This document shows, piece after piece, positions 1-64,000 of a DNA stretch of 64,000 nt. The translations under genes were made by a program, and so were the position numbers. Under the pieces are notes generated by a model. It had not been told where the DNA came from and did not search any database. It worked only from the letters and a program-made list of their open reading frames with translations. Source of the DNA: Dokdonia sp. Dokd-P16 (GTDB lineage: Bacteria > Bacteroidota > Bacteroidia > Flavobacteriales > Flavobacteriaceae); assembly GCF_003095655.1 (NCBI RefSeq), contig NZ_CP029151.1, positions 3,223,001 to 3,287,000 of the forward strand, given 5' to 3'. Within the stretch, counting starts at the first letter, position 1. Every line of letters begins with the position of its first letter.

Positions 1-821
1 ACTTCGCCGTCAAAACCTACACGGTCCTGTCGTTTTTGATAGGTTTGAAAAACACCTTTATCCACAAGCGCCTTGAGCTGACTAGCAGTAGCGCTAGATG
101 CTTTTTGTAAGTCCTGAGATGATATTGGTTTATTTGTTTTCGCTTTAAGCGAGAAAAATGTGAGCACCATCTCTCGTTGTTTTGGAGCTCGTGACAATTC
201 CTCTAGTACAGTTGTAAGTCCCTCCTCGCCTTCGTATGCTGGGGCAATAGTGATAAATTTTACAAGCTTAGGTACATATTGCTCATAAATCTCTTCTTGC
301 ATCTCGATCAAACCTTGATCAATTAAACGCTGTATAGAAGGAAGAATTTTTTTCTTGTCTAGAATATCCATCACCTCATGAACCTTTAATTCTGAACGAT
401 GCTGTAATGCTTCATATATGAGAAACTCATCATCCTTAAGCGATGTCTCATCTATATCAAAGCCATCTTCCTTAAGTCTTATCACAGTCTCGCTTTCCAG
501 TAAGAAAGCCTTAGGGAGTGCAGCGCGCATGACCTCTCCTTCGGTACACATATAGTAATCTGCAATCCAACTCCAGAATTTGAGCTGCTCTTCAGTGACT
601 ATCGCGTCCTCATCTAGAATTTGCTGTATTTCCTTGGCTTCATAAATTGTAGGCGCCACCTGGTGCTTGTTTTTTACAATAGAAGCATATACTTTCTTTT
701 TTCCAAAAGGAACAGCAACCCGCATCCCTTTTTGAATATAGTTAAACTCTGCCTCAGAGACGAAGTACGTAAACGTATTCTCTACAGGGATAGGAAGTAT
801 AACATCAATAAAATAAGGCAT
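1..821 (-). CDS. priA: Primosomal protein N' (PriA helicase), N-terminal part, cut by window edge
   Basis: The first 273 codons of PriA, the helicase that reloads the replisome at stalled forks. I translated it by hand from the ATG complement at 819-821. The protein starts MPYFIDVILPIPVENTFTY and continues with GMRVAVPFGKKK and WIADYYMCTEGEVMRAALP, which are typical of the PriA 3'-DNA-binding and winged-helix regions. The frame stays open to base 1, so the helicase and zinc-binding parts lie outside the window. A TAnnTTTG element about 30 bases upstream of the ATG supports this start. The short forward frame at 621-833 is only its shadow. Confidence 0.9.
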   Translation of the reverse strand, partial: MPYFIDVILPIPVENTFTYFVSEAEFNYIQKGMRVAVPFGKKKVYASIVKNKHQVAPTIYEAKEIQQILDEDAIVTEEQLKFWSWIADYYMCTEGEVMRAALPKAFLLESETVIRLKEDGFDIDETSLKDDEFLIYEALQHRSELKVHEVMDILDKKKILPSIQRLIDQGLIEMQEEIYEQYVPKLVKFITIAPAYEGEEGLTTVLEELSRAPKQREMVLTFFSLKAKTNKPISSQDLQKASSATASQLKALVDKGVFQTYQKRQDRVGFDGE

Positions 822-851
822 AGCAAATTATGATAAGAAAGTATGAATATA

Positions 852-859
852 CAAAGTTA
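852..859 (-). promoter_or_regulatory. Promoter -7 element (TAACTTTG) of priA
   Basis: On the minus strand TAACTTTG matches the Bacteroidetes -7 consensus TAnnTTTG and lies 30 bases before the priA ATG. No TTG box at the usual 17-19 base spacing was found, so only the -7 half is supported. Confidence 0.45.
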
Positions 860-917
860 CAGAAGCAGATCAAACGTAGGAGCTTATCGTCAATAAAAAG
901 ACCATTAATGTTTGACA

Positions 918-937
918 TACGCTTTCGCGAAAGCGTA
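918..937. repeat. Iterated palindrome, full 20-base form
   Basis: Perfect palindrome TACGCTTTCGCGAAAGCGTA between priA (5' end) and the DUF2147 gene (3' end), directly beside the latter's terminator. One of 23 related copies in this window. Confidence 0.95.
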
Positions 938-940
938 AAA

Positions 941-967
941 AAAGCCGCTCCCAAAAGAAACGGCTTT
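941..967 (-). terminator. Rho-independent terminator of the DUF2147 gene
   Basis: Stem AAAGCCG/CGGCTTT with a 13-base loop, followed on the minus strand by a run of T. It lies 21 bases past the stop of the DUF2147 gene. Confidence 0.8.
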
Positions 968-988
968 CTATATTAAACAGCAACATCA

Positions 989-1417
989 TTAACGTCTTAC
1001 CCACTGTTGCGTTCTAAACAAGAATGCTATATAACCACGAACGTTTAAGACATTTTTATCATCCTCGTCAATCCACAGTTTAGCTTTATACTCCTTCCCT
1101 TTCTCTGGATCAAAAATAGTTCCTCCCTCATATTCGTCATCATCTTTTTCAAGATTCTTAATGATATCAAGACCTATGAGTGGTTTATCATAATCTTCAC
1201 CTTTACAGTAAATACAAGTCTTGTCACGATTTGCTGGATTTAATATATCTATAATCTTACCAAACACTTTACCATCCTTTTTATAGATTTCTATGATAGA
1301 CATTGCCTCACCAGTCTCATCATCTATAGTTTTCCATTGGCCAAAAATAGTTCCTTGTTGCGCTTGTATGCTCACTGCAAAAAATAGCAGCATAAGTAGG
1401 GTTATGTGTTTTTTCAT
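989..1417 (-). CDS. Secreted DUF2147 protein
   Basis: A 142-residue secreted protein of the DUF2147 family, whose function is unknown. A signal peptide (MKKHITLLMLLFFAVSIQAQ) precedes the conserved pattern: GQWKTIDDETGEA, EIYKKDGKVFGKI, a CIYCKG cysteine pair near residue 67, PLIGLDII, GGTIFDPEKGKEY and C-terminal VRGYIAFLFRTQQW. I place the start at the ATG at 1417; the codon three residues upstream is TTG. The gene stands alone, between its own terminator and the terminator of the next gene. Length is normal for the family. Confidence 0.85.
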   Translation of the reverse strand: MKKHITLLMLLFFAVSIQAQQGTIFGQWKTIDDETGEAMSIIEIYKKDGKVFGKIIDILNPANRDKTCIYCKGEDYDKPLIGLDIIKNLEKDDDEYEGGTIFDPEKGKEYKAKLWIDEDDKNVLNVRGYIAFLFRTQQWVRR

Positions 1418-1475
1418 AGTATTCAAGTTTTAAAATTCTAAAATTAATTTGATTTACAGAGAGATTATAATGCAT

Positions 1476-1510
1476 AAAAAATGGCGAATCACAAGTGATC
1501 GCCATTTTTA
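1476..1510 (-). terminator. Terminator of the chalcone-isomerase-like gene
   Basis: Perfect 11-base stem AAAAATGGCGA/TCGCCATTTTT, ending in T-rich sequence on the minus strand just past the stop of the gene at 1526. Confidence 0.85.
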
Positions 1511-1525
1511 ATATGATTTTGATTA

Positions 1526-2089
1526 TTAGTTTTTACCTAACATCGCATCTTTAAGATCATCATCTGCTGGGTCGTTACCTAACCAGATTCCGAAAAGAGC
1601 TTTCTTAAAATCAAGACCTGCAATAGATCCTAATTCTTTTCCGTTTTTGTAAACTACAGTTCCTTTTCCTTTGATATAAGCGATATCAAAAACGTTTGTT
1701 TTTACAATTTTATCGCTGAAAAAACCTTTGAACTGCTCAATCTTCGCATCTAGCGAACTTGTGTTTCCATTCATTGAAGCATCAAAACCATCATCTACAG
1801 CTCCTATCATTTTCTTACTAGAAACCATTCCAGAAACGATGTCTAATTTAAGCGCCATAGTCTCGTCTGCATTGATAATAGCTGCTGCATCACTCTTTTT
1901 TGACACTAGATATAATCCTCCAGCATAAAGGTCAAATACTACCTTCTCTCTCATACCAGCACCATTAAGGATAAGTTCTGTACCTCCCATTGTTACTGAG
2001 TTAGGTAAGGTTGCATCTCCTACTACTGTTTGTGCCTGGCTAACTGTAAGACTACATACGGCTACTAAAGCTAATAAATACTTTTTCAT
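1526..2089 (-). CDS. Secreted chalcone isomerase-like protein
   Basis: A 187-residue exported protein of the chalcone-isomerase-like fold (Chalcone_3 type). The signal peptide MKKYLLALVAVCSLTVSQAQ precedes the recognisable stretch LNGAGMREKVVFDLYAGGLY around residues 41-60. The middle is rich in small residues, and it ends with a conserved KALFGIWLGNDPADDDLKDAMLG block. Bacterial members are periplasmic and probably bind lipids; an enzymatic role is unproven. The start is set by the signal peptide. Immediately upstream of the ATG is an (AC)9 dinucleotide run, which is unusual for this genome. Confidence 0.8.
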   Translation of the reverse strand: MKKYLLALVAVCSLTVSQAQTVVGDATLPNSVTMGGTELILNGAGMREKVVFDLYAGGLYLVSKKSDAAAIINADETMALKLDIVSGMVSSKKMIGAVDDGFDASMNGNTSSLDAKIEQFKGFFSDKIVKTNVFDIAYIKGKGTVVYKNGKELGSIAGLDFKKALFGIWLGNDPADDDLKDAMLGKN

Positions 2090-2094
2090 AATTT

Positions 2095-2112
2095 GTGTGT
2101 GTGTGTGTGTGT
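2095..2112. repeat. (GT)9 / (AC)9 microsatellite next to a start codon
   Basis: Eighteen bases of pure GT dinucleotide on the plus strand, five bases upstream of the ATG at 2089 of the reverse-strand chalcone-isomerase-like gene. In the transcript it is an AC run filling the usual ribosome-binding interval. Slippage could alter spacing. Confidence 0.9.
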
Positions 2113-2115
2113 TAT

Positions 2116-3063
2116 TTAATTTGTACTAGGGTTTTTGTGTAAAATCCGTAATTTTTGAAGGGTTGCATTAAGCTCATAACCCAGTAAAATCAAGTTCGAA
2201 TTTAACCAAATATAAAGCATCATTATTAATAATGCACCAATAGAGCCATACAACTCATTATATGTGCCAAAATTATCAATATAAATACCAAATAGGTAGG
2301 TAGTTATCATAAATAATATTGTTGTCATTAATGCTCCTGGTGAAAAGAAACGGCTTTTACGCCCTTCTTTGGTTCCGAAATAATATAGCGTAGCAATTAC
2401 CGAATAAATCATAATGATTAAAAACAGGTTCTTACCTATACTTAATAGCGCGATATCCATATCGTTACTCATAAAGTCACGCTCCCTCAATGAATTAAGT
2501 AATAATTCAAAATAAATCACTACTGATATAGTAGTAACCAACAACAATGCCAGAATAATAGAAGTACCTAAAGCAACCGCATATTGCCTAAAGAAATTAC
2601 GACTTATCTCATTATAATGAGAACCCTCAAAACCACTAAAAATAGCATTGACACCGTTTGCCGTTAAAAACAAGGCTAGCAAACCAGCAAAGGAAGCAAG
2701 ACCTGCTCTCTCATTCTGTGAGATATCGATTATGATAGGTTTAAAGAAATCTAAGGATTGCGCAGGTATGAGCTCATAAATAAAGGCCATGAACTTGATA
2801 TCAAAATTCTCAATAGGAACATATGGCACTAGATTGAGTAAAAATAACAAAGCTGGAAAAATGGCCATAAAAAAACTATAAGCAATAGAACTTGCGCGGG
2901 ATCCCAGAGCTCCCTGGATAATCCCATTAAAATAAGCGCGTAGCAAGTAAAGAAGCGTCATTCCCTCAAACCCAGGAATTACGACACTATCCAAGATACT
3001 CACAAGCCAACAAAAAGGCTTGAATCTCATTAAACGTTGCTCTATCGTCTTATCTGATGCCAT
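2116..3063 (-). CDS. YihY/BrkB-family inner membrane protein
   Basis: A 315-residue polytopic membrane protein of the YihY/BrkB (UPF0761) family. About six hydrophobic segments are visible, with the family hallmarks ASSIAYSFFMAIFPALLF near residue 60, GLLALFLTANGVNAIF near 125 and C-terminal YGSIGALLIMMLYIWLNSNL. Function is unknown; it was once mislabelled ribonuclease BN. The ATG overlaps the nadC stop by one base (TAATG), so it is translationally coupled to nadC. It ends just before the GT repeat. Confidence 0.85.
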   Translation of the reverse strand: MASDKTIEQRLMRFKPFCWLVSILDSVVIPGFEGMTLLYLLRAYFNGIIQGALGSRASSIAYSFFMAIFPALLFLLNLVPYVPIENFDIKFMAFIYELIPAQSLDFFKPIIIDISQNERAGLASFAGLLALFLTANGVNAIFSGFEGSHYNEISRNFFRQYAVALGTSIILALLLVTTISVVIYFELLLNSLRERDFMSNDMDIALLSIGKNLFLIIMIYSVIATLYYFGTKEGRKSRFFSPGALMTTILFMITTYLFGIYIDNFGTYNELYGSIGALLIMMLYIWLNSNLILLGYELNATLQKLRILHKNPSTN

Positions 3064-3923
3064 TAAACTGCTTTCAGACTAAGATCTAAGTTATAGACAG
3101 AGTGTGTGAGCGCTCCACTAGAAATATAATCTACACCACAAAGAGCGTACTCACGTATCGTCTCTTCATTAATACCACCAGAAGATTCTGTAAGGCATTT
3201 ATCGCCTATTAATGCTACTGCTGTGCGAGTATCCTCATAATTAAAATTATCTATAAGAATGCGATATACATGCTCGTGATTTTCAAGTATTTCTTTAATC
3301 TCATCCAGACTTCTAGCTTCGACTATAATTTTGAGATCTCGCTGCTCTTCCTTAAGGTAATCCACTGTTTTGAGAATCGCTTTTGTAACACCACCCGCAA
3401 AATCAATATGATTATCTTTAAGCATAATCATATCATACAGTGCAAAACGGTGATTCTCACCACCACCTATTTTAACAGCCCATTTCTCTAGCGCTCTTAT
3501 TCCTGGTGTGGTCTTTCTTGTGTCTAGAATTTTAGTATCTGTTCCTTCTAAAAGGTTCACAAAGAACTTTGTCTTTGTCGCAATAGCACTCATACGCTGC
3601 ATAGCATTAAGCACTAAGCGTTCTGCTTTGAGAATGCTTTGGCTTGAACCAGATACATAAAATGCAATATCACCATATTTTACAGCGTCTCCATCCTTTA
3701 ATACGTCCTCTACTTCTAATGAAGGATCTACGTGTGCAAATACCGCTTTCGCGAAAGCGCAACCCGCAAGGACACCCTCATCCTTTACAAGTAGTTTTGC
3801 TTTTCCAGTGGCGGTGGCTGGTATACAAGCCAGTGAGCTATGGTCTCCATCACCTAAATCCTCTCTAATAGCATTTGCAATTATACCTTCTATCTCAATC
3901 TGAAATTGTGCTTCTGAAATCAT
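3063..3923 (-). CDS. nadC: Nicotinate-nucleotide pyrophosphorylase (quinolinate phosphoribosyltransferase)
   Basis: The 286-residue enzyme that converts quinolinate and PRPP to nicotinate mononucleotide in de novo NAD synthesis. Visible motifs are EDLGDGDHSS, a KAERLVLNAMQRMSAIAT helix, DTRKTTPGIRALEKWAVKIGGGENHR for substrate binding and C-terminal SSGGINEETI/GVDYISSGALTHS. I start at the ATG at 3923 (MISEAQFQIEIEG). The open frame runs further upstream, but that extension would cross the divergent rlmH promoter and lacks family similarity. The iterated palindrome sits inside the gene and encodes AFAKA. Confidence 0.93.
   Translation of the reverse strand: MISEAQFQIEIEGIIANAIREDLGDGDHSSLACIPATATGKAKLLVKDEGVLAGCAFAKAVFAHVDPSLEVEDVLKDGDAVKYGDIAFYVSGSSQSILKAERLVLNAMQRMSAIATKTKFFVNLLEGTDTKILDTRKTTPGIRALEKWAVKIGGGENHRFALYDMIMLKDNHIDFAGGVTKAILKTVDYLKEEQRDLKIIVEARSLDEIKEILENHEHVYRILIDNFNYEDTRTAVALIGDKCLTESSGGINEETIREYALCGVDYISSGALTHSVYNLDLSLKAV
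3745..3758. repeat. Iterated palindrome inside nadC
   Basis: Exact core GCTTTCGCGAAAGC in the nadC coding sequence, read as AFAKA. Confidence 0.93.
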
Positions 3924-3992
3924 ATTTATATTGTTCCTTTGATGTAAAAATAAGCAAAAGGTAAAGCTTCTTACTTCTGTATGGTAGTTTTG

Positions 3993-4000
3993 TATTTTTG
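3993..4000 (+). promoter_or_regulatory. Promoter -7 element (TATTTTTG) of rlmH
   Basis: TATTTTTG matches TAnnTTTG and ends only four bases before the rlmH ATG at 4005, so the transcript would be leaderless or nearly so. Confidence 0.5.
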
Positions 4001-4004
4001 CCAC

Positions 4005-4478
4005 ATGAATATTAAACTTCTCTGCGTAGGCAAGACCGATAATAAACAGTTGCAAGCACTGATAGACACGTATAGCAAACGGCTCAATTTTTATGTGAAA
4101 TACTCCATAGAAATTCTCCCGGATATTAAAAATGTCAAAAATCTTAGTGAGCAAGAACAGAAAAACAAGGAAGGCGACCTTATTTTATCTAAAATAGGCC
4201 CTTATGATCACCTCTTGCTATTTGATGAAAATGGAAAAACGTTTACAAGCGTAGGCTTTTCAAAATTTCTACAAAAGAAAATGAATAGTGGTATTAAGAC
4301 CCTAGTCTTTGTTATAGGTGGTCCTTATGGATTTTCTCAAGAGGTTTATGCAAAAGCACAAGGAAAAGTATCCTTATCATCCATGACCTTTTCTCACCAG
4401 ATGGTTAGACTCTTTATTACCGAGCAAATTTATAGAGGTTATACTATATTAAAAGGGGAACCATATCATCATCAATAA
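4005..4478 (+). CDS. rlmH: 23S rRNA pseudouridine-1915 N3-methyltransferase
   Basis: A 157-residue SPOUT-class methyltransferase that modifies pseudouridine 1915 of 23S rRNA in assembled ribosomes. Seen: N-terminal MNIKLLCVGKTDN, the knot region LVFVIGGPYGFSQEVYAKA, the LSSMTFSHQMVRLFITEQIYR block and the conserved C-terminal YTILKGEPYHHQ. The ATG at 4005 gives exactly the family length; the upstream in-frame ATG at 3981 would lie ahead of the promoter element. It is divergent from nadC. Confidence 0.95.
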   Translation: MNIKLLCVGKTDNKQLQALIDTYSKRLNFYVKYSIEILPDIKNVKNLSEQEQKNKEGDLILSKIGPYDHLLLFDENGKTFTSVGFSKFLQKKMNSGIKTLVFVIGGPYGFSQEVYAKAQGKVSLSSMTFSHQMVRLFITEQIYRGYTILKGEPYHHQ

Positions 4479-4595
4479 GGATAATTTCTAAAATAAAAAT
4501 GAGCTTACAATTACCTTGAGTTAATAACGTTAAAAATTAAACGGGTTTAACCTATATTTATGAGCATAAGTAGCTATATAATTACCGCTACGTGT

Positions 4596-4603
4596 TATTT
4601 TTG
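4596..4603 (+). promoter_or_regulatory. Promoter -7 element (TATTTTTG) of the VTT/rdgB operon
   Basis: TATTTTTG matches the flavobacterial -7 consensus. Its position argues that translation begins at the ATG at 4628 and not at the GTG at 4592, which lies upstream of this element. Confidence 0.5.
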
Positions 4604-4627
4604 TATGCTCAATACGACTACAATTAC

Positions 4628-5248
4628 ATGGGATCACAATCAGGTACAAAAAAGAAAAACAGGCTGCAATTATTGCACCAGTACTACGTGTACACTGGTT
4701 TTTATACTTTTTTAAAGGATGCTCTTAAAAAAGCACTCCCTCCTATCTTATTTGTTGTGGCAGCTATAGTTCTTATTCACTATTTTGTAATAGACCTTAA
4801 TACTGCACTTCAATATGTAATAGACAACTATTCAAATCTACTTGTCCTTACCTTATTTTTTGTTTCAGAATCTATACTTGGTATAATACCTCCAGAGCTT
4901 TTTATTGCATGGAGTGATAAGACGAGTAATCCTATTTTATACCTATCTCTTATTGCACTATTATCATATGCTGGTGGAGCAGTTTCGTATTTTACAGGAA
5001 GAGCAGCTTTAAAAATTCCATCCGTTCATAATTACCTAGAGGTAAAAATGGAGAAGCACTTAAAAAATGCTCGTAAATGGGGAGGCTTTTTAATTCTTGT
5101 AGGAGCTTTACTCCCGCTTCCTTTTGCTGTAGCAAGTCTTGCTGCAGGTATGATTCGTTTTGAGTTTAAGTATTGGGCATTATTTGGTCTTGCTCGTTTT
5201 GTAAGATATGCAATATACGGAGCAGCAATTTTTAGCCTTGTATCCTAA
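4628..5248 (+). CDS. VTT-domain (DedA/SNARE-associated-like) membrane protein
   Basis: A 206-residue inner membrane protein with the VTT fold. Seen: a hydrophobic segment near residues 38-55, the LGIIPPELFIAWSD re-entrant motif, LLSYAGGAVSYFTGRA and the C-terminal GGFLILVGALLPLPFAVASLAAGMIRF block typical of VTT proteins. Members are linked to phospholipid trafficking or proton-motive-force homeostasis, but the substrate here is unknown. The start is chosen from the promoter position. The stop overlaps the rdgB ATG (TAATG), so the two genes are coupled. Confidence 0.8.
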   Translation: MGSQSGTKKKNRLQLLHQYYVYTGFYTFLKDALKKALPPILFVVAAIVLIHYFVIDLNTALQYVIDNYSNLLVLTLFFVSESILGIIPPELFIAWSDKTSNPILYLSLIALLSYAGGAVSYFTGRAALKIPSVHNYLEVKMEKHLKNARKWGGFLILVGALLPLPFAVASLAAGMIRFEFKYWALFGLARFVRYAIYGAAIFSLVS

Positions 5249-5826
5249 TGAAACTAGTTTTTGCAACACACAATCACAATAAACTTCGCGAAGTTCAAGC
5301 ATTAGTGCCTGATCATATTACCCTCCTATCTTTAACAGACATAGGATGCACAGAAGAAATCATTGAGGATGCAGATACCATCGAAGGTAACGCACTTCTT
5401 AAAGTAAATCATGTGCTAACTAACTATGGGTACGATTGTTTTGCAGATGATACTGGTCTTGAGGTAGATGCGCTTGATGGTGCACCAGGAGTATATTCAG
5501 CAAGGTATGCTGGTGAGCAAAAAGATAACTCGGATAATATGAATAAGCTCTTAATTAATCTCGCTACTAAGCAAGACCGTGGAGCACAGTTTAAAACAGT
5601 TATCGCTTTCGCGAAAGCAAATAAAACAGAAACCTTTACAGGTATATGCAGAGGTGAAATCACCAAAGAGCGTCATGGTGATGGCGGTTTTGGGTACGAT
5701 CCTATTTTCAAACCCGAAGGTTACGATGCAACATTTGCACAAATGGCTCCATCTTTAAAAGGAAAAATAAGCCACAGAGGCCTTGCTGTATCTGCATTTC
5801 TTGAATTTCTACATAACCAGGAATAA
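5248..5826 (+). CDS. rdgB: XTP/dITP pyrophosphatase (HAM1/RdgB family)
   Basis: The 192-residue house-cleaning enzyme that hydrolyses XTP, dITP and ITP to monophosphates. Motifs: MKLVFATHNHNKLREVQAL at the N-terminus, FADDTGLEVDALDGAPGVYSAR with the catalytic acidic residues, GICRGEI, GGFGYDPIF and KGKISHRGLAV. The ATG overlaps the upstream VTT stop. The iterated palindrome lies in the gene and encodes AFAKA just before the GICRGEI strand. Confidence 0.95.
   Translation: MKLVFATHNHNKLREVQALVPDHITLLSLTDIGCTEEIIEDADTIEGNALLKVNHVLTNYGYDCFADDTGLEVDALDGAPGVYSARYAGEQKDNSDNMNKLLINLATKQDRGAQFKTVIAFAKANKTETFTGICRGEITKERHGDGGFGYDPIFKPEGYDATFAQMAPSLKGKISHRGLAVSAFLEFLHNQE
5605..5618. repeat. Iterated palindrome inside rdgB
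   Basis: Exact core GCTTTCGCGAAAGC, read as AFAKA in the RdgB frame. Confidence 0.93.
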
Positions 5827-5866
5827 GTTTTTTAAACCCAAATGCTTTCATTATAGTTTTATTGAG

Positions 5867-5874
5867 TACTTTTG
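5867..5874 (+). promoter_or_regulatory. Promoter -7 element (TACTTTTG) of the DEAD-box helicase gene
   Basis: TACTTTTG matches TAnnTTTG and lies 121 bases before the helicase ATG, implying a long transcribed leader. Confidence 0.5.
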
Positions 5875-5995
5875 CACCTTGAAAAACCTCAGGGTGAGGT
5901 ATTGCCAGATTTTTTGGCACGTGTTGATCGAAGCAATTGGTTTATAAGTCGTTGCGCTTCCTATACACGCTAACACTTATAAATACTATTGTCTT
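5875..5995 (+). promoter_or_regulatory. Long structured 5' leader of the helicase mRNA
   Basis: About 115 transcribed, untranslated bases. Two short hairpins are visible near the 5' end: ACCTCA/TGAGGT and TGCCA/TGGCA. A later TTATAAGT/ACTTATAA pair could close a larger arm. Long leaders are common on cold-induced helicase mRNAs; regulation here is inferred only. Confidence 0.35.
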
Positions 5996-7930
5996 ATGAC
6001 ATTTGATGAACTAGGCCTAAATGCGCCTTTACTCCAGGCTATTGCCGATATGGGATTTGAAACCCCATCAAAAATCCAAGAAGAAGCTATCCCACAACTA
6101 CTCGCCGAAGACCGCGATATGGTTGCTCTTGCACAAACAGGAACAGGAAAAACAGCTGCCTTTGGATTTCCATTATTACAAAATATAGATGAAAATAGTA
6201 AGACTACTCAAGGTCTTATTATAGCTCCTACTCGCGAACTATGTCTCCAGATTACAAATGAGATGAAACTGTACTCAAAGCACATGAAAGGTGTGCGTGT
6301 TGTTGCAGTTTATGGAGGAGCAAATATACAAGAACAAGCTCGTGAGATTTCTCGCGGAGCACAAATTGTAGTAGCTACACCAGGACGTATGCAAGATATG
6401 ATGCGCCGTCGCATGGTAGATATTACAAAATTGAGCTACTGTGTACTTGATGAAGCAGATGAGATGCTTAACATGGGGTTCTATGAGGATATTACAAACA
6501 TCCTAGCAGATACACCAGAAGATAAGCTTACATGGCTCTTTAGTGCGACAATGCCTAGAGAAGTTGCACGTATAGCAAAGGAGTTTATGGTAAACCCGTT
6601 AGAAATAACGGTAGGACATAAAAACGAAGGAGCAAAGAACGTATCTCATGAGTACTTTGTAGTACACACAAGAGATCGTTACCAAGCACTTAAAAGACTT
6701 TCTGACGCAAATCCAGATATCTTTGCGGTTATCTTTTGTCGCACAAAACGTGATACTCAAAAAGTTGCCGAGCAACTTATTGAAGATGGATACAACGCAG
6801 GAGCACTTCACGGAGATTTAAGTCAGAACCAGCGTGACCTGGTAATGAAGAGCTTTAGAAATCGCCAGATACAAATGCTTGTTGCAACAGATGTTGCTGC
6901 TCGTGGTATTGACGTAGATGATATTACTCACGTAGTAAACTATCAATTACCTGACGAGATAGAAACCTACACACACCGTTCTGGTCGTACTGGTCGTGCT
7001 GGTAAAACAGGTACTTCTCTGGTAATTGTTACTAAAAGTGAAATGCGTAAGATCAAACAACTTGAGAAAATCTTAGGTAAGAAGTTTGAACAAAAAACCA
7101 TTCCAGACGGAAAGGAAATCACGCAAGTACAGTTATTTCACCTTGCAAATAGCATTAACACAACAGAGATTAATAACGAGATTGATGCTTACCTTCCAGA
7201 AATAGAAGAAGTATTAAAAGACAACACGAAAGAAGAGCTTATCAAAAAAGTATTTTCTGTAGAGTTCACACGTTTCTTTAATTACTACAAGAAGTCCAAA
7301 GATCTTAATCAAAATGCAGTTGGAGCAGCTAAGGAGCAATCTGGTGACTCTACTCGTTACTTTATAAATGTAGGTAGCAAAGATGATTTTGACTGGATGA
7401 AACTTAAAGACTTCTTAAAGGAAGAATTAGGATTAGGTCAAGATGGCGTATACCGTGTAGACTGTAAAGATGCTTTTTCATTCTTTAATACAGATACTGA
7501 GCACAAAGATAGAATTTTATCTCACTTTGAAAACTTTGAGCTAGATGGTCGTCGTGTAAGCGTTGAGGAAACTCAAGGTGGCGGTGGTCGCAGTGGTGGC
7601 GGAGGTCGTAGCGGTGGCGGAGATCGTCGTCGTAGTGGCGGAGGTCGCAGCGGTGGTGGTGATCGTCGTAGAGGTGGTGATGATGGATTTAGATCTAGTG
7701 GTCGCAGCGGTGGCGGAGATCGTCGTCGTAGTGGCGGAGGATCTTCAGATAGAAAACGTAGCGATCGTAAATCAAGCTATGGAGATGACCAAGGAGGTCG
7801 CTCTAGAAGTAGATCAGAAAGACCAGCAAGGTCGGAGAGATCAGAACGTAGTTCATCTCCACGCACGCCAGATAACAGGTCTGAAGGAAACAAGAGCCCA
7901 TTTTCTGGCAAAAGACGTCGCAGAAGCTAG
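5996..7930 (+). CDS. DEAD-box RNA helicase with C-terminal RNA-binding domain and Gly/Arg-rich tail
   Basis: A 644-residue ATP-dependent RNA helicase of the DeaD/CsdA type, acting in ribosome assembly and mRNA turnover. Order of motifs: Q motif FETPSKIQ (about 21-28), Walker A AQTGTGKT (46-53), PTRELCLQ, VATPGRM, DEAD (about 152), SAT (about 183), FCRTKRDTQKVAE, VATDVAARGIDV and HRSGRTGRAG. A DbpA-like RNA-binding fold follows (about 448-525, YFINVGSKDDFDW). The last ~115 residues are repeats of GGGGRSGGGDRRR and Ser/Arg-rich sequence, expected to be disordered and RNA-binding. An alternative frame at 7563-7952 across the tail is an artefact of its biased composition. Confidence 0.93.
   Translation: MTFDELGLNAPLLQAIADMGFETPSKIQEEAIPQLLAEDRDMVALAQTGTGKTAAFGFPLLQNIDENSKTTQGLIIAPTRELCLQITNEMKLYSKHMKGVRVVAVYGGANIQEQAREISRGAQIVVATPGRMQDMMRRRMVDITKLSYCVLDEADEMLNMGFYEDITNILADTPEDKLTWLFSATMPREVARIAKEFMVNPLEITVGHKNEGAKNVSHEYFVVHTRDRYQALKRLSDANPDIFAVIFCRTKRDTQKVAEQLIEDGYNAGALHGDLSQNQRDLVMKSFRNRQIQMLVATDVAARGIDVDDITHVVNYQLPDEIETYTHRSGRTGRAGKTGTSLVIVTKSEMRKIKQLEKILGKKFEQKTIPDGKEITQVQLFHLANSINTTEINNEIDAYLPEIEEVLKDNTKEELIKKVFSVEFTRFFNYYKKSKDLNQNAVGAAKEQSGDSTRYFINVGSKDDFDWMKLKDFLKEELGLGQDGVYRVDCKDAFSFFNTDTEHKDRILSHFENFELDGRRVSVEETQGGGGRSGGGGRSGGGDRRRSGGGRSGGGDRRRGGDDGFRSSGRSGGGDRRRSGGGSSDRKRSDRKSSYGDDQGGRSRSRSERPARSERSERSSSPRTPDNRSEGNKSPFSGKRRRRS
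7576..7790 (+). repeat. Imperfect tandem repeats encoding the Gly/Arg-rich helicase tail
   Basis: Repeated GGTGGCGGAGRTCG-like units inside the helicase gene encode GGGGRSGGG and GDRRRSGGG. Unit number is likely to vary between strains by recombination. Confidence 0.8.
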
Positions 7931-7968
7931 TCTAACGCACGTTAAATGTTAGAATTATTGTAAATAAA

Positions 7969-7976
7969 TAGATTTG
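7969..7976 (+). promoter_or_regulatory. Possible promoter -7 element (TAGATTTG)
   Basis: Matches TAnnTTTG, 40 bases before the ATG of the carboxypeptidase-regulatory-like gene. No good TTG box at proper spacing. Confidence 0.4.
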
Positions 7977-8016
7977 GTATGATTTTCCCAATGGAATGCA
8001 TAAATTGCCTTAGCAT

Positions 8017-8826
8017 ATGAAGAAGATCATACTAAACCTACTTATATTCTCTGCCGTTGCAGTAGGATATTCACAAGAAATAGATACTATATCAGACCCA
8101 ACTGAAGCTCAAGAAAAGCTAGAGGATGGATTTATTGATGGAAAAGTATTAAGCAGTAGTACAGATATTACTTTACAGAATGTAAATATCCTCAACCTCT
8201 CAAATTTTAAAGGAGCAACTACTGATAAATATGGTAGATTCGAGATTAAGGCTGCAGTAAATGACACCTTATACTTCTCTTACCTTGGATACAAATCTCT
8301 TAAAGTACGCGTGAGCGGTGACTGGATTAAATACGGAGACGTAAAAATCCAAATGACAGAGATAGGTATTGCACTTGAAGAAGTTGTGGTTCAAGAAATT
8401 GAGCTTACTGGATATCTAGAAATTGATGCAAAGAGAGTTCCTATTTACAGCAATCAGCGATACAGTATATCTGGTCTAAATTCTGGTTACGAGGTAGGAA
8501 AAAGTCAGCCAGGAGCTATATCTAGAGTATTGAGCTCTATTTTCAATCCTGCAGATTTTCTTTATAATATTTTTAGCAGAAAGAAAGGCCAACTTCGTAA
8601 GCTTAGGCAAATGAAGGAAGATGATAAAGTACGTAATCTCCTAGAGCGTAAATTTGACCGTGAGACACTAAGTGCATTACTTCAAATAGATCGTGTTGAT
8701 ATAGATGCAATACTCAAAAATTGTAGCTACTCAGATAATTTTATCATGAGCGCAAATGATCTTCAAATTCTCGATGCAATAAGTGAATGTTATGAAGAGT
8801 ACAGAGTACTTCAAAGAAAAGATTAA
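8017..8826 (+). CDS. Secreted protein with carboxypeptidase-regulatory-like domain
   Basis: A 269-residue exported protein. A signal peptide (MKKIILNLLIFSAVAVGYSQ) is followed by a CarboxypepD_reg-like beta-sandwich (about residues 38-125). That domain shows the usual KVLSSSTDITLQNVNILNLS, GATTDKYGRFEIKA and LYFSYLGYKSLKV strands. The remainder (about 130-269) is basic and helical with no domain I recognise. Such proteins are common in Bacteroidetes envelopes; no TonB-dependent barrel follows. The function is unknown. It ends at a strong terminator shared with the converging peroxiredoxin gene. Confidence 0.75.
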   Translation: MKKIILNLLIFSAVAVGYSQEIDTISDPTEAQEKLEDGFIDGKVLSSSTDITLQNVNILNLSNFKGATTDKYGRFEIKAAVNDTLYFSYLGYKSLKVRVSGDWIKYGDVKIQMTEIGIALEEVVVQEIELTGYLEIDAKRVPIYSNQRYSISGLNSGYEVGKSQPGAISRVLSSIFNPADFLYNIFSRKKGQLRKLRQMKEDDKVRNLLERKFDRETLSALLQIDRVDIDAILKNCSYSDNFIMSANDLQILDAISECYEEYRVLQRKD

Positions 8827-8846
8827 TTATCTATTAAACAGATAAA

Positions 8847-8880
8847 CAAAAAGCCCGCTAGATTTAGCGGGCTTTCGGTT
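8847..8880. terminator. Bidirectional terminator between converging genes
   Basis: Stem AAAGCCCGCTA/TAGCGGGCTTT with a 4-base loop; A-rich on the left and T-rich on the right. It serves the 8017-8826 gene and possibly the peroxiredoxin gene from the other side. Confidence 0.9.
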
Positions 8881-8903
8881 TTATGTACTATTTTAAATAG
8901 TAC

Positions 8904-8916
8904 GCTTTCGCGAAAA
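8904..8916. repeat. Iterated palindrome, one-sided variant
   Basis: GCTTTCGCGAAAA, with one arm intact and the other replaced by AAAATATGA. It lies at the 3' end of the peroxiredoxin gene and forms an inverted pair with the copy at 9646: 22 of 23 bases agree when one copy is reverse-complemented. Confidence 0.85.
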
Positions 8917-8924
8917 TATGATTT

Positions 8925-9560
8925 TTATAATGCAGCTATAATATCTTCTGGATCTGCTCTAAGTTTATAATCTTCTGACAGAAAATGATAAGAAACCTCT
9001 CCGTTTTGGTCTATAATATACGTGGCAGCGATAGGAAGTTCATTTGCATTATTACCTTGACTCTCTAAAAGATCAATGCCAAATTTCCCATATAATTCCG
9101 CAAGTGCCTCTGGAAGTTTAAAAACTAAATTGAGTGATCTTGCTAATTCGTTATTTTTACTAGTAAGGACTTCAAAATCTAGCTGATTTTTCTCCTTAGT
9201 TGATAAAGAATTATCTGGTGTCTCTGGAGTAATAGCAATAAGTGTTGCGCCTTTATCCTTAATTTGAGGTAACACCTCTTGAAAAGCTTTAAGTTCTAAG
9301 TTACAATAAGGACACCATCCACCTCTATAAAAGGTAATCACTACCTTACCTTTTTGTAATTGCTCACTTAGCGTGATAGTTTTTCCTTGAGCATTTGGCA
9401 ATGTAAAGTCTGGAAATTTATCTCTTGTCTTTACAGCATGCTTCAATATATCTGTAGCTTCAAGATCTTCAATAGCTTTTCTCATGATGTCTTGAGCAGC
9501 GCCAGGATGACGTTTTATACTGTTATCTGCAAGTTCTTTTAGTGATGCGGTAAGTTTCAT
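8925..9560 (-). CDS. Peroxiredoxin-like AhpC/TSA family protein
   Basis: A 211-residue thioredoxin-fold protein of the AhpC/TSA superfamily. The helical N-terminal 45 residues precede DKFPDFTLPNAQGKTITLSE and the active-site strand VVITFYRGGWCPYCNLEL. The two Cys of WCPYC (about 82 and 85) would be the redox pair, so the protein reads as a peroxiredoxin/thioredoxin hybrid. TYIIDQNGEVSYHF is the later family strand. There is no signal peptide, so it is cytoplasmic and probably reduces peroxides or disulfides. The gene is flanked by two inverted copies of the one-sided palindrome. Confidence 0.82.
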   Translation of the reverse strand: MKLTASLKELADNSIKRHPGAAQDIMRKAIEDLEATDILKHAVKTRDKFPDFTLPNAQGKTITLSEQLQKGKVVITFYRGGWCPYCNLELKAFQEVLPQIKDKGATLIAITPETPDNSLSTKEKNQLDFEVLTSKNNELARSLNLVFKLPEALAELYGKFGIDLLESQGNNANELPIAATYIIDQNGEVSYHFLSEDYKLRADPEDIIAAL

Positions 9561-9645
9561 AATTTGAATTTTTCAATTTACATCTTGGTCTTTAAAAGTG
9601 CATCAACTTTACACTTATTGACAGCTTATATTTTAAGAAATCAAA

Positions 9646-9658
9646 TTTTCGCGAAAGC
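9646..9658. repeat. Iterated palindrome, one-sided variant
   Basis: TTTTCGCGAAAGC, intact on the right arm and followed by GTAC. Upstream of the peroxiredoxin gene; inverted partner of the copy at 8904. Confidence 0.85.
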
Positions 9659-9664
9659 GTACTT

Positions 9665-10321
9665 CTACCCTCTTTCTTCTAGAAATCTTTGCTCAATTCC
9701 TTCCACATCTTTAATCATCTTACGTGTCCACTCAAGTTTTTTATCAAAAAGCTCTTGCTCCGTAAATTGCCAAGAATTACTTGATTGCTTGAGCTTAGTC
9801 ATAATATGCTGTAAGGTTATTGCCGCAGAAACTGAGATATTGAGACTCTCTGTAAAACCCACCATAGGTATATAAATAAAATCGTCTGCCATGTCAAGCA
9901 CCGTATCACTTAATCCCTCTGTCTCACGACCAAAAAATATAGCTGCCTTTTCTGTAATATCAAAATCCTCTAATCGATGAGCATCTTTATGAGGTGAAGT
10001 GGCAACAATCTTATATCCTTGCTTTCTTAGGTTCTCAATACAATGTTTTGCACTGCTATGGCGCTGCACATCTACCCATTTTTGAGCACCCATTGCAATC
10101 TCACGATCTATTCTCTTAACATTAACCTCTTCTATAACGTGTAGTTCTTGAACCCCAAAAGACTCACAGCTACGTATTACAGCGCTGGTGTTATGCAATT
10201 GATACACATCCTCCACCGCAACAGTAAAATGATTTGTACGCTCTTTAAGCACCCTATCAAATAATTGAACGCGTCTTTCTGTAAGAAATGATTGTAAATA
10301 TACTAGCAGCTCTTGATCCAT
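9665..10321 (-). CDS. trmH: tRNA (guanosine-2'-O-)-methyltransferase, SpoU family
   Basis: A 218-residue SPOUT methyltransferase, most like TrmH, which 2'-O-methylates G18 of tRNA. The three SpoU motifs are present: NTSAVIRSCESFGVQELHVIE (motif 1), AAIFFGRETEGLSD (motif 2) and YIPMVGFTESLNISVSAAITL (motif 3). The N-terminal extension (ERRVQLFDRVLKERT) and the C-terminal helix are typical of TrmH and not of TrmL. The start is the first ATG, close to the divergent sirtuin gene. Confidence 0.87.
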   Translation of the reverse strand: MDQELLVYLQSFLTERRVQLFDRVLKERTNHFTVAVEDVYQLHNTSAVIRSCESFGVQELHVIEEVNVKRIDREIAMGAQKWVDVQRHSSAKHCIENLRKQGYKIVATSPHKDAHRLEDFDITEKAAIFFGRETEGLSDTVLDMADDFIYIPMVGFTESLNISVSAAITLQHIMTKLKQSSNSWQFTEQELFDKKLEWTRKMIKDVEGIEQRFLEERG

Positions 10322-10376
10322 GATTGTTGTTTACAGGCCAAAGATACTGTACTTTTAAAATGCAAAACAAACTAGA

Positions 10377-11066
10377 ATGTCTAAACAAAACATAGTTGTC
10401 CTCTCTGGAGCGGGAATAAGTGCCGAAAGCGGTTTAAAAACCTTTAGAGATGCAGATGGTCTCTGGGAAGGTCATGATGTAATGGAAGTTGCTACTCCAG
10501 AAGGATGGCGCAATAATCAAGAACTCGTATTACGCTTCTATAACGACAGAAGGAAACAACTACTAGAGGTCACGCCTAATGCCGCGCACAAAGACCTTGT
10601 GCTACTAGAAGAAGATTACAATGTCACAATTATCACTCAAAATGTAGACGACCTGCATGAACGCGCAGGTAGCTCAAATGTCATACACTTGCACGGAGAG
10701 TTACTCAAAGTACGTAGCAGTAAAGATAAAAGTGATATAAAACCATGGACAACCGACTTAAAAAAAGGGGATTTATGTGCACTAGGGTCCCAACTAAGAC
10801 CGCATATAGTATGGTTTGGCGAAGAGGTACCACTTCTAGACAAAGCTGCAGAGCTTGTGAGTAAAGCAGATTTTATAATTATTGTAGGAACCTCCATGCA
10901 AGTATATCCAGCCGCTGGACTTATTGATTTTGCAAAACCTAACGCTCAGATTTATTTTATAGATCCAAAACCCTCAATAGCACAGAGAGAACGTCTTAGC
11001 ATAGTTCCAGAAATAGCATCTACCGGAATTAAAAAAGTGGTTGAAACATTATTAAGACAAGCCTAA
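10377..11066 (+). CDS. cobB: NAD-dependent protein deacylase, sirtuin (CobB-like), without the zinc ribbon cysteines
   Basis: A 229-residue class III sirtuin. The Rossmann motifs are intact: GAGISAESGLKTFRDADGLW, TQNVDDLHERAG, catalytic His in HLHGEL, and IIVGTSMQVYPAAGL. FYNDRRKQ carries the Tyr-x-x-Arg pair that in CobB and SIRT5 recognises succinyl- and malonyl-lysine. The region between HLHGEL and RPHIVWFGE, where relatives have four zinc-binding Cys, holds only one Cys here. It is probably a desuccinylase-type enzyme with a metal-free small domain. The next gene begins 3 bases after its stop. Confidence 0.9.
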   Translation: MSKQNIVVLSGAGISAESGLKTFRDADGLWEGHDVMEVATPEGWRNNQELVLRFYNDRRKQLLEVTPNAAHKDLVLLEEDYNVTIITQNVDDLHERAGSSNVIHLHGELLKVRSSKDKSDIKPWTTDLKKGDLCALGSQLRPHIVWFGEEVPLLDKAAELVSKADFIIIVGTSMQVYPAAGLIDFAKPNAQIYFIDPKPSIAQRERLSIVPEIASTGIKKVVETLLRQA

Positions 11067-11069
11067 TTA

Positions 11070-11654
11070 ATGACACTATCCGAACTTTATAATGAACTAG
11101 CACATGTGAACCATACTCGCAATAAGCGCGCGCACTATGCACAGTTAGTCATAAATGAGCCTAGTCTTATGGAGATCGTTCTAGAAATTCTATTTATGAT
11201 AGACGACCCTAGATCTCCTAAGGCCGGCTGGATAGCAGAGTTTGCAATTAGAAAAGAAATCAAAACCCTTTTACCTTATTTGGAGTATTTTACAAGCAAG
11301 ATGCATACAGTTTATCAAGATTCCGCACTGCGACCTGTGAGCAAGATCTGTGAGGAGCTAGCCGTCTCCCATTACAAAATAATGAATCCAGAAATAAGAT
11401 CTTCTCTAACTAAAATTCAAAGAGAGCGCATGACTACTACTTGTTTTGACTGGTTAATATCAGATCAAAAGGTTGCCGTTAAAGCATACTCCATGACCAC
11501 ACTATTTCATCTAGGAACAGAATTTGACTGGATACACGGAGATTTACTACGCATTATGGAAGACGACTACACAGCTAGTAGTGCAGCATTTAAAGCGAGA
11601 TGTAGACATATCACAACGTGGATTAATAAACACCAAAAACTCAAATCATCTTGA
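11070..11654 (+). CDS. Conserved hypothetical alpha-helical protein (HEAT-like)
   Basis: A 194-residue protein I cannot assign to a named family. It has no signal peptide or membrane segment. It is predicted almost wholly helical, with HEAT-like segments (KAGWIAEFAIRKEIKTLLPYL; KVAVKAYSMTTLFHLGTEF). Similar short flavobacterial proteins are sometimes labelled adenylosuccinate lyase, but none of that enzyme's signature (GSSxMPxKxNP) is present. Three bases separate it from the sirtuin gene, so the two are co-transcribed. Confidence 0.7.
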   Translation: MTLSELYNELAHVNHTRNKRAHYAQLVINEPSLMEIVLEILFMIDDPRSPKAGWIAEFAIRKEIKTLLPYLEYFTSKMHTVYQDSALRPVSKICEELAVSHYKIMNPEIRSSLTKIQRERMTTTCFDWLISDQKVAVKAYSMTTLFHLGTEFDWIHGDLLRIMEDDYTASSAAFKARCRHITTWINKHQKLKSS

Positions 11655-11722
11655 GTAATTAATCGATATCTAGAAAATAAATCATATCTCAGTTTTTTAT
11701 TGATATTTTCGCACATCTCTCT

Positions 11723-12811
11723 ATGATGCAAAAACTACTTATCACCACAATTGCTTTACTTACCATACTACAAGTAAACGCTCAAGAAGTACAACCCTAC
11801 GAACTAGAAGCTAACTATTTTTACGGAAGTATTTTAAGACATAATAAAGATGTATCCTCACTTATTACTGGACATCCCGAAGGAATTATTCTGAGTTATA
11901 ATAGAAAAACCTACGGTCTAAAGGAGTGGGAACGACTCTATAATTATCCAGACTGGGGATTTACCTTTGCATATCAAGATCTCAAAAATGAAAATCTAGG
12001 AGATACCTACAATGCGCTGGCTCACTACAATTTTTATTTCTTGAACCGCAAGCTCATGTTTAGAATAGGTCAAGGTATTGGTTATACTACAAATCCCTTT
12101 GACTTAGAAACTAATGTGGAAAACAATGCGTATGGCTCTCGTTTATTTAGCGCGACACTCGTAATGCTTAACTATAAACAAGCCATCACTCCTACGCTTT
12201 CATTTCAAACAGGACTTACTTTTTTACACGGTTCTAATGGAAATTTACGAGCGCCCAACACGAGTACAAACACAATAGCTTTCAATGCCGGGATTATTTA
12301 TAAAGATCAGGCCGTTCCAGATTTTATCCCAAAGGGAAAAAAAGTATCTTACAAAGAGCCTATCCATTATAATATTGCCCTAAGCGCAGGACTCAACGAG
12401 AGCGACTTTATAGGCTTAGGCAGAGAGCCATTTGCAATAATCTCTGCATATGCAGATAAGAGATTAAGCAAGAAAAGTAGTGTTCTCGCAGGTGCTGAAG
12501 CTTTTTTCTCAAAATTCTTGGACAATGAAATTGAATTTTTGTCTGTTGCATTTCCTGGACGTGGCGTAACTGCAGATCAAGACTGGAAGCGTGTAGGATT
12601 ATTTATTGGTCACGAGTTACATCTCAACAATACAGCACTAATAACACATGCGGGATATTATCTTTATTATCCATATGATTTTGAAGGTAGATTTTATCAA
12701 CGCGTAGGACTTAAACGCACCTTTGGTAAAAAGTACTTTGGTAGTGTGGCTGTAAAAACCCACGGAGCAAAAGCAGAAGCAATAGAATTTGGATTAGGGA
12801 TACGATTATGA
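11723..12811 (+). CDS. Outer membrane beta-barrel, acyloxyacyl hydrolase / PagL-like
   Basis: A 362-residue exported protein. A signal peptide (to about residue 20, LLTILQVNAQ) is followed by alternating amphipathic strands typical of an outer membrane barrel. YFYGSILRHNKDVSSLITG, GIILSYNRKTYG and the GLTFLHGSNGNLRAPN stretch resemble the Bacteroidetes acyloxyacyl hydrolase/lipid A 3-O-deacylase group. The His-Ser of LHGSN would be the catalytic candidates. It may remodel lipid A at the cell surface. It overlaps the next lipoprotein gene by four bases (ATGA), suggesting a pair. Assignment is by recall of family pattern, so the enzyme activity is uncertain. Confidence 0.65.
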   Translation: MMQKLLITTIALLTILQVNAQEVQPYELEANYFYGSILRHNKDVSSLITGHPEGIILSYNRKTYGLKEWERLYNYPDWGFTFAYQDLKNENLGDTYNALAHYNFYFLNRKLMFRIGQGIGYTTNPFDLETNVENNAYGSRLFSATLVMLNYKQAITPTLSFQTGLTFLHGSNGNLRAPNTSTNTIAFNAGIIYKDQAVPDFIPKGKKVSYKEPIHYNIALSAGLNESDFIGLGREPFAIISAYADKRLSKKSSVLAGAEAFFSKFLDNEIEFLSVAFPGRGVTADQDWKRVGLFIGHELHLNNTALITHAGYYLYYPYDFEGRFYQRVGLKRTFGKKYFGSVAVKTHGAKAEAIEFGLGIRL

Positions 12812-13617
12812 GTTTACAAAAACACTTATTAAATATTTTAAGTACGCTTTCGCGAAAGCGTAACACTATGCTGCAGCTACTTGTCATACTGTTATTCTCT
12901 TGCGATACAGAAAATGCAAATGATTGCCTCCAAACGGATGGTGATATCATCACTTATGAAATTGACGTACCTGTTTTTACAAAAATCCAAATGGAAGATG
13001 ACATTCGGGTGCTCATAAAGCAGGGAGCAGAACAACAAGTGATTATTGAAACAGGTGAAAATCTTGTATCGGACTTAAATTTTGAAGTATCAGAAGGAAC
13101 ACTTGTACTACAGAACAATAATAGTTGTAATATTCTAAGGGAGTATGGACGAACACTAGTAACAATAACGTCTCCAAACATTAATTTTATAAGACAAGCA
13201 TCTTCTTTTGACATAGAAAGTGAAGGAATCCTCTCCTACCCAGCTCTAACATTATGGAGCAACACAAGTCCAAATGGCGTTAACATAGATGATCCTAATA
13301 AAAACGGTAATGTGTTTTTAACTCTAGATGTACCGTCGTTAACAATATCTGCAAATGGTTCTAGCAACTTTAAAATATCCGGCAGAGCAGATCAAATGAA
13401 TATCAACTTTAGTGATGAGTTTCCGCAGTTTGATGGGAGAGACTTTCTAGTAGATGATATTCAGTTTAGACACACTAGCGCCGCTGCGATGGTATTTAAC
13501 CCTATAAGCAGTCTTAAAGGAACCATACGCGCCACGGGCGATGTAATTGTTGTAAACGAACCACCTTTAGTCGAGGTAGAAGTGCTATTTACGGGACAAC
13601 TAATCTTTGAAGACTAA
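12808..13617 (+). CDS. Lipoprotein with GIN domain (DUF2807, adhesin-head-like)
   Basis: A 269-residue lipoprotein. The signal sequence has an n-region TLSRKRN, a hydrophobic core MLQLLVILLF and a lipobox FSC at Cys32. The rest is the right-handed beta-helical GIN domain found in Bacteroidetes surface proteins (DIRVLIKQGAEQQVIIETGENL, GRTLVTITSPNINFIRQASSF, LTISANGSSNFKISGRADQ). Function is unknown. I keep the ATG at 12808: it overlaps the previous stop, and the later ATG at 12868 would leave a signal peptide without positive charge. The iterated palindrome supplies that charged n-region. Confidence 0.75.
   Translation: MSLQKHLLNILSTLSRKRNTMLQLLVILLFSCDTENANDCLQTDGDIITYEIDVPVFTKIQMEDDIRVLIKQGAEQQVIIETGENLVSDLNFEVSEGTLVLQNNNSCNILREYGRTLVTITSPNINFIRQASSFDIESEGILSYPALTLWSNTSPNGVNIDDPNKNGNVFLTLDVPSLTISANGSSNFKISGRADQMNINFSDEFPQFDGRDFLVDDIQFRHTSAAAMVFNPISSLKGTIRATGDVIVVNEPPLVEVEVLFTGQLIFED
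12846..12859. repeat. Iterated palindrome in a signal-peptide coding region
   Basis: Full 20-base form at 12843-12862, read as TLSRKRN at the start of the GIN-domain lipoprotein. Confidence 0.93.
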
Positions 13618-13678
13618 AAAGTATCTAATTGTAGAAAACATTGTATCTTTTAATCATTAATAACAATAAACTTAAATA

Positions 13679-14056
13679 ATGGTAAAAGCAAAATATCAAA
13701 ACGTTCTTGACCTAGGAGAAAAACTTAACATCCAGAACGGAGATGTAAAAGAAGAAAACGGTGTACTTCATGTAACAGGTACTGCTACAAATCAGTATGA
13801 GAAAAATCAACTTTGGGATGCAATCAAAGCAGCTGGAGGAGAAAGTCCAAGTGATATTGTAGCCGATATTAAAGTTGCAGACACATCTGTGTATGCAAAA
13901 CATACAGTGGAAAGTGGAGACACTTTAGGGAAAATTGCAAAGCACTATTATGGTGATGCAATGAAGTACAAAGAGATTTTTGAAGCAAACAAAGACATCT
14001 TAAAAAACCCAGATGTTATACACCCAGATCAAAATCTTGTGATTCCAAATTTATAA
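13679..14056 (+). CDS. BON-LysM protein (YgaU/Kbp-like)
   Basis: A 125-residue cytoplasmic protein with an N-terminal BON-like domain (VKEENGVLHVTGTATNQYEKNQLWDAI) and a C-terminal LysM domain (KHTVESGDTLGKIAKHYYGDAMKYKEIFEANKD split here from the closing HPDQNLVIPNL). This matches the domain order of E. coli Kbp/YgaU, a potassium-binding stress protein. The lack of a signal peptide agrees with that role and not with peptidoglycan binding. It stands alone, ahead of a strong terminator. Confidence 0.82.
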   Translation: MVKAKYQNVLDLGEKLNIQNGDVKEENGVLHVTGTATNQYEKNQLWDAIKAAGGESPSDIVADIKVADTSVYAKHTVESGDTLGKIAKHYYGDAMKYKEIFEANKDILKNPDVIHPDQNLVIPNL

Positions 14057-14090
14057 GTTAACATCATTTTCTTATAGATAATTATCGATA

Positions 14091-14119
14091 AAAAAAGCTC
14101 CCAATTTGGGAGCTTTTTC
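14091..14119. terminator. Bidirectional terminator between LysM gene and AAA+ gene
   Basis: Near-perfect palindrome AAAAAGCTCCCAA/TTTGGGAGCTTTTT with A- and T-runs on both sides; it lies between converging genes. Confidence 0.88.
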
Positions 14120-14208
14120 ATTTTTAGTCTAAACTAAAAAATTTACATAATTCACTTTAAATCAAATGTATAAACAAATTAACTAAAGCAATTATTTAAT
14201 TATGTTTC

Positions 14209-15675
14209 CTATGCTAATCCTGACAAATAAGACCCGTAGAGATCATTGAAACGCATACCAGTCGTAAGCTTATATTTTGACAGCTTCTTGAATTCTACTA
14301 ACCCGAAGAGTATAAATTCTTTTAAGAAATACGTATCCTCTTTTGCAATTTCAGGTTGATATTTCTTGATTAAATCATCAAGGGGTGTAATACTATCTAG
14401 CATAAGTTCGTACTCTTTATTGGTAAGCGTATCTTCTAGTTCAAAACCGCTTTGCTCAAAAAACCATGCTAGCACTTCTTCATAAGGATCTTTCTCATCA
14501 TCCTTTGTGAGTTTTTCAATCTTAGGGAAATAGTCATTAAACAAAGAAGCTGTTGCATCACCTATTAAAATTTTGGCAACCTCTCCTGCTCCTTCTTGTT
14601 CCCCTTCGTAAACAAGTTCTACCTTCCCTGTAATTGCAGGAACGATTCCTAGTAGATCTGAGTAGCGTATTGTAGTTGAACTATCACCAGAAAGCAACAT
14701 ACGACGCTCTGCAGTACTCATTAGGTTTTGAAAAGCTGTAATACTCATTCTGGCACTTATCCCACTCTTTTCGTCTATAAACTCACTTTCACGAGCAACA
14801 AATCCTATTTCTTCAATTAAGTCTTTCACTAGATTAGGAACATGAACCTTCGTTTTTTGACGCTCGTCAAGATTTGCTTCTTGATCTGTTATGGTTCGTG
14901 CAATAGCTACTGTTTCTGGATAGTGAGTAAGTATTTGCGAACCTATACGGTCTTTAAGAGGTGTTACAATACTTCCTCTATTTGTATAATCTTCTGGATT
15001 TGCAGTAAATACAAATTGCATGTCAAGTGGCAATCTTAATTTGAATCCGCGTATTTGAATATCACCTTCTTGTAGGATGTTAAATAATGCAACCTGTATT
15101 CTAGCTTGTAAATCCGGTAATTCATTGATTACAAAAATTGATCTGTTTGCACGAGGAATCATCCCGTAGTGTATCACGCGATCATCTGCATAGCTCAGTT
15201 TTAAATTTGCTGCTTTGATGGGATCTACGTCACCTACAATATCTGCAACTGTTACATCTGGAGTCGCTAGCTTCTCTGCAAAGCGCTCAGAGCGATGAAT
15301 CCATGTAATTGGAGTATCGCTGCCTTTTTCTTCAATAAGCTCCGTAGCATATCTAGAAATAGGATTAAGTGGATCATCATTAATCTCAGATCCGCCTACT
15401 ATAGGCATCCACTCATCAAGTAGGTTTACCATTTGACGTGCAAGACGTGTTTTAGCCTGCCCTCTTAATCCTAGTAAGTTTATGTTATGCTTACTAAGAA
15501 TAGCTCTCTCAAGCTCAGGAATTACAGTATGCTCATAACCGTGTATACCTTCAAATGTAGGCTTACCAGACTGTAATCTTTCTATCAAGTGTTCTCGTAA
15601 CTCATCCTTTATGCTACGAGATATCCATCCAGCTTCTTTAAGTTGTCCTAGTGTATTTATCGTTTCGTAATTCAT
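14209..15675 (-). CDS. MoxR/magnesium-chelatase-like AAA+ ATPase
   Basis: A 488-residue AAA+ ATPase of the ChlI/MoxR sort. The P-loop reads GLRGQAKTRLAR (about 69-80) and the second-strand motif IFVINELPDL (about 178-187) has Asn where Walker B normally has Asp. The helix-2 insert region (VALFNILQEGDIQIRG) and sensor 1 (FVFTANPED) are typical of magnesium-chelatase I subunits. The C-terminal ~180 residues are helical. Chlorophyll genes are absent. The VWA gene 94 bases upstream is its likely partner, as in other MoxR-VWA pairs that remodel protein complexes. The substrate is unknown. Confidence 0.82.
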   Translation of the reverse strand: MNYETINTLGQLKEAGWISRSIKDELREHLIERLQSGKPTFEGIHGYEHTVIPELERAILSKHNINLLGLRGQAKTRLARQMVNLLDEWMPIVGGSEINDDPLNPISRYATELIEEKGSDTPITWIHRSERFAEKLATPDVTVADIVGDVDPIKAANLKLSYADDRVIHYGMIPRANRSIFVINELPDLQARIQVALFNILQEGDIQIRGFKLRLPLDMQFVFTANPEDYTNRGSIVTPLKDRIGSQILTHYPETVAIARTITDQEANLDERQKTKVHVPNLVKDLIEEIGFVARESEFIDEKSGISARMSITAFQNLMSTAERRMLLSGDSSTTIRYSDLLGIVPAITGKVELVYEGEQEGAGEVAKILIGDATASLFNDYFPKIEKLTKDDEKDPYEEVLAWFFEQSGFELEDTLTNKEYELMLDSITPLDDLIKKYQPEIAKEDTYFLKEFILFGLVEFKKLSKYKLTTGMRFNDLYGSYLSGLA

Positions 15676-15769
15676 AGTGTTTTTTATTTCCTTTTTGTAA
15701 TAGCTGCTTGTTTGAATAGTCTACAAGCAACGGTATCTCCTTTGTAACAAGTGATTATTATAGAAGTTC

Positions 15770-16891
15770 TTACTTAATTCTCTTTTTTCTATTAGTCTCG
15801 TAGTCTTGAAAAATCATCTCACCTAACCCTTGTAAGCCTGTAAAAAATGCTTTTCCTTGATTTGCTTCTGTAAAATTATCTACAAACTGTTGTAAATAAG
15901 GATCATTTGCTATCATAAAAGTGGTGATAGGTATATGAAGCTTGCGTGCTTGTCTAGCCATACTGTAACACTTATTTACAATATACTCGTCTAGTCCGTT
16001 AGGGTTTTTATAGTAACGACCATCCTTAAGTTTTAAACAAGATGGCTTCCCGTCTGTAATATTAAATATCTGTTTATTTGAGTTGCGCTTGCGCCTTAAG
16101 ATATCCATAGCAAGATTAAGACCTGCTACTGTATTGGTATGATACGGTCCTACTTGTAAATACGGTAAGTCTTTAATTTTAATAGGCCAGGCATCATTAC
16201 CATACACGATTATGTCAAGAGAGTCCTTAGGATAACGCGTGGTAATAAGCTGTGCGAGTGCCATTGCTACTTTCTTTGCAGGTGTAATACGATCTTCACC
16301 ATAAAGAATCATACTGTGAGAGATATCAATCATTAACACAGTACTCATTTGAGCTTTAAAATGCGTCTCTTCTACTATAAGATCACTTTCGCGTAAGCTA
16401 AAGTCATCTGCTCCATTATTAATTTGCGCATTACGCAAACTTTCTGTCATAGATATACGCTCTAGTGGATCGCCAAAACGATACTCACGATGATCCCCAG
16501 TATGCTCATCACCTCTTCCATTTAGTTTGGAGCGGTGATTTCCCTGGGAGCTTTTTTTGAGTTTACCAAAAATTTGATCAAGAGCACGCTTTCTTATGGC
16601 ACGTTCTGTCTTTTCTGTTATCGCGGTACCACTGTTACCATCGGGTTTAACCTCCTCCCGTATGTAACCTTTGTCTTTTAATTCTTGAACAAAGTCGTCG
16701 AGGGTGTAGTCCTCATTTGTTAGTTTATATTCTTTATCCAAGTCTTTAAGCCAATCCATAGCCTCATCAAAGTCTCCTGAGGTATGTGTAATTAGTTCTT
16801 GGAAAATATCGAGCAACTGATCAAATAATGATTGTTGCGGAGCATCATAGGTTTTAAAGACAAACCCACTCCTTTCTTGTTGTCTTCTCAT
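15770..16891 (-). CDS. VWA-domain protein, partner of the AAA+ ATPase
   Basis: A 373-residue cytoplasmic protein with a von Willebrand A domain in its C-terminal half. The metal-ion site is intact: DISHSM (about 192-197), a Thr in YHTNTVAGLN and ITDGKPS (about 283). The N-terminal half is charged and helical (DEAMDWLKDLDKEYKL) and ends in a basic linker (RSKLNGRGDEHTGDHREYRFGD broken by low complexity). It is ChlD/CoxE-like in architecture. Gene order with the ATPase downstream suggests co-transcription and a joint chaperone-like role. Confidence 0.8.
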   Translation of the reverse strand: MRRQQERSGFVFKTYDAPQQSLFDQLLDIFQELITHTSGDFDEAMDWLKDLDKEYKLTNEDYTLDDFVQELKDKGYIREEVKPDGNSGTAITEKTERAIRKRALDQIFGKLKKSSQGNHRSKLNGRGDEHTGDHREYRFGDPLERISMTESLRNAQINNGADDFSLRESDLIVEETHFKAQMSTVLMIDISHSMILYGEDRITPAKKVAMALAQLITTRYPKDSLDIIVYGNDAWPIKIKDLPYLQVGPYHTNTVAGLNLAMDILRRKRNSNKQIFNITDGKPSCLKLKDGRYYKNPNGLDEYIVNKCYSMARQARKLHIPITTFMIANDPYLQQFVDNFTEANQGKAFFTGLQGLGEMIFQDYETNRKKRIK

Positions 16892-16928
16892 AGCTTTATA
16901 AAAATACTACCTAATGTTCCAATAAAAA

Positions 16929-16949
16929 AACACCTCGCTAGAGGTGCTT
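16929..16949 (-). terminator. Terminator of the fasciclin gene
   Basis: On the minus strand, AAGCACCTC, a 4-base loop TAGC, then GAGGTGTT running into seven Ts, just past the fasciclin stop. Confidence 0.85.
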
Positions 16950-16974
16950 CATAAATCTTTCTTAAGAAATGTGC

Positions 16975-17565
16975 TTATGCTTTTGGCATAATTACAGTAT
17001 CAATAGCGTGTATAACACCGTTTGAAGCTGCTACGTCTGTCATTATAATAACTGACTTCCCACCTTTTGCATCCTTAATTACAACGTTTTCTCCATCCAT
17101 CATTAATGTGATTTTCTGTCCCATTACTGTGTTGGTTTCAAAAGTTCCGTTGTTGGCTTTAATAGCTTCTACTACGTCTCCAGCCATATATTTTCCAGAT
17201 ACTACGTGGTATGTAAGAATATCAGTCAACATCGCCTTATTTTCTGGCTTTACTAAAGTTCCTACAGTTCCTTCTGGTAATTTAGCAAATGCATCATTTG
17301 TAGGCGCAAATACTGTAAATGGTCCTGTGCTAGCAAGTGTCTCTACAAGTCCTGCAGCTTTTACTGCTGTTACTAGTGTAGTAAAGTTTTCATTCCCTAC
17401 TGCTACATCTACTATAGTCCCTACCTCTTCTTTAACTGGTGCTTCAATTTCCATTGTTGCCTCAGCTACTTCATTATTTACTTCAGTAGATTTCTCTTTC
17501 GTTCCTTCGGCACATGAAGCAAATAATAATCCTGCTCCTGCAACCATTAATAACATCTTTTTCAT
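16975..17565 (-). CDS. Fasciclin (FAS1) domain lipoprotein
   Basis: A 196-residue lipoprotein with signal [18 protein letters not shown] (lipobox FASC, Cys18) and an acidic linker (about 19-55). One complete FAS1 domain follows: [35 protein letters not shown] (H1 motif), [15 protein letters not shown] and C-terminal [15 protein letters not shown] (H2). FAS1 proteins mediate adhesion; here the protein should be anchored in the outer membrane. Monocistronic, with its own terminator. Confidence 0.9.
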
Positions 17566-17685
17566 AGTAATTGGTTTTTTGAATAATTAATTTGTTCAAA
17601 GATAATTCGATTTTGTTAGACAAACCATAATACTATCTCAATTCCTTGTTAATCATTTCATAAAGATTTCAAGGGTATTAGTTAT

Positions 17686-17699
17686 GCTTTCGCGAAAGC
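17686..17699. repeat. Iterated palindrome between divergent genes
   Basis: Exact core GCTTTCGCGAAAGC, flanked AT/GT, in the region between the fasciclin gene and the large propeller gene. Confidence 0.93.
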
Positions 17700-17821
17700 G
17701 TGAATAAAACCTTTACAACATAGCCCATCCATTAACATCCCTTTAAGAATTTCAAATTAGCTTTTCTTTAACTTTAGTCCCTTGACTGCAATGTCATAAA
17801 GAATCAACCAAATAATATAAA

Positions 17822-20800
17822 ATGAAACAACTCTTCTCTCTGTTGCTACTGTGCGTCTGTACGGTAGTTTCTGCCCAAAAACTTGACATGTCCTTATTAA
17901 AGGATATGCAACCCCGTAATATAGGTCCAGGCGGTATGTCTGGCCGTGTGACTGCTATAGACGTCGTTACAGATGATCCAGATGTAATGTATGTAGGTAC
18001 TGCTTCTGGTGGTCTATGGAAATCTACCTCTGGCGGAATTAAATGGGATCCTATTTTTGAAAATGAGCTTACAGCATCTATAGGAGCTGTTGCGATACAA
18101 CAATCTAATCCATCTGTGATATGGGTAGGTACGGGAGAAGGTAATCCTCGTAACTCTCTTAATGGTGGTTATGGTGTTTATAAATCTCTTGATGGTGGTA
18201 AGTCCTGGAAGTCTATGGGACTTGAGAAAACAAGACATATACACCGCGTAATTATAGATCCTACTAATCCAGATATCGTTTACGTAGGCGCTATAGGTTC
18301 GCCATGGGGTGAGCATCAAGAAAGAGGTGTTTATAAAACTACAGATGGCGGTAAGACCTGGAATAAGATCTTGTTTACAAATATTAAGTCTGGTGTTGCA
18401 GATATGGTGATGGATCCTACTAACCCTAACAAGCTTATTGTTGCCATGTGGGAACACAAACGTGATCCTTGGTTTTTTAAATCTGGTGGTGAAGGTTCTG
18501 GTATCTTCATGACTCATGATGGTGGTGATAATTGGAAACAACTGAGTGATAAAGATGGTTTGCCTAAAGGCGAACTAGGACGTATAGGTTTATCTATTGC
18601 CCCAGGAAGTCCTAATGTGGTATATGCACTTGTAGAGGCAAAAAAGAATGCTCTATACCGTTCTAACGACGGTGGTTTTAACTGGAAGAAGATCAATGAT
18701 AAGAGTGATATAGGTAACAGACCATTTTACTACAGTGATATTCACGTAGATCCTCAAAATGAAAATCGTGTCTTTTCTGTGTTTACATATGTAAATGTTT
18801 CTGAGGATGGTGGAAAGAACTTTGACCAACTTATGGGTGCTTATGGAGTAGATAATGGAGTACACCCAGATCACCACGCATGGTGGATTCACCCTAATAA
18901 CGGGAAGTTCATGATGGATGGTAATGACGGCGGACTTAACATCACAAAAGACGGTGGGAAAACATGGCGATTTATAGGTAACCTACCTGTAGCACAGTTC
19001 TATCATATTAATGTAGATAATGAGTTTCCTTATAATGTATATGGAGGTATGCAAGATAACGGCTCTTGGAGAGGTCCTGCTTATGTATGGAAAGCTCAAG
19101 GAATACGTAATGATTACTGGCAAGAGATTTCCTTTGGAGATGGATTTGATGTAATCCCTGATCCAGATGATAGTCAGTTTGGATGGACTATGAGTCAGCA
19201 GGGATCTGTGAGTCGCTATGATTGGAAAACTGGAAATAACTACGGAGTAAAGCCTACTCATCCAGACCCAGATGTATTTTTACGTTTTAACTGGAACTCG
19301 GCTATAAACATTGATCCTTTTGATAACAGTACTATTTACTTTGGAAGTCAGTTTGTACATAAATCTACAGATAAAGGACTTACATGGGAAGTAATCTCTC
19401 CAGATCTAACGACAAACAATCCTGAGAAACAAAAACAATCAGAATCTGGTGGGCTTTCCATGGATGCTACAGGAGCAGAAAATCATACAACGATTCTTGT
19501 AATTGAGCCTTCTCCACTGGAAAAAGATATGTTCTGGGTAGGTACAGATGACGGTCGCGTACATTATACTCAAAATGGTGGGCAATCTTATACTGATGTG
19601 TCAAAAAGCCTAAAAGGGCTTCCAGAAGGAAGCTGGATTGTACAAATCAAGGCTAGTAATAAAAATAAAGGAGAAGCATTATTAGTAGCAAACGATTACC
19701 GTCGTTTCAACTATACTCCGTATGCATACAGAACTACAAACTATGGTAAATCATGGACTCGTATTGTAGATGAGAATGATGTACAAAGTTATGCACTTGC
19801 TATAATAGAAGATCCAGAAGAGAAAAACCTTCTCTTTCTAGGTACAGACGATGGTTTATATGTGTCTATAGATGCTGGTAATAACTGGCAAAAATGGACT
19901 AAAGGATTCCCTACCACTTCGGTTAAGGATCTTGTAATTCATCCTAGAGAGCAGGATCTTGTGATTGGAACTTTTGGACGTGCTGCATGGGTTCTTGACG
20001 ACATAAGACCATTACGAGCGATTGCTAAGGATAGAAGTACGCTTTCGCGAAAGCTAAAACTCTTCAACCCTCCTACTGCATATGATGCCGCATACCAGCA
20101 ACCTACGGGAAGTCGTTTTGGCGCAGATGCTCTTTACAACGGAGAGAATCGCGGAAGTGGTGCACAGATAGCATATTACTTTACGAAAGAAAAGCCTACA
20201 GCTTCAGATAGTTCTAAGCGCAACGCAGATGATAATGATGATATAGATAACGATGTTCCAGATGGAGAAGACACTGCTGAAATATCTGATGATGATGATA
20301 ACACTACAGAAGTAAAAGATGTAAAGTGGGACTCGATTCACTTAAAAATCTACGACGGCGCACGCCAGATTCGTCATTTAAAGTGGAAAACCCCAGACAG
20401 CACTGGAATTCATAAAATGACTTGGTATATGCGTGAAGCTGGTGGAGATCGCCCTTCTCGTTCAATTAGAAAACGTAATAACGAGCCAGGAGGGGTTTCT
20501 GTAAAGCCAGGAAATTACAAACTAGTAATGCAATATGGTGATCAATCAAGTGAGTCTTCTATTGAAGTAGCAAGTGATCCTCGTTATGATGTTCCTGCTA
20601 AGGCTATTAATGATGCTTATAACACTGGAAAGCAACTGCAAGCAATGTCACAAACCGCTGCAGATGCTGTAAAACAACTAGTACAAAGCAAAACAATCGC
20701 TAGTGATTATAAGAAGATGATTAAAAAACTAGATGATGATAAAGCTTATAAAAGCGAACTCAAATCAATAGGAGAAATGACTAAGCGTATTGATGAGGTT

Positions 20801-21085
20801 ATTGCTCTTTATATAGGGACTATAGATAAAAGACAAGGAATAACTCGCAATCCAGAGATCACGGTAATGAACCGTATAGGATCTGCAAGTGGCTATGCAC
20901 GTAGTCGCCCTAATGGACTTACATCTACAGAGACTACGTTAATATCGCATGCTCGTAATGAATTACAAACTGCGCTAGATAAAACAAACACTTTCTTCTC
21001 AGAGGAGTGGGCTCCTTTTGAGACTACACTTAAAGCAATGAATGTAAGTGCATTTAAAGAAATTAAAACCTTTACCTTAGACTAA
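17822..21085 (+). CDS. Large secreted BNR/VPS10-type beta-propeller protein
   Basis: A 1087-residue exported protein, often annotated as glycosyl hydrolase or sortilin-like. After the signal peptide (to about residue 19, TVVSAQ) come repeated BNR/Asp-box blades: KSTSGGIKWDP, KSLDGGKSWKS, KTTDGGKTWNK, MTHDGGDNWKQ, RSNDGGFNWKK, KDGGKTWRF, KSTDKGLTWEV and SIDAGNNWQKW, forming one or two propellers to about residue 730. An acidic insert rich in Asp (about 800-840) precedes a beta-sandwich and a helical C-terminus. It has no obvious type IX sorting tail. The palindrome at 20041 lies between propeller and C-terminal part, encoding LSRK. Catalysis is unproven. Confidence 0.8.
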   Translation: MKQLFSLLLLCVCTVVSAQKLDMSLLKDMQPRNIGPGGMSGRVTAIDVVTDDPDVMYVGTASGGLWKSTSGGIKWDPIFENELTASIGAVAIQQSNPSVIWVGTGEGNPRNSLNGGYGVYKSLDGGKSWKSMGLEKTRHIHRVIIDPTNPDIVYVGAIGSPWGEHQERGVYKTTDGGKTWNKILFTNIKSGVADMVMDPTNPNKLIVAMWEHKRDPWFFKSGGEGSGIFMTHDGGDNWKQLSDKDGLPKGELGRIGLSIAPGSPNVVYALVEAKKNALYRSNDGGFNWKKINDKSDIGNRPFYYSDIHVDPQNENRVFSVFTYVNVSEDGGKNFDQLMGAYGVDNGVHPDHHAWWIHPNNGKFMMDGNDGGLNITKDGGKTWRFIGNLPVAQFYHINVDNEFPYNVYGGMQDNGSWRGPAYVWKAQGIRNDYWQEISFGDGFDVIPDPDDSQFGWTMSQQGSVSRYDWKTGNNYGVKPTHPDPDVFLRFNWNSAINIDPFDNSTIYFGSQFVHKSTDKGLTWEVISPDLTTNNPEKQKQSESGGLSMDATGAENHTTILVIEPSPLEKDMFWVGTDDGRVHYTQNGGQSYTDVSKSLKGLPEGSWIVQIKASNKNKGEALLVANDYRRFNYTPYAYRTTNYGKSWTRIVDENDVQSYALAIIEDPEEKNLLFLGTDDGLYVSIDAGNNWQKWTKGFPTTSVKDLVIHPREQDLVIGTFGRAAWVLDDIRPLRAIAKDRSTLSRKLKLFNPPTAYDAAYQQPTGSRFGADALYNGENRGSGAQIAYYFTKEKPTASDSSKRNADDNDDIDNDVPDGEDTAEISDDDDNTTEVKDVKWDSIHLKIYDGARQIRHLKWKTPDSTGIHKMTWYMREAGGDRPSRSIRKRNNEPGGVSVKPGNYKLVMQYGDQSSESSIEVASDPRYDVPAKAINDAYNTGKQLQAMSQTAADAVKQLVQSKTIASDYKKMIKKLDDDKAYKSELKSIGEMTKRIDEVIALYIGTIDKRQGITRNPEITVMNRIGSASGYARSRPNGLTSTETTLISHARNELQTALDKTNTFFSEEWAPFETTLKAMNVSAFKEIKTFTLD
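20041..20054. repeat. Iterated palindrome inside the propeller gene
   Basis: Exact core; read as STLSRKLK at the junction after the propeller blades. Confidence 0.93.
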
Positions 21086-21771
21086 TGAAAAAAGAAATCA
21101 TTTTAATAGTGCTTACCATAATTATGACAGCTAGCCTTACCGCGCAAAATCGCGGTGAGGACAAGCTAGGATCATGGGGTATGCTCTTTACTACAAATCA
21201 AATCTCAGAAAAATTAAGTATACACGCAGAGGCGCAGTATCGTACTTATGAGTTTGGAACCAATTTTAATCAGTTGTTATTGCGTACTGCTTTAAATTAT
21301 CATATTTCTGAGAATGCTATGGCATCTTTTGGCTATGGATATATCACTACAGACACCGCTTTTGAGGAGTTTGACGGTGAGAAGAATGTAACTGAAAATA
21401 GACTTTATGAACAATTTGTATTAAAAAACTCATTAGGTAATTTTAAATTCAGTCATAGGTACCGTTTAGAGCAACGGTTTATCAATAGGCCTTTTGGTGA
21501 GAACACGACAGAGCATAGAGCACGTTACTTTTTACGAGTAACCTATCCTCTTAATGACACTTGGTTTTTAACGGCTTACGATGAGGTTTTTATTAATCTG
21601 CAGAATGACTTTTTCGGTCAAAACCGTTTATATGGTGCTGTAGGGTATAATTTCAACAAGAATGTGAGCACGCAAGTGGGCTATCTTAAAAATGATTTTG
21701 CGGTAGATACCTACGATCGTTTTCAAGTAGCACTGTTTATCAAAACAGATTTAAGAAAGAAAAAAGGGTGA
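21085..21771 (+). CDS. DUF2490 outer-membrane barrel protein
   Basis: A 228-residue exported protein of the DUF2490 family. A signal peptide (to about TAQ, residue 20) precedes LGSWGMLFTTNQISEKLSIHAEAQYRTYE (given in two pieces: LGSWGMLFTTNQ and HAEAQYRTYEF), LLRTALNYH, FSHRYRLEQRFI and C-terminal VSTQVGYLKND. These are amphipathic strands of a small barrel of unknown function. Its ATG overlaps the stop of the propeller gene (TAATG), so the two are coupled and followed by one terminator. Confidence 0.8.
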   Translation: MKKEIILIVLTIIMTASLTAQNRGEDKLGSWGMLFTTNQISEKLSIHAEAQYRTYEFGTNFNQLLLRTALNYHISENAMASFGYGYITTDTAFEEFDGEKNVTENRLYEQFVLKNSLGNFKFSHRYRLEQRFINRPFGENTTEHRARYFLRVTYPLNDTWFLTAYDEVFINLQNDFFGQNRLYGAVGYNFNKNVSTQVGYLKNDFAVDTYDRFQVALFIKTDLRKKKG

Positions 21772-21789
21772 TATTATTCACATAGTATT

Positions 21790-21822
21790 GAAAAACCTCA
21801 ATCTTATGATTGGGGTTTTCTT
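21790..21822 (+). terminator. Terminator of the propeller/DUF2490 operon
   Basis: Stem AAAACCTCAATC/GATTGGGGTTTT with a 4-base loop followed by a T-run; one G-U pair in the stem. Confidence 0.87.
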
Positions 21823-21828
21823 TTTTAC

Positions 21829-21842
21829 GCTTTCGCGAAAGC
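21829..21842. repeat. Iterated palindrome just past a terminator
   Basis: Exact core, preceded by TTTAC. About 15 bases later the sequence AAAAATATGATAAAAGCGTAAA recalls the AAAATATGA tail of the one-sided variants. Confidence 0.92.
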
Positions 21843-21996
21843 GGAATAGAAAAATATGATAAAAGCGTAAAAATTATCAAGAACAACCTCTTTAACTTAC
21901 TAAGTAGCCGTAATAATCGTACATTAAAATCTTTAAAGATAGGTTGCTCGATTTCCTTCGACAGAAGGGCTACAACCATTCAACTAATAACTTATT

Positions 21997-23214
21997 ATGA
22001 GATCAAGCAAAATAAATTTTACAAACGCACAAGGAGAAGTATTATCTGGTAAACTTGATTTACCAGCAAATCAAGATCCTCATAACTTTGCCATTTTTGC
22101 ACATTGCTTTACTTGTACAAAAGATTTTAGCGCAGTGCGCAATGTGAGTCGTGCTTTGGCTTCACAAGGATTTGGAGTACTTCGATTTGATTTTACTGGC
22201 TTAGGAGATAGTGATGGAGATTTTGCTGACACTAATTTTTCAAGCAATGTAGATGATCTTATAAGCGCTGCAGATTTCCTTGCCAAAGAATATAAAGCTC
22301 CCTCCCTACTGGTAGGTCACTCGCTAGGAGGTGCTGCTGCAATTTTTGCTGGAGGCAAGATTGACACTATAAAAGCCGTTGCAACTATAGGCGCTCCTAG
22401 TAATCCTGTACACGTTCAAAAACAACTGGGCGCTCAGTTAGCTACGATAAGAGAAAAAGGTCAAGCTCAGGTAAAACTTGCAGGCCGTGACTTTACGTTC
22501 AAAAAACAGTTTATAGACAATCTTGAAGAAAATTCATGTGTAGAAGCTGCTCGCAATTTGCATGAAGCCTTACTTATACTACATTCACCGCAAGATGATA
22601 CCGTATCAATTAAGAATGCAGAAGAGATTTACCTTGCAGCACATCACCCTAAAAGTTTTGTGACTCTTGATGGCTCTGAGCATTTATTAATTGATAAGGA
22701 AAATGCTTCTTATGTAGGAAAAATAATTGCTGGATGGGCTGCCAGGTACATCCCTACACCAGATGAGGCTTCCATAAGCACTACACACCAAGTGGTCGCA
22801 AGTCTAGATGCCGAAGATGGATTCTCTACTCTTCTTAAGCTTGGAAGCCACCACATGAAAGCAGATGAGCCTGTGCGTGTAGGAGGAAATGACTACGGCC
22901 CTACTCCTTATGAATTACTAGCAGGAAGCTTATCTGCCTGTACTGCGATGACTATACAGATGTACGCCAAGCGTAAAAACTGGCACATTGAAACTGTAGA
23001 ATGTCATACGAGCTACTCAAAGACACATGCAGAAGATTGTGCTGTTTGTGATGAGAGTGATACAGCAGGTAAAATAGACACTTTTCATCGTGAGATTAAA
23101 ATCATATCAGATCTTGATGAAAAACAACTTAAGCGCATTTTGCAAATAGCAGATAAATGTCCAGTACACAAAACATTGCACAGCGAGACTCAAGTTCTTA
23201 CTAAATTAGTATAA
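21997..23214 (+). CDS. Alpha/beta hydrolase fused to OsmC-like domain
   Basis: A 405-residue fusion. Residues 1-~255 are an alpha/beta hydrolase: HCFTCTKD oxyanion loop, nucleophile elbow GHSLGG (Ser about 110), HSPQDDTVSI acid and GSEHLL histidine. Residues ~275-405 are OsmC-like, with VGGNDYGPTPYELLAGSLSACTAMT carrying the resolving/peroxidatic Cys, and DKCPVHKTL with the second Cys. OsmC enzymes reduce organic hydroperoxides via two Cys. The fusion is known in several bacteria; the hydrolase might release substrates for the OsmC unit. Cytoplasmic. Confidence 0.9.
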   Translation: MRSSKINFTNAQGEVLSGKLDLPANQDPHNFAIFAHCFTCTKDFSAVRNVSRALASQGFGVLRFDFTGLGDSDGDFADTNFSSNVDDLISAADFLAKEYKAPSLLVGHSLGGAAAIFAGGKIDTIKAVATIGAPSNPVHVQKQLGAQLATIREKGQAQVKLAGRDFTFKKQFIDNLEENSCVEAARNLHEALLILHSPQDDTVSIKNAEEIYLAAHHPKSFVTLDGSEHLLIDKENASYVGKIIAGWAARYIPTPDEASISTTHQVVASLDAEDGFSTLLKLGSHHMKADEPVRVGGNDYGPTPYELLAGSLSACTAMTIQMYAKRKNWHIETVECHTSYSKTHAEDCAVCDESDTAGKIDTFHREIKIISDLDEKQLKRILQIADKCPVHKTLHSETQVLTKLV

Positions 23215-23220
23215 AATAAT

Positions 23221-23240
23221 TACGCTTTCGCGAAAGCGTA
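23221..23240. repeat. Iterated palindrome, full 20-base form, before a terminator
   Basis: TACGCTTTCGCGAAAGCGTA, beginning six bases after the hydrolase-OsmC stop and about 20 bases before its terminator. Confidence 0.95.
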
Positions 23241-23259
23241 ACACTATTGAAAACATTAG

Positions 23260-23299
23260 AAGTTCGAAAGGGATACCATATCCTTTTCGAACTTTTTTT
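23260..23299 (+). terminator. Strong terminator of the hydrolase-OsmC gene
   Basis: A 16-base stem (AAGTTCGAAAGGGATA pairing with TATCCTTTTCGAACTT, one G-T) with a tiny loop, then seven or more Ts. Its presence excludes the long N-terminal extension of the next frame. Confidence 0.92.
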
Positions 23300-23384
23300 A
23301 TTGCCTACGTTATCAAATTGTAAATTACTTACGATACACGCAACGCAAAGGAGATTCATGCATCTAGTTATAAACTACAACATT

Positions 23385-23888
23385 ATGAAACACGTATGTA
23401 TCCTACTACTCGTATCTTTCTCTCTACTGAGCTGTGTCACAGACAGAAGTAGTGATGATATAGATACTATTGGTCTATTATCAAACTACGATGCGATTAC
23501 TCTTGATCGTCCCACTTTTGAAGCAAGTGTCACTCTTGAAGACGCAAGAAACATCATCAACTCAGGTAAAATTTATGTCATTAATGATTTACTCTTTGTC
23601 AATGAAAAGAATGAAGGTTTTCACGTTTATGATAATGAAGATCCACAAAACCCTACGGCCCTAGCTTTTATTAAAGCTCCCGGAGCTACAGATCTCGCTA
23701 TTAAAAACAATGTGTACTACATCAATCAAGCTGTAGATCTCATAGCAGTTACTTATGATAAACTTGATGCAAATCTGGTTGTCACAAAACGCATACGCGA
23801 TGTGTTTCCCGTAAAAATATCACCAGACGGATTTATTCCAGATGTGGAGGACGGAGCTATAATCATTGATTACGAACTTCAAAACTAA
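23385..23888 (+). CDS. LVIVD-type lipoprotein, short
   Basis: A 167-residue lipoprotein with a clear signal MKHVCILLLVSFSLLSC (lipobox, Cys17). The body contains LVIVD-like propeller segments (LLFVNEKNEGFHVYDNEDPQNP, here divided: LLFVNEKNEGF and VYDNEDPQNP). Function is unknown; probably anchored to the outer membrane. I use the ATG at 23385, because the frame upstream runs through the preceding terminator. A second, longer LVIVD-like lipoprotein gene starts six bases after the stop, so the two form an operon. Confidence 0.72.
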   Translation: MKHVCILLLVSFSLLSCVTDRSSDDIDTIGLLSNYDAITLDRPTFEASVTLEDARNIINSGKIYVINDLLFVNEKNEGFHVYDNEDPQNPTALAFIKAPGATDLAIKNNVYYINQAVDLIAVTYDKLDANLVVTKRIRDVFPVKISPDGFIPDVEDGAIIIDYELQN

Positions 23889-23894
23889 ATCACG

Positions 23895-24638
23895 ATGAGA
23901 ACATACATATTTATAGTAGTATTTGCAATCGTTTCATTGGGATGTAGTTCTGATAGTAATGAAAACAGTAATTTTAATAGTGTGGACAGTGTAGGTCAAG
24001 GCGGATCACTTGCGACTTTTGTCATTAAGGGAGATTATCTTTATACGGTAGATAACGAAGATCTTAATGTATTTAATATTACTACAACTACAGATCCTGT
24101 CCTTGTCAATACAGTTCCTATTGGATTTGACATTGAGACTTTATTCAGTTATAAAGATTACCTCTACATAGGTTCTCGCAACGGGATGTTTATTTATGAC
24201 GTAAATAATCCAGAATTTCCTGTACAATTATCATCTGTGCAACATTTTACTTCTTGTGACCCTGTTGTAGCAAATAGCACCTATGCTTTTGTAACGCTAT
24301 GGAGTGATTTAGGCTGTGGTGGTTTTGTAAATCAGCTAGAGATTTATAACGTATCTGATGTACTTAACCCTATGCTTGTTAATATTCGCCAACTTACATT
24401 CCCAAAAGGTCTTGGACTTTATGGTGACTACTTGATAGTATGTGATGATGAGATAAAAATATTTGATGTAACAAACCCAGCCGAGTCTGTGTTAGTACAT
24501 AGCATTGATAGACTGGCATTTGATGTCATTATTCAAGGCGACTTACTTATTGCTGTAGGAGAAAGTGGCGTTTTTCAATACGCACTAAATGCTCAAGATA
24601 TTACAGATACACCAGCACTTAGCACCATAAGTATCTAA
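23895..24638 (+). CDS. LVIVD-repeat lipoprotein
   Basis: A 247-residue lipoprotein (MRTYIFIVVFAIVSLGC, Cys17) made of LVIVD-like beta-propeller repeats: YLYTVDNEDLNVFNIT, YLYIGSRNGMFIYDVNNPEFP, YAFVTLWSDL, LEIYNVSDVLNP, YLIVCDDEIKIFDVTNPAES. Such propellers are common surface lipoproteins in flavobacteria, with no known ligand. It shares an operon with the shorter relative upstream. Confidence 0.8.
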   Translation: MRTYIFIVVFAIVSLGCSSDSNENSNFNSVDSVGQGGSLATFVIKGDYLYTVDNEDLNVFNITTTTDPVLVNTVPIGFDIETLFSYKDYLYIGSRNGMFIYDVNNPEFPVQLSSVQHFTSCDPVVANSTYAFVTLWSDLGCGGFVNQLEIYNVSDVLNPMLVNIRQLTFPKGLGLYGDYLIVCDDEIKIFDVTNPAESVLVHSIDRLAFDVIIQGDLLIAVGESGVFQYALNAQDITDTPALSTISI

Positions 24639-24720
24639 AAGGTTTTATAAATGTTTAGTATTTCTTAGCTAACCTTGGTATCTTAGAGGTTATTAAACAC
24701 TAATCACAAAATTTAAAATT

Positions 24721-25302
24721 ATGAAATTGAAGTATATTACGCTAGCAATACTAGCTACAGCAACTCTTGCAAGTTGTAAGAAAGACGTAAAAAAAGTTGA
24801 AGAAGTTGAGGAAGTGACAGTAGAAGTAGAAGCTCCTGCAGCACCCGTAGCTCAAAAAGTTATAATGAAGCTAGAACCTAAAAGCGATAGCAAAGCTACT
24901 GGGAGTGTTGTTTTTAAGGAAGAAGATGGCCAAGTAAGCTTTACAGCTGTTATAGGTGGTCTTGATGAAGGAATGCATGCAATACACATCCACGAGAGTG
25001 CAGATTGCTCTAGCGCAGATGGCTCATCGGCTGGAGGACACTGGAATCCTACTAACGAGCAGCACGGTAAATGGGGCGCAACAGAAGGTTTCCATAAAGG
25101 AGATATAGGAAACTTCCCAGCAGACGAAAGCGGAAATGGAACGATCACTATGAGTACAGATCAGTGGTGTATAGGTTGTGGAGATCCTAAAAAAGATATT
25201 GTTGGAAAAGCTATTATTGTACACCAAGGAACAGATGACTTTACATCTCAACCTAGTGGTGCAGCTGGAAAGCGTATTTCTTGTGGTGGGATTATTAAAT
25301 AA
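24721..25302 (+). CDS. sodC: Cu/Zn superoxide dismutase, lipoprotein
   Basis: A 193-residue lipoprotein dismutating superoxide outside the cytoplasm. Signal MKLKYITLAILATATLASC (Cys19), then an acidic Glu/Val/Pro linker to about residue 45. The metal ligands are visible: HAIHIHESADCS, GGHWNPTNEQHG, HKGDIGNFPAD and IIVHQGTDDF. The conserved disulfide Cys and active-site Arg are seen in GKRISCGGII. An extra WCIGCGDPK segment with two Cys is less usual. Monocistronic with a strong terminator. Confidence 0.93.
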   Translation: MKLKYITLAILATATLASCKKDVKKVEEVEEVTVEVEAPAAPVAQKVIMKLEPKSDSKATGSVVFKEEDGQVSFTAVIGGLDEGMHAIHIHESADCSSADGSSAGGHWNPTNEQHGKWGATEGFHKGDIGNFPADESGNGTITMSTDQWCIGCGDPKKDIVGKAIIVHQGTDDFTSQPSGAAGKRISCGGIIK

Positions 25303-25323
25303 GACTACAGATTAATTTATAGT

Positions 25324-25354
25324 AAAGCCTCACCGTTCCGGTGAGGCTTTTTTA
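25324..25354 (+). terminator. Terminator of sodC
   Basis: Perfect stem AAAGCCTCACCG/CGGTGAGGCTTT with a 3-base loop and T-run. Confidence 0.93.
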
Positions 25355-25579
25355 TGTGCTGCTGTGACCATATTAATCCGCATTTACATGCATTGGAAAC
25401 TCATCTACACAATTGCAAAGCAAATATCACTCGCTATAAATGAGATGTTGAACAGCTTCCATTACATACATATCTCTATGGTTGATGATATAAACTTGTA
25501 TATTTCGCTACACATAACGCATCGTAAACAGGACAAGCTATACTTAATAAATATGGGTAATTAGAAAATATCATAACGC

Positions 25580-25611
25580 AAAAAAGCCCTCGCAAATGCG
25601 AGGGCTTTTAT
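25580..25611 (-). terminator. Terminator of the nusB-DUF1573-yajC operon
   Basis: Perfect stem AAAGCCCTCGC/GCGAGGGCTTT with loop AAAT, T-run on the minus strand, just past yajC. Confidence 0.92.
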
Positions 25612-25634
25612 TATAGTAAGTTCGTTTGATAAGA

Positions 25635-25934
25635 TTACTTCTTAACTTCTACAGCAGATTTTTTTAAGGCCTGACTCATCTCTATAGATAGAGCAGATCT
25701 CTCAAATTTCATTTTACCTGACATTGTTTCCAATACACAAGTACCGTTATCATTAAGCTCAAGGATTTTACCGTGTAACCCACTTTTTGTGATCACGCGA
25801 TCTCCTTTGGCAAGATCTTTATCAAAGTTCTTTTCTTGTTTGAGTTTCTTACGTTGTGGTAATACAATAAAAAATACTATAAATACCGTAAAGAGTAAGA
25901 GTGGGCCTAGTATGCCCTGCATTCCTTCGCCCAT
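25635..25934 (-). CDS. yajC: Preprotein translocase subunit YajC
   Basis: A 99-residue auxiliary subunit of the Sec translocon (with SecDF). One N-terminal membrane span (LGPLLLFTVFIVFFIVLP) is followed by the conserved PQRKKLKQEKNF basic stretch and the core LAKGDRVITKSGLHGKILELND. It lies five bases after the DUF1573 gene, in the order nusB, DUF1573, yajC often seen in flavobacteria. Confidence 0.93.
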   Translation of the reverse strand: MGEGMQGILGPLLLFTVFIVFFIVLPQRKKLKQEKNFDKDLAKGDRVITKSGLHGKILELNDNGTCVLETMSGKMKFERSALSIEMSQALKKSAVEVKK

Positions 25935-25939
25935 AGTGC

Positions 25940-26398
25940 TTATTTAGCTGCTCCTGCAGCAGGGTTTACAAATGCTTTGATAAGTACAGTTTCTGTCCCT
26001 TTCTCAGTGTTTGCTTTGATTGTAACCGTTTTAGTTACTTGGTTTGCACCACTACCGTTATATTTTACAAGTAATTCTCCTTTTTCTCCTGGAGCTACTG
26101 GATTTTTAGAATATTCTGGTACAGTACAACCACAAGAGCTCTTTGCATCTACAATTACTAATGGTGCTTTACCAGTGTTTGTAAATGTAAATTTGTGCTC
26201 TACAGTTGTTCCTTTTTCAATGTTTCCAAAATCAAATTCAGATTCATCAAAAGCAATAACTGGATATGTAGTAGCTTGTGCATCTCTTGCTGCAGCAACT
26301 TCTACATTTTCTTCTTTTACTTTGCTAGCTGCATCTTCCTTACATGAAGTAAATACCATAGCCGAAAGTACTCCTAATACTAATAAACCTTTTTTCAT
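25940..26398 (-). CDS. DUF1573 lipoprotein
   Basis: A 152-residue lipoprotein with signal MKKGLLVLGVLSAMVFTSC (Cys19). The single DUF1573 domain (Ig-like) shows FDESEFDFGNIEKGTTVEHKF, TNTGKAPLVIVDAKSSCGCT with the conserved CGC, and APGEKGELLVKYN. Function is unknown; it is probably periplasmic or outer-membrane anchored. Member of the nusB-yajC operon. Confidence 0.9.
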   Translation of the reverse strand: MKKGLLVLGVLSAMVFTSCKEDAASKVKEENVEVAAARDAQATTYPVIAFDESEFDFGNIEKGTTVEHKFTFTNTGKAPLVIVDAKSSCGCTVPEYSKNPVAPGEKGELLVKYNGSGANQVTKTVTIKANTEKGTETVLIKAFVNPAAGAAK

Positions 26399-26445
26399 TG
26401 TTGTTTTTTTATTAAATAATGATATGTAAAAATAAGAAAATTTAA

Positions 26446-27390
26446 TTATTTTAAACCTCTACCCTCTTTCTTTAACCTTTTTTCTGACTCGTACTGTTTT
26501 ACAAGCTTGTCAAGTATTCCGTTTATAAAAATACTACTCTTAGGGGTTGAGTATTCCTTTGCTATCTCAAGGTACTCATTGATAGTCACTTTCACCGGAA
26601 TGGTAGGGAATTTTAAAAATTCGCAAAGTGCCATTTTTATCAACACCATGTCTACATCTGCTATACGTTCTTTATCCCAATTAGGCGTATTTGCTGAAAT
26701 TTCAGAAGACAAGAACTCTTCATTTGCAACAGTTTTCTCAAGTAAGGTAGTTCCAAATAGTAAATCCTCATCATTCTTAAAGAGCACTGGAAGCAACATA
26801 GATTCTGGAGATGCAGGTTTCATCTTCCCTATACGCTTTAATACAGCCATGTTTACCATAGGGATATCATCTATCCAAGTAAGACGAGCATCCTCGATAT
26901 AATCATATAGCTTATCATTAGGAGCGATAATCTCTGTGTAAGCCGCAACAAGGAATTTTTTATCTAATTTAAAATCAGCTTCCTCTTGTTCCATGTAAGA
27001 GGCATATAATTCACTATTTATAAGCTCGTTATAAATGAGAGTTACATACTCATCATTCATTCTCCAGTTTTTGAGTTTACGCTTACTTACCTCGTCGCGT
27101 AGCTCTGCATTGTCAGCTAATTTGACAAGCACTTGGTTCTGAATAAACTTTGTGTTCGGATTTTTTTCTTCTTCGGTTGCTAGAATCTTTTTAGAGAATT
27201 TTTCTTGTTCCGCTTTCGCGAAAGCGTGAACCTCCACCATTAAGTCTAGCATTAAGAGATACAGATTGTACATCTGGTTCATACTCTCTACTGTAAATTT
27301 ATCTTCTTGTTGAAGATCAAAATGCTCCTTACTACCTAGTGCGTAGATGGTTTGCATTACTTTGACACGGATATGGCGTCTGTTTAACAT
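26446..27390 (-). CDS. nusB: Transcription antitermination protein NusB, long Bacteroidetes form
   Basis: A 314-residue NusB, about twice the size of the E. coli protein, as is usual in Bacteroidetes. N-terminal MLNRRHIRVKVMQTIYAL is the Arg-rich RNA-binding helix. The C-terminal half carries the NusB fold: LIKMALCEFLKFPTIPVKVTINEYLEIAKEY and SIFINGILDKL (first part shown as KMALCEFLKFP and KVTINEYLEIAKEY). The middle is a charged helical insertion. NusB with NusE binds boxA RNA during rRNA transcription. The iterated palindrome encodes AFAKA in the insertion. Confidence 0.92.
   Translation of the reverse strand: MLNRRHIRVKVMQTIYALGSKEHFDLQQEDKFTVESMNQMYNLYLLMLDLMVEVHAFAKAEQEKFSKKILATEEEKNPNTKFIQNQVLVKLADNAELRDEVSKRKLKNWRMNDEYVTLIYNELINSELYASYMEQEEADFKLDKKFLVAAYTEIIAPNDKLYDYIEDARLTWIDDIPMVNMAVLKRIGKMKPASPESMLLPVLFKNDEDLLFGTTLLEKTVANEEFLSSEISANTPNWDKERIADVDMVLIKMALCEFLKFPTIPVKVTINEYLEIAKEYSTPKSSIFINGILDKLVKQYESEKRLKKEGRGLK
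27212..27225. repeat. Iterated palindrome inside nusB
   Basis: Exact core, read as HAFAKAEQ in the lineage-specific insertion of NusB. Confidence 0.93.
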
Positions 27391-27450
27391 AGCGACAAAG
27401 AACTTTTAGTTTGGTTATAAAATGAAAAACGATCATTTTTAAAATCGGTG

Positions 27451-27458
27451 CAAAAATA
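27451..27458 (-). promoter_or_regulatory. Promoter -7 element (TATTTTTG) of the nusB operon
   Basis: Matches TAnnTTTG on the minus strand, 60 bases before the nusB ATG; no clear TTG box at the standard spacing. Confidence 0.45.
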
Positions 27459-27573
27459 CAGTATTTCTAAAAGTATCTCCATGTTTTATGGATTATGTTA
27501 CACTAAAATTTGGCTCGCATAGGTCTTAAAAAAAACCGACCTTAGCGGTTCAAAAAAACTGCACAATATCGCC

Positions 27574-29331
27574 ATGGGCGCACTACAATCATTAAACAAA
27601 TATTTCTTACGCTATAAATGGCGTCTTATCGCTGGATTTTTCATTGTTATTGCTGCAAGATTCTTTGCAGTTTTTAATGTGGATATCGTAGGTGACATCA
27701 TAAACGACGTAGAGATTTATATCAATGCTGGAGAAGATAATCTTCCTGGCCTTAAAAAATCGATGCTCTTTAAACTGGGCTTACTACTAGGAGCAGCATT
27801 ACTTTCTGGGTTTTTCACCTTCTTAATGAGACAGCTCATCATTGTAGTCTCTCGTTATATAGAAGCAGATCTTAAAAATGATGTGTACCAGCAATACCAG
27901 CGACTCAGCTTAGGTTTTTACAAACAGAACAGAACCGGAGATCTCATGAACCGCATCTCTGAGGATGTAACTAAAGTACGTATGTATGTAGGACCTGCAA
28001 TCATGTACCTCTTACAAGCACTTGTTTTATTTGCTGTGGTAATACCGTATATGGTGAGAATGGCTCCTTCCCTAGCCGCCTACACACTTATCCCATTACC
28101 TATATTGTCTATTGCTATTTACAAACTAAGCCGTGCAATACATGTAAGGAGTACGATCGTTCAAGAGTATCTCTCAAAACTTACTACATTTACTCAGGAA
28201 TCCTTTAGCGGGATATCTGTGATTAAAGCTTACACGCTTGAAGCAAACACCTTTAAAGATTTTGCTCAACTTAGTGAAGATAGCAAAGAGAAAAACTTAG
28301 ATCTTGTAAAGGTACAAGCCTTCTTCTTCCCTCTTATGATAGGATTAATAGGTGCTAGTAACCTTATTGTAATCTTTGTGGGAGGACAGCAATATATAGA
28401 CGGCACCATACCAGATTTAGGTACACTAGTAGAGTTTATAATGTATGTAAATATGCTGACCTGGCCTGTTGCTACTGTAGGATGGGTAACATCAATAATT
28501 AAAGCTGCAGAAGCTTCACAAATACGTATTAATGAGTTTCTAGAAATAGCACCTCAAATTCAGAATACCGCAAGTAACCATACGCCTATTACAGGTGCTA
28601 TCGAATTTAAGGATGTTACATTTACCTATGACGACACAAATATCACGGCCTTAAAGAATGTATCTTTCTCTATTAATCCTGGGCAGACCCTCGCTATTAT
28701 AGGCCCTACAGGTTCTGGAAAGTCAACAATTCTTGAGCTTATAGGTAGATTATATGACGTTACGAGCGGCGTTATTGAAATAGATGGTCTTGCTATGAAA
28801 GCTATTCATCTTGATGATTTACGATCAGAAATAGGGTATGTACCTCAAGATGCGTTCTTATTTTCTGATACTATAGGAGAAAATATCAAGTTTGGTGATA
28901 CAGACGCAAGTGATGAACAGGTTTACGCTTTCGCGAAAGCGGCATCTGTACACCACAATATCATTGATTTCAAAAATGGTTATGATACCATTCTAGGAGA
29001 ACGAGGAATCACTCTTTCTGGAGGTCAAAAGCAGCGTGTATCTATAGCAAGAGCGCTTATAGGTAACCCTAAAATATTACTTCTAGATGACTGTTTAAGC
29101 GCAGTTGACACCGAGACAGAAGAAGAAATACTTAACAATCTAGAGAAATTAACTGTCGATACTACGACCATCATCGTGAGCCATAGAATATCATCTGCAA
29201 AAAATGCTGACCAAATTCTAATTATCGAAGATGGAAAAATAACGCAGCAAGGCTCTCATAATCAACTAATAGAGAAAGAGGGATACTATAAAGAACTTTA
29301 CGTAAAACAACTAGACGAAAAAGAAATGTAG
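27574..29331 (+). CDS. ABC exporter, fused permease and ATPase (MsbA-like)
   Basis: A 585-residue half-transporter that acts as a dimer. The permease part (1-~330) shows about six hydrophobic segments and the coupling-helix stretch NRTGDLMNRISEDVTKVR. The ATPase part has Walker A GPTGSGKST (about 377), Q-loop YVPQDAFLF, signature LSGGQKQRVSIARAL (about 481), Walker B ILLLDDCLSAVDTE and the H-loop SHRISS. It may export a lipid or peptide; the substrate cannot be told. The palindrome lies between Q-loop and signature, encoding YAFAKAAS. Confidence 0.9.
   Translation: MGALQSLNKYFLRYKWRLIAGFFIVIAARFFAVFNVDIVGDIINDVEIYINAGEDNLPGLKKSMLFKLGLLLGAALLSGFFTFLMRQLIIVVSRYIEADLKNDVYQQYQRLSLGFYKQNRTGDLMNRISEDVTKVRMYVGPAIMYLLQALVLFAVVIPYMVRMAPSLAAYTLIPLPILSIAIYKLSRAIHVRSTIVQEYLSKLTTFTQESFSGISVIKAYTLEANTFKDFAQLSEDSKEKNLDLVKVQAFFFPLMIGLIGASNLIVIFVGGQQYIDGTIPDLGTLVEFIMYVNMLTWPVATVGWVTSIIKAAEASQIRINEFLEIAPQIQNTASNHTPITGAIEFKDVTFTYDDTNITALKNVSFSINPGQTLAIIGPTGSGKSTILELIGRLYDVTSGVIEIDGLAMKAIHLDDLRSEIGYVPQDAFLFSDTIGENIKFGDTDASDEQVYAFAKAASVHHNIIDFKNGYDTILGERGITLSGGQKQRVSIARALIGNPKILLLDDCLSAVDTETEEEILNNLEKLTVDTTTIIVSHRISSAKNADQILIIEDGKITQQGSHNQLIEKEGYYKELYVKQLDEKEM
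28927..28940. repeat. Iterated palindrome inside the ABC exporter gene
   Basis: Exact core, read as AFAKA in the helical subdomain of the ATPase. Confidence 0.93.
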
Positions 29332-29404
29332 AAATAATTGGGCAATGGCTAATTTTTTATCATTTTTGAAGTAGATAAACACAATCCAAACAATAAGGAA
29401 TATT

Positions 29405-29806
29405 ATGAGTGATTACGAAGGACGTGACAATGAAGAGATTTTCTCAAAAGTATTAAGAGCAGGAAGACGCACTTACTTTTTTGATGTAAGATCTACGAAG
29501 GCAGGAGATTATTACCTTACCATTACAGAGAGCAAGAAGTTTACAAATGATGATGGATCTTTCCATTTTAAGAAACATAAAATCTACTTATATAAAGAAG
29601 ACTTTGCAGGTTTTACAGAAAACTTGAATGATATGACTTCATATATTCTTGATGAAAAAGGACAAGAAGTAATATCAGACCGTCACCAGAATGATTACTC
29701 GCGCCCAGAGCCAACAGAAGTTGTAGACTCAGGAGCTGTTTCTTCAGAGAAGCCTAGTAGCATGAGTCCAGACAAGTTTACAGATGTAAGCTTTGATGAT
29801 ATTTAA
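29405..29806 (+). CDS. PUR-domain nucleic-acid-binding protein (DUF3276)
   Basis: A 133-residue protein of the DUF3276/PUR-alpha-like family. The PUR fold fills residues 10-~85 (IFSKVLRAGRRTYFFDVRST, YYLTITESKKF, FHFKKHKIYLYKEDF). A disordered acidic/Pro-rich tail follows. Bacterial PUR proteins bind single-stranded DNA or RNA; the cellular role is unclear. It follows the ABC gene by 73 bases and ends in a strong terminator. Confidence 0.88.
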   Translation: MSDYEGRDNEEIFSKVLRAGRRTYFFDVRSTKAGDYYLTITESKKFTNDDGSFHFKKHKIYLYKEDFAGFTENLNDMTSYILDEKGQEVISDRHQNDYSRPEPTEVVDSGAVSSEKPSSMSPDKFTDVSFDDI

Positions 29807-29830
29807 AAGATTAAATTACTTAAAATCTAT

Positions 29831-29865
29831 AAATACCACCTCTCACGAGGTGGTATTTTTTTTTT
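29831..29865. terminator. Terminator between converging genes
   Basis: Perfect stem AAATACCACCTC/GAGGTGGTATTT, loop TCAC, then ten Ts; serves the PUR-domain gene. Confidence 0.93.
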
Positions 29866-29866
29866 G

Positions 29867-30994
29867 CTAGTCTCTTATGAAAATTACTTCTTGAGGTCTC
29901 ACACTATCTGTTTCTAGCGTGAGTTTTACTTCCTTATCTAAGCTCATTAGTACCACAAGACCATACATAATATTATCTTCCATATACGTTCCCATCACAA
30001 CGTATGTTCTCGTATCAAGATCTATTGACGTATTTATAATATTGATCCCTCGACCCGTTTCTTCAAAAATTCTATTTATTAAATCTGTACTATCATAAGT
30101 TATAATAGTATTTGTTTCGTAGGAGTACAAACTAGAGACAATCCCATCAAACTCCTTAAAAATCATCTCATTTTGAGAAAACTGCGCTTCATTAAAGCCA
30201 TCACTTATACTTAATCCCAACGGAAATGAAGTAAGCTCGCTAGTAGTAAAAGTATTTATATCAAGAACAACATGAGACACTGCGTCACCATTAAAATTAA
30301 AGAGATACATCTCATCTCGCACATCATTATACATAAAACCACCATACTCACTTACATCTATAACACCTAAGCGCTCGCCATCTATTGCGCTATTTACATA
30401 GAGATTACGCACTCCCGTAAAAGTATCTACAGCTATGGCAAAAGATCTATTACCGCTGGCAAAGACATTAAATTGAACAGGCGCTATATCTGCGTTACCT
30501 ATATATGACTCTGAAGACGCTCCTGATAGTTGATTATAACTATGAACATATATATCACAACAAGTACTAGTAGCATCTAGATAATAGGTGAGTAAACCTT
30601 GATCTGCATTAACGGTGTAAAAATTATTTGTAGCATTCTCAGGAGTAAAAAAATCTGTTATACTTCGCATACCACCTGTAGCCACATCATAAAATACATA
30701 AGATGTAGTTGGAAAATCAAGGGCAAATGCAAGTTCTGTTCCTACAGTGTTTTGCAAAAATCCAAACTCAAATCCAATCGTTTCTTGAAGATCTGTAATC
30801 ATCTTATCCTCATATGATGCCGTCCACTCCACTAAGTTAAAGCTTGCCCCAGTAGTAAGATCATCCCCAATTATGGCTATTACAGGTAATGTTATTTGCT
30901 CTTCATCATTAGTTGAAGAAAATGTGTCATCATTATCGCAATTTATAAATGCGACACATGTGAGTATGAAAGAGAACCTGGTTAATAGCTTCAT
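29867..30994 (-). CDS. Hypothetical lipoprotein, probably beta-propeller
   Basis: A 375-residue lipoprotein with signal MKLLTRFSFILTCVAFINC (lipobox INC, Cys19) and an acidic stretch after it. I recognise no family. The body is beta-rich with repeated units of about 45 residues ending in structures such as YVFYDVATGGMRSI, LLTYYLDATSTCC and TIITYDSTDLI, consistent with a propeller. It is transcribed in the same direction as the RidA-like gene upstream and may share its transcript (20-base gap). Confidence 0.6.
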   Translation of the reverse strand: MKLLTRFSFILTCVAFINCDNDDTFSSTNDEEQITLPVIAIIGDDLTTGASFNLVEWTASYEDKMITDLQETIGFEFGFLQNTVGTELAFALDFPTTSYVFYDVATGGMRSITDFFTPENATNNFYTVNADQGLLTYYLDATSTCCDIYVHSYNQLSGASSESYIGNADIAPVQFNVFASGNRSFAIAVDTFTGVRNLYVNSAIDGERLGVIDVSEYGGFMYNDVRDEMYLFNFNGDAVSHVVLDINTFTTSELTSFPLGLSISDGFNEAQFSQNEMIFKEFDGIVSSLYSYETNTIITYDSTDLINRIFEETGRGINIINTSIDLDTRTYVVMGTYMEDNIMYGLVVLMSLDKEVKLTLETDSVRPQEVIFIRD

Positions 30995-31014
30995 TTTTTT
31001 CTAAAAGGTACTTA

Positions 31015-31500
31015 TTAATTTTTAACAGCGATCACTTCTATCTCGATTTTTGCACCTAGAGCTAGTGCTTCGGCAGCAAAGGTTGTTCTAGCTGGCTTTT
31101 GAGGGAAATAAGAGCTATACACTTCATTAAATGCTTTGAAGTCTTCTATATCATCAAGTATTACTAATGCCTTCACAACATTACTCATATCCATATCATG
31201 CTGAGCTAACACCTCTTTTATGTTTTCAAGAGTTTGCGTTGTTTCGGCAGTTATTCCACCAGGTACTAGTGTGCGGTTTTTTTGATTTAAACCTATTTGA
31301 CCAGAGAGAAAATACATCTCGCCTACTTGTACTACGTCAGAAAAAGGAGCGTCTTTCTTTGTGATCTCGTGAGACTTATGAAAGACAGGTTTTTCATTAA
31401 TTTCAACCTTGGTTTCTGGTACTGGTCTCGTAAGAGAATGTCTTTCTTGACAAGACAAAAGAAGTATTAGACACGCGGCGAATAAGGAAAGTCTTTTCAT
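31015..31500 (-). CDS. Exported RidA-family lipoprotein
   Basis: A 161-residue RidA/YjgF homologue. Cytoplasmic RidA hydrolyses reactive enamines/imines from amino acid metabolism. Here a lipoprotein signal (MKRLSLFAACLILLLSC, Cys17) precedes the domain, so the protein is exported. The domain is complete: APFSDVVQVGEMYFLSGQIG, QTLENIKEVLAQHDMDMSNVVKA (shown in part), and PARTTFAAEALALGAKIEIEVIA with the conserved substrate Arg and Glu. The export of a Rid protein is noteworthy. Confidence 0.88.
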   Translation of the reverse strand: MKRLSLFAACLILLLSCQERHSLTRPVPETKVEINEKPVFHKSHEITKKDAPFSDVVQVGEMYFLSGQIGLNQKNRTLVPGGITAETTQTLENIKEVLAQHDMDMSNVVKALVILDDIEDFKAFNEVYSSYFPQKPARTTFAAEALALGAKIEIEVIAVKN

Positions 31501-31594
31501 ATAGATTGTTTTTTAGACAATAAATGTACACATAGATGAGAACCTTTTTTAAGGATTACGTATTTTTAAACTTTTAGATTACATGATGTAGTAC

Positions 31595-31608
31595 GCTTTC
31601 GCGAAAGC
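31595..31608. repeat. Iterated palindrome between divergent genes
   Basis: Exact core, flanked AC/GC, 20 bases before the ATG of the DUF853 ATPase gene. Confidence 0.93.
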
Positions 31609-31627
31609 GCACTAACAACCTACCAAT

Positions 31628-33163
31628 ATGGATAAAAAACAAGAATTTCTAGAATTCATTAAAGCAGGAAATACGTTTAAGGGAGACTTTATAACGATGG
31701 GAGCTGCGATGCTAGATGGTGAGACTATTACAAATGCACACGTAAAAGTGCCTCTTAAAACCTTGAATCGTCACGGTCTTATAGCCGGAGCAACTGGAAC
31801 TGGTAAAACAAAAACACTACAAATAATAGCCGAAAACTTATCTGACAAAGGTATCCCTGTACTTTTAATGGATATGAAAGGTGATCTATCTGGTATTGCA
31901 AAAGCAAGCCCAGGACATGCTAAGATAGATGAGCGCCATGCAAAAATTGGAGTTCCCTTTGAAGCAAAAGATTTTCCCGTAGAACTTCTCACACTCTCAG
32001 ATCAAAATGGGGTGAGATTAAGAGCTACGGTAAGTGAGTTTGGACCTGTGTTATTTTCTCGTATTCTTGATGCTACTGTTGCACAATCTGGTATTATCTC
32101 TATTCTCTTTAAATATAGTGATGATAATAAATTGCCTTTACTAGATTTAAAGGATTTCAAAAAAATCTTGCAGTACGCTACTAAGGAAGGTAAAGAAGAG
32201 ATAGAAGAAAATTACGGAAGAATATCTCCTGCTTCTTCTGGATCTATCTTACGTAAGATTGTTGAGCTAGAACAACAAGGAGCAGATATCTTTTTTGGAG
32301 AAAAATCTTTTGATACAGATGATCTTACTAGAAAAACTGAGGATGGCCGTGGCGTTATAAACGTGATTCGACTTACAGATATTCAAGACAGACCTAAACT
32401 GTTTTCTACATTTATGCTAAGCTTGCTGGCAGAGATTTATTCTACCTTTCCAGAACAAGGAGACAGCGGTAAACCAGAGCTTGTAATATTTATAGATGAA
32501 GCACACCTTATATTTAAAGAAGCCTCAAAAGCACTTCATAGCCAGATAGAAAGTATAGTAAAATTAATACGTTCTAAAGGAGTTGGAATTTATTTTGTAA
32601 CACAGAATCCAACAGATATTCCAGACGGAGTATTGAGTCAATTAGGTCTAAAAGTGCAACACGCTTTACGTGCATTTACTGCAAAAGATAGAAAAGCAAT
32701 AAAACTTACTGCCGAAAACTATCCAGATTCTCCATACTACGATACCAAGTCCGTACTTACCTCGTTAGGTATAGGGGAAGCATTAATATCTGCCCTTGAT
32801 GAGAAAGGTCGCCCTACTCCACTTGCTGCAACAATGTTACGAGCTCCTATGTCGCGTATGGACGTGCTTACTCAAAAAGAGATTGATAGTATTAATGATA
32901 GATCTGAACTAGTAGAAAAGTATAGCGAACTCACAGACCGCGAGAGTGCTTACGAACTTTTACAGAAAAAGATAGACAAAGCAAACGAATCTGAAGCAAA
33001 GGAAAAAGCCAAAGAAGAACGCGCCAAAGCAACAAAGTCCTCTTCTAGATCATCTAGTTCAAAAAGCACACAAAGTGCTGGTGCAAAAGCATTAATTAAG
33101 GTTCTTACCAGCGCTACAGTGATACGCGGAGTATTTGGAATACTTGGTAAAATGCTTAAATAA
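31628..33163 (+). CDS. HerA-like DUF853 ATPase (YjgR family)
   Basis: A 511-residue cytoplasmic ATPase of the DUF853 (HerA/FtsK superfamily) group. Walker A is GATGTGKTKT (about 55-64); LLMDMKGDLSG follows on the next strand. Walker B is VIFIDEAHLIF (about 288) and the sensor region IYFVTQNPTDIPD. The C-terminus is a charged coiled coil plus Ser/Lys-rich stretch ending in a hydrophobic helix (VIRGVFGILGKMLK). Function in E. coli is unknown. Confidence 0.88.
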   Translation: MDKKQEFLEFIKAGNTFKGDFITMGAAMLDGETITNAHVKVPLKTLNRHGLIAGATGTGKTKTLQIIAENLSDKGIPVLLMDMKGDLSGIAKASPGHAKIDERHAKIGVPFEAKDFPVELLTLSDQNGVRLRATVSEFGPVLFSRILDATVAQSGIISILFKYSDDNKLPLLDLKDFKKILQYATKEGKEEIEENYGRISPASSGSILRKIVELEQQGADIFFGEKSFDTDDLTRKTEDGRGVINVIRLTDIQDRPKLFSTFMLSLLAEIYSTFPEQGDSGKPELVIFIDEAHLIFKEASKALHSQIESIVKLIRSKGVGIYFVTQNPTDIPDGVLSQLGLKVQHALRAFTAKDRKAIKLTAENYPDSPYYDTKSVLTSLGIGEALISALDEKGRPTPLAATMLRAPMSRMDVLTQKEIDSINDRSELVEKYSELTDRESAYELLQKKIDKANESEAKEKAKEERAKATKSSSRSSSSKSTQSAGAKALIKVLTSATVIRGVFGILGKMLK

Positions 33164-33254
33164 TTAGAAATTATTAAAATGATTAAAAGCTAACCTAACG
33201 GTAGTTTTATTACAAATAATCGCATCCATCACACATGAGGTGCATCTATATTTT

Positions 33255-33800
33255 ATGAAAAAACACATTATAACATTATCACTTTTAGGACTTATACTCG
33301 CAAGCTGTAGTAATTCTGGCAACTTTAGCATCTCAAAGGAAACTGTAGGGCCACTTACAAAGACTACCAAGGTAAGCGAACTAAAAACAACTTTTGCAAA
33401 TGATAGTCTTGTAGATGCTACAGGAGCTACAGACTTTAAAACGCCACAAGGATATGTGACCGTTTTTGAAAAAGGAGGTAAAAAGCTATTAGAACTAGGT
33501 CCAAGTTCAAATGAAAGTGATGCTACTATCAACTATATTCGAGTATATGATGAACGCTTTAAAACAACCGAAGGTATCACTACCAAAAGCACTTTTAAAG
33601 ATATTCAAGATGGTTATAAAATCAAGCGCATAGACAACTTGATATCTACTATAGTTGTTCTTATTGAGGATAATGACATCTTCTTTACAATTGACAAAAA
33701 GCACCTTCCATCTGAGCTTATGTTTGATACACAATCAAAAGTAGAGTTATCTCAAATCCCAGATGATGCACCTATTAAATATGTTCAAATAAGCTGGTAA
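33255..33800 (+). CDS. Hypothetical lipoprotein
   Basis: A 181-residue lipoprotein, signal MKKHIITLSLLGLILASC (Cys18). No family is recognised. The body is mixed alpha/beta with a conserved-looking GYVTVFEKGGKKLLEL stretch and ends KYVQISW. I start at the ATG at 33255 because it begins a textbook signal peptide; an in-frame ATG at 33240 adds only MHLYF. The stop overlaps the next ATG (TAATG), coupling it to the cupin gene. Confidence 0.7.
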   Translation: MKKHIITLSLLGLILASCSNSGNFSISKETVGPLTKTTKVSELKTTFANDSLVDATGATDFKTPQGYVTVFEKGGKKLLELGPSSNESDATINYIRVYDERFKTTEGITTKSTFKDIQDGYKIKRIDNLISTIVVLIEDNDIFFTIDKKHLPSELMFDTQSKVELSQIPDDAPIKYVQISW

Positions 33801-34162
33801 TGAGTAAAAAATATAAGATTCAGAAAAGTCCTTTTGTAGTTCCTACTACAGATGGTAAATTAATAGAAGAACACTGGGGTCGTGCTACAGACGGTAATAC
33901 TGCTGTAAGTATTGCTCATATGATTGCTCCGCCAGGATGGAGTGAGCCATTTCAAACTCCAGAGTTTGATGAGTATACTTATATTATACGTGGTAAAAAA
34001 CAATTTATCATAGAAGAAGAAACATTAATACTAGAAACGGGGCAAAGTATTAAAATAGAGCGCAACACAAGAGTGCAATACAGCAATCCATTTAATGAGG
34101 AATGTGAGTATATGTCTATTTGTACTCCTGCATTTTCGCCAGATTCCGTTAACAGAGAATAA
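33800..34162 (+). CDS. Cupin-domain protein
   Basis: A 120-residue single-domain cupin. Motif 1 is PPGWSEPFQTPEFDEYTYIIRGK, where the usual two His are replaced (Glu and Thr/Tyr remain), so metal binding may be altered. Motif 2 is LILETGQSIKIERNTRVQYSNP (shown in part). It is cytoplasmic, coupled to the lipoprotein gene upstream and followed by a hydrolase nine bases downstream. The role is unknown. Confidence 0.78.
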   Translation: MSKKYKIQKSPFVVPTTDGKLIEEHWGRATDGNTAVSIAHMIAPPGWSEPFQTPEFDEYTYIIRGKKQFIIEEETLILETGQSIKIERNTRVQYSNPFNEECEYMSICTPAFSPDSVNRE

Positions 34163-34170
34163 TATTACTA

Positions 34171-35007
34171 TTGAAAAAGTCACTACAACGCCTTATACCT
34201 AAACTTATAGGGGCAAAAATTAATAGCATTAGTATTGTAAATCCTGCAGCAGCAGCGCAGCAGTCATTTAATATCTTTTGTACGCCACGCAAAGGCAGGC
34301 CTTTTGGTGAGCAAATCCCATATTTAGAACAACCAAAATTTGAAAAATTAGATTCTGGATCCTGTGAACTTCAATCTTATCGATGGGAAGGTACTGGTAA
34401 AAAGGTTCTTCTCATTCATGGCTGGGAAAGCAATACCTACAGATGGTATAGACTTATAGAAGATCTACAGAAAGAGAATTATGACATCTATGCAATAGAT
34501 GCACCTGCTCATGGATACTCAACTGGAAATTTACTTAACGTCCCAAGATATGCTCAGGCGATAGAAACTGCTATCAATGCTTATAAACCTGATCACATTA
34601 TCGCGCACTCGATAGGTGGTCTTGCTACGGTGTTTCATCAGTTTACTTATAAACCTGAAGGCTTGACATCTGCTGTAATCTTAGGGTCTGCTTCAGAGCT
34701 TCAAGAAATTATGGTGGGCTATAAGGCAATTCTTGGCTTGAATAATAGAACTATGACCGCCTTAGAAAAATTAGTCAAGGAATTATTTGGCTATAATTTT
34801 AAAGAATTTTCTGGAGCTACTTTTGCAAAATCTCTCACCCTACCGGCGTTGATTATTCATGATAAGTATGATAAAATTACGCCTGTCTCTGCTTCACAAA
34901 ATATCCACAAAAACTGGAAAGGGAGCACCTACATTGAAACGGAAGGCTACGGGCACTCCTTATATCAAGAAGAAGTACGTAAGCATATTATAGATTTTTT
35001 AGCTTAA
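34171..35007 (+). CDS. Alpha/beta hydrolase (TTG start)
   Basis: A 278-residue alpha/beta hydrolase. Visible: oxyanion region LLIHGWESNTYRW, nucleophile elbow AHSIGGLA (Ser about 151), acid in HDKYDKITP and histidine in GYGHSLYQ. An N-terminal basic helix precedes the domain. The start is a TTG eight bases after the cupin stop; no in-frame ATG fits the N-terminus. Its last nine bases overlap the converging DinB-family gene. The substrate is unknown. Confidence 0.82.
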   Translation: MKKSLQRLIPKLIGAKINSISIVNPAAAAQQSFNIFCTPRKGRPFGEQIPYLEQPKFEKLDSGSCELQSYRWEGTGKKVLLIHGWESNTYRWYRLIEDLQKENYDIYAIDAPAHGYSTGNLLNVPRYAQAIETAINAYKPDHIIAHSIGGLATVFHQFTYKPEGLTSAVILGSASELQEIMVGYKAILGLNNRTMTALEKLVKELFGYNFKEFSGATFAKSLTLPALIIHDKYDKITPVSASQNIHKNWKGSTYIETEGYGHSLYQEEVRKHIIDFLA

Positions 35008-35556
35008 GTCTTCTATATCCTCAATGTCATCTTGAGAACTTTTAGGACCTTCATTGTGTACATTTAAGTCATAACCCACATAAAAACCTAATGGTTCATC
35101 TATGATTAATTTAACTTGTGAAGCAACTTGACCAGTATGAAATGAAAAATGCTCTACTGCGTGAAGCACAAGTCCTATTCCAGAATAATTGAATCCTTGC
35201 ACTTGTCTTTTATTCAAAAGATTTTCAGGCAATGCATCTTCTATTATTATAGTCGCAGACTGGACTGTAAGCAACAATTTTTGAAGAAGCTCATCTCTCG
35301 TATACCCGTCTTCTGTTGAAAACTCCAACTCACGATCACGCTCATCTGGCTTACCTCCAAGGCCAGATATTATATACTGAGTAAGATTGCCACAGATATG
35401 TAATAGTTGGTTACCAAGTGTATTGAGCGCTTGATTTTGCTTTATCCAAATTTCATCTTCTGAGATTTTGGATAAAGCAATACTAATCATACGCACATTC
35501 TCGTCTAAACGAAAAATAGCATTTTCTTTAAAATCTTCGTGCCAGCTACTTTGCAT
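34999..35556 (-). CDS. DinB-family (four-helix) protein at the end of the his operon
   Basis: A 185-residue DinB/YfiT-like four-helix-bundle protein. The putative metal-binding His residues are visible in LLHICGNLTQY and LVLHAVEHFSFHTGQ. Members are metal-dependent thiol transferases or of unknown activity. It starts one base after hisA ends, so it is in the his transcript, where other flavobacteria usually carry hisF and hisIE. It overlaps the converging hydrolase gene by nine bases. Confidence 0.82.
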   Translation of the reverse strand: MQSSWHEDFKENAIFRLDENVRMISIALSKISEDEIWIKQNQALNTLGNQLLHICGNLTQYIISGLGGKPDERDRELEFSTEDGYTRDELLQKLLLTVQSATIIIEDALPENLLNKRQVQGFNYSGIGLVLHAVEHFSFHTGQVASQVKLIIDEPLGFYVGYDLNVHNEGPKSSQDDIEDIEDLS

Positions 35557-35557
35557 A

Positions 35558-36289
35558 CTACGCCTTTGTTTCTAAAATATAATTCTCTAGCTGCTTTAAT
35601 GAGATTCTGTTCTCATAAATAGCTTTTCCTATAATCGTCCCTTCGCAACCCATTGCCGCAAGCTTAGGAAGCTCATCAAAAGTAGAAATTCCGCCTGATG
35701 CGATTAGTTTCAAATCTGGCGTACTTTTTAATATCTCTTCATATAAGTCAAAACTAGGACCTTCAAGCATACCGTCTTTACTTATATCTGTACAAATAAC
35801 ATAAGACACTCCTTCCTTGTTGTAAGAGTTTATAAACTCTACCACATCATCATCAGACTCTTCAAGCCATCCAGAGATTGCAATTTTTCTATTATGAGCA
35901 TCTGCTCCCAAGATAATTTTATCACTCCCAAATTTTGATAGCCAGCTCTTAAATGTCTCTGGATTTTTTACAGCAATACTTCCTCCTGTAATTTGAGAAG
36001 CTCCACTTTCAAAAGCAATCCTTAAGTCCTCATCTGTTTTCAATCCTCCGCCAAAATCTACTTTTAAACTCGTATGAGAAGCTATTTGTTCCAGAATTTT
36101 ATGATTTACAATATGCTTACTTTTTGCACCATCCAGATCTACAAGATGCAAGTGTGTAATCCCGTGAGCTTCAAATTGCTTTGCAACCTCAAGCGGATTT
36201 TCATTATACACTTTCTTCGTTGCATAATCACCCTTAGAAAGACGTACACAAGCTCCCTCTATGATATCTATTGCAGGTATAATTCTCAT
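35558..36289 (-). CDS. hisA: ProFAR isomerase (HisA)
   Basis: The 243-residue (beta/alpha)8 enzyme isomerising ProFAR to PRFAR in histidine synthesis. Motifs: [18 protein letters not shown] with catalytic Asp8, [41 protein letters not shown] with the second catalytic Asp, LIASGGIST and [10 protein letters not shown]. Its ATG overlaps the hisH stop by four bases. The phosphate-binding loops are intact. Confidence 0.96.
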
Positions 36290-36867
36290 AATTCTAAAAA
36301 GTTTTTAAGTATTTGTTCTCCCACACTACTAGATTTTTCTGGGTGAAACTGTGTTCCATAAAAATTATCTTTTGTAAAAGCACTTCCGTAAGGAATTCCA
36401 TAAGAGGTGGTTGCTATGGTTTCGGTGGTTACTGGAGCATAAAAACTATGCACCATATAAATAAATGATCCATCCTCTACTCCTTTAAATAATGGAGATT
36501 TAAGATCTGTGATCTTGTTCCACTGTATTTGTGGGACTTTTACGCTTTCGCGAAAGCGTAACACATCTACATCAAAGATTCCTAGCCCTTCTGTATTACC
36601 TTCTTCAGAACGGTTACACATAAGTTGCATCCCAAGACAGATTCCTAAAACAGGTTGCTTTAAGGTAGGAATCACTTTATCAAGACCTGTTTCTCTCAGT
36701 TTTGACATGGCACTACTCGCCTCGCCTACTCCTGGAAAAATCACCTTATCTGCCAAACGAATTTCTTCTTCATCATTGCTTAAAGTGGCTTCAAATCCTA
36801 AGCGCTCTATCGCAAATTTTATGCTCTGTATATTACCAGCGCCGTAATTAATTATTACTATTTTCAT
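36286..36867 (-). CDS. hisH: Imidazole glycerol phosphate synthase, glutaminase subunit
   Basis: A 193-residue class I glutamine amidotransferase that feeds ammonia to HisF. The triad is complete: Cys in [10 protein letters not shown] (about 77) and His-Glu in [11 protein letters not shown]-terminal [15 protein letters not shown] is typical. Its partner HisF is not in this window. The iterated palindrome lies at about residues 104-109 and encodes LRFRESV. Confidence 0.95.
36541..36560. repeat. Iterated palindrome, full form, inside hisH
   Basis: TACGCTTTCGCGAAAGCGTA in coding sequence, read as RFRES. Confidence 0.95.
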
Positions 36868-38003
36868 TACAGCATACCTTTTGTGGATGGTAAAATCATC
36901 TTATCTGCATCTCTCTTTACAGCTACTTTAATAGCCTTTGCAAATGCTTTAAAGATGGCTTCTATTTTGTGGTGCTCGTTTGTTCCTTCGGCTTTGATAT
37001 TAAGGTTTGCCTTTGCACCATCTGTAAACGATTTAAAGAAGTGATAAAACATTTCTGTAGGCATTTTACCTATCATCTCACGATTAAAATCTGCTTCCCA
37101 AACTAGCCAGTTTCTTCCTCCAAAGTCTATAGCAACTTGCGCAAGACAATCGTCCATAGGCAAGCAAAAACCGTAACGTTCTATTCCTAATTTATTTCCT
37201 AAAGCGATGGCAAACACTTCTCCAAGGGCAATTGCTGTGTCTTCAATAGTGTGGTGTTCATCTACTTCTAGGTCTCCTTTTACTTGGATATCTAAATCCA
37301 TTTGCCCATGACGAGCAATTTGATCCAGCATATGGTCAAAGAATGAAAGCCCAGTATCAATATTTGATTTACCAGTACCATCTAGATTAAGTGTGATGTT
37401 TATGTCTGTCTCGTTTGTTTTTCGCGAAAGCGTAGCAACACGTCTTTCTAACTTAAGAAACTCATAAATCTTTTGCCAATCATTAGTCTCTAAGGCAATA
37501 TCTTTATTTAAATCATCTTGTGAGATAGTGATTTCTCCCGTACCAAGATTAGTATCATCATTAATAAATATCCCTTTTGCTCCTAAGTTTATTGCTAGTT
37601 GCATATCTGTAAGGCGGTCACCTATTACAAAAGAGTTAGCAAGATCATACTCCTCAGAAAAGTATTGAGTTAATAAACCTGTTCCAGGTTTTCTAGTGTT
37701 TTTATTTTCGTGCGGAAATGTTCTGTCTAAAAACACATTATCAAAAACAACTCCTTCGTTTTCAAAAGACTTCATTATAAAATTATGCACTGGCCAGAAT
37801 GTATCTTCTGGAAATGATTCTGTACCTAAACCATCTTGATTTGTAATCATCACAAGCTCATAATCGAGCTCCTGCGCAATCTTACCTAACCAAGTAAAAC
37901 ACTTAGGGTAGAATATCATTTTTTCAAACGCATCGATTTGTTCATCTACCGTTTCTTTAATCATTGTACCATCACGGTCTATAAAAAGGACTTTTTTAGC
38001 CAT
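36867..38003 (-). CDS. hisB: Bifunctional histidinol phosphatase / IGP dehydratase
   Basis: A 378-residue fusion. The N-terminal HAD phosphatase (1-~165) has [11 protein letters not shown] with the nucleophile Asp, [10 protein letters not shown] and [13 protein letters not shown]. The C-terminal IGP dehydratase (~195-378) has the manganese-binding [28 protein letters not shown] and [16 protein letters not shown]. It catalyses two non-consecutive steps of histidine synthesis. A one-sided palindrome sits in the interdomain linker ([10 protein letters not shown]). It is joined to hisC and hisH by one-base overlaps. Confidence 0.96.
37419..37431. repeat. Iterated palindrome, one-sided variant, in the hisB linker
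   Basis: TTTTCGCGAAAGC, followed by GTAGC; read as LSRK between the two HisB domains. Confidence 0.88.
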
Positions 38004-39052
38004 TATTCTAATGTATTTAATGCGTTTATAAGTTGTGTGTTTTCTACTGTAGTTCCCACTGTAAAACGTAGTGTATTCTCACACAAAGGTTGTGTGCTTC
38101 TGTTACGTACAACAATCCCAAGAGCTATAAGTTGCTTGTAACGCTCGTTTGCATCATCTACTCTTGCTAGAATAAAGTTTGCGTCAGATGGAAAAATCTC
38201 TTTAACAAATGGTACTTCTTGTAAGACTTTTGATAAAGCCGCTCTGTTCTCTAAAAGCGTATTTATCTCTGTATCTATAGTTTCTGTTTGCATCAACCTA
38301 TTATAAGCTCTCTCTTGTGTAAGAGCGTTTACATTATAAGGAGGTTTGATTTTATTTAATACAGTAATAATCTCATCACTTGCAATGCACAAGCCTAAAC
38401 GTATACCTGCAAGGCCATACGCCTTAGATAGTGTTTGCGTGATTATTAAATTAGGATATTGAGATAATTGTTTTGACCAACTTTCTGTAGTTGCAAAATC
38501 TATGTATGCTTCATCAAGAATTACTAGACCTTTAAAAGTTTCTAAAATCTCAATAATAGGAGCTGCATCAATCACGTTACCTGTTGGATTATTAGGCGAG
38601 CAAATAAAAATGAGCTTTGTATGCTCATTTATGGCAGCCAAAATACCCGCGGTATTAAGTTGGAAATCTTGATTAAGTAAGACTTCCGTATTTTTAATAT
38701 CATTAGTTCCAGCAAGCACCTTGTACATTCCATATGTAGGTGGCACAGTGATGATTTCATCCTTACCAGGAATACAAAATGTTCTAAATATAAGGTCAAG
38801 CACTTCATCACTACCGTTACCCAATAACAACTGGCTCTCAGAAATATTGCGCTGTGCAGCTATAAGACTTTTTAAAGTGCGCTGCTGCGGATCTGGATAT
38901 CTATTTACACCATTTTCAAATGGATTTTCATTTGCATCAAGAAATATCATTTCCTTATCAAAATCTGTAAACTCATCTCTAGCAGAGCTATAAGCTTGCA
39001 TGCTTGCCACGTTAGGACGGACGAGACTAGAGATACTAAAGGTTTTATTCAT
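38003..39052 (-). CDS. hisC: Histidinol-phosphate aminotransferase
   Basis: A 349-residue PLP enzyme of fold type I, converting imidazole acetol phosphate to histidinol phosphate. Seen: [56 protein letters not shown] and the PLP lysine in [16 protein letters not shown], with C-terminal [10 protein letters not shown]. Part of the his operon; 16 bases downstream of hisD and overlapping hisB by one base. Confidence 0.95.
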
Positions 39053-39067
39053 ACTAAAAGGTGTAGC

Positions 39068-40351
39068 TTATTGTAATTTTTTAAGTCTAAGAGTTACTGC
39101 ATTTCTATGTGCATCAAGTCCTTCTGCAGCAGCCATAAGCTCAATAGCTGGACCTATATTTTGAATCCCTTTTGGTGATATTTTTTGAAAAGTCATAGAC
39201 TTCATAAAACTATCAAGATTTACGCCGCTGTATTGTTTTGCATAACCATTAGTAGGTAGCGTGTGATTTGTTCCAGATGCATAATCTCCAGCACTCTCAG
39301 GCGTATAATTACCTATAAATACAGATCCTGCATTCATGATATTATCCACATAAAAGTCTTCGTTTTCCATGCAAACAATAAAATGCTCTGGGCCATACTC
39401 ATCAATTAATGCTAAAGCGGTTTCATCGTTTTCAACATATATCAGTTTACTGTTTTCGATGGCTTTTTCTGCAATATGCTTTCGCGAAAGCGTACTCATC
39501 TGCATTTCTACTTCTTTTTCAACATCGTCAATGAGTTTACGAGAAGTTGCCACTAAAATAACTTGACTATCAACACCGTGCTCTGCCTGGCTTAATAAAT
39601 CTGACGCTACAAAACTCGCATCTGCCGAATCATCTGCCACCACTAATAACTCTGAAGGTCCAGCAGGCATATCGATTGCTACACCATGCTTTGTTGCTAT
39701 TTGTTTTGCAACTGTGACAAACTGATTTCCTGGACCAAATATTTTATATACTTGAGGCACCGTCGCTGTTCCAAAAGTCATCGCAGCAATCGCCTGGATA
39801 CCTCCTACTTTAAAAATTTTAGTAACTCCGCTCAGCTTTGCGGTGTATAAAATTGCAGGATTTACATTTCCATTTTTATCCGGAGGTGTACAAAGTACAA
39901 TTTCTTTACAACCGGCAATATTTGCAGGAGTAGCAAGCATCAATATTGTCGAAAATAATGGCGCTGTTCCTCCTGGAATATAAAGTCCTACTCTTTGAAT
40001 AGGTCGTTTTTCTTGCCAGCAATCTACTCCATCTGTTGTAGTAACTGCTACTCTAGAAGTCTTTTGAGCTGTATGAAAACGTTCAATATTTCCTTTTGCT
40101 AGCTGTATCGCCTCTTTTAATTCTATAGATAACGAATTTTCAGCATCTCGTATTTCATGATCAGATACAGTGATAGTATCTAGCGTAACATTATCAAAAA
40201 TGGACGTGTATTTTGCAACCGCCTCATCTCCCTTTAACTTTACCTCTTTGAAGATATCGTTTACTGTAGCCTCGATATCATCTACTGTTTGAGTAGGTCT
40301 TTTAAGGATTTTCTCCCACTCACTTCTTTCTGGATTATAGATCTTATTCAT
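39068..40351 (-). CDS. hisD: Histidinol dehydrogenase
   Basis: A 427-residue zinc- and NAD-dependent enzyme for the last two oxidations to histidine. Motifs: RVGLYIPGGTAPLFSTILM, KIFGPGNQFVTVAKQ, IDMPAGPSELLVVAD, LLSQAEHGVDSQ with zinc ligands, the PEHFIV catalytic motif and SAGDYASGTNHTLPT. The iterated palindrome lies in the helix after SQVILVATSRKLID, encoding MSTLSRKHI. It is separated from hisG by 12 bases. Confidence 0.96.
   Translation of the reverse strand: MNKIYNPERSEWEKILKRPTQTVDDIEATVNDIFKEVKLKGDEAVAKYTSIFDNVTLDTITVSDHEIRDAENSLSIELKEAIQLAKGNIERFHTAQKTSRVAVTTTDGVDCWQEKRPIQRVGLYIPGGTAPLFSTILMLATPANIAGCKEIVLCTPPDKNGNVNPAILYTAKLSGVTKIFKVGGIQAIAAMTFGTATVPQVYKIFGPGNQFVTVAKQIATKHGVAIDMPAGPSELLVVADDSADASFVASDLLSQAEHGVDSQVILVATSRKLIDDVEKEVEMQMSTLSRKHIAEKAIENSKLIYVENDETALALIDEYGPEHFIVCMENEDFYVDNIMNAGSVFIGNYTPESAGDYASGTNHTLPTNGYAKQYSGVNLDSFMKSMTFQKISPKGIQNIGPAIELMAAAEGLDAHRNAVTLRLKKLQ
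39478..39491. repeat. Iterated palindrome inside hisD
   Basis: Exact core, flanked AT/GT, read as TLSRKH. Confidence 0.93.
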
Positions 40352-40363
40352 AGCAAAATAAAT

Positions 40364-41224
40364 TTATAGTACCATTTTTTCAATAGGACACACTAAAATA
40401 CCTTCGGCTCCAGCAGATTTTAAATTATCTATAACATCCCAAAAACTATTTTTATCAATTACTGAGTGTACACTACTCCAATCCTTTTCGGCTAGAGGTA
40501 AAACAGTAGGGCTTCTCATTCCAGGAAGCATCGCTATAACATCATCTAGCTTATTGTTAGGAACATTCATAAGTACATACTTACTACGCTCACCTGTAAG
40601 AACAGCTCTAATGCGAAACTTAAGCGTATCAAGAATAGCTTCTCTTTCTTTTGTAATGGTAGGAGAAACTGTCAATACTGCTTCTGAAGTAAGCATTTGC
40701 TCTACTTCTTTAAGGTTATTTTTAAATAATGTGCTACCACTAGAAACGATATCACAAACAGCATCTGCAAGTCCTATACTTGGTGCGATTTCTACAGATC
40801 CATTAATAATGTGTAACTCTGCTTTAACACCCTTACTATCAAGATATTCTTTTACGGTGTTAGGATAAGAAGTTGCAATGCGCTTACCTTCAAAGTCCTT
40901 AACAGAATTGTATTTCTGTCCTTTAGGAATAGCAAGTGAAACTTTACACTTCGAAAAACCTAATCTCTCTACTATGGCTAAATCCTTACCTTTTTCAATT
41001 AAAGTGTTTTCACCTAAGATTGCGATATCTACGACACCATCTCTTAAGTATTGAGGTATATCACCATTCCGTAAATAAAGTACTTCTAATGGAAAATTTC
41101 TAGCAGTTGCTTTGAGTTGGTCTTTACCATTATCAATAGAGACACCACAATTTTTTAATAATTGTAATGATTCTTCATTAAGGCGTCCAGATTTTTGAAT
41201 AGCAATTCTAATTTTTTGACTCAT
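40364..41224 (-). CDS. hisG: ATP phosphoribosyltransferase, long form
   Basis: A 286-residue long-form HisG, the first and feedback-controlled enzyme of histidine synthesis. The catalytic part starts KIRIAIQKSGRLNEES and includes DIAILGENTLIEKG, GKRIATSYPNTV and the PRPP-binding ADAVCDIVSSGSTLFKNNL. The C-terminal ~75 residues (YVLMNVPNNKLDDVIAMLPG) are the histidine-binding regulatory domain, so no HisZ is needed. First structural gene of the operon, about 90 bases after the leader peptide stop. Confidence 0.95.
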   Translation of the reverse strand: MSQKIRIAIQKSGRLNEESLQLLKNCGVSIDNGKDQLKATARNFPLEVLYLRNGDIPQYLRDGVVDIAILGENTLIEKGKDLAIVERLGFSKCKVSLAIPKGQKYNSVKDFEGKRIATSYPNTVKEYLDSKGVKAELHIINGSVEIAPSIGLADAVCDIVSSGSTLFKNNLKEVEQMLTSEAVLTVSPTITKEREAILDTLKFRIRAVLTGERSKYVLMNVPNNKLDDVIAMLPGMRSPTVLPLAEKDWSSVHSVIDKNSFWDVIDNLKSAGAEGILVCPIEKMVL

Positions 41225-41256
41225 GATAATTTTTTAATGTCCAAATTACTCAAAAG

Positions 41257-41290
41257 AAAAAACCCGCTTGAGTAATTCAAACGGGTTTTT
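41257..41290 (-). terminator. Attenuator terminator of the his operon
   Basis: On the minus strand AAACCCGTTTGA, loop ATTAC, TCAAGCGGGTTT, followed by six Ts. It lies between the leader peptide and hisG. The leader segment UCAAGCG overlapping the last peptide codons can pair with CGUUUGA of the 5' arm, which would be the antiterminator. Confidence 0.88.
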
Positions 41291-41313
41291 AATATGAAAT
41301 ATATACATACTCT

Positions 41314-41370
41314 TTACCTCGCTTGAGCGATGATTGAAGTATGATGGTGATGTGTATTGTTATTAATCAT
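41314..41370 (-). CDS. hisL: Histidine operon leader peptide
   Basis: An 18-residue peptide, MINNNTHHHHTSIIAQAR, with four consecutive His codons, located between the his promoter and the attenuator hairpin. Its role by analogy with other his operons is to sense charged tRNA-His. A stalled ribosome frees the Gln-Ala-Arg codon region to form the antiterminator; a ribosome reaching the stop masks it and lets the terminator fold. The ATG lies seven bases after the promoter's TTTG, so the message is leaderless or nearly so. Confidence 0.9.
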   Translation of the reverse strand: MINNNTHHHHTSIIAQAR

Positions 41371-41377
41371 TGTGGTA

Positions 41378-41407
41378 CAAATTTAAGAAGTTCTTTGTTA
41401 AAAACAA
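41378..41407 (-). promoter_or_regulatory. Promoter of the his operon
   Basis: On the minus strand a TTG box (41405-41407), 19 bases, then TAAATTTG (41378-41385): a complete match to the Bacteroidetes TTG/TAnnTTTG consensus at the right spacing. It drives the leader peptide and hisGDCBHA-dinB. Confidence 0.75.
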
Positions 41408-41453
41408 GTGGATAACCTGATTTAATTAATTCTTAACATTGATAACTTTTCTG

Positions 41454-41461
41454 TAACTTTG
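41454..41461 (+). promoter_or_regulatory. Promoter -7 element (TAACTTTG) of the OmpA-like gene
   Basis: Matches TAnnTTTG, 44 bases before the ATG; divergent from the his promoter. Confidence 0.45.
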
Positions 41462-41505
41462 AAGATAGTGCTATTACCTATAATAGTGCTCGCTTAGCAT
41501 AATCG

Positions 41506-42216
41506 ATGAAGGGATTTTTTGGGGCATTCTTCGTTTTTTTACTATGGACTTCTGGCTGTATTTACTTTGTAAGTACAAGAGAGGCTACTAGTGACAGTGC
41601 CGTACAACAAATTGTTGAGGAGAAAGATAATTCAGAAAAAAGTATCCTCAATCCAAAAGACCAACAATCACCTCCCCGAGAAGTTTCTAAAACTAGGTCG
41701 ACAAAGACTCGTTTTGCTCCAGATAGTTTAGATTTATATGGAATTGAACATGAGACCTCTTCCCTACTTGCAGAAGAAATTCAAAAATCTATTGCAATTA
41801 GTGATACTATAGATATTACAAAAGATGAGCCTGCGTTAGAATTTGAAAAGGAACTTAACTCATTTATGGGCCCTTCTTTTTCTAGCAATATCTTTTACCC
41901 TCGTTATAACAATACAGATCTTATACTTGATAAGGAATTAGTTGAATATGCGACAGAGCTTAGACAACTATTGAAAGAGAATCCTGATAAAAAGGTTACC
42001 ATACTAGGCCACACTGATAATGTAGGAAGCAGTAAGGATAATTTTAATCAAGGACTTAAAATGTCTCGACAAGTAAAATGGTATCTCACGGCAAGAAGAG
42101 GAATACCTAGGCGTAAGATAACAGCAACATCCCGAGGTGAAGAAGAACCAATAGCAAATAATGAGACACTCTCTGGCAGACAAGAGAATAATAGAATAGA
42201 AATTATAGTAGATTAA
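41506..42216 (+). CDS. OmpA-family peptidoglycan-binding protein
   Basis: A 236-residue envelope protein. One N-terminal hydrophobic segment (FFGAFFVFLLWTSGCIYFV) acts as a signal or anchor. A disordered linker follows, then a C-terminal OmpA domain (about 125-236). The domain shows ELRQLLKENPDKKVTILGHTDNVGS, MSRQVKWYLTARRGIP and GRQENNRIEI with the diaminopimelate-binding Asp and Arg. Two bases separate it from the HhH-domain gene, with which it forms an operon. Confidence 0.87.
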   Translation: MKGFFGAFFVFLLWTSGCIYFVSTREATSDSAVQQIVEEKDNSEKSILNPKDQQSPPREVSKTRSTKTRFAPDSLDLYGIEHETSSLLAEEIQKSIAISDTIDITKDEPALEFEKELNSFMGPSFSSNIFYPRYNNTDLILDKELVEYATELRQLLKENPDKKVTILGHTDNVGSSKDNFNQGLKMSRQVKWYLTARRGIPRRKITATSRGEEEPIANNETLSGRQENNRIEIIVD

Positions 42217-42217
42217 T

Positions 42218-42841
42218 ATGAGTGTATCACAAGAGGCTATATCAATACCAGTTGCATACATAGAGACATTTGTAATGACTCTTGTTGCCTTTTTAATTGG
42301 TTATATAGGTTCGCATTTATACAGTAAAATTGTTCTTAAGAAGAAACTTGCAACTCAAAGTGATACTATAAAAAACCTAAAAGAGACTATTGATAATCTG
42401 CAAGACGAACTAGACCGCAAGGCAGATGGTGTTTTTAGAAAAGATAGAATGGATGAAGAGTTTGATCATCTCAAGGTGAGAAATCGAGCCTTTTCTCAAG
42501 AAGTTATTTCTGAGAAATTAGTAGAGAAAGATTATACAGACCTAATTAATTTTGAAAGAATAGGTAAAGCTTCAGTTTCTGATAAAAATGAACTTCAACA
42601 AATTATAGGTATAGGACCTTACACTGAAGCAAAATTAAATGAGTTAGGCATTTACACTTTTGATCAAATAAGTAGATTGACCAAAGAAGATATTGAAATT
42701 ATAACTAAGCTTATTAAATTTTTTCCAGATAGAATTAAAAATGATCGATGGGTAGCCAAAGCAATCAGGCTCAAAGAACAATTACTGGAAGATACTCAAG
42801 ATCCAAAAAAAAAGATGAAGCATAAAAAAACCACCTATTAG
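42218..42841 (+). CDS. Membrane-anchored helix-hairpin-helix protein
   Basis: A 207-residue protein with one N-terminal transmembrane segment (FVMTLVAFLIGYIGSHLY) and a coiled coil (about 45-75). A helix-hairpin-helix motif (LQQIIGIGPYTEAKLNELGIYTFDQIS, about residues 127-153, given here in parts: IGIGPYTEAKL, LGIYTFDQI) resembles those of radixin-like/NADH-dehydrogenase-associated HhH proteins. Function is unknown; the pairing with an OmpA gene recurs in flavobacteria. The stop codon lies inside the terminator stem. Confidence 0.75.
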   Translation: MSVSQEAISIPVAYIETFVMTLVAFLIGYIGSHLYSKIVLKKKLATQSDTIKNLKETIDNLQDELDRKADGVFRKDRMDEEFDHLKVRNRAFSQEVISEKLVEKDYTDLINFERIGKASVSDKNELQQIIGIGPYTEAKLNELGIYTFDQISRLTKEDIEIITKLIKFFPDRIKNDRWVAKAIRLKEQLLEDTQDPKKKMKHKKTTY

Positions 42842-42852
42842 GTGGTTTTTTT
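42825..42852. terminator. Terminator overlapping the HhH gene stop
   Basis: Stem AAACCACCT/AGGTGGTTT with A-run before and T-run after; can work for both converging genes. Confidence 0.88.
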
Positions 42853-42875
42853 ATAAGTACTATTGATGTCTAGAC

Positions 42876-43325
42876 TTAATTAATCTTAACTCCAGATTCA
42901 TTAAACTCAATATCCATATTCTTTCCTTTTCTCTTAAACTCTACATCGTAAAACAATCCTTTTTCGGCGCTTTGAACGCGTTCTATTTCTGTTATTTCTT
43001 CGTCTGAGTAATTATCATCTATCGCTTTTTGAACAACTTTAGGCAGGTCATCTTTCTCTATACTTACCTCTGTCTCGATCCATGAACCGTTAGGACTAAA
43101 GTCTGCTCTGTGACGTACTCCATCTATTCTAAACCTAGATTCATAGTTCCCATTTGAATCAACGTGCCAGTCTGGATCATTCTCTCCTGGATATTTTGCT
43201 TGAAACGTTTTCTTTACTGCTTCAGGTGCATAACCCTTTTCGCTATTTTGACTTTCTACGTTTTGACCACAGCTTATAGCAATTATGAATCCAAACAAGA
43301 AAAGTATTTTCTGATATCTATACAT
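42876..43325 (-). CDS. PepSY-like lipoprotein
   Basis: A 149-residue lipoprotein, signal MYRYQKILFLFGFIIAISC (Cys19), carrying two PepSY-like (PF11396-type) units: VKKTFQAKYPGENDPDWHVDS/RADFSPNGSWIETE and VVQKAIDDNYSDEEITEIER/YDVEFKRKGKNMDIEF. Such proteins bind metal or proteins in the periplasm; the role is unknown. I start at the ATG at 43325: the upstream in-frame codons fall in a hairpin. Oddly, this hairpin's T-run abuts the ATG. Confidence 0.77.
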   Translation of the reverse strand: MYRYQKILFLFGFIIAISCGQNVESQNSEKGYAPEAVKKTFQAKYPGENDPDWHVDSNGNYESRFRIDGVRHRADFSPNGSWIETEVSIEKDDLPKVVQKAIDDNYSDEEITEIERVQSAEKGLFYDVEFKRKGKNMDIEFNESGVKIN

Positions 43326-43373
43326 AAAAAAATCTTTACAATCCACACGTGAATTCGCGTGGACTGTAAAGAT
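43326..43373 (-). terminator. Strand-specific long hairpin with T-run directly before a start codon
   Basis: An 18-base stem (43332-43349 with 43356-43373), loop of six, followed by seven Ts and then the ATG at 43325. The two non-Watson-Crick positions are G-U pairs only in minus-strand RNA (A-C in the other strand). So the structure was kept for the minus-strand transcript, downstream of the prohibitin-like gene. Confidence 0.82.
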
Positions 43374-43377
43374 ATAA

Positions 43378-43391
43378 GCTTTCGCGAAAGC
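43378..43391. repeat. Iterated palindrome between prohibitin-like and PepSY-like genes
   Basis: Exact core, flanked AA/GT, beside the long hairpin. Confidence 0.93.
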
Positions 43392-43428
43392 GTCATCTTA
43401 ACGCTTTCTTATAGTTTTATGAAGTATT

Positions 43429-44244
43429 CTAATTATTTCCTAAAATTAATGGAAGTCCAGAATCCCCTGAACCAACAACGATAACTTTAGAATTAGGTGA
43501 CTTTGATAACTCTATAGTTGCATCAATTCCTTTGTCTTGAAGAATTTTATCTGTCAAAGAAGCACTTAAAATCTTATTTGCATCTGCTTTACCTTGAGCT
43601 TCAATACGCACTTTTTCTGCTTCTTTAGATGCTGTTACAAGTCTAAACTCGTACTCTAAAGATTCTTGCTCTTGTCTTAGTTTTCTTTCAATTGCGTCTT
43701 TTATAGTATTAGGAAGCGTCACGTCTCTTACTAATACCTCATTAAGTTGCACATATTGCTTAGACAAAATAGCTTTAGTTTCTACAAATATTTCGTCCTG
43801 TATAGCATCTCTTTTACTTGAGTACAATTGCTCAGGTGTATACCTACCTACTACACTACGTGCTGCAGATCGTATAGCTGGCTGGATTACTCGTTGTAAA
43901 TAATCTTTACCTAGTGTTTGGTGTAGATTTCCTAAATCTTTGCGCACTGGCTCATACCAAGCCGAGGCGTCAATTTGTATTTCTAATCCATTAGACGATA
44001 AAACTTTCATTTTTTCAAAAAGCTCTTGTTGTCTTACTTCATAAACGAATACCTTATTCCATGGTGCAACTAAGTGAAATCCTTCACTCATAGGTGGCTC
44101 ATCTGTCACCACACCATTTCCAAACGTTTTAAATAATACTCCCGCCTCTCCAGAATCTATGGTTACAGCAGATTTTGTAACTAATACTAATAAAATAATG
44201 ATACCTATAACTATAGGTACGCCAATCTTTGGTAATTTTTCCAT
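43429..44244 (-). CDS. SPFH/Band-7 (prohibitin-like) membrane protein
   Basis: A 271-residue prohibitin homologue. One N-terminal transmembrane helix (IGVPIVIGIIILLVLVTKSA) is followed by the Band-7 domain: VTIDSGEAGVLFKTFG, GFHLVAPWNKVFVYEVR, ARSVVGRYTPEQLYSSKR and LVRDVTLPNTIKDAIERK, then the coiled coil KEAEKVRIEAQGKADANKI. Such proteins form large ring complexes at the membrane and modulate proteases such as FtsH. It follows the VWA-like membrane protein gene by 20 bases. Confidence 0.9.
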   Translation of the reverse strand: MEKLPKIGVPIVIGIIILLVLVTKSAVTIDSGEAGVLFKTFGNGVVTDEPPMSEGFHLVAPWNKVFVYEVRQQELFEKMKVLSSNGLEIQIDASAWYEPVRKDLGNLHQTLGKDYLQRVIQPAIRSAARSVVGRYTPEQLYSSKRDAIQDEIFVETKAILSKQYVQLNEVLVRDVTLPNTIKDAIERKLRQEQESLEYEFRLVTASKEAEKVRIEAQGKADANKILSASLTDKILQDKGIDATIELSKSPNSKVIVVGSGDSGLPLILGNN

Positions 44245-44264
44245 AATAATTTTTTGATTTTTAT

Positions 44265-46298
44265 TTACGTGAGTCCGTTATACTTGCGCATAAACCACTC
44301 AATAGAAAGTAGTAAGGCTATTATAAATAATAACCATTTCCAATCTATTAAAGGTACGATTTTTTCCGTGCTTTTCTGTATAGGTTTGTATCGAGTATCT
44401 TTCAAAAGATCTTCAATAAGTTGGTCTCCTGTTGCGCTCGTATAAAGGGCTGCTGCTGTATTAGACGCTAGAGTACGTAGTTCTGTTACATTTGCATTTA
44501 AGAATTGTTGTTCTATCTCAAAAGAAACTATTGTAAAACTACCAGATCGAGCGAGTCCTTGATCTATAACCGACACTGTAAACTTGTAATTACCCGGCTC
44601 TAGATTATTCATCGCAACCTGATATGTATTCTTATTAAGCAATAACGGTATATCTGTCACTTTACCTGTCTCTTCATGGACTACACGTATGGATAAACGT
44701 GCTCGTGTATCAAAGGTGTAATTTTTATCAAAGTACTGCGCATATAATGTGACATCACCATTCCCATAATAGAAGGACTCATAATCTATATTGAGACGAC
44801 TCTTTTTCTTATTTGATGCTGCATATTGCACGAGATTATCAATAAAATTGTCAAAATCTTCAAAGCTGTTATTATTAATAAAACTCTGTGCTCTCCATCG
44901 CCACAAGCCTTCTCCTAGAATGTATACTTCGCGCTGTCCATTTGTATCAGTAGTTGCTATAAGTGGATTTTCAGTATTTAAAGATCCTATAGTTTGGGTC
45001 AGTGCAACATCTACTTCTGTCTTAAAATTAACGTCACCAAAGCTTGTCTTTAACGGCGGAAAGTCAGCAAAGCCTATATCTTCTATCACAAAAGCAGAGA
45101 AATTCACATTGAGTTCGCCTTGTACTTCCTCTTGCTGTCCAGTGATTTCTTGATTAATGGTATTCTGGAAGGTATTTACAGCATTCCAATCTGTATTTGC
45201 GCCAGCGACTGTAATACTATTTTTGGATAACGAAGTAAGTTGCTCATAAACATTCTTGAAACGTGCATCTGGCTGATACAATATTACTAGCTCATAGTCA
45301 TTGAGCTTACTTATACTTTCTAGAGGGTTTGAAAAAGTAACCGTGCGTAGTCTGTTACTCTCTATACTCTTTTTAAGCATACCCACATCTGGATGAACGA
45401 TGTTACTTACTATAAGAACATTCGTTTTTTGATCGATAACTTCAATCGCAAAGTTCTTACTATTGTTTTTTATGTTTTTCTCTGTCGTATTAGGTGCAAG
45501 CTGTATAGCATATTGCCTAACTCCTACGCTCGTTGCAGGTAATAGCAAATTGAAAACCTGTGATTCTTTGTCTGGACTAAAAGTAACTCGCTCAGAATGT
45601 ACTACTGCCCCTCCTGAAGTAACCGTTAATTGTGAGCTTACTGTATTGTTCCCGTTATAAGTGGCAAAAATCTCTACCGGAAACTTATTATTGATATAGG
45701 CATATCTATTTACGTTTATCTGCCCTAATTTAAGATCATCGTATGTAATTGTATCTCCTAGAACTACAGGATATATCTGCTGATTGAGGTTTTTTGAGGT
45801 GTATTGATAAGCCTCACCATAGGTTTGATTCCCATCGGTGAGTAAGATAACTGGTGCTATTTCTGTACCGTAAATGTCTTCAAGACTATGAAGAACATTA
45901 GAAATGTTAGTCTGCTTTTCCTGAAAATCTAAAGTATCTAAACGTTTAAATTCTTGACCGAAACTATAAAACTGTACGTCAAAAGCATTGTTTAAAGATT
46001 CGCTTTCGCGAAAGCGTGATACTAAATCACTACTCTCATCATCATATTCCAAGTGTTTAATACTTGCCGTATTATCTACAGCTACCGCTAGTGATGGTTT
46101 TACGGTAACGTATGTAACTTGTTTATAAGAAGGATTAATTAAAATAATAAGCAATCCAAAAACGCTTAAAAATCTTATAAGCGCATAAACTTTATTCCGG
46201 CTGGTCTTATATTTTGCCTTATAAAAATACTGAAAAACCGCTATTCCCAAGGCGAGAATAGCAGCTCCAATAATTAATAATAATGTTTCTGTTTGCAA
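44265..46298 (-). CDS. VWA-like membrane protein (BatA-like)
   Basis: A 677-residue membrane protein. Two N-terminal spans (LLLIIGAAILALGIAVFQYF; FLSVFGLLIILINPSY) and one near the C-terminus (WLLFIIALLLSIEWFM) bracket a large periplasmic region. That region begins with a VWA-like fold: LAVAVDNTASI in place of the DxSxS motif and PVILLTDGNQTYG. A glutamine-amidotransferase-like middle (VLIVSNIVHPDVGMLKKSIE) and Ig-like C-terminal domain follow. It resembles Bacteroidetes proteins near BatABD genes. The function is unknown. The palindrome encodes SRFRESE inside the VWA part. Confidence 0.72.
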   Translation of the reverse strand: MQTETLLLIIGAAILALGIAVFQYFYKAKYKTSRNKVYALIRFLSVFGLLIILINPSYKQVTYVTVKPSLAVAVDNTASIKHLEYDDESSDLVSRFRESESLNNAFDVQFYSFGQEFKRLDTLDFQEKQTNISNVLHSLEDIYGTEIAPVILLTDGNQTYGEAYQYTSKNLNQQIYPVVLGDTITYDDLKLGQINVNRYAYINNKFPVEIFATYNGNNTVSSQLTVTSGGAVVHSERVTFSPDKESQVFNLLLPATSVGVRQYAIQLAPNTTEKNIKNNSKNFAIEVIDQKTNVLIVSNIVHPDVGMLKKSIESNRLRTVTFSNPLESISKLNDYELVILYQPDARFKNVYEQLTSLSKNSITVAGANTDWNAVNTFQNTINQEITGQQEEVQGELNVNFSAFVIEDIGFADFPPLKTSFGDVNFKTEVDVALTQTIGSLNTENPLIATTDTNGQREVYILGEGLWRWRAQSFINNNSFEDFDNFIDNLVQYAASNKKKSRLNIDYESFYYGNGDVTLYAQYFDKNYTFDTRARLSIRVVHEETGKVTDIPLLLNKNTYQVAMNNLEPGNYKFTVSVIDQGLARSGSFTIVSFEIEQQFLNANVTELRTLASNTAAALYTSATGDQLIEDLLKDTRYKPIQKSTEKIVPLIDWKWLLFIIALLLSIEWFMRKYNGLT
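46002..46015. repeat. Iterated palindrome inside the VWA-like gene
   Basis: Exact core, flanked TC/GT, read as RFRES. Confidence 0.93.
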
Positions 46299-46360
46299 AT
46301 GTTGTGGTTGTTCTTATCTCAAATACATTGAGAATGGGCAATAGACACGTAACTCGTAAA

Positions 46361-47107
46361 TTACGTAAGCATTCCTCCATCTACATTAATAACTTGACCT
46401 GTGATGTATGCACTCATATCACTAGCAAGAAATACGCAAGTGTTTGCAATATCTTCTGGGCTTCCACCGCGTTTTAATGGTATAGACTGTCTCCATCCAT
46501 CTACAGTAGCTTCATCAAGTTTACCTGTCATCTCAGTCTCGATAAATCCGGGAGCAATCACGTTTGTACGTATGTTACGAGAACCTAGCTCAAGTGCCAT
46601 AGACTTAGAGAAACCTATCATTCCAGCCTTTGAGGCAGCATAGTTTGCTTGACCAGCATTTCCTTTTACTCCTACCACAGAACTCATGTTAATGATACTT
46701 CCTTTGCGAGCTTTAAGCATCGTGCGCTGCACAGCTTTAGTCATATTAAAGATAGACTTAAGGTTTACCTCTATTACGTTGTCAAAATCCTCTTCAGACA
46801 TACGCATAAGGAGATTATCCTTTGTAATACCTGCATTATTTACAAGAATATCAATAGTTCCAAAATCTTCAAGCACGTTCTTCACAAGCACTTGAGCCTG
46901 CTCAAAATCTGCTGCATTACTTTTATATCCTTTGATTTTTACACCTGTGCTTTCTAAACTTTTCTCTAGTTCATCTGCCGCGGCAGATGATGAACTGTAT
47001 GTAAAAGCAACATTTGCTCCATGTTGAGCAAATACTTCTGCGATTCCTTTTCCTATGCCACGGCTAGCACCAGTGATGATAGCTGTTTTTCCTTCTAATA
47101 ATTTCAT
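46361..47107 (-). CDS. fabG: 3-oxoacyl-ACP reductase
   Basis: A 248-residue short-chain dehydrogenase reducing 3-oxoacyl-ACP with NADPH in fatty acid elongation. Seen: GASRGIGKGIAEVFAQHGANV (cofactor loop TGASRGIG), ILVNNAGITKDNLLMRM, the catalytic MSSVVGVKGNAGQANYAASKAG with Ser, Tyr and Lys (shown in part), and C-terminal YITGQVINVDGGM. The length and the ITKDNLLMRM motif point to FabG over other SDRs. It has a long leader of about 130 bases containing a palindrome and a hairpin. Confidence 0.93.
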   Translation of the reverse strand: MKLLEGKTAIITGASRGIGKGIAEVFAQHGANVAFTYSSSSAAADELEKSLESTGVKIKGYKSNAADFEQAQVLVKNVLEDFGTIDILVNNAGITKDNLLMRMSEEDFDNVIEVNLKSIFNMTKAVQRTMLKARKGSIINMSSVVGVKGNAGQANYAASKAGMIGFSKSMALELGSRNIRTNVIAPGFIETEMTGKLDEATVDGWRQSIPLKRGGSPEDIANTCVFLASDMSAYITGQVINVDGGMLT

Positions 47108-47123
47108 ATTAAATGCTATGAAT

Positions 47124-47152
47124 AGACAGTTAACCTATTATAATTACTGTCT
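47124..47152 (-). promoter_or_regulatory. Hairpin in the fabG leader
   Basis: Inverted repeat AGACAGT/ACTGTCT with a 15-base AT-rich loop, 17 bases upstream of the fabG ATG, inside the inferred 5' leader. It could hide the ribosome-binding region. Confidence 0.4.
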
Positions 47153-47203
47153 GAGGTTATTTTTATTGATCTAATTAGTTTAAATATTAGGTTGTATCGT
47201 CAC

Positions 47204-47217
47204 GCTTTCGCGAAAGC
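47204..47217. repeat. Iterated palindrome in the fabG leader
   Basis: Exact core, flanked AC/AT, downstream of the inferred fabG promoter. Confidence 0.93.
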
Positions 47218-47240
47218 ATACATCGCTAAATTTACTTACT

Positions 47241-47248
47241 CAAATATA
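47241..47248 (-). promoter_or_regulatory. Promoter -7 element (TATATTTG) of fabG
   Basis: TATATTTG on the minus strand, 134 bases before the fabG ATG and 24 bases before the palindrome. Confidence 0.5.
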
Positions 47249-47275
47249 AGAATTACGATACCGACTAGAAACAAA

Positions 47276-47304
47276 AAAACCTCCCTAAAAAAGGAGGCTT
47301 TTTT
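47276..47304 (-). terminator. Terminator of sucD
   Basis: Minus strand AAAAGCCTCC, 8-base loop, GGAGGTTTT plus T-run, just past the sucD stop. Confidence 0.88.
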
Positions 47305-47320
47305 ATAATGTATCGTAAAA

Positions 47321-48196
47321 TTATTTACCTAAAACTTCGGCAACTTTTTTACCTATTTCTGCTGGGCTATCCACAACGTGAATACCACATTCTCTCATTA
47401 TTGCTTTTTTAGCTTGAGCTGTATCATCAGATCCTCCTACAATTGCTCCTGCATGACCCATAGTACGTCCTGCTGGTGCAGTTTCACCTGCAATAAAACC
47501 AATTACTGGCTTCTTGCTACCGCTTTCTTTGTACCACTTTGCAGCGTCACCTTCAAGTTGACCACCTATCTCACCTATCATTACAACAGCTTCTGTTTCT
47601 GGATCATTAATAAGCATCTCTACTGCTTCTTTTGTAGTAGTTCCTATAATAGGATCTCCTCCAATACCGATTGCTGTAGTAATACCAAGACCTTGTTTTA
47701 CAACCTGATCTGCCGCTTCATACGTAAGTGTTCCAGATTTTGAAACAATACCTACAGTTCCTTTCTTAAATACAAAACCTGGCATGATACCTACTTTTGC
47801 CTCACCTGGAGTAATAACACCTGGACAGTTAGGTCCTATAAGGCGACACTCTTTTGTAGAGATATAGTCTGATGCTTTGATCATATCTGCAACAGGGATA
47901 CCTTCTGTAATTGTGATAATCACTTTGATTCCTGCATCTGCAGCTTCCATAATTGCATCTGCAGCAAATGCTGGCGGTACAAAAATAATAGTAGTATCTG
48001 CTCCTACTTTTTCTACTGCTTCTTGAACGGTATTAAAAACAGGCTTATCAAGATGTGTTTGTCCTCCTTTTCCTGGAGTTACACCACCTACTACGTTTGT
48101 TCCATAATCAATCATCTGGCCCGCGTGGAAAGTTCCTTCGCTACCTGTGAATCCTTGAACAATTATTTTCGAATCTTTATTAACTAAAACGCTCAT
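47321..48196 (-). CDS. sucD: Succinyl-CoA synthetase, alpha subunit
   Basis: The 291-residue alpha subunit of the citric-acid-cycle enzyme. Seen: CoA-binding [20 protein letters not shown], the [22 protein letters not shown] strand (partly shown), [17 protein letters not shown] and the phosphohistidine site [10 protein letters not shown] (His about 246). The beta subunit gene sucC is not adjacent, which is normal for flavobacteria. It has its own promoter element and terminator. Confidence 0.96.
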
Positions 48197-48221
48197 CGGT
48201 TTGTTTTAAAATTTTGCACTG

Positions 48222-48229
48222 CAAAAGTA
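48222..48229 (-). promoter_or_regulatory. Promoter -7 element (TACTTTTG) of sucD
   Basis: Matches TAnnTTTG on the minus strand, 26 bases before the sucD ATG. Confidence 0.5.
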
Positions 48230-48268
48230 ACAGTTTGGTTAAGTATTATGAAGTAAAAACAATGAAAT

Positions 48269-48670
48269 TTACTTCCAAGATTTCATGCTCTCTTTTGCTT
48301 CTTCTGCTGGTTGGCTCATTTGGTACCCTCTATACATCAAACCATCCTTCATTTCCCATATAGCCATAAAATGTGCCATAGGTTGTTCTGTATCTGGTTG
48401 CTCGATCGTAGTTACAAAATATGTGAACCTTATCACTACCTGATCCTCTTTAGAAAGAAGGTGTGTAATCTCTGGACGAACCGCATCAAAAGATTTACCA
48501 GCCTCTGCTGCCATTTCTTTTAATCCTGCTATTTCCATATGATTGTAACCTGTTTTTGCATTCCAAAAAAGCTGCATATCAGGATGAATATACTCATCAA
48601 AAGCAGTTGTGTCATTAAAAAAGTCTGAGCTATAAAACTCTTTCACGATTTTCTTATTACTCTTAGCCAT
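48269..48670 (-). CDS. SnoaL/NTF2-like protein
   Basis: A 133-residue NTF2-fold protein of the SnoaL-like group: KIVKEFYSSDFFND, DEYIHPDMQLFWN, VVIRFTYFVTTIEQP and HFMAIWEMKDGLMYRGYQMSQP, where the strands form the usual cone. It is cytoplasmic, without known substrate. Its ATG overlaps the stop of the LpxD-like gene by one base (TAATG), so the two are coupled. Confidence 0.78.
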   Translation of the reverse strand: MAKSNKKIVKEFYSSDFFNDTTAFDEYIHPDMQLFWNAKTGYNHMEIAGLKEMAAEAGKSFDAVRPEITHLLSKEDQVVIRFTYFVTTIEQPDTEQPMAHFMAIWEMKDGLMYRGYQMSQPAEEAKESMKSWK

Positions 48671-49605
48671 TATTGTTGCTTTAGTTTTTCTAATAATTCT
48701 TGCACTTGTCTCAACGCTGCAAGCTCTTTATATTTTGTTCTGAAATCACCTGCTGGTGACCCAAAATAACTTTTTTCTCCTTCTAGTGACTTACTTACTC
48801 CACTCTGCGCAGAGATGATAGCCTTCTTACCTATAGAGATCCCACTAGTAACTCCTACCTGACCCCACAAAGTCACTTCGTCCTCTATAACGACACAACC
48901 TGCTATGGTAGTTTGAGCCGCGATTAAAACACGTTCTCCTATAACAGTATCATGACCTACATGGACTTGGTTATCAATCTTAGTTCCTTTACCTATCGTT
49001 GTATCACCAGTAACTCCTTTATCTATAGTTGTCCCAGCTCCTATATCTACATTATCTTCTATTACAACACGACCACCAGATTTAAGTTTATCAAAACCTT
49101 CTGGACGTTTTTTGTAATAAAAAGCGTCTGCACCTAGTATGCTTCCTGCGTGTATAGTAACGTTGTCACCTATAATCGTATTATCATATAGACATACATT
49201 AGGGTGTATGGTACAGTTATCACCTATAACCACGTTATTGCCAACGAAGACATTAGGCTGTATAACAGTTCCTTGACCTATAATTGCCGTCTCTGCTATG
49301 GCAGCTGCTGCGCTTTTAAAAGGTTTAAAGTGATCTGTAAGCTTATTAAAATCTCTAAAAGGGTCATCAGATATTAAAAGTGCTTTACCCTCTGGGCAAG
49401 CTACTTCTTTGTTTATAAGTACAATAGTCGCGGCACTTTGTAGCGCCTTGTCGTAATACTTAGGATGATCTACAAATACAATATCTCCTGGTGTTACTAC
49501 ATGGATCTCATTCATACCCAAAACTGGAAACGAAGGATCACCCACAAAAGTGATATTAAGAAGACTTGCAATATCTTGAAGCGTATGTTGTTTTTTAAAT
49601 TTCAC
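48670..49605 (-). CDS. LpxD-like acyltransferase, second paralogue
   Basis: A 311-residue left-handed beta-helix acyltransferase related to LpxD. The N-terminal uridine-binding-like domain (HTLQDIASLLNITFVGDPSF) is followed by hexapeptide repeats ([38 protein letters not shown]), the QVHVGHDTVIGERV segment with the likely catalytic His, and a C-terminal helix. I choose the GTG at 49605 (MKFKKQHTLQ); the ATG at 49635 would lie inside the efp terminator. Another LpxD with standard context lies at 52602, so this copy may act on a different acceptor. Confidence 0.83.
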   Translation of the reverse strand: MKFKKQHTLQDIASLLNITFVGDPSFPVLGMNEIHVVTPGDIVFVDHPKYYDKALQSAATIVLINKEVACPEGKALLISDDPFRDFNKLTDHFKPFKSAAAAIAETAIIGQGTVIQPNVFVGNNVVIGDNCTIHPNVCLYDNTIIGDNVTIHAGSILGADAFYYKKRPEGFDKLKSGGRVVIEDNVDIGAGTTIDKGVTGDTTIGKGTKIDNQVHVGHDTVIGERVLIAAQTTIAGCVVIEDEVTLWGQVGVTSGISIGKKAIISAQSGVSKSLEGEKSYFGSPAGDFRTKYKELAALRQVQELLEKLKQQ

Positions 49606-49623
49606 GATTACGAATATAAAAGA

Positions 49624-49647
49624 AAATCCCGTCATTTGACGGGATTT
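49624..49647 (-). terminator. Terminator of efp
   Basis: Perfect stem AAATCCCGTC/GACGGGATTT, loop ATTT, on the minus strand shortly after the efp stop and just ahead of the LpxD-like start. Confidence 0.85.
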
Positions 49648-49672
49648 ATATAATAAGTTAATACAAGATTAT

Positions 49673-50239
49673 TTACTCCTTAACGCGCTCTTTATAGGTC
49701 CCTTTATCGGTCTCTATTTTTATCTTATCTCCTTCATTAATAAACAAAGGAACGTTTACCTCTGCTCCTGTCTCAACAGTTGCTGGCTTTGTAGCGTTAG
49801 TTGCTGTATTACCTTTTACTCCTGGCTCTGTGTGACTCACTTCAAGTATTACAGAAGCAGGCATGTCTACAGAAAGTGGTGCGTTATCTTCCGTATTTAT
49901 AAGTACGGTAACAACCTCTCCTTCCTTTAATAAATCAGAACGATCTAACGCAGTCTCTTGTAAAGCGATTTGCGTGTAGTCTTCTGTATTCATAAAGTGA
50001 TACCCCTCTCCATCATTATATAAAAACTGAAATTTATGCGTCTCTACACGCACTTCTTCAATCTTATGTCCTGCAGAAAATGTATTATCTAATACTTTTC
50101 CAGAGGTAACACTTTTCATTTTTGTTCTTACAAATGCTGGGCCTTTACCTGGCTTTACGTGTAAAAATTCGATGATTTTATAAATATCGTGATTGTAGTG
50201 TATACAAAGTCCGTTGCGTATGTCTGATGTTGTTGCCAT
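49673..50239 (-). CDS. efp: Translation elongation factor P
   Basis: The 188-residue factor relieving ribosome stalls at polyproline. The three OB-like domains are seen: TSDIRNGLCIHYNHDIYKI, the modification loop HVKPGKGPAFVRTKM with Lys at the tip, and HEPGVKGNTATNATKPATVETG-like C-terminal block (actual TEPGVKGNTATNATKPA), then VPLFINEGDKIKIETDKGTY. The ATG at 50239 (MATTSDI) fits the family. Upstream is a TTCTGCA/TGCAGAA inverted repeat. Confidence 0.95.
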   Translation of the reverse strand: MATTSDIRNGLCIHYNHDIYKIIEFLHVKPGKGPAFVRTKMKSVTSGKVLDNTFSAGHKIEEVRVETHKFQFLYNDGEGYHFMNTEDYTQIALQETALDRSDLLKEGEVVTVLINTEDNAPLSVDMPASVILEVSHTEPGVKGNTATNATKPATVETGAEVNVPLFINEGDKIKIETDKGTYKERVKE

Positions 50240-50295
50240 ATATAGTATCAAATTTCTGCAAATGCAGAATTCTTATTTAATTAAAAGTTAATCTC

Positions 50296-50308
50296 GCTTT
50301 CGCGAAAA
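50296..50308. repeat. Iterated palindrome, one-sided variant
   Basis: GCTTTCGCGAAAA followed by TATGA; first member of an inverted pair in the lpxA-efp gap. Confidence 0.85.
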
Positions 50309-50393
50309 TATGAAAAGATTATCAATCTCTCCGTTTTATGAATTTCTCTGCTCACCTTATGTTAGGCAAAAGCATGAGTGTTATGTTGTCAAA

Positions 50394-50406
50394 TTTTCGC
50401 GAAAGC
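50394..50406. repeat. Iterated palindrome, one-sided variant
   Basis: TTTTCGCGAAAGC preceded by CAAA; second member, inverted relative to the copy at 50296 and about 86 bases away. Confidence 0.85.
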
Positions 50407-50418
50407 GTAAAAGAAAAC

Positions 50419-51201
50419 TTATGAATTGAAGTATCCTTTCATAATACCGCGTTGAGAATTACGTATAAATTGCAATATCTCATCACGTTCCTGAGTAGCT
50501 TCCATCTCTGCTTCTATAATTGCAACAGCCTGAGAGTTGTTATAATTTTTCTGATATAAGATGCGGAATATATCCTGGATCTCACGTATTTTTTCTGTTG
50601 TAAATCCGCGGCGACGTAGTCCTATAGAGTTAATCCCTACGTAACTTAATGGCTCACGACCAGCCTTTACAAAAGGTGGCACATCCTTACGTACTAGTGA
50701 CCCACCAGTTACAAATGCATGGCTTCCTATCGTACAAAATTGCTGTATTGCAGCCATACCAGCTAGTACCACGTAGTCACCTACAGTAATGTGCCCAGCA
50801 AGCGTACTGTTATTAGAAAAAATACAATTATCACCTACGATACAATCATGAGCAATATGGCAGTATGCCATAATCCAACAATTGTTTCCTACCTGAGTTT
50901 TCATACGATCTGAGGTACCACGGTTAATAGTCACACACTCACGTATGGTTGTATTATCGCCAATGATTGTAACGGTATCCTCGTCATTAAATTTTTTATC
51001 TTGTGGTACTGCAGAGATTACTGCACCTGGAAAGATACTTACGTTCTTCCCTATACGCGCACCTTCCATAATAGTCACATTAGATCCTATCCAGCTACCC
51101 TCACCTATAACAACATTATTATGTATCGTTGTAAATGGTTCTATAACTACATTCTTTGCAATTTTTGCACCTGGGTGCACATATGCTAATGGCTGATTCA
51201 T
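50419..51201 (-). CDS. lpxA: UDP-N-acetylglucosamine acyltransferase
   Basis: The 260-residue beta-helix enzyme adding the first 3-hydroxyacyl chain in lipid A synthesis. Hexapeptide repeats run from AYVHPGAKIAKNVVIEPF to about residue 185. The catalytic His is in YCHIAHDCIVGDN (about 118), and GMNSVGL-like GINSIGLRRRGFTTEKI marks the C-terminal helical part. It begins one base after the lpxC-fabZ stop and is the last gene of the lpx operon. Confidence 0.94.
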   Translation of the reverse strand: MNQPLAYVHPGAKIAKNVVIEPFTTIHNNVVIGEGSWIGSNVTIMEGARIGKNVSIFPGAVISAVPQDKKFNDEDTVTIIGDNTTIRECVTINRGTSDRMKTQVGNNCWIMAYCHIAHDCIVGDNCIFSNNSTLAGHITVGDYVVLAGMAAIQQFCTIGSHAFVTGGSLVRKDVPPFVKAGREPLSYVGINSIGLRRRGFTTEKIREIQDIFRILYQKNYNNSQAVAIIEAEMEATQERDEILQFIRNSQRGIMKGYFNS

Positions 51202-51202
51202 A

Positions 51203-52609
51203 CTAGAGATTTTTTACTTTTACTATTTGTGCCATTATTTCGGCTTCTGAGACAAGTTTACCATTTGCATAAGCGCGAGCTTGCATCTGGCAGATTCCTC
51301 TACGTATAGGTGACATTAGGTCTAATTTGAAAATAAGTGTATCACCAGGTACTACCTGATGCTTATATCTTACTTTATCTATTTTAAGTAAATAAGTAAG
51401 ATAGTTTTCTGGATCTGGAACGGTACTTAAAACTAAAATACCTCCCGTTTGAGCCATTGCTTCTATTTGAAGTACGCCAGGCATAACCGGAGATCCAGGA
51501 AAATGCCCCACAAAGAATGGTTCATTCATTGTTACATTTTTCACTCCAATCACATGCTCTTTTGTAAGCTCTAAAATCTTATCTACAAGCAAAAATGGAG
51601 GTCTGTGAGGTAACATCTCCATGATTTGATTTACATCCTTTACAGGAGTTGCATGCAAATCTACATCTGGAACATAATTACGACGTTCATTCTTAATAAT
51701 TTTCTGAAGTTTCTTTGCAAACTGTGTGTTTACAAAGTGCCCAGGCTTATTTGCAATGATTTTCCCTCGTATTCTTGTACCTGCTAGTGCTAAGTCTCCT
51801 ATTACGTCAAGTAGTTTATGACGTGCTGCTTCATTAGCATGGTGCAAAGTAAGGTTATCTAGTATGCCGTTAGGCTTAACAGCGATATCATCTTTATTAA
51901 AGGCTACCTTCAATTTTTCCATTGTACTAGGAGATAATTCCTTATCTACATATACAATCGCATTATTGAGATCTCCTCCTTTAATGAGGCCATGCTCAAG
52001 CAACATCTCTATCTCATGTAAGAAACTGAATGTTCTACTATCTGAAATTTCCTCCTTAAACTGTGAGATATGCTGTATGCTTGCATTTTGAGTACCTAGC
52101 ACTTTAGTACCAAAGTCTACCATAGTAGTAACTTGATACTCATCTGCCGGCATTAAAATAATCTCACTCCCAGACTCTTCGTCTAGATAAGTGATAATAT
52201 CTTTAACGATATATTCATCTCGTATAGCATCCTGCTCTAGAATCCCTGCTTCCTCTAGTGCTTCTACAAAAAACTTTGAAGAGCCATCCATAATAGGAGG
52301 CTCAGAAGCATTGAGTTCAATAAGAAGGTTATCTATTTCAAGTCCTACGCAAGCAGCAAGTACGTGCTCTGTAGTTTGAATAGAAACGCCGTTTCTTTCA
52401 AGGTTTGTTCCTCGTTGTGTATTAGTTACAAGAGAAGCATCTGCATTTAGTACTGGCTCTCCTTCAAGATCAAGGCGTTTAAATTTATACCCGTGATTTT
52501 CTGGAGCTGGCTTAAAGGTCATTAGTACATCTGCACCTGTGTGCAGACCAACACCTTTTAAGCTTATTTCTTTAGCTATCGTACGTTGTTGTGCTTTAGC
52601 GTTACTCAT
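51203..52609 (-). CDS. lpxC: LpxC-FabZ fusion: lipid A deacetylase and 3-hydroxyacyl-ACP dehydratase
   Basis: A 468-residue bifunctional protein of the Bacteroidetes type. LpxC part (1-~305): [10 protein letters not shown], the zinc-binding [16 protein letters not shown], and [16 protein letters not shown]. FabZ part (~320-468): [18 protein letters not shown], with catalytic His in [21 protein letters not shown] (shown in part) and Glu. The first removes acetate from acyl-UDP-GlcNAc; the second dehydrates 3-hydroxyacyl-ACP, so competing pathways are tied together. It overlaps lpxD by eight bases. Confidence 0.95.
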
Positions 52610-53627
52610 TATTTTGTTGTTTTTTTAATTCGTTTACCGTTTGTACAATTTTTGGTAAATTTTTAAAGTGTACGTAAGAACGATTCCAATCAGCATAATT
52701 AAATGATGGAGATCCTTGCAGCACTTCATTATCCTTTATATTTCTTCCTATTCCAGATTGTGCTTGTATACGCACATTATCACCTATGGTTAGGTGTCCA
52801 GAGATACCTACTTGCCCACCTATAAGACAGTGCTTTCCAATTTTTGTAGAACCAGCAATACCTGTTTGTGCAGCAATAGCTGTATGAGAACCTATCTCTA
52901 CATTATGTGCAATTTGAATCTGGTTATCAAGTTTAACACCTGTTCTAATCACAGTAGATCCTAATGTTGCACGATCTATGGTAGTTCCTGCTCCTATATC
53001 TACGTGATCTTCTATAATTACATTTCCTGTTTGTGGTACTTTACTATACTCTCCTTTTTCATTTGGAGTAAAGCCAAAACCATCTGCACCTACAATGGCA
53101 CCACTGTGTATGTAGACCGTGTTACCTATAACACAATCAGAATACACTTTAGATCCTGCAAAAAGTACACAATTGTCTCCTATAGTTACATTATCTCCTA
53201 TGTAAACGTTAGGATAAATTTTTACATTATTCCCAATAGTTACGTTCTCTCCTAGATATGAAAAAGCTCCTAGATACAGTCCGTCTCCATAAGTAGCTGT
53301 TTCAGAAATAAAGCAAGGCTGCTCTATTCCAGATTTATTGAGTTTTACTTGATTGTAATATTCTAGTAATTTTGAAAATGACTTATAAGCATCCTCTACT
53401 CGTATAAGCGTAGGCTTCACGGGTTGTTCTGGTTCAAAGTCATTACCTACAATGGCTATACTTGCCTCTGTAGTATATATAAATGATGTATACTTAGGAT
53501 TTGCTAAGAATGTTAGAGACCCTGGGATCCCTTCTTCTATTTTTGCAAGCTTTGACACTTCTACATCCGGGTTACCTTCTATAGTTCCTTCTAGTATTCC
53601 TGCGATTTGATTTGCGGTAAATTTCAT
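52602..53627 (-). CDS. lpxD: UDP-3-O-acylglucosamine N-acyltransferase
   Basis: A 341-residue LpxD. The N-terminal domain starts [18 protein letters not shown], then hexapeptide repeats form a long left-handed helix ([17 protein letters not shown]). [12 protein letters not shown] holds the likely catalytic His, and a C-terminal helix ([15 protein letters not shown]) closes the trimer. The start at 53627 fits the family better than the ATG three codons upstream. Standard neighbour of lpxC-fabZ and lpxA. Confidence 0.94.
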
Positions 53628-53648
53628 GGATGACAAAAATAGGAAAAA

Positions 53649-54872
53649 TTAACGTTTAGGTTTTGGGTAACAGAGATAGTTTTTAACTACTTCTTTTGTA
53701 AGTGACTTTAGACTTAATTGATCACTTGCTTTTACCACATCTACAATCTTCCCACTATTGAGAAGAATATTGATTCCACCTTTCTCATAATTATAAGCTT
53801 GGTTTGATATAGTCCCTGTAAACACAAAGTATGATGCCTCATGTTCTGTTATATTAAATTCCTCCATTAATAAGGACTTATGTTGCTCAAGCTTAGACGC
53901 TACAAATGGTTTCTTTTTAATTTTTACATTTAAAAGATCTCTATTTATAATCGCCTTAGACAACTCAGAAAGCACAAAATCGTCATGAAAACACCATTCT
54001 TTCATAGCAGAAATAATATCATAATCGTCTAGCTGAGCAAACGTATCTAGACTCTTTTTAATGGTATCACTATCTATTCTATGTTGTAAAAAATATTGTA
54101 AAGGTTTACTAGAAGATAGTATAACACCATCATGAGAGAGCTCTTTTGCACGCTTGAGTACTCTCGTTATTAATTGCTCTGCTACAATACCTGTTTTATG
54201 CAGGTACACCTGCCAGTACATGAGCCTTCTAGCGACAAGAAACTTCTCTACGGTATAGACACCCTTTTCTTCTACTACAAGCTTATCATCCATCACGTTA
54301 AGCATCGCAACGATACGCTCCGTATTAATGTTACCCTCGGCCATTCCGGTATAAAAACTATCACGTTTTAAATAGTCGGTACGATCCATATCTAACTGAC
54401 CAGAAACCAGCTGATTTAAAAAAGAGCGATGATATGACCCCTTGAAGATTTCTATTGCCAGCGTTAAACTTCCGTTAAACTCCGTATTGAGAGCCTCCAT
54501 AAATAAGCTAGAAATGTGCTCATGACTTACACCCTCTACAATACTATGTTCCATAGCATGAGAGAAAGGACCATGACCTATATCGTGAAGTAAGATTGCT
54601 ATAAACACACCTTCTTTTTCTTCAGGTGATATCTCAACGCCTTTGTCTTCAAGGACTTTGATGGCTTTCTGCATAACGCCCAGACATCCTATCGCGTGCT
54701 GAAAACGTGTGTGATGCGCTCCAGGATATACAAGATATGACAATCCCATCTGCGTGATGCGTCGTAGTCTTTGGAAATATTTGTGCTGTATCAAATCAAA
54801 GACTACACCATTAGGTATAGTAATAAACCCATAAATAGGGTCGTTAATAATTGTAACTTTGGGAGACCTCAA
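53649..54872 (-). CDS. HD-domain phosphohydrolase (dGTPase-like)
   Basis: A protein of about 407 residues of the HD superfamily (SAMHD1/dGTPase-like). Near the N-terminus VTIINDPIYGFITIPNGVVF is typical. The metal site is HHTRFQHAIG with the HD pair in ILLHDIGHGPFSHAMEH, and LDMDRTDYLKRDS follows. The reading frame continues upstream to an ATG at 54950, but a good promoter lies at 54927-54954, so the true start must be later. A TTG at 54872 is my best guess. First gene of the operon with lpxD, lpxC-fabZ and lpxA. Confidence 0.83.
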   Translation of the reverse strand: MRSPKVTIINDPIYGFITIPNGVVFDLIQHKYFQRLRRITQMGLSYLVYPGAHHTRFQHAIGCLGVMQKAIKVLEDKGVEISPEEKEGVFIAILLHDIGHGPFSHAMEHSIVEGVSHEHISSLFMEALNTEFNGSLTLAIEIFKGSYHRSFLNQLVSGQLDMDRTDYLKRDSFYTGMAEGNINTERIVAMLNVMDDKLVVEEKGVYTVEKFLVARRLMYWQVYLHKTGIVAEQLITRVLKRAKELSHDGVILSSSKPLQYFLQHRIDSDTIKKSLDTFAQLDDYDIISAMKEWCFHDDFVLSELSKAIINRDLLNVKIKKKPFVASKLEQHKSLLMEEFNITEHEASYFVFTGTISNQAYNYEKGGINILLNSGKIVDVVKASDQLSLKSLTKEVVKNYLCYPKPKR

Positions 54873-54902
54873 TATTAAAAATTTTGGATTTCTATTTTTT
54901 AT

Positions 54903-54916
54903 GCTTTCGCGAAAGC
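54903..54916. repeat. Iterated palindrome in the leader of the HD-lpx operon
   Basis: Exact core, flanked AT/GT, eleven bases downstream of a TATATTTG element; probably transcribed but not translated. Confidence 0.92.
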
Positions 54917-54926
54917 GTATTACATA

Positions 54927-54954
54927 CAAATATAAGGTTTCGCCTTGCAAACAA
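54927..54954 (-). promoter_or_regulatory. Promoter of the HD-lpxD-lpxC-lpxA operon
   Basis: Minus strand TTG (54952-54954), 17 bases, TATATTTG (54927-54934): both halves of the Bacteroidetes promoter at good spacing. Confidence 0.65.
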
Positions 54955-54990
54955 GGAGCCTCTTAAAAACTAACATACTTAACTAATTAT

Positions 54991-56538
54991 ATGAGCAACA
55001 TACAAATACTTTGGGTAGATGACGAAATTGACTTACTTAAGCCACATATTTTATTTCTTGAAAAGAAGAATTATAGCGTAACTACCTGTGATAATGGCGC
55101 CGAAGCTGTAGAAATGATAGATGAGCAAAACTTTGACATCATTTTTCTTGATGAGAATATGCCTGGACTATCGGGTCTAGAAACACTAAGCGAAATCAAA
55201 AATAAACGGGAGAATGTTCCTGTTGTCATGATTACTAAAAGTGAAGAAGAGTATATTATGGAGGAAGCGATAGGCTCTAAAATAGTAGACTACCTTATTA
55301 AACCGGTAAATCCTAACCAGATATTACTGAGTTTAAAGAAGAATCTTGATCATAGTAGGTTAATAAGTCAAAAAACCACCTCTTCGTACCAGCAAGAATT
55401 CCGCAAGATTGCCATGGATTTATCTATGGTAAACAGCTTTGAAGAATGGTCTGAGCTTTACCAAAAGCTTATTTACTGGGAGATGGAGCTTGAAGGCATA
55501 GAAGATACAGGAATGTTTGAGATATTAGAATCTCAAAAATCTGAAGCAAATAATCAGTTTTGTAAATTTATTGATAAAAATTACCCAGATTGGTTTAACG
55601 GCTATGAGGGACCTACGATGTCTCACACCTTATTTAAAGACAAGGTACAACCACACCTTAAAAAAGGTAGTCCTACCCTATTCATTGTCATAGATAACAT
55701 GCGCTATGATCAATGGAAGGCTTTTGAGCCTCACCTTAATGCGCATTATAAAAAAGTACAAGAAGAACCTTATTACAGCATCTTACCTACGGCAACTCAG
55801 TATGCTCGTAATGCTATATTTTCTGGACTCATGCCAGAAGAGATGAAAAAGAAGCATCCAGACTTATGGCTTGATGATACAGATGAGGGAGGAAAAAATA
55901 TGCACGAAGCAGATTTTCTTGAGGCACAACTTAAAAGACTACGTCTTGACCTAAGCTGGGAATATCATAAAATCACCAACTTAAAAAATGGTAAAAAACT
56001 TGCCGATAATTTTAAATCTCAGAAAAATAATGATCTTACGGTAGTCGTTTACAATTTTGTAGATATGCTTTCTCATTCTAAAACAGAAATGGAAGTAATC
56101 AAAGAACTAGCTAGTAATGACAAGGCTTACAGGTCACTTACAGAAAGTTGGTTTAAAAATTCACCGTTACTCACGATGATACAGCAAGCGCAAGAGCTAG
56201 GCATGAAGCTTATACTTACTACAGATCACGGTACCATTAATGTCAAAAATCCATCTAAAGTTATAGGTGATAAGAATACTAGTCTCAACCTGCGTTATAA
56301 AACAGGTAGAAGTCTCACGTACGAAAATAAGGATGTACTCGCTGCCGAAGATCCTCGCACGATACACCTACCTACTATTAATATGAGTAGCTCATTCATA
56401 TTTGCAAAGGGAGACCTATTCTTTGCATATCCTAATAATTTTAATCACTACGTAAGTTATTATAGAAATACATACCAGCATGGAGGCGTAAGCCTTGAAG
56501 AAATGGTGATTCCTTTTGTCGTGCTTGAACCTAAATAG
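54991..56538 (+). CDS. porX: PorX: response regulator with PglZ phosphatase domain
   Basis: A 515-residue regulator of the type IX secretion system. The receiver domain (1-~120) has ILWVDDEIDLL, phosphorylation Asp in IIFLDENMPG and Lys in YLIKPVNPN. A helical linker follows, then a PglZ/alkaline-phosphatase-fold domain (~200-515): FIVIDNMRYDQWKAF, LPTATQYARNAIFSG, VYNFVDMLSHSK, LILTTDHGTI and YQHGGVSLEEM, which supply the nucleophile and zinc ligands. It works with the sensor PorY and sigma factor SigP in other species. Divergent from the lpx operon. Confidence 0.95.
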   Translation: MSNIQILWVDDEIDLLKPHILFLEKKNYSVTTCDNGAEAVEMIDEQNFDIIFLDENMPGLSGLETLSEIKNKRENVPVVMITKSEEEYIMEEAIGSKIVDYLIKPVNPNQILLSLKKNLDHSRLISQKTTSSYQQEFRKIAMDLSMVNSFEEWSELYQKLIYWEMELEGIEDTGMFEILESQKSEANNQFCKFIDKNYPDWFNGYEGPTMSHTLFKDKVQPHLKKGSPTLFIVIDNMRYDQWKAFEPHLNAHYKKVQEEPYYSILPTATQYARNAIFSGLMPEEMKKKHPDLWLDDTDEGGKNMHEADFLEAQLKRLRLDLSWEYHKITNLKNGKKLADNFKSQKNNDLTVVVYNFVDMLSHSKTEMEVIKELASNDKAYRSLTESWFKNSPLLTMIQQAQELGMKLILTTDHGTINVKNPSKVIGDKNTSLNLRYKTGRSLTYENKDVLAAEDPRTIHLPTINMSSSFIFAKGDLFFAYPNNFNHYVSYYRNTYQHGGVSLEEMVIPFVVLEPK

Positions 56539-56547
56539 AAATGTTAC

Positions 56548-56561
56548 GCTTTCGCGAAAGC
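56548..56561. repeat. Iterated palindrome after porX
   Basis: Exact core, flanked AC/GT, between the porX stop and its terminator. It is the last copy before a 7.4 kb stretch without any. Confidence 0.93.
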
Positions 56562-56576
56562 GTGACCACAAACAAC

Positions 56577-56609
56577 AAAACCACAGCAATATAAGCTGTG
56601 GTTTTTTTT
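56577..56609. terminator. Terminator between converging porX and TPR/AraC gene
   Basis: Perfect stem AAAACCACAG/CTGTGGTTTT with a 9-base loop, T-run to the right. Confidence 0.9.
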
Positions 56610-56637
56610 ATGGTTGTATATGTTCTCGAAGAGCTGC

Positions 56638-58479
56638 TTAACCCGTTTTATTAATTCGCTCTAGAAAATCTATTACATTATCATCCTTATCTTTCTCAGG
56701 AGGCTCTTTAACATCCTCAAGATTTTTTATGAAATAAGTCACCGAAAGGCCAGTAATACGTTTAAAGTGGTTTGAAAAAGATTTTGGATTAGAAAAACCA
56801 ACTTCCTTCGCTAGAGCACTCACTGTGTATGTTCTTATTTTCTCAGAACTATAGAGTAATTTAAGTACATGATTAATACGCAAGTCATTAATATAAACAG
56901 AGAAATTCTCTGATTTCTTGTCATTAATATACTTAGACAGATATGTTGAATTAGTACCTACATGGAGAGCTAGACTCTTAAGCGTGATATTCTCCTCTGT
57001 AAACATTAATGTGTCTTCAAAAGTTTTGAGACCAGCTTTAATTTTATCTGTTTGTGTAGACTTTAATTGCGGTGTAGAATTATTTATAGCTGTCTTAGTC
57101 GTACTAGTAGTTTTTACAGGAGATGACACCTCACTTTTAATACGCTTCTCAAGCGCCACTTTGAGATTATCAAACCTCTTTTTATAAATAAGTCTTTTTC
57201 TGTATTGAAATATCGCTACGATGACTCCTATGCAACTCAAGATTATGAATAGAATAACACCAGCATTACTTGTTGACTTTTCTTTTTCTAGTTTATTTAT
57301 TAAAAGCTCCTTCTCGGCTGTAAGCTCTGGGATAGTATACATAGACACGACACCATTACTCACAGATTCCTTAATACTACCTACTGATTCCTCATAAGCA
57401 ATCATTTTATTTAGGTATTCTATTTGCTTGTTAGTATTTCCTTCTTTCTTATAATGATTAAGTAGATATTTGAATGTATGCTTGAGCTCAGTAAAATAAT
57501 AATCAGATCCTGCTGCTACAAAAAGGCTATCAGAGATAAGGAATGAAGTAGTCGCCTTTTCTTTTAAATCTAACCCCTCGTAGGCTATTCCTTGCATGGC
57601 AAAAGAATGAGACAACTCATCATCTGCTTTTTCATAGTCATTAGAAATATATTGATTGGTTAATTCTAACCCCTTTAGGTAATTTTTTTGTTTGATTAAA
57701 ATAGCCCCTTTAAGCCCTAAGTAAGAGTTCTGATATTCTTTATCATTGTCAGTATCAGCATAAATCTTCACTTTTTCTATATAATCGCTTGCAGCATCTA
57801 GACTATCTATATCAAAGTAAGAAGATGCAATAGAATATCTAACGGAAGCAAGAATATTCTTATTCTGAGAATCACTACTGTAAATGTGAATATTCTTAAC
57901 TTTTCCAGTGGTGTAAATAGACTCTACTTCCTTTAAATTTGAAATACCGCGACTTACATTTCCATAATTTATCTGTAATACCCCAATAAAATTCTTCAAA
58001 GTCCATTTGTTAGATAAATTTCCGGATTCTTCAGAATATTTATACGCCTCTTCCGCTAACTGCAAAGACATATCGATTTGATCATTGTAATAATATGATA
58101 TTGCCTTACTTAACAGTGTTGTTTCATACAAAACGAGCAAATTATTTTCTTCAGTAAAATTTAATATATAATCAAATAAATCAAAATCATTATTTCTCAA
58201 TTCAGCTAAAACAAGATAAAATTTAGCAATATCAGATTTATTCTTACTTCGTGTTGCTCGCTTTATAAGTTCCTTGCTTTTTAATTCTTGTACCAATGAA
58301 TCAACTGATGTCATATCATCTTTAAAAAGAGTAAAAAAATCAGCTCTCAATACAGGATAACTTTTTACAGATATAGAGTCAGGAACATCAATATCTGATA
58401 GGTATGGAAGCTCCTGTGCACTTATAGAGAACAAAGAGCACATAAAGATTACTATAAATAAAGGGGACTTTATAATCAT
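56638..58479 (-). CDS. TPR/AraC transmembrane regulator, copy A
   Basis: A 613-residue one-component regulator. Order: signal peptide ending SISAQ (about residue 22), periplasmic TPR-like helices (~80-385), one transmembrane span (AGVILFIILSCIGVIVAIF, ~400-420), a basic juxtamembrane helix, and a C-terminal AraC-type HTH (~485-590: LKSLALHVGTNSTYLSKYIND; VSALAKEVGFSNPKSFSNHFKRITG). It would sense a periplasmic or envelope signal and act on DNA at the membrane. It is a tandem paralogue of the gene at 58757, of identical length. Confidence 0.85.
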   Translation of the reverse strand: MIIKSPLFIVIFMCSLFSISAQELPYLSDIDVPDSISVKSYPVLRADFFTLFKDDMTSVDSLVQELKSKELIKRATRSKNKSDIAKFYLVLAELRNNDFDLFDYILNFTEENNLLVLYETTLLSKAISYYYNDQIDMSLQLAEEAYKYSEESGNLSNKWTLKNFIGVLQINYGNVSRGISNLKEVESIYTTGKVKNIHIYSSDSQNKNILASVRYSIASSYFDIDSLDAASDYIEKVKIYADTDNDKEYQNSYLGLKGAILIKQKNYLKGLELTNQYISNDYEKADDELSHSFAMQGIAYEGLDLKEKATTSFLISDSLFVAAGSDYYFTELKHTFKYLLNHYKKEGNTNKQIEYLNKMIAYEESVGSIKESVSNGVVSMYTIPELTAEKELLINKLEKEKSTSNAGVILFIILSCIGVIVAIFQYRKRLIYKKRFDNLKVALEKRIKSEVSSPVKTTSTTKTAINNSTPQLKSTQTDKIKAGLKTFEDTLMFTEENITLKSLALHVGTNSTYLSKYINDKKSENFSVYINDLRINHVLKLLYSSEKIRTYTVSALAKEVGFSNPKSFSNHFKRITGLSVTYFIKNLEDVKEPPEKDKDDNVIDFLERINKTG

Positions 58480-58756
58480 TAACGAAACGAATGGGAGTAC
58501 TATTTTCTAAGAAAAATCTTACTCCTATATATGTTAAAAATGGTTTTAGGCTTATTTAAGCGGGATGCAAGTTAATCGTTATATCCCTATAATTAAACCT
58601 CATGACTAATAAATTCCTCAATTTTATGATTGGCACCCTTAAAATACTGAAAATTAAAAGGTATTCTTATAAAAATGGAAACAGCCATAGATTTAAAAGG
58701 AGATTTTAGTGTATCGCTATTTAAGGACGGGACATATAACTGGATTGAAAAACTGC
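58480..58756. repeat. Duplicated upstream block, copy A
   Basis: The roughly 180 bases before copy A match those before copy B (60599 onward) closely, including TTTTCTAAGAAAAATCTTAC, AAAATGGTTTTAGGCT and the AAATTCCTCAATTTTATGA stretch. So the tandem duplication covers about 2.1 kb including the regulatory region. Confidence 0.8.
58602..58709 (+). other. Short reading frame in the duplicated upstream block, copy A
   Basis: A 35-codon frame beginning MTNKFLNFM, divergent from the regulator gene and similar at its start to the frame at 60720 (MTTKFLNFM). The rest has diverged in length and sequence. It may be only duplicated non-coding DNA. Confidence 0.3.
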
Positions 58757-60598
58757 TTACCCCGTTTTATTAATTCGCTCTAAAAAATCAATCACATTAT
58801 CACCCTTTTCTTTTGCTGGAGCCGCCTTAATATCCTCAAGATTTTTTATAAAATAAGTCACCGAAAGCCCAGTAATACGTTTAAAGTGGTTTGAAAAAGA
58901 TTTTGAATTAGAAAAACCAACCTCTCTTGCAAGAGCACTTACTGTGTACGTTCTTATTTTTTCAGAACTATAGAGCAATTTAAGTACATGATTAATACGC
59001 AAGTCATTGATATAAACAGAGAAATTCTCTGATTTCTTGTCATTAATATACTTAGACAGATATGAAGAATTAGTACCTACTTGGAGAGCGAGACTCTTAA
59101 GCGTGATATTTTCTTCTGTAAACATTAATGTGTCCTCAAAAGTTTTGAGACCAGCTTTAATTTTATCTGTTTGTGTAGATTTTAATTGGAGTGTAGAATT
59201 ATTTATAGTTGTCTTATTCGTACTAGTAGTTTTTATAGGAGATGACACCTCACTTTTAATACGCTTCTCAAGCGTCACTTTAAGATTATCAAACCTCTTT
59301 TTATAAGTAAGTCTTTTTCTGTGTTGAAATATCGCTACGATGACTGCTATACAACTCAAGATTAAAAATAGAATAACACCGGCATTACTTGTTAACTTTT
59401 CCTTTTCTAGCTTACTTATTAAAAGTTCCTTCTCAGCTGTAAGCTCTGGGATTGTATACATAGTCGATACACCATTGCTTATAGATTCTTTAATACTACC
59501 TACTGATTCCTCATAGGAAATCATTTTATTAAGATATTCTATTTGCTTGTTTGTATTTCCTTCTTTCTTATAATGATTCAGTAGGTATTTGAATGTATGC
59601 TTGAGCTCATCAAAATAATAATCTGATCCTGCTGAAACAAAAAGGCTGTCAGCGGTAAGGAAAGAAGTAATTGCTTTTTCGTCTAAATTCAACCCTTCAT
59701 ATGCAATACCCTGCATGGCATAAGAATGAGACAACTCCTGATCACTTTTTTTTAGATCATTAGAAATATATTGATTGGTTACATCTAACCCTTCTAAATA
59801 TCTCTTTTGTTTGATTAGTATTCCTGCTTTTAAACCAAGGTAATAATCTAAATGATCTTTATTTCCTACTGATTCAGCATATATCCTAACTTTTTCAATA
59901 TAATCATCTGCCTCATCAAGACTATCAATTTCAAAATATGTCTTTGCTATGGAATACCTAATAGATGCCAGCACATCTTTATTATAGCTATCTGTATTGT
60001 AAGGGTGTATTGTTTGAACCTCTCCTGTTATATAAATAGACTCTACCTCTTTTAAATGTTGCAATCCACTAGAAACATTACCATAATCAACTTGTAGATT
60101 ACCAATAAGACTTTTTAAAACCCATTTATTAGATATATTTTGAGTTTTTTCAGAAAATCTATACGCTTCTTCTGCTACTGCTAAAGCCTCTTTAATTCGC
60201 TGATCATAGTAAAGAGCAATAGCTTTTTGCAACAACCCTCCTTCGTAGGAATCATCTAACTCATTAGTTCTTGTATACTCAAGTATATATTCAAGTATAT
60301 CATAATCACCATCTCTTAAATTTTCTAAAGTCAAATAGAATTTAGCTACATCGGACTTGTTTCTACTTAATGTAGCCCGTCTTACAAGTTCCTTTCCTTT
60401 TAATTCAAGTGCCAATGAATCAACCGAAGTTTTACATTCATTAAAAAGAGCAAAAAATTCAGTTCTTAATACAAGGTAACTTTTTACAGCTATAGAATCA
60501 GGTACAGCAATATCTGATAGATATGGAAGCTCTTGTGCACTTATAGAGAACAAAGAGCACATAAAGATTACTATAAATAAAGGGGACTTTGTAATCAT
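58757..60598 (-). CDS. TPR/AraC transmembrane regulator, copy B
   Basis: A 613-residue paralogue of the preceding gene with the same layout: signal peptide, TPR-like periplasmic part, membrane span (AGVILFLILSCIAVIVAIF) and AraC-type HTH. I start at 60598 (MITKSPLFIVIF) to match copy A. Signal peptide, membrane span and HTH are nearly identical to copy A. The periplasmic residues ~85-240 differ much more, which suggests different signals acting on similar DNA sites. The upstream 200 bases are also duplicated. Confidence 0.85.
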   Translation of the reverse strand: MITKSPLFIVIFMCSLFSISAQELPYLSDIAVPDSIAVKSYLVLRTEFFALFNECKTSVDSLALELKGKELVRRATLSRNKSDVAKFYLTLENLRDGDYDILEYILEYTRTNELDDSYEGGLLQKAIALYYDQRIKEALAVAEEAYRFSEKTQNISNKWVLKSLIGNLQVDYGNVSSGLQHLKEVESIYITGEVQTIHPYNTDSYNKDVLASIRYSIAKTYFEIDSLDEADDYIEKVRIYAESVGNKDHLDYYLGLKAGILIKQKRYLEGLDVTNQYISNDLKKSDQELSHSYAMQGIAYEGLNLDEKAITSFLTADSLFVSAGSDYYFDELKHTFKYLLNHYKKEGNTNKQIEYLNKMISYEESVGSIKESISNGVSTMYTIPELTAEKELLISKLEKEKLTSNAGVILFLILSCIAVIVAIFQHRKRLTYKKRFDNLKVTLEKRIKSEVSSPIKTTSTNKTTINNSTLQLKSTQTDKIKAGLKTFEDTLMFTEENITLKSLALQVGTNSSYLSKYINDKKSENFSVYINDLRINHVLKLLYSSEKIRTYTVSALAREVGFSNSKSFSNHFKRITGLSVTYFIKNLEDIKAAPAKEKGDNVIDFLERINKTG

Positions 60599-61287
60599 TA
60601 AGGAAACGATTGGGAGCACTATTTTCTAAGAAAAATCTTACTCCTTATATATTAAAAATGGTTTTAGGCTAATTTAAGCGGGCTGCAAGTTAAAGTTTAT
60701 ATCCCTATTATTAAATCTCATGACTACTAAATTCCTCAATTTTATGACAGCCACCCTTAAAAAACGAAGAATTGAAGGGAAGATTCATAAATATGGGAAA
60801 AATCATAAATTTAAAACGAAAATTTATGAATGTTCCTACACAACTCTAGATATTCTCTTAAGTATAGCTGACTTTTACACTCCTAATCATCAATATAGTT
60901 AGTTACAAAATAACTATATATTCATCAATCAAAAAACGGACTTACATCATTTAGTGTTTCATCCAACACAAATTATAGTCTTACAAGTAAGAAGAATTAA
61001 AATCGGTGTTTAACAACTAGTTTGAAATTACATTTTAGGGGTTTGCACTTTAACTAGTAATTAGGGAGAATATATTTTCAATACATTCTTCAAACCTATT
61101 TATAGGTTGACATCGATTTTTATTTTAGACCTACACACCTCTTACCACAACCTCTCTATTTATATTATTTTTCTTTCTGTCTTTTTGAATCAAGGACACC
61201 ACTCCAATAATTATATATTTAAGTATATTTCCCTAGAAAAGCGAGAAATTATCGTTTAAAGGCATATAAAGACTACTTTTATAATTT

Positions 61288-61311
61288 AAAATCTTAAAAC
61301 TTTAAGATTTT
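61288..61311. promoter_or_regulatory. Perfect inverted repeat upstream of tsaE
   Basis: AAAATCTTAAA, 2 bases, TTTAAGATTTT: eleven-base perfect arms ending two bases before the -7-like element TATCTTCG (61314-61321). The position suits an operator; a terminator is less likely because no gene ends nearby. Confidence 0.5.
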
Positions 61312-61313
61312 CT

Positions 61314-61321
61314 TATCTTCG
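61314..61321 (+). promoter_or_regulatory. Likely promoter -7 element (TATCTTCG) of tsaE
   Basis: One base from the TAnnTTTG consensus, 24 bases before the tsaE ATG. A similar TATTTTCG precedes the gene at 11723. Confidence 0.4.
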
Positions 61322-61344
61322 CAACACCCTTAAATACCCCACTA

Positions 61345-61752
61345 ATGCAGATGATTTATAATTTGTCTGAAATTGAGCATATTGCAAAAACAATAATCTC
61401 TTCTTCAAAAAGTAATATCCTTCTCTTTTATGGAGAAATGGGAGCAGGAAAGACTACACTTGTAAAATCGCTTGCAAAACAATTAGGAGTACAGGAGACT
61501 GCTAGTAGCCCTACCTTTTCAATTGTTAACGAATATATTTCTGATAATAACGAACTGTTATACCACTTTGATTTTTATAGACTAGAAAAAGAAGAAGAGG
61601 CTTTGGATCTCGGTTTTGAAGAATATTTAACTCAAGGAGATTGGATTTTTATTGAATGGCCAGAAAAAATCACCTCCTTTTTACCATTAAAAGCACAAAA
61701 GATTACGATTAGCACAATAGGTGCAAGTAAAAGACAATTAACCTTACATTAG
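61345..61752 (+). CDS. tsaE: tRNA threonylcarbamoyladenosine biosynthesis ATPase TsaE
   Basis: The 135-residue ATPase of the TsaBDE complex that makes t6A in tRNAs reading ANN codons. Walker A is LFYGEMGAGKTTLVKSLA (about 28-45), SSPTFSIVNEY follows, and HFDFYRLEKEEEALDLGFEEYL and IFIEWPEKI carry the conserved acidic residues (shown in part). Length is normal. It is monocistronic as far as the window shows. Confidence 0.95.
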   Translation: MQMIYNLSEIEHIAKTIISSSKSNILLFYGEMGAGKTTLVKSLAKQLGVQETASSPTFSIVNEYISDNNELLYHFDFYRLEKEEEALDLGFEEYLTQGDWIFIEWPEKITSFLPLKAQKITISTIGASKRQLTLH

Positions 61753-62019
61753 ATATGTTAAAAAAATGTTAAAGTGATTATTTTGCATTGTAGGAATTTT
61801 CTCTTTAAGCTTTTTTTAACAAAGGCAAAAAACAAAGGTTAAAACCTTTAAACGAAATTAAAGAATTTAATAGATAACCCCTTAAACCGTACATATATAA
61901 TACTGGGTGCCTTTTTTTTCAAAACGGGCGCGAATATACATAAAAAATTAATTAGCAATATTTTGAGAGATTAGGGTGATGTTTGCAACAACAAATCATT
62001 ACTCAAAACACTCTAAATT

Positions 62020-62148
62020 ATGAAAATTAAAGCTTTATTTTTAGCACTAGTGATCGCTGGTGCAACAGCATTATCGTACACAGTTCATACTCAAGATGCA
62101 GAACAAGCAATCGAAAAAAGTAAAATTAAAGTACCAACATACGGATAA
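62020..62148 (+). CDS. Small secreted peptide
   Basis: A 42-residue frame. It begins MKIKALFLALVIAGATALSY, a good signal peptide, then a short hydrophilic end (HTQDAEQAIEKSKIKVPTYG). I recognise no family. It has an ATG preceded by A-rich sequence and ends 22 bases before the next gene's ATG, so it looks like the first cistron of a two-gene unit. Coding status rests on the signal peptide and context. Confidence 0.55.
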   Translation: MKIKALFLALVIAGATALSYTVHTQDAEQAIEKSKIKVPTYG

Positions 62149-62170
62149 GAGACGTATACTTTCTATCAGT

Positions 62171-62683
62171 ATGTTTACAGCCTTAGTTATAATGCTGTCA
62201 CCTCTATTATTTTATGCATACCAAGGATTCCCAGACGTAAAGTCTTGGGAATCCTCTGTTTTTGGTACGATTCAAAGTAATTATTACGGAAGCATACACA
62301 CACTAGCTTGGGTTTTATTTGGTAAGATTGTTCCGTTTTTCCTTTTATTTATTTGGTTTTTTACATGTAAACATTGGTGGTATCATGTTATACTAGTACC
62401 CATATCTATGTATGTGTTTCAAATTTTTAATATATTAAATGATGATTTAAAATTTATCGATACTGGTGAATTAGTATTAATTATACCTATAATAGCAATA
62501 GTCGCTGCATTATCCTACACTATTAGAACCAAAATTTTCGATCGCTTATATGGAGTAGATTTAGATCAAGAATTAAAGCGTGTTCGCTGGAATGGGAAAA
62601 TTGTAAAAATCCCTGCAGACTCTCCACTTAATATTCCCGAGGTAGGTGATGATGAAGTAGATGACGAAGAGCTAGATGATTAG
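62171..62683 (+). CDS. Hypothetical membrane protein with acidic tail
   Basis: A 170-residue protein with about four hydrophobic segments (LVIMLSPLLFYAYQGF, LAWVLFGKIVPFFLLFIWFF, HVILVPISMYVFQIF, LVLIIPIIAIVAALSYTI, the second in part) and a highly acidic C-terminus. I recognise no family. The open frame begins at 62060, but that region codes for the small peptide in another frame, so I start at the ATG at 62171. Confidence 0.65.
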   Translation: MFTALVIMLSPLLFYAYQGFPDVKSWESSVFGTIQSNYYGSIHTLAWVLFGKIVPFFLLFIWFFTCKHWWYHVILVPISMYVFQIFNILNDDLKFIDTGELVLIIPIIAIVAALSYTIRTKIFDRLYGVDLDQELKRVRWNGKIVKIPADSPLNIPEVGDDEVDDEELDD

Positions 62684-63003
62684 TCCGTAGGATCATCAAA
62701 GTTTCATGTTACAATAATGTCTCAGTTATTACTATCTAACAAACATTTAATAAACCTCTTTCTTTTTATCAGGGCGTACCCCTATCCTTCTTTCATTTCA
62801 TTCTTGAAGTCTAGTGACCGGGCTTTACGTTTATACGCTTCGTGATGCTACGCTATCGCTTCACAACACTGCAGGGTAACCACTGCTATCCCTCACGCAA
62901 AAAATTAAACGGTATCCAAGAATTACATAGAGCTAAAGCTTGTTTAAACGCTAAGATTGCTTAGCAGATAACTGATTATTTCTATCCTAAATATCAATAC
63001 ACA
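62684..63003. other. Intergenic region with a GC-richer repeat-like block
   Basis: About 320 bases between converging genes. Positions ~62773-62900 are clearly richer in GC than the surroundings and carry segments such as GGGCGTACCCCTATCC, CCGGGCTTTACG and CTGCTATCCCTCACGC. From memory these resemble dispersed repeats in other flavobacterial genomes. No coding potential is visible. Confidence 0.4.
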
Positions 63004-63038
63004 AAAAAGCCCCAGTAACACATACTGAGGGCTTTTTG
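63004..63038 (-). terminator. Terminator of the T9SS-substrate gene
   Basis: Minus strand AAAAAGCCCTCAG, short loop, CTGGGGCTTTTTT, shortly after the stop at 63058. Confidence 0.85.
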
Positions 63039-63057
63039 TAATCAATGCATGCTTTGC

Positions 63058-64000
63058 TTATCTCTTCAACGTAAAGTGTCCGTTTACGGTTCTTTGTGTT
63101 CCTTCCTCATCTACTTCTGTAAACTCTACGCGGAACCAGTAATCGTTTGATGGCATAGGCTGTCCATTAAAGGTACCGTCCCATCCAGCACCTACTGGGC
63201 TGATCTGCTTTAAGAGTTTTCCGTATCTATCAAAGATGAAGATCTTTGCATTTAAGTTTGGTGCTACTCCCAGTCCTATGATATTCCATGTATCGTGGAA
63301 ACCATCTGCGTTTGGTGTAAAGAATCGTGGGTAGTCAATTATCCCTATCTCTACTTCTGATACGCTACAGTTACCACTGGCTAGTCTTCCAAAAACAGTG
63401 TGTGTTCCCAGTGTTACTCCTGTAAAAGTAGTACTGCTCTGGAACGGCCCATCATCTATGGCAAACTCATATTCTGAACTAGCATCTGCTCCTGTGATAT
63501 TAATGACTTCTACCGTGTATAATCCGCTATTGTTAAAAGAAGATTCTACAACGACCGCTTCAAAAACAGGTGCGCTCTCTGCGCTATACACCGCTTCTGC
63601 CACATAATCACAGCTTGTACCATCTCCATAAGTAGCGGTAATCATCACTTGATACGTCCCTGCAGAATCAATAGTCACCTCAGGGTTTAAGGATACTAAT
63701 GCACCATCACGTGTCCATGCATAACTATAAGTCACCCCAATCTGTGGACTCTCCACCGTACCATCAATGGTAAACGGATTAAGCGCTTGGCCTGTAATCT
63801 CATCTACACAAATCTGTCCGCCTTCATTAGTTAAATTGGTGTATGGTAACGGTTGTACAAATATCTCAAAATCTACTACCGTGCTACTTTCACAGCCACT
63901 TGCAGTGTTTACCGCTCTAGCATAAATCACCTGAGGATTTATGGTGTTTTCAAAAGCACTAGGAGTAGCAATCGCATTGACCATTGCCTGGGCATCTGCA
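63058..64000 (-). CDS. C-terminal part of a type IX secretion substrate (gliding-motility-type sorting domain)
   Basis: The last 313 codons of a protein that continues past the right edge. Ig/PKD-like beta-sandwich modules (PLPYTNLTNEGGQICV, YSYAWTRDGALVSLNPEVTI, GTYQVMITATYGDGTSCDY) come first. The final ~85 residues are a type-B sorting domain: FFTPNADGFHDTWNIIGL, IFIFDRYGKLLKQISP, GWDGTFNGQPMPSNDYWF and GHFTLKR. Such proteins are exported by the PorX-regulated type IX system and attached to or released from the surface. Confidence 0.9.
   Translation of the reverse strand, partial: ADAQAMVNAIATPSAFENTINPQVIYARAVNTASGCESSTVVDFEIFVQPLPYTNLTNEGGQICVDEITGQALNPFTIDGTVESPQIGVTYSYAWTRDGALVSLNPEVTIDSAGTYQVMITATYGDGTSCDYVAEAVYSAESAPVFEAVVVESSFNNSGLYTVEVINITGADASSEYEFAIDDGPFQSSTTFTGVTLGTHTVFGRLASGNCSVSEVEIGIIDYPRFFTPNADGFHDTWNIIGLGVAPNLNAKIFIFDRYGKLLKQISPVGAGWDGTFNGQPMPSNDYWFRVEFTEVDEEGTQRTVNGHFTLKR

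Follow-up and report, generated by a model that had tools for sequence, protein, structure and literature searches.

The cyanobacterial palindrome HIP1 (GCGATCGC) and the alternate HIPs occur in hundreds of exact copies per genome, in coding as well as non-coding DNA, and with weaker outer bases; to our knowledge, there is no agreed function for abundant palindromes such as HIP1. Known Chi sites, the signals of RecBCD and AddAB, are asymmetric and 5–8 nt long. For HIP1, deviations at the first and last positions are described in excerpts of one report (PMC4390886). The DNA uptake sequences of Neisseria (DUS) and Pasteurellaceae (USS) are evenly spaced, conserved and in surplus outside genes according to excerpts of two reports (PMC2397512, PMC1939737), one of which describes them there as non-palindromic and without orientation bias (PMC1939737).

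The palindrome GCTTTCGCGAAAGC, found in a 64,000-nucleotide stretch of Dokdonia DNA (the window), resembles HIP1 in its hundreds of exact copies inside and outside coding DNA and in its weaker outer bases. It differs from HIP1 in its length (10-bp core, 22-bp consensus and G-poor flanks of 20–25 nt), in belonging to Bacteroidota and in that two methylase families are missing from most Dokdonia tested. With DUS and USS it shares even spacing, conservation, an extragenic surplus, a steep mismatch drop and a weak flank beyond the core, but it is palindromic, has few close pairs and has one-sided variants oriented by transcription and replication. Its arms appear directional, as Chi does, whereas its length, palindromy and proposed two-arm recognition differ. 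Finally, the long, sharp palindrome with TTTC/GAAA arms presumably resembles the ParB/Noc-type sites parS and NBS; unlike these few or regional sites, it occurs about 800 times genome-wide.

Copy number and anatomy of the palindrome

All 18 exact cores listed in the initial annotation are present at the starts given there, and its five one-sided variants exist as well (Table 1). The variant starts 8904 and 50296 were correct, whereas the other three (9645, 37418 and 50393) lie one base below those claimed. A sixth inexact copy, with two mismatches, was found at 16385. In the window, 24 matches with up to two mismatches were counted, compared with 0.10 in dinucleotide shuffles, and 604 kb contained 141 exact 14-mers, compared with about 0.0013 by an order-3 Markov estimate. 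The complete 3.62-Mb genome carries 808 copies and none of the reversed control pattern. Thus, the count is far from a Markov expectation and the copies are genome-wide, not restricted to this region; the observation of a genome-scale iterated palindrome was right, and understated. It was also correctly described as not being one regulon's operator, with copies in coding and non-coding DNA and in every gene orientation. The flanks, given as AC on the left and GT on the right, showed this as a tendency only; the consensus over 96 TTCGCGAA contexts was TTACGCTTTCGCGAAAGCGTAA.

Table 1. Sites of the palindrome in the window, with genomic context and occurrence in relatives (G numbers denote genomes).
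Site	Positions	Context and observations
Exact core GCTTTCGCGAAAGC	921..934	Intergenic; also in G152, G153
Exact core	3745..3758	Within ORF 3063-4154 (-); single C-to-T breaks site in relative G152
Exact core	5605..5618	Within ORF 5248-5826 (+); retained in G152, G153, G149, G164
One-sided variant GCTTTCGCGAAAAT	8904..8917	Paired with 9645; weak arms facing
One-sided variant ATTTTCGCGAAAGC	9645..9658	Paired with 8904
Exact core	12846..12859	Intergenic in gene set used; longest ORF there starts just upstream; 10-mer retained in G152, G153, G149, G164, G155
Exact core	17686..17699	Intergenic, divergent genes on both sides
Exact core	20041..20054	Within ORF 17822-21085 (+, Sortilin-Vps10 match); retained in six relatives
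Exact core	21829..21842	Intergenic
Exact core	23224..23237	Centre 16 nt past stop codon
Exact core	27212..27225	Within ORF 26446-27390 (-, NusB)
Exact core	28927..28940	Within ORF 27574-29331 (+, ABC transporter)
Exact core	31595..31608	Intergenic; HerA-like ATPase gene downstream
Exact core	36544..36557	Within ORF 36286-36867 (-, glutamine amidotransferase)
One-sided variant TTTTTCGCGAAAGC	37418..37431	Within ORF 36867-38003 (-)
Exact core	39478..39491	Within ORF 39068-40351 (-, histidinol dehydrogenase)
Exact core	43378..43391	Intergenic
Exact core	46002..46015	Within ORF 44265-46298 (-); retained in six relatives
Exact core	47204..47217	Intergenic
One-sided variant GCTTTCGCGAAAAT	50296..50309	Paired with 50393 (97 bp); weak arms facing
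One-sided variant ATTTTCGCGAAAGC	50393..50406	Paired with 50296; centre 19 nt past stop codon
Exact core	54903..54916	Intergenic in gene set used (inside longest TTG-started ORF); PglZ/response-regulator gene downstream
Exact core	56548..56561	Centre 16 nt past stop of ORF 54991-56538

The motif consists of a near-invariant 10-bp core, TTTCGCGAAA, and two GC arms, graded outward, that make up a 22-bp consensus, with a G-poor flank of 20–25 nt on either side. Both arms were intact in one overlapping palindrome at 381 of 459 sites. The 78 changed sites were all one-sided, and no compensated arm pair was seen among them. No consistent covariation was found between the two arms: complementarity across the axis was about that of the column-shuffled expectation, with isolated positions deviating both ways (z −2.9 to 3.1). 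A hairpin or cruciform was rejected on this basis, and a Rho-type C-rich tract because G-poverty spans only about 20–25 nt and C is moderate.

Most one-mismatch 14-mers (12/15) differed at positions 1, 2, 13 or 14, i.e., at the outer two at either end. In three Dokdonia genomes, the one-mismatch forms were 100- to 170-fold less over-represented than the exact 10-mer. A drop of 82- to 92-fold, obtained under another null model, is given for uptake sequences in an excerpt of PMC1939737; since the two drops are of similar size, the idea of a motif sharper than uptake sequences was abandoned.

Position, spacing and conservation of the sites

Although the coding share of the DNA was 83–84%, 256 of 459 sites lay outside genes and 203 inside. 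Divergent genes flanked 56 of the 459, and 76 of 247 intergenic sites were located 12–27 nt past a stop codon, as compared with 29 in simulations. The density from origin to terminus followed no consistent trend, and a terminus- or origin-specific site was rejected for that reason.

The sites were spaced more evenly than simulated. The coefficient of variation (CV) of 153 gaps was 0.59 compared with 0.96, and 15 of them were shorter than 1 kb compared with 48.25 (minimum of 29 in 2000 class-preserving simulations). In the Nonlabens genome G010, the gap CV was 0.51, with 2 of 73 gaps below 1 kb. Among 385 gaps, 334 measured 1–6 kb and three less than 100 bp. In two of three genomes sampled, short gaps were associated with weak facing arms. 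Facing arms were weak in 24/60 cases for gaps below 1 kb and in 43/710 otherwise (p 2e-12; three genomes pooled), and both were weak in 8 of 30 short-gap pairs compared with 1 of 355 others (p 4e-9), while the outer arms of the short pairs were weak in 4/60 (p 2e-5). The effect was observed in the window's own genome, G000 (16/34 short, 18/286 otherwise), and in G155 (6/10 and 15/198). It was absent in G149 (facing 2/16, outer 2/16, long gaps 10/226) and was not observed in two short pairs of Nonlabens and one of G207. Outside the short gaps, weakness fell on the arm downstream with respect to transcription in 37/48 cases and on the ter-ward arm in 36/54, a bias that would fit an intracellular chromosomal process. 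An autoregulated gene beside the closest pairs was rejected, as no shared regulator was seen in the seven pairs viewed.

Between congeners, aligned copies were 98.6–100% identical in G152, G153, G149 and G164, with flanks at 75–96%, i.e., at background. The 23 window sites were found again in large part (20 in G152, 22 in G153, 19 in G149 and 19 in G164). Gap-free substitutions explain the differences at 3745 (G152), at 37418 (G153, G149, G164) and at 36370, where a site exists only in G151. The coding site 36544 is absent from G151 and lies inside a length-variable stretch. For the 50296/50393 pair, the DNA between the sites aligns in relatives, and the right-hand site is full in G164 and near-full in G155.

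A putative binding protein and rival explanations

Hundreds of evenly spaced, almost unchanged copies across related species of marine bacteria suggest that a protein reads the palindrome along the chromosome. We tentatively favor, at somewhat less than even confidence, the palindrome as the target of a putative, probably dimeric, sequence-specific DNA-binding protein that acts within the cell on one chromosomal interval after another. Each arm with its flank would be read by one subunit and would act for the DNA on its own side; the dimer would anchor or insulate both adjoining intervals, and the chromosome would be split into units of about 1–6 kb. Candidate biochemical outcomes are a domain boundary, looping or a tracking stop. 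We propose that facing arms of sites less than 1 kb apart may decay because little is left for them to serve. The preferred spots, just past stop codons and otherwise intergenic, might be those at which a bound protein disturbs least. The arm-by-interval pattern offers a quantitative clue to a protein or machine whose reading of the site is directional and extends over about 1 kb. The searches made yielded no candidate protein for the palindrome, which counts against a binding protein, and confidence in it was lowered slightly, as the facing-arm rule did not hold in one of the three genomes. The 203 of 459 sites within genes and the uptake-like size of the one-mismatch drop were likewise counted on the negative side, as were the even spacing, conservation and extragenic surplus that uptake sequences also show. 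A more far-reaching version, which we regard as rather unlikely, is a chromosome-wide positional code. Here, a dedicated protein would recognize the 10-bp core together with two arms that are directional and independent of each other, along with the flanks of these arms. It would divide up the chromosomes in Dokdonia, in Nonlabens and in a third genus, giving units of about 1–6 kb that each lie between two facing arms; no description of such a code was found.

Chromosome-organizing and uptake roles are both possible. As a DNA uptake (self-recognition) sequence, the palindrome would cause DNA bearing it to be imported preferentially, and recombination-based molecular drive would spread and repair the sites, by analogy with the DUS of Neisseria and the USS of Haemophilus. 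The over-even spacing, conservation far above the flanks, surplus outside genes and steep fall to one-mismatch forms would all be expected, as would the lack of copies in a 20-kb accessory-looking stretch (L011) and in the 35.7-kb Nonlabens phage P12024S. The weak flank outside a strong core is reminiscent of the AT-rich USS flanks in an excerpt of PMC7811141, and preference for own DNA is described for a flavobacterium, Riemerella columbina, in part of PMC7965970. However, a palindrome with oriented one-sided variants is unlike DUS and USS, and close sites are rare here (3/385 gaps below 100 bp), whereas 23% of USS lie within 100 bp in one strain covered by the excerpt of PMC7811141. Copies on some phage contigs bearing structural genes also weigh against uptake, which we consider a serious but somewhat unlikely explanation. 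A Chi-like directional recombination signal, with a palindrome that works both ways for an AddAB-type helicase-nuclease reading a single strand, appears improbable. It would account for the directional behavior of the arms, and 808 sites per 3.6 Mb fall in the range of E. coli Chi density. PDDEXK_1 matches were present in 9/9 genomes, within long open frames comparable in size to AddAB, and two of them lay about 5–6 kb apart in 7/9. We infer AddAB as the name for these frames; the matches occurred equally in the motif-poor or motif-free genomes G076, G040 and G025. Moreover, the core of 10–14 bp and the consensus of 22 bp are longer than Chi, and both arms in one overlapping palindrome (381/459 sites) would be needless for separate strand signals.

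The view that the element is akin, without being identical, to HIP1, chromosome-organizing sites, DUS and REP elements was supported; HIP-type methylation and REP-like dispersal are unlikely. Maintenance of the HIP1 type, in which an orphan DNA methyltransferase acts together with mismatch repair directed by methylation (Elhai 2015), would suit a highly iterated palindrome with hundreds of copies per genome and deviations concentrated at the outer two positions (12/15). Two methyltransferase families were searched. C5 methylases (PF00145) were found in 4/11 Dokdonia, and both families matched in Nonlabens G010, but PF00145 was missing from 7/11 Dokdonia, G000 among them, and PF01555 (N6_N4-type) exceeded the cut-off in 0/11, with two weak matches below it. 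Since the tested families are missing from most carriers tested, such methylation has little probability. The element, with its invariant 10-bp core and flanks reaching about 25 nt, is also longer than methylase sites usually are. This independent, non-cyanobacterial case of abundance, without the two families in most Dokdonia tested, helps to separate abundance from methylation. A transcription-level signal, i.e., an RNA hairpin, terminator or roadblock past genes, is equally hard to credit despite the excess 12–27 nt past stops (76/247 compared with 29) and the more frequent retention of the arm upstream with respect to transcription: the arms do not covary consistently, no compensated pair occurs among 78 changed sites, 203/459 sites are intragenic and 56 lie between divergent genes, and a separate terminator-like hairpin follows at least one site (L157, by eye). 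Variant pairs that face one another in terminal-repeat fashion, and the lack of 36544 in G151 within a length-variable stretch, would agree with a dispersed mobile repeat, either REP-like or a transposon with a 10-bp target duplication behind the paired variants. This reading is largely contradicted and has next to no probability. REP-like dispersal is unlikely, since where coding sites can be compared between congeners, most differences are substitutions and not insertions (without gap at 3745, 37418 and 36370), and 203/459 sites are intragenic, not extragenic. The transposon was rejected for the facing pairs, since orthologues have the DNA between 50296 and 50393 and perhaps fuller sites (right-hand, in G164 and G155).

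Distribution across genomes

GCTTTCGCGAAAGC was abundant in 18/18 genomes of the genus Dokdonia (369–905 copies), and the reversed 14-mer gave no matches. Across 397 genomes of the family, the 12-mer reached at least 445 copies in six, from three genera, and at most 21 in the other 391; its reversed control gave 0–3 per genome. Dokdonia and Nonlabens made up 76 of 80 named matches, among the matches listed. A single origin of the motif was rejected, as the RpoB tree, with Dokdonia beside G207 and the motif-poor G144 and with Nonlabens elsewhere, forces at least two changes. The ParB tree was too weak or long-branched to decide on the motif's history; so was the AddB-like tree, in which the six carriers all fell to the same side of a weak branch. 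Ancient positions common to both genera were also rejected: 17 of 39 ORF-borne Nonlabens sites had a match in the sampled Dokdonia DNA, and a Dokdonia site lay at most 30 nt away in four of these 17 (in one of the six matches with at least 55% identity). Many of the weaker matches may be paralogues.

Reassignment of ParB to the motif was rejected, since carriers retain ParB and parS-like sites. A ParB_N protein was found in all 12 carriers tested (one in 11, two in G150), and parS-like sites in 10/10 carriers searched; in the three genomes profiled, these sites lay near the GC-skew switch. Palindrome copies were also found on metal-efflux islands of other genera. These islands were apparently transferred from carriers to genera otherwise with few or no copies, and the palindrome may serve to tag islands with such a history.

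Copy number and anatomy of the palindrome

The 23 copies that the initial annotation had claimed for the window were recovered, as 18 exact occurrences of the 14-mer GCTTTCGCGAAAGC and five variants carrying its 10-bp core TTTCGCGAAA. When two mismatches were allowed, six matches were obtained beyond the 18 exact ones, 24 in total versus 0.10 expected, and the core was intact in five of the six. As had also been proposed, the motif is not confined to the window: the single contig of 3,623,447 bp, in which the window spans positions 3,223,001–3,287,000, contained 808 exact copies of GCTTTCGCGAAAGC, and its reversed pattern did not occur there. Scans of the window with Rfam (gathering threshold) and for tRNAs gave no matches.

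In 344 kb of the window's own genome (G000), which yielded the consensus TTACGCTTTCGCGAAAGCGTAA, 95 of 119 TCGCGA hexamers sat within TTTCGCGAAA. In 604 kb, 141 exact 14-mers and 15 one-mismatch forms were counted, with three of the latter mismatched in the core. Relative to an order-3 model in three Dokdonia genomes, the 10-mer was over-represented 296- to 399-fold and one-mismatch 10-mers 2.2- to 4-fold; two-mismatch 10-mers stood at 0.76–0.84 of expectation. Sharpness of the same order is reported for uptake sequences (PMC1939737).

The GC arms beside the core were both present in 381, and one was present in 78, of 459 sites from three genomes; no site lacked both. Lost arms tended to A, A/T, N, T, unlike random DNA, and the flank beside them was somewhat less G-poor. 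Outward from the core of full sites, G frequency was 1–12% (positions 6–23) in non-coding and 3–17% (positions 6–21) in coding DNA, versus 17–20% far out and 13–17% near stop codons without the motif. Nonlabens flanks were likewise G-poor, which was not clearly so in the small sample from G207, a carrier from a third genus. Covariation of left and right arms beyond column composition was not consistent, with single positions deviating both ways (z −2.9 to 3.1).

Distribution and conservation among genomes

The count in relatives suggested in the initial annotation gave 369–905 copies in each of 18 searched genomes of the genus, the two lowest coming from assemblies only 78% and 85% complete. 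In a sample of 149 genomes of the family, GCTTTCGCGAAAGC occurred at least 578 times in two, 1–17 times in 29 and not at all in 118. The 12-mer CTTTCGCGAAAG, surveyed in 397 family genomes from 237 genera, reached 445–917 copies in six genomes of three genera; the remaining 391 had at most 21 each (zero in 293), and the reversed control gave 0–3. Of 112 matches to named contigs, 80 were listed, possibly omitting the window's own record, and 76 of these were titled Dokdonia or Nonlabens. Judging from these titles, two of the carrier genera (g1 and g11) appear to be Dokdonia and Nonlabens, respectively.

An RpoB tree of 30 genomes required at least two changes of carrier label. Dokdonia, G207 and the motif-poor relative G144 formed one clade (support 99/97), with Nonlabens elsewhere. 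Thus, either two separate gains, a transfer, or a loss in intervening lineages has taken place. G207 and G144, whose genera adjoin Dokdonia in the tree, held 445 versus 13 copies of CTTTCGCGAAAG and form a natural pair for tracing the factor.

For the suggested comparison of aligned loci, the surroundings of the window sites were aligned with those of four relatives, and unaligned positions were left out. Identity of core and GC arms was 98.6–100%, over a background (more than 20 bp from the site) of 94–96% in G152, 82–87% in G153 and 75–80% in G149 and G164. With a site scored as present when the 10-mer, positioned by way of the closest base in the alignment, lay within 15 bp, 20/23 window sites were recovered in G152, 22/23 in G153 and 19/23 in both G149 and G164. 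G155 and G151, which are more distantly related and could be aligned only in part, had seven each. The three sites lost in G152 (L133–L136) had each changed by a single core C-to-T or G-to-A. Five aligned positions bore sites in relatives only, and ten further sites of relatives fell in unaligned DNA. Of 39 ORF-borne Nonlabens sites, 17 were matched in the searched Dokdonia DNA, and a Dokdonia site lay within 30 nt in four of the 17. Thus, positions turn over between genera.

Placement, spacing and candidate readings

Placement was analyzed for 459 sites in 638 kb of G000, 454 kb of G155 and 478 kb of G149, using gene calls from a simple ORF scorer. Copies lay in coding and non-coding DNA, as the initial annotation had stated, with 203 of 459 within genes, though the DNA is 83–84% coding. 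The site centre was 12–27 nt past a stop codon in 76 of 247 intergenic sites versus 29.4 simulated (maximum 45). Relative to the origin, located from parS-like sites and the GC skew switch, and the terminus, density showed no consistent trend; individual 20-kb stretches (L011, L014) had zero or one site.

Features in the window
Position	Feature	Remark
16385	Sixth two-mismatch match to GCTTTCGCGAAAGC	TTTCGCGAAA absent
31628-33163	HerA-type helicase/ATPase gene	Motif copy just upstream
54991-56538	Response regulator fused to PglZ domain (Pfam)	Architecture of PorX, type IX secretion

Spacing in G000 was over-even relative to simulations preserving coding and non-coding classes: 15 of 153 gaps were below 1 kb versus 48.25 simulated (minimum 29, 2000 runs), and the gap CV was 0.59 versus 0.96. 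The median gap was 2,877 bp (385 neighbouring pairs, three genomes). Arms facing the neighbouring site were weak in 24/60 cases at gaps below 1 kb versus 43/710 at longer gaps (p 2e-12), and both were weak in 8/30 short versus 1/355 long pairs (p 4e-9). Outer arms of those short pairs were weak in 4/60 (p 2e-5). The 30 short-pair loci were mostly unrelated, with three alignments, two of them between two pairs on one G149 stretch. By genome, weak facing arms numbered 16/34 at short versus 18/286 at long gaps in G000, 6/10 versus 15/198 in G155 and 2/16 versus 10/226 in G149. Since outer arms were also weak in 2/16 in G149, the rule is not visible there. No facing variant occurred in the short pairs from Nonlabens (two) and G207 (one). 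In one-sided sites, the weak arm pointed toward the shorter gap in 22/29 (G000), 9/18 (G155) and 4/11 (G149). When arms facing known short gaps were set aside, the weak arm lay downstream of transcription in 37/48 (p 2e-4) and ter-ward in 36/54 (p 0.02), two directions that are partly linked.

Two independent arms, each with its own flank, around one sharp core that both share are compatible with a dimeric protein, as are the directional weakness and the even spacing. The palindrome may be the target of such a DNA-binding protein acting along the chromosome, a tentative reading in which the sequence features are observed and the protein and its effect are inferred. More doubtful is a positional code, in which the protein would read the core and two directional arms and partition carrier chromosomes into units of ~1–6 kb. 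The failure of the arm rule in G149 lowers confidence in both. A DNA uptake sequence, by which motif-bearing DNA would be preferentially imported, accounts equally well for spacing, conservation and sharpness but less well for the arm rule and orientation, and is considered rather unlikely.

A Chi-like recombination signal read by an AddAB-type enzyme is improbable; PDDEXK_1 proteins of AddAB-like size occur in motif carriers, but in non-carriers too. Upkeep by a methylase, as modelled for HIP (PMC4390886), is very improbable. The search covered two methylase families, PF00145 and PF01555. Nonlabens G010 matched both families, but PF00145 was not found in 7/11 Dokdonia, including the window's genome, and PF01555 was above cut-off in 0/11, which weakens the model. 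A literature search, thin for subscription journals, found no published description of the motif, no occurrence of the exact 14-mer and no joint mention of Nonlabens, Dokdonia and a palindrome. The accessible part of the Dokdonia PRO95 genome paper does not mention a palindrome.

Low-count genomes and phages

In six low-count genomes, a single stretch surrounding some of the copies was examined per genome. Long blocks were common to these stretches, mostly at 67–85% nucleotide identity, and the annotated one (L015) encoded RND efflux, P-type ATPases and a multicopper oxidase. In L015–L020, from Flavobacteriaceae genera otherwise with few or no copies, motif spacings of 933 bp and about 2.45 kb recurred. 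The exact 10-mer occurred once in a 69-kb sample from five low-count genomes. The stretches may be transferred islands whose sites would have been maintained while in carrier genomes, and the motif on metal-efflux stretches could tag the donor lineage.

The 10-mer was absent from the 35.7-kb Nonlabens phage P12024S, versus about 6–8 expected from sampled motif densities, the higher value coming from motif-selected loci. Its record states no lifestyle and annotates no integrase. Among 120 viral matches listed, all selected for containing the motif, at least 14 stretches had two or more 10-mers. Three multi-copy stretches were checked: two encoded head or portal proteins, and the third matched tail and virion families. 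The IMG/VR contigs L239 (head protease) and L273 (portal and major head genes) carried three motif copies in 11–12 kb, unlike P12024S.
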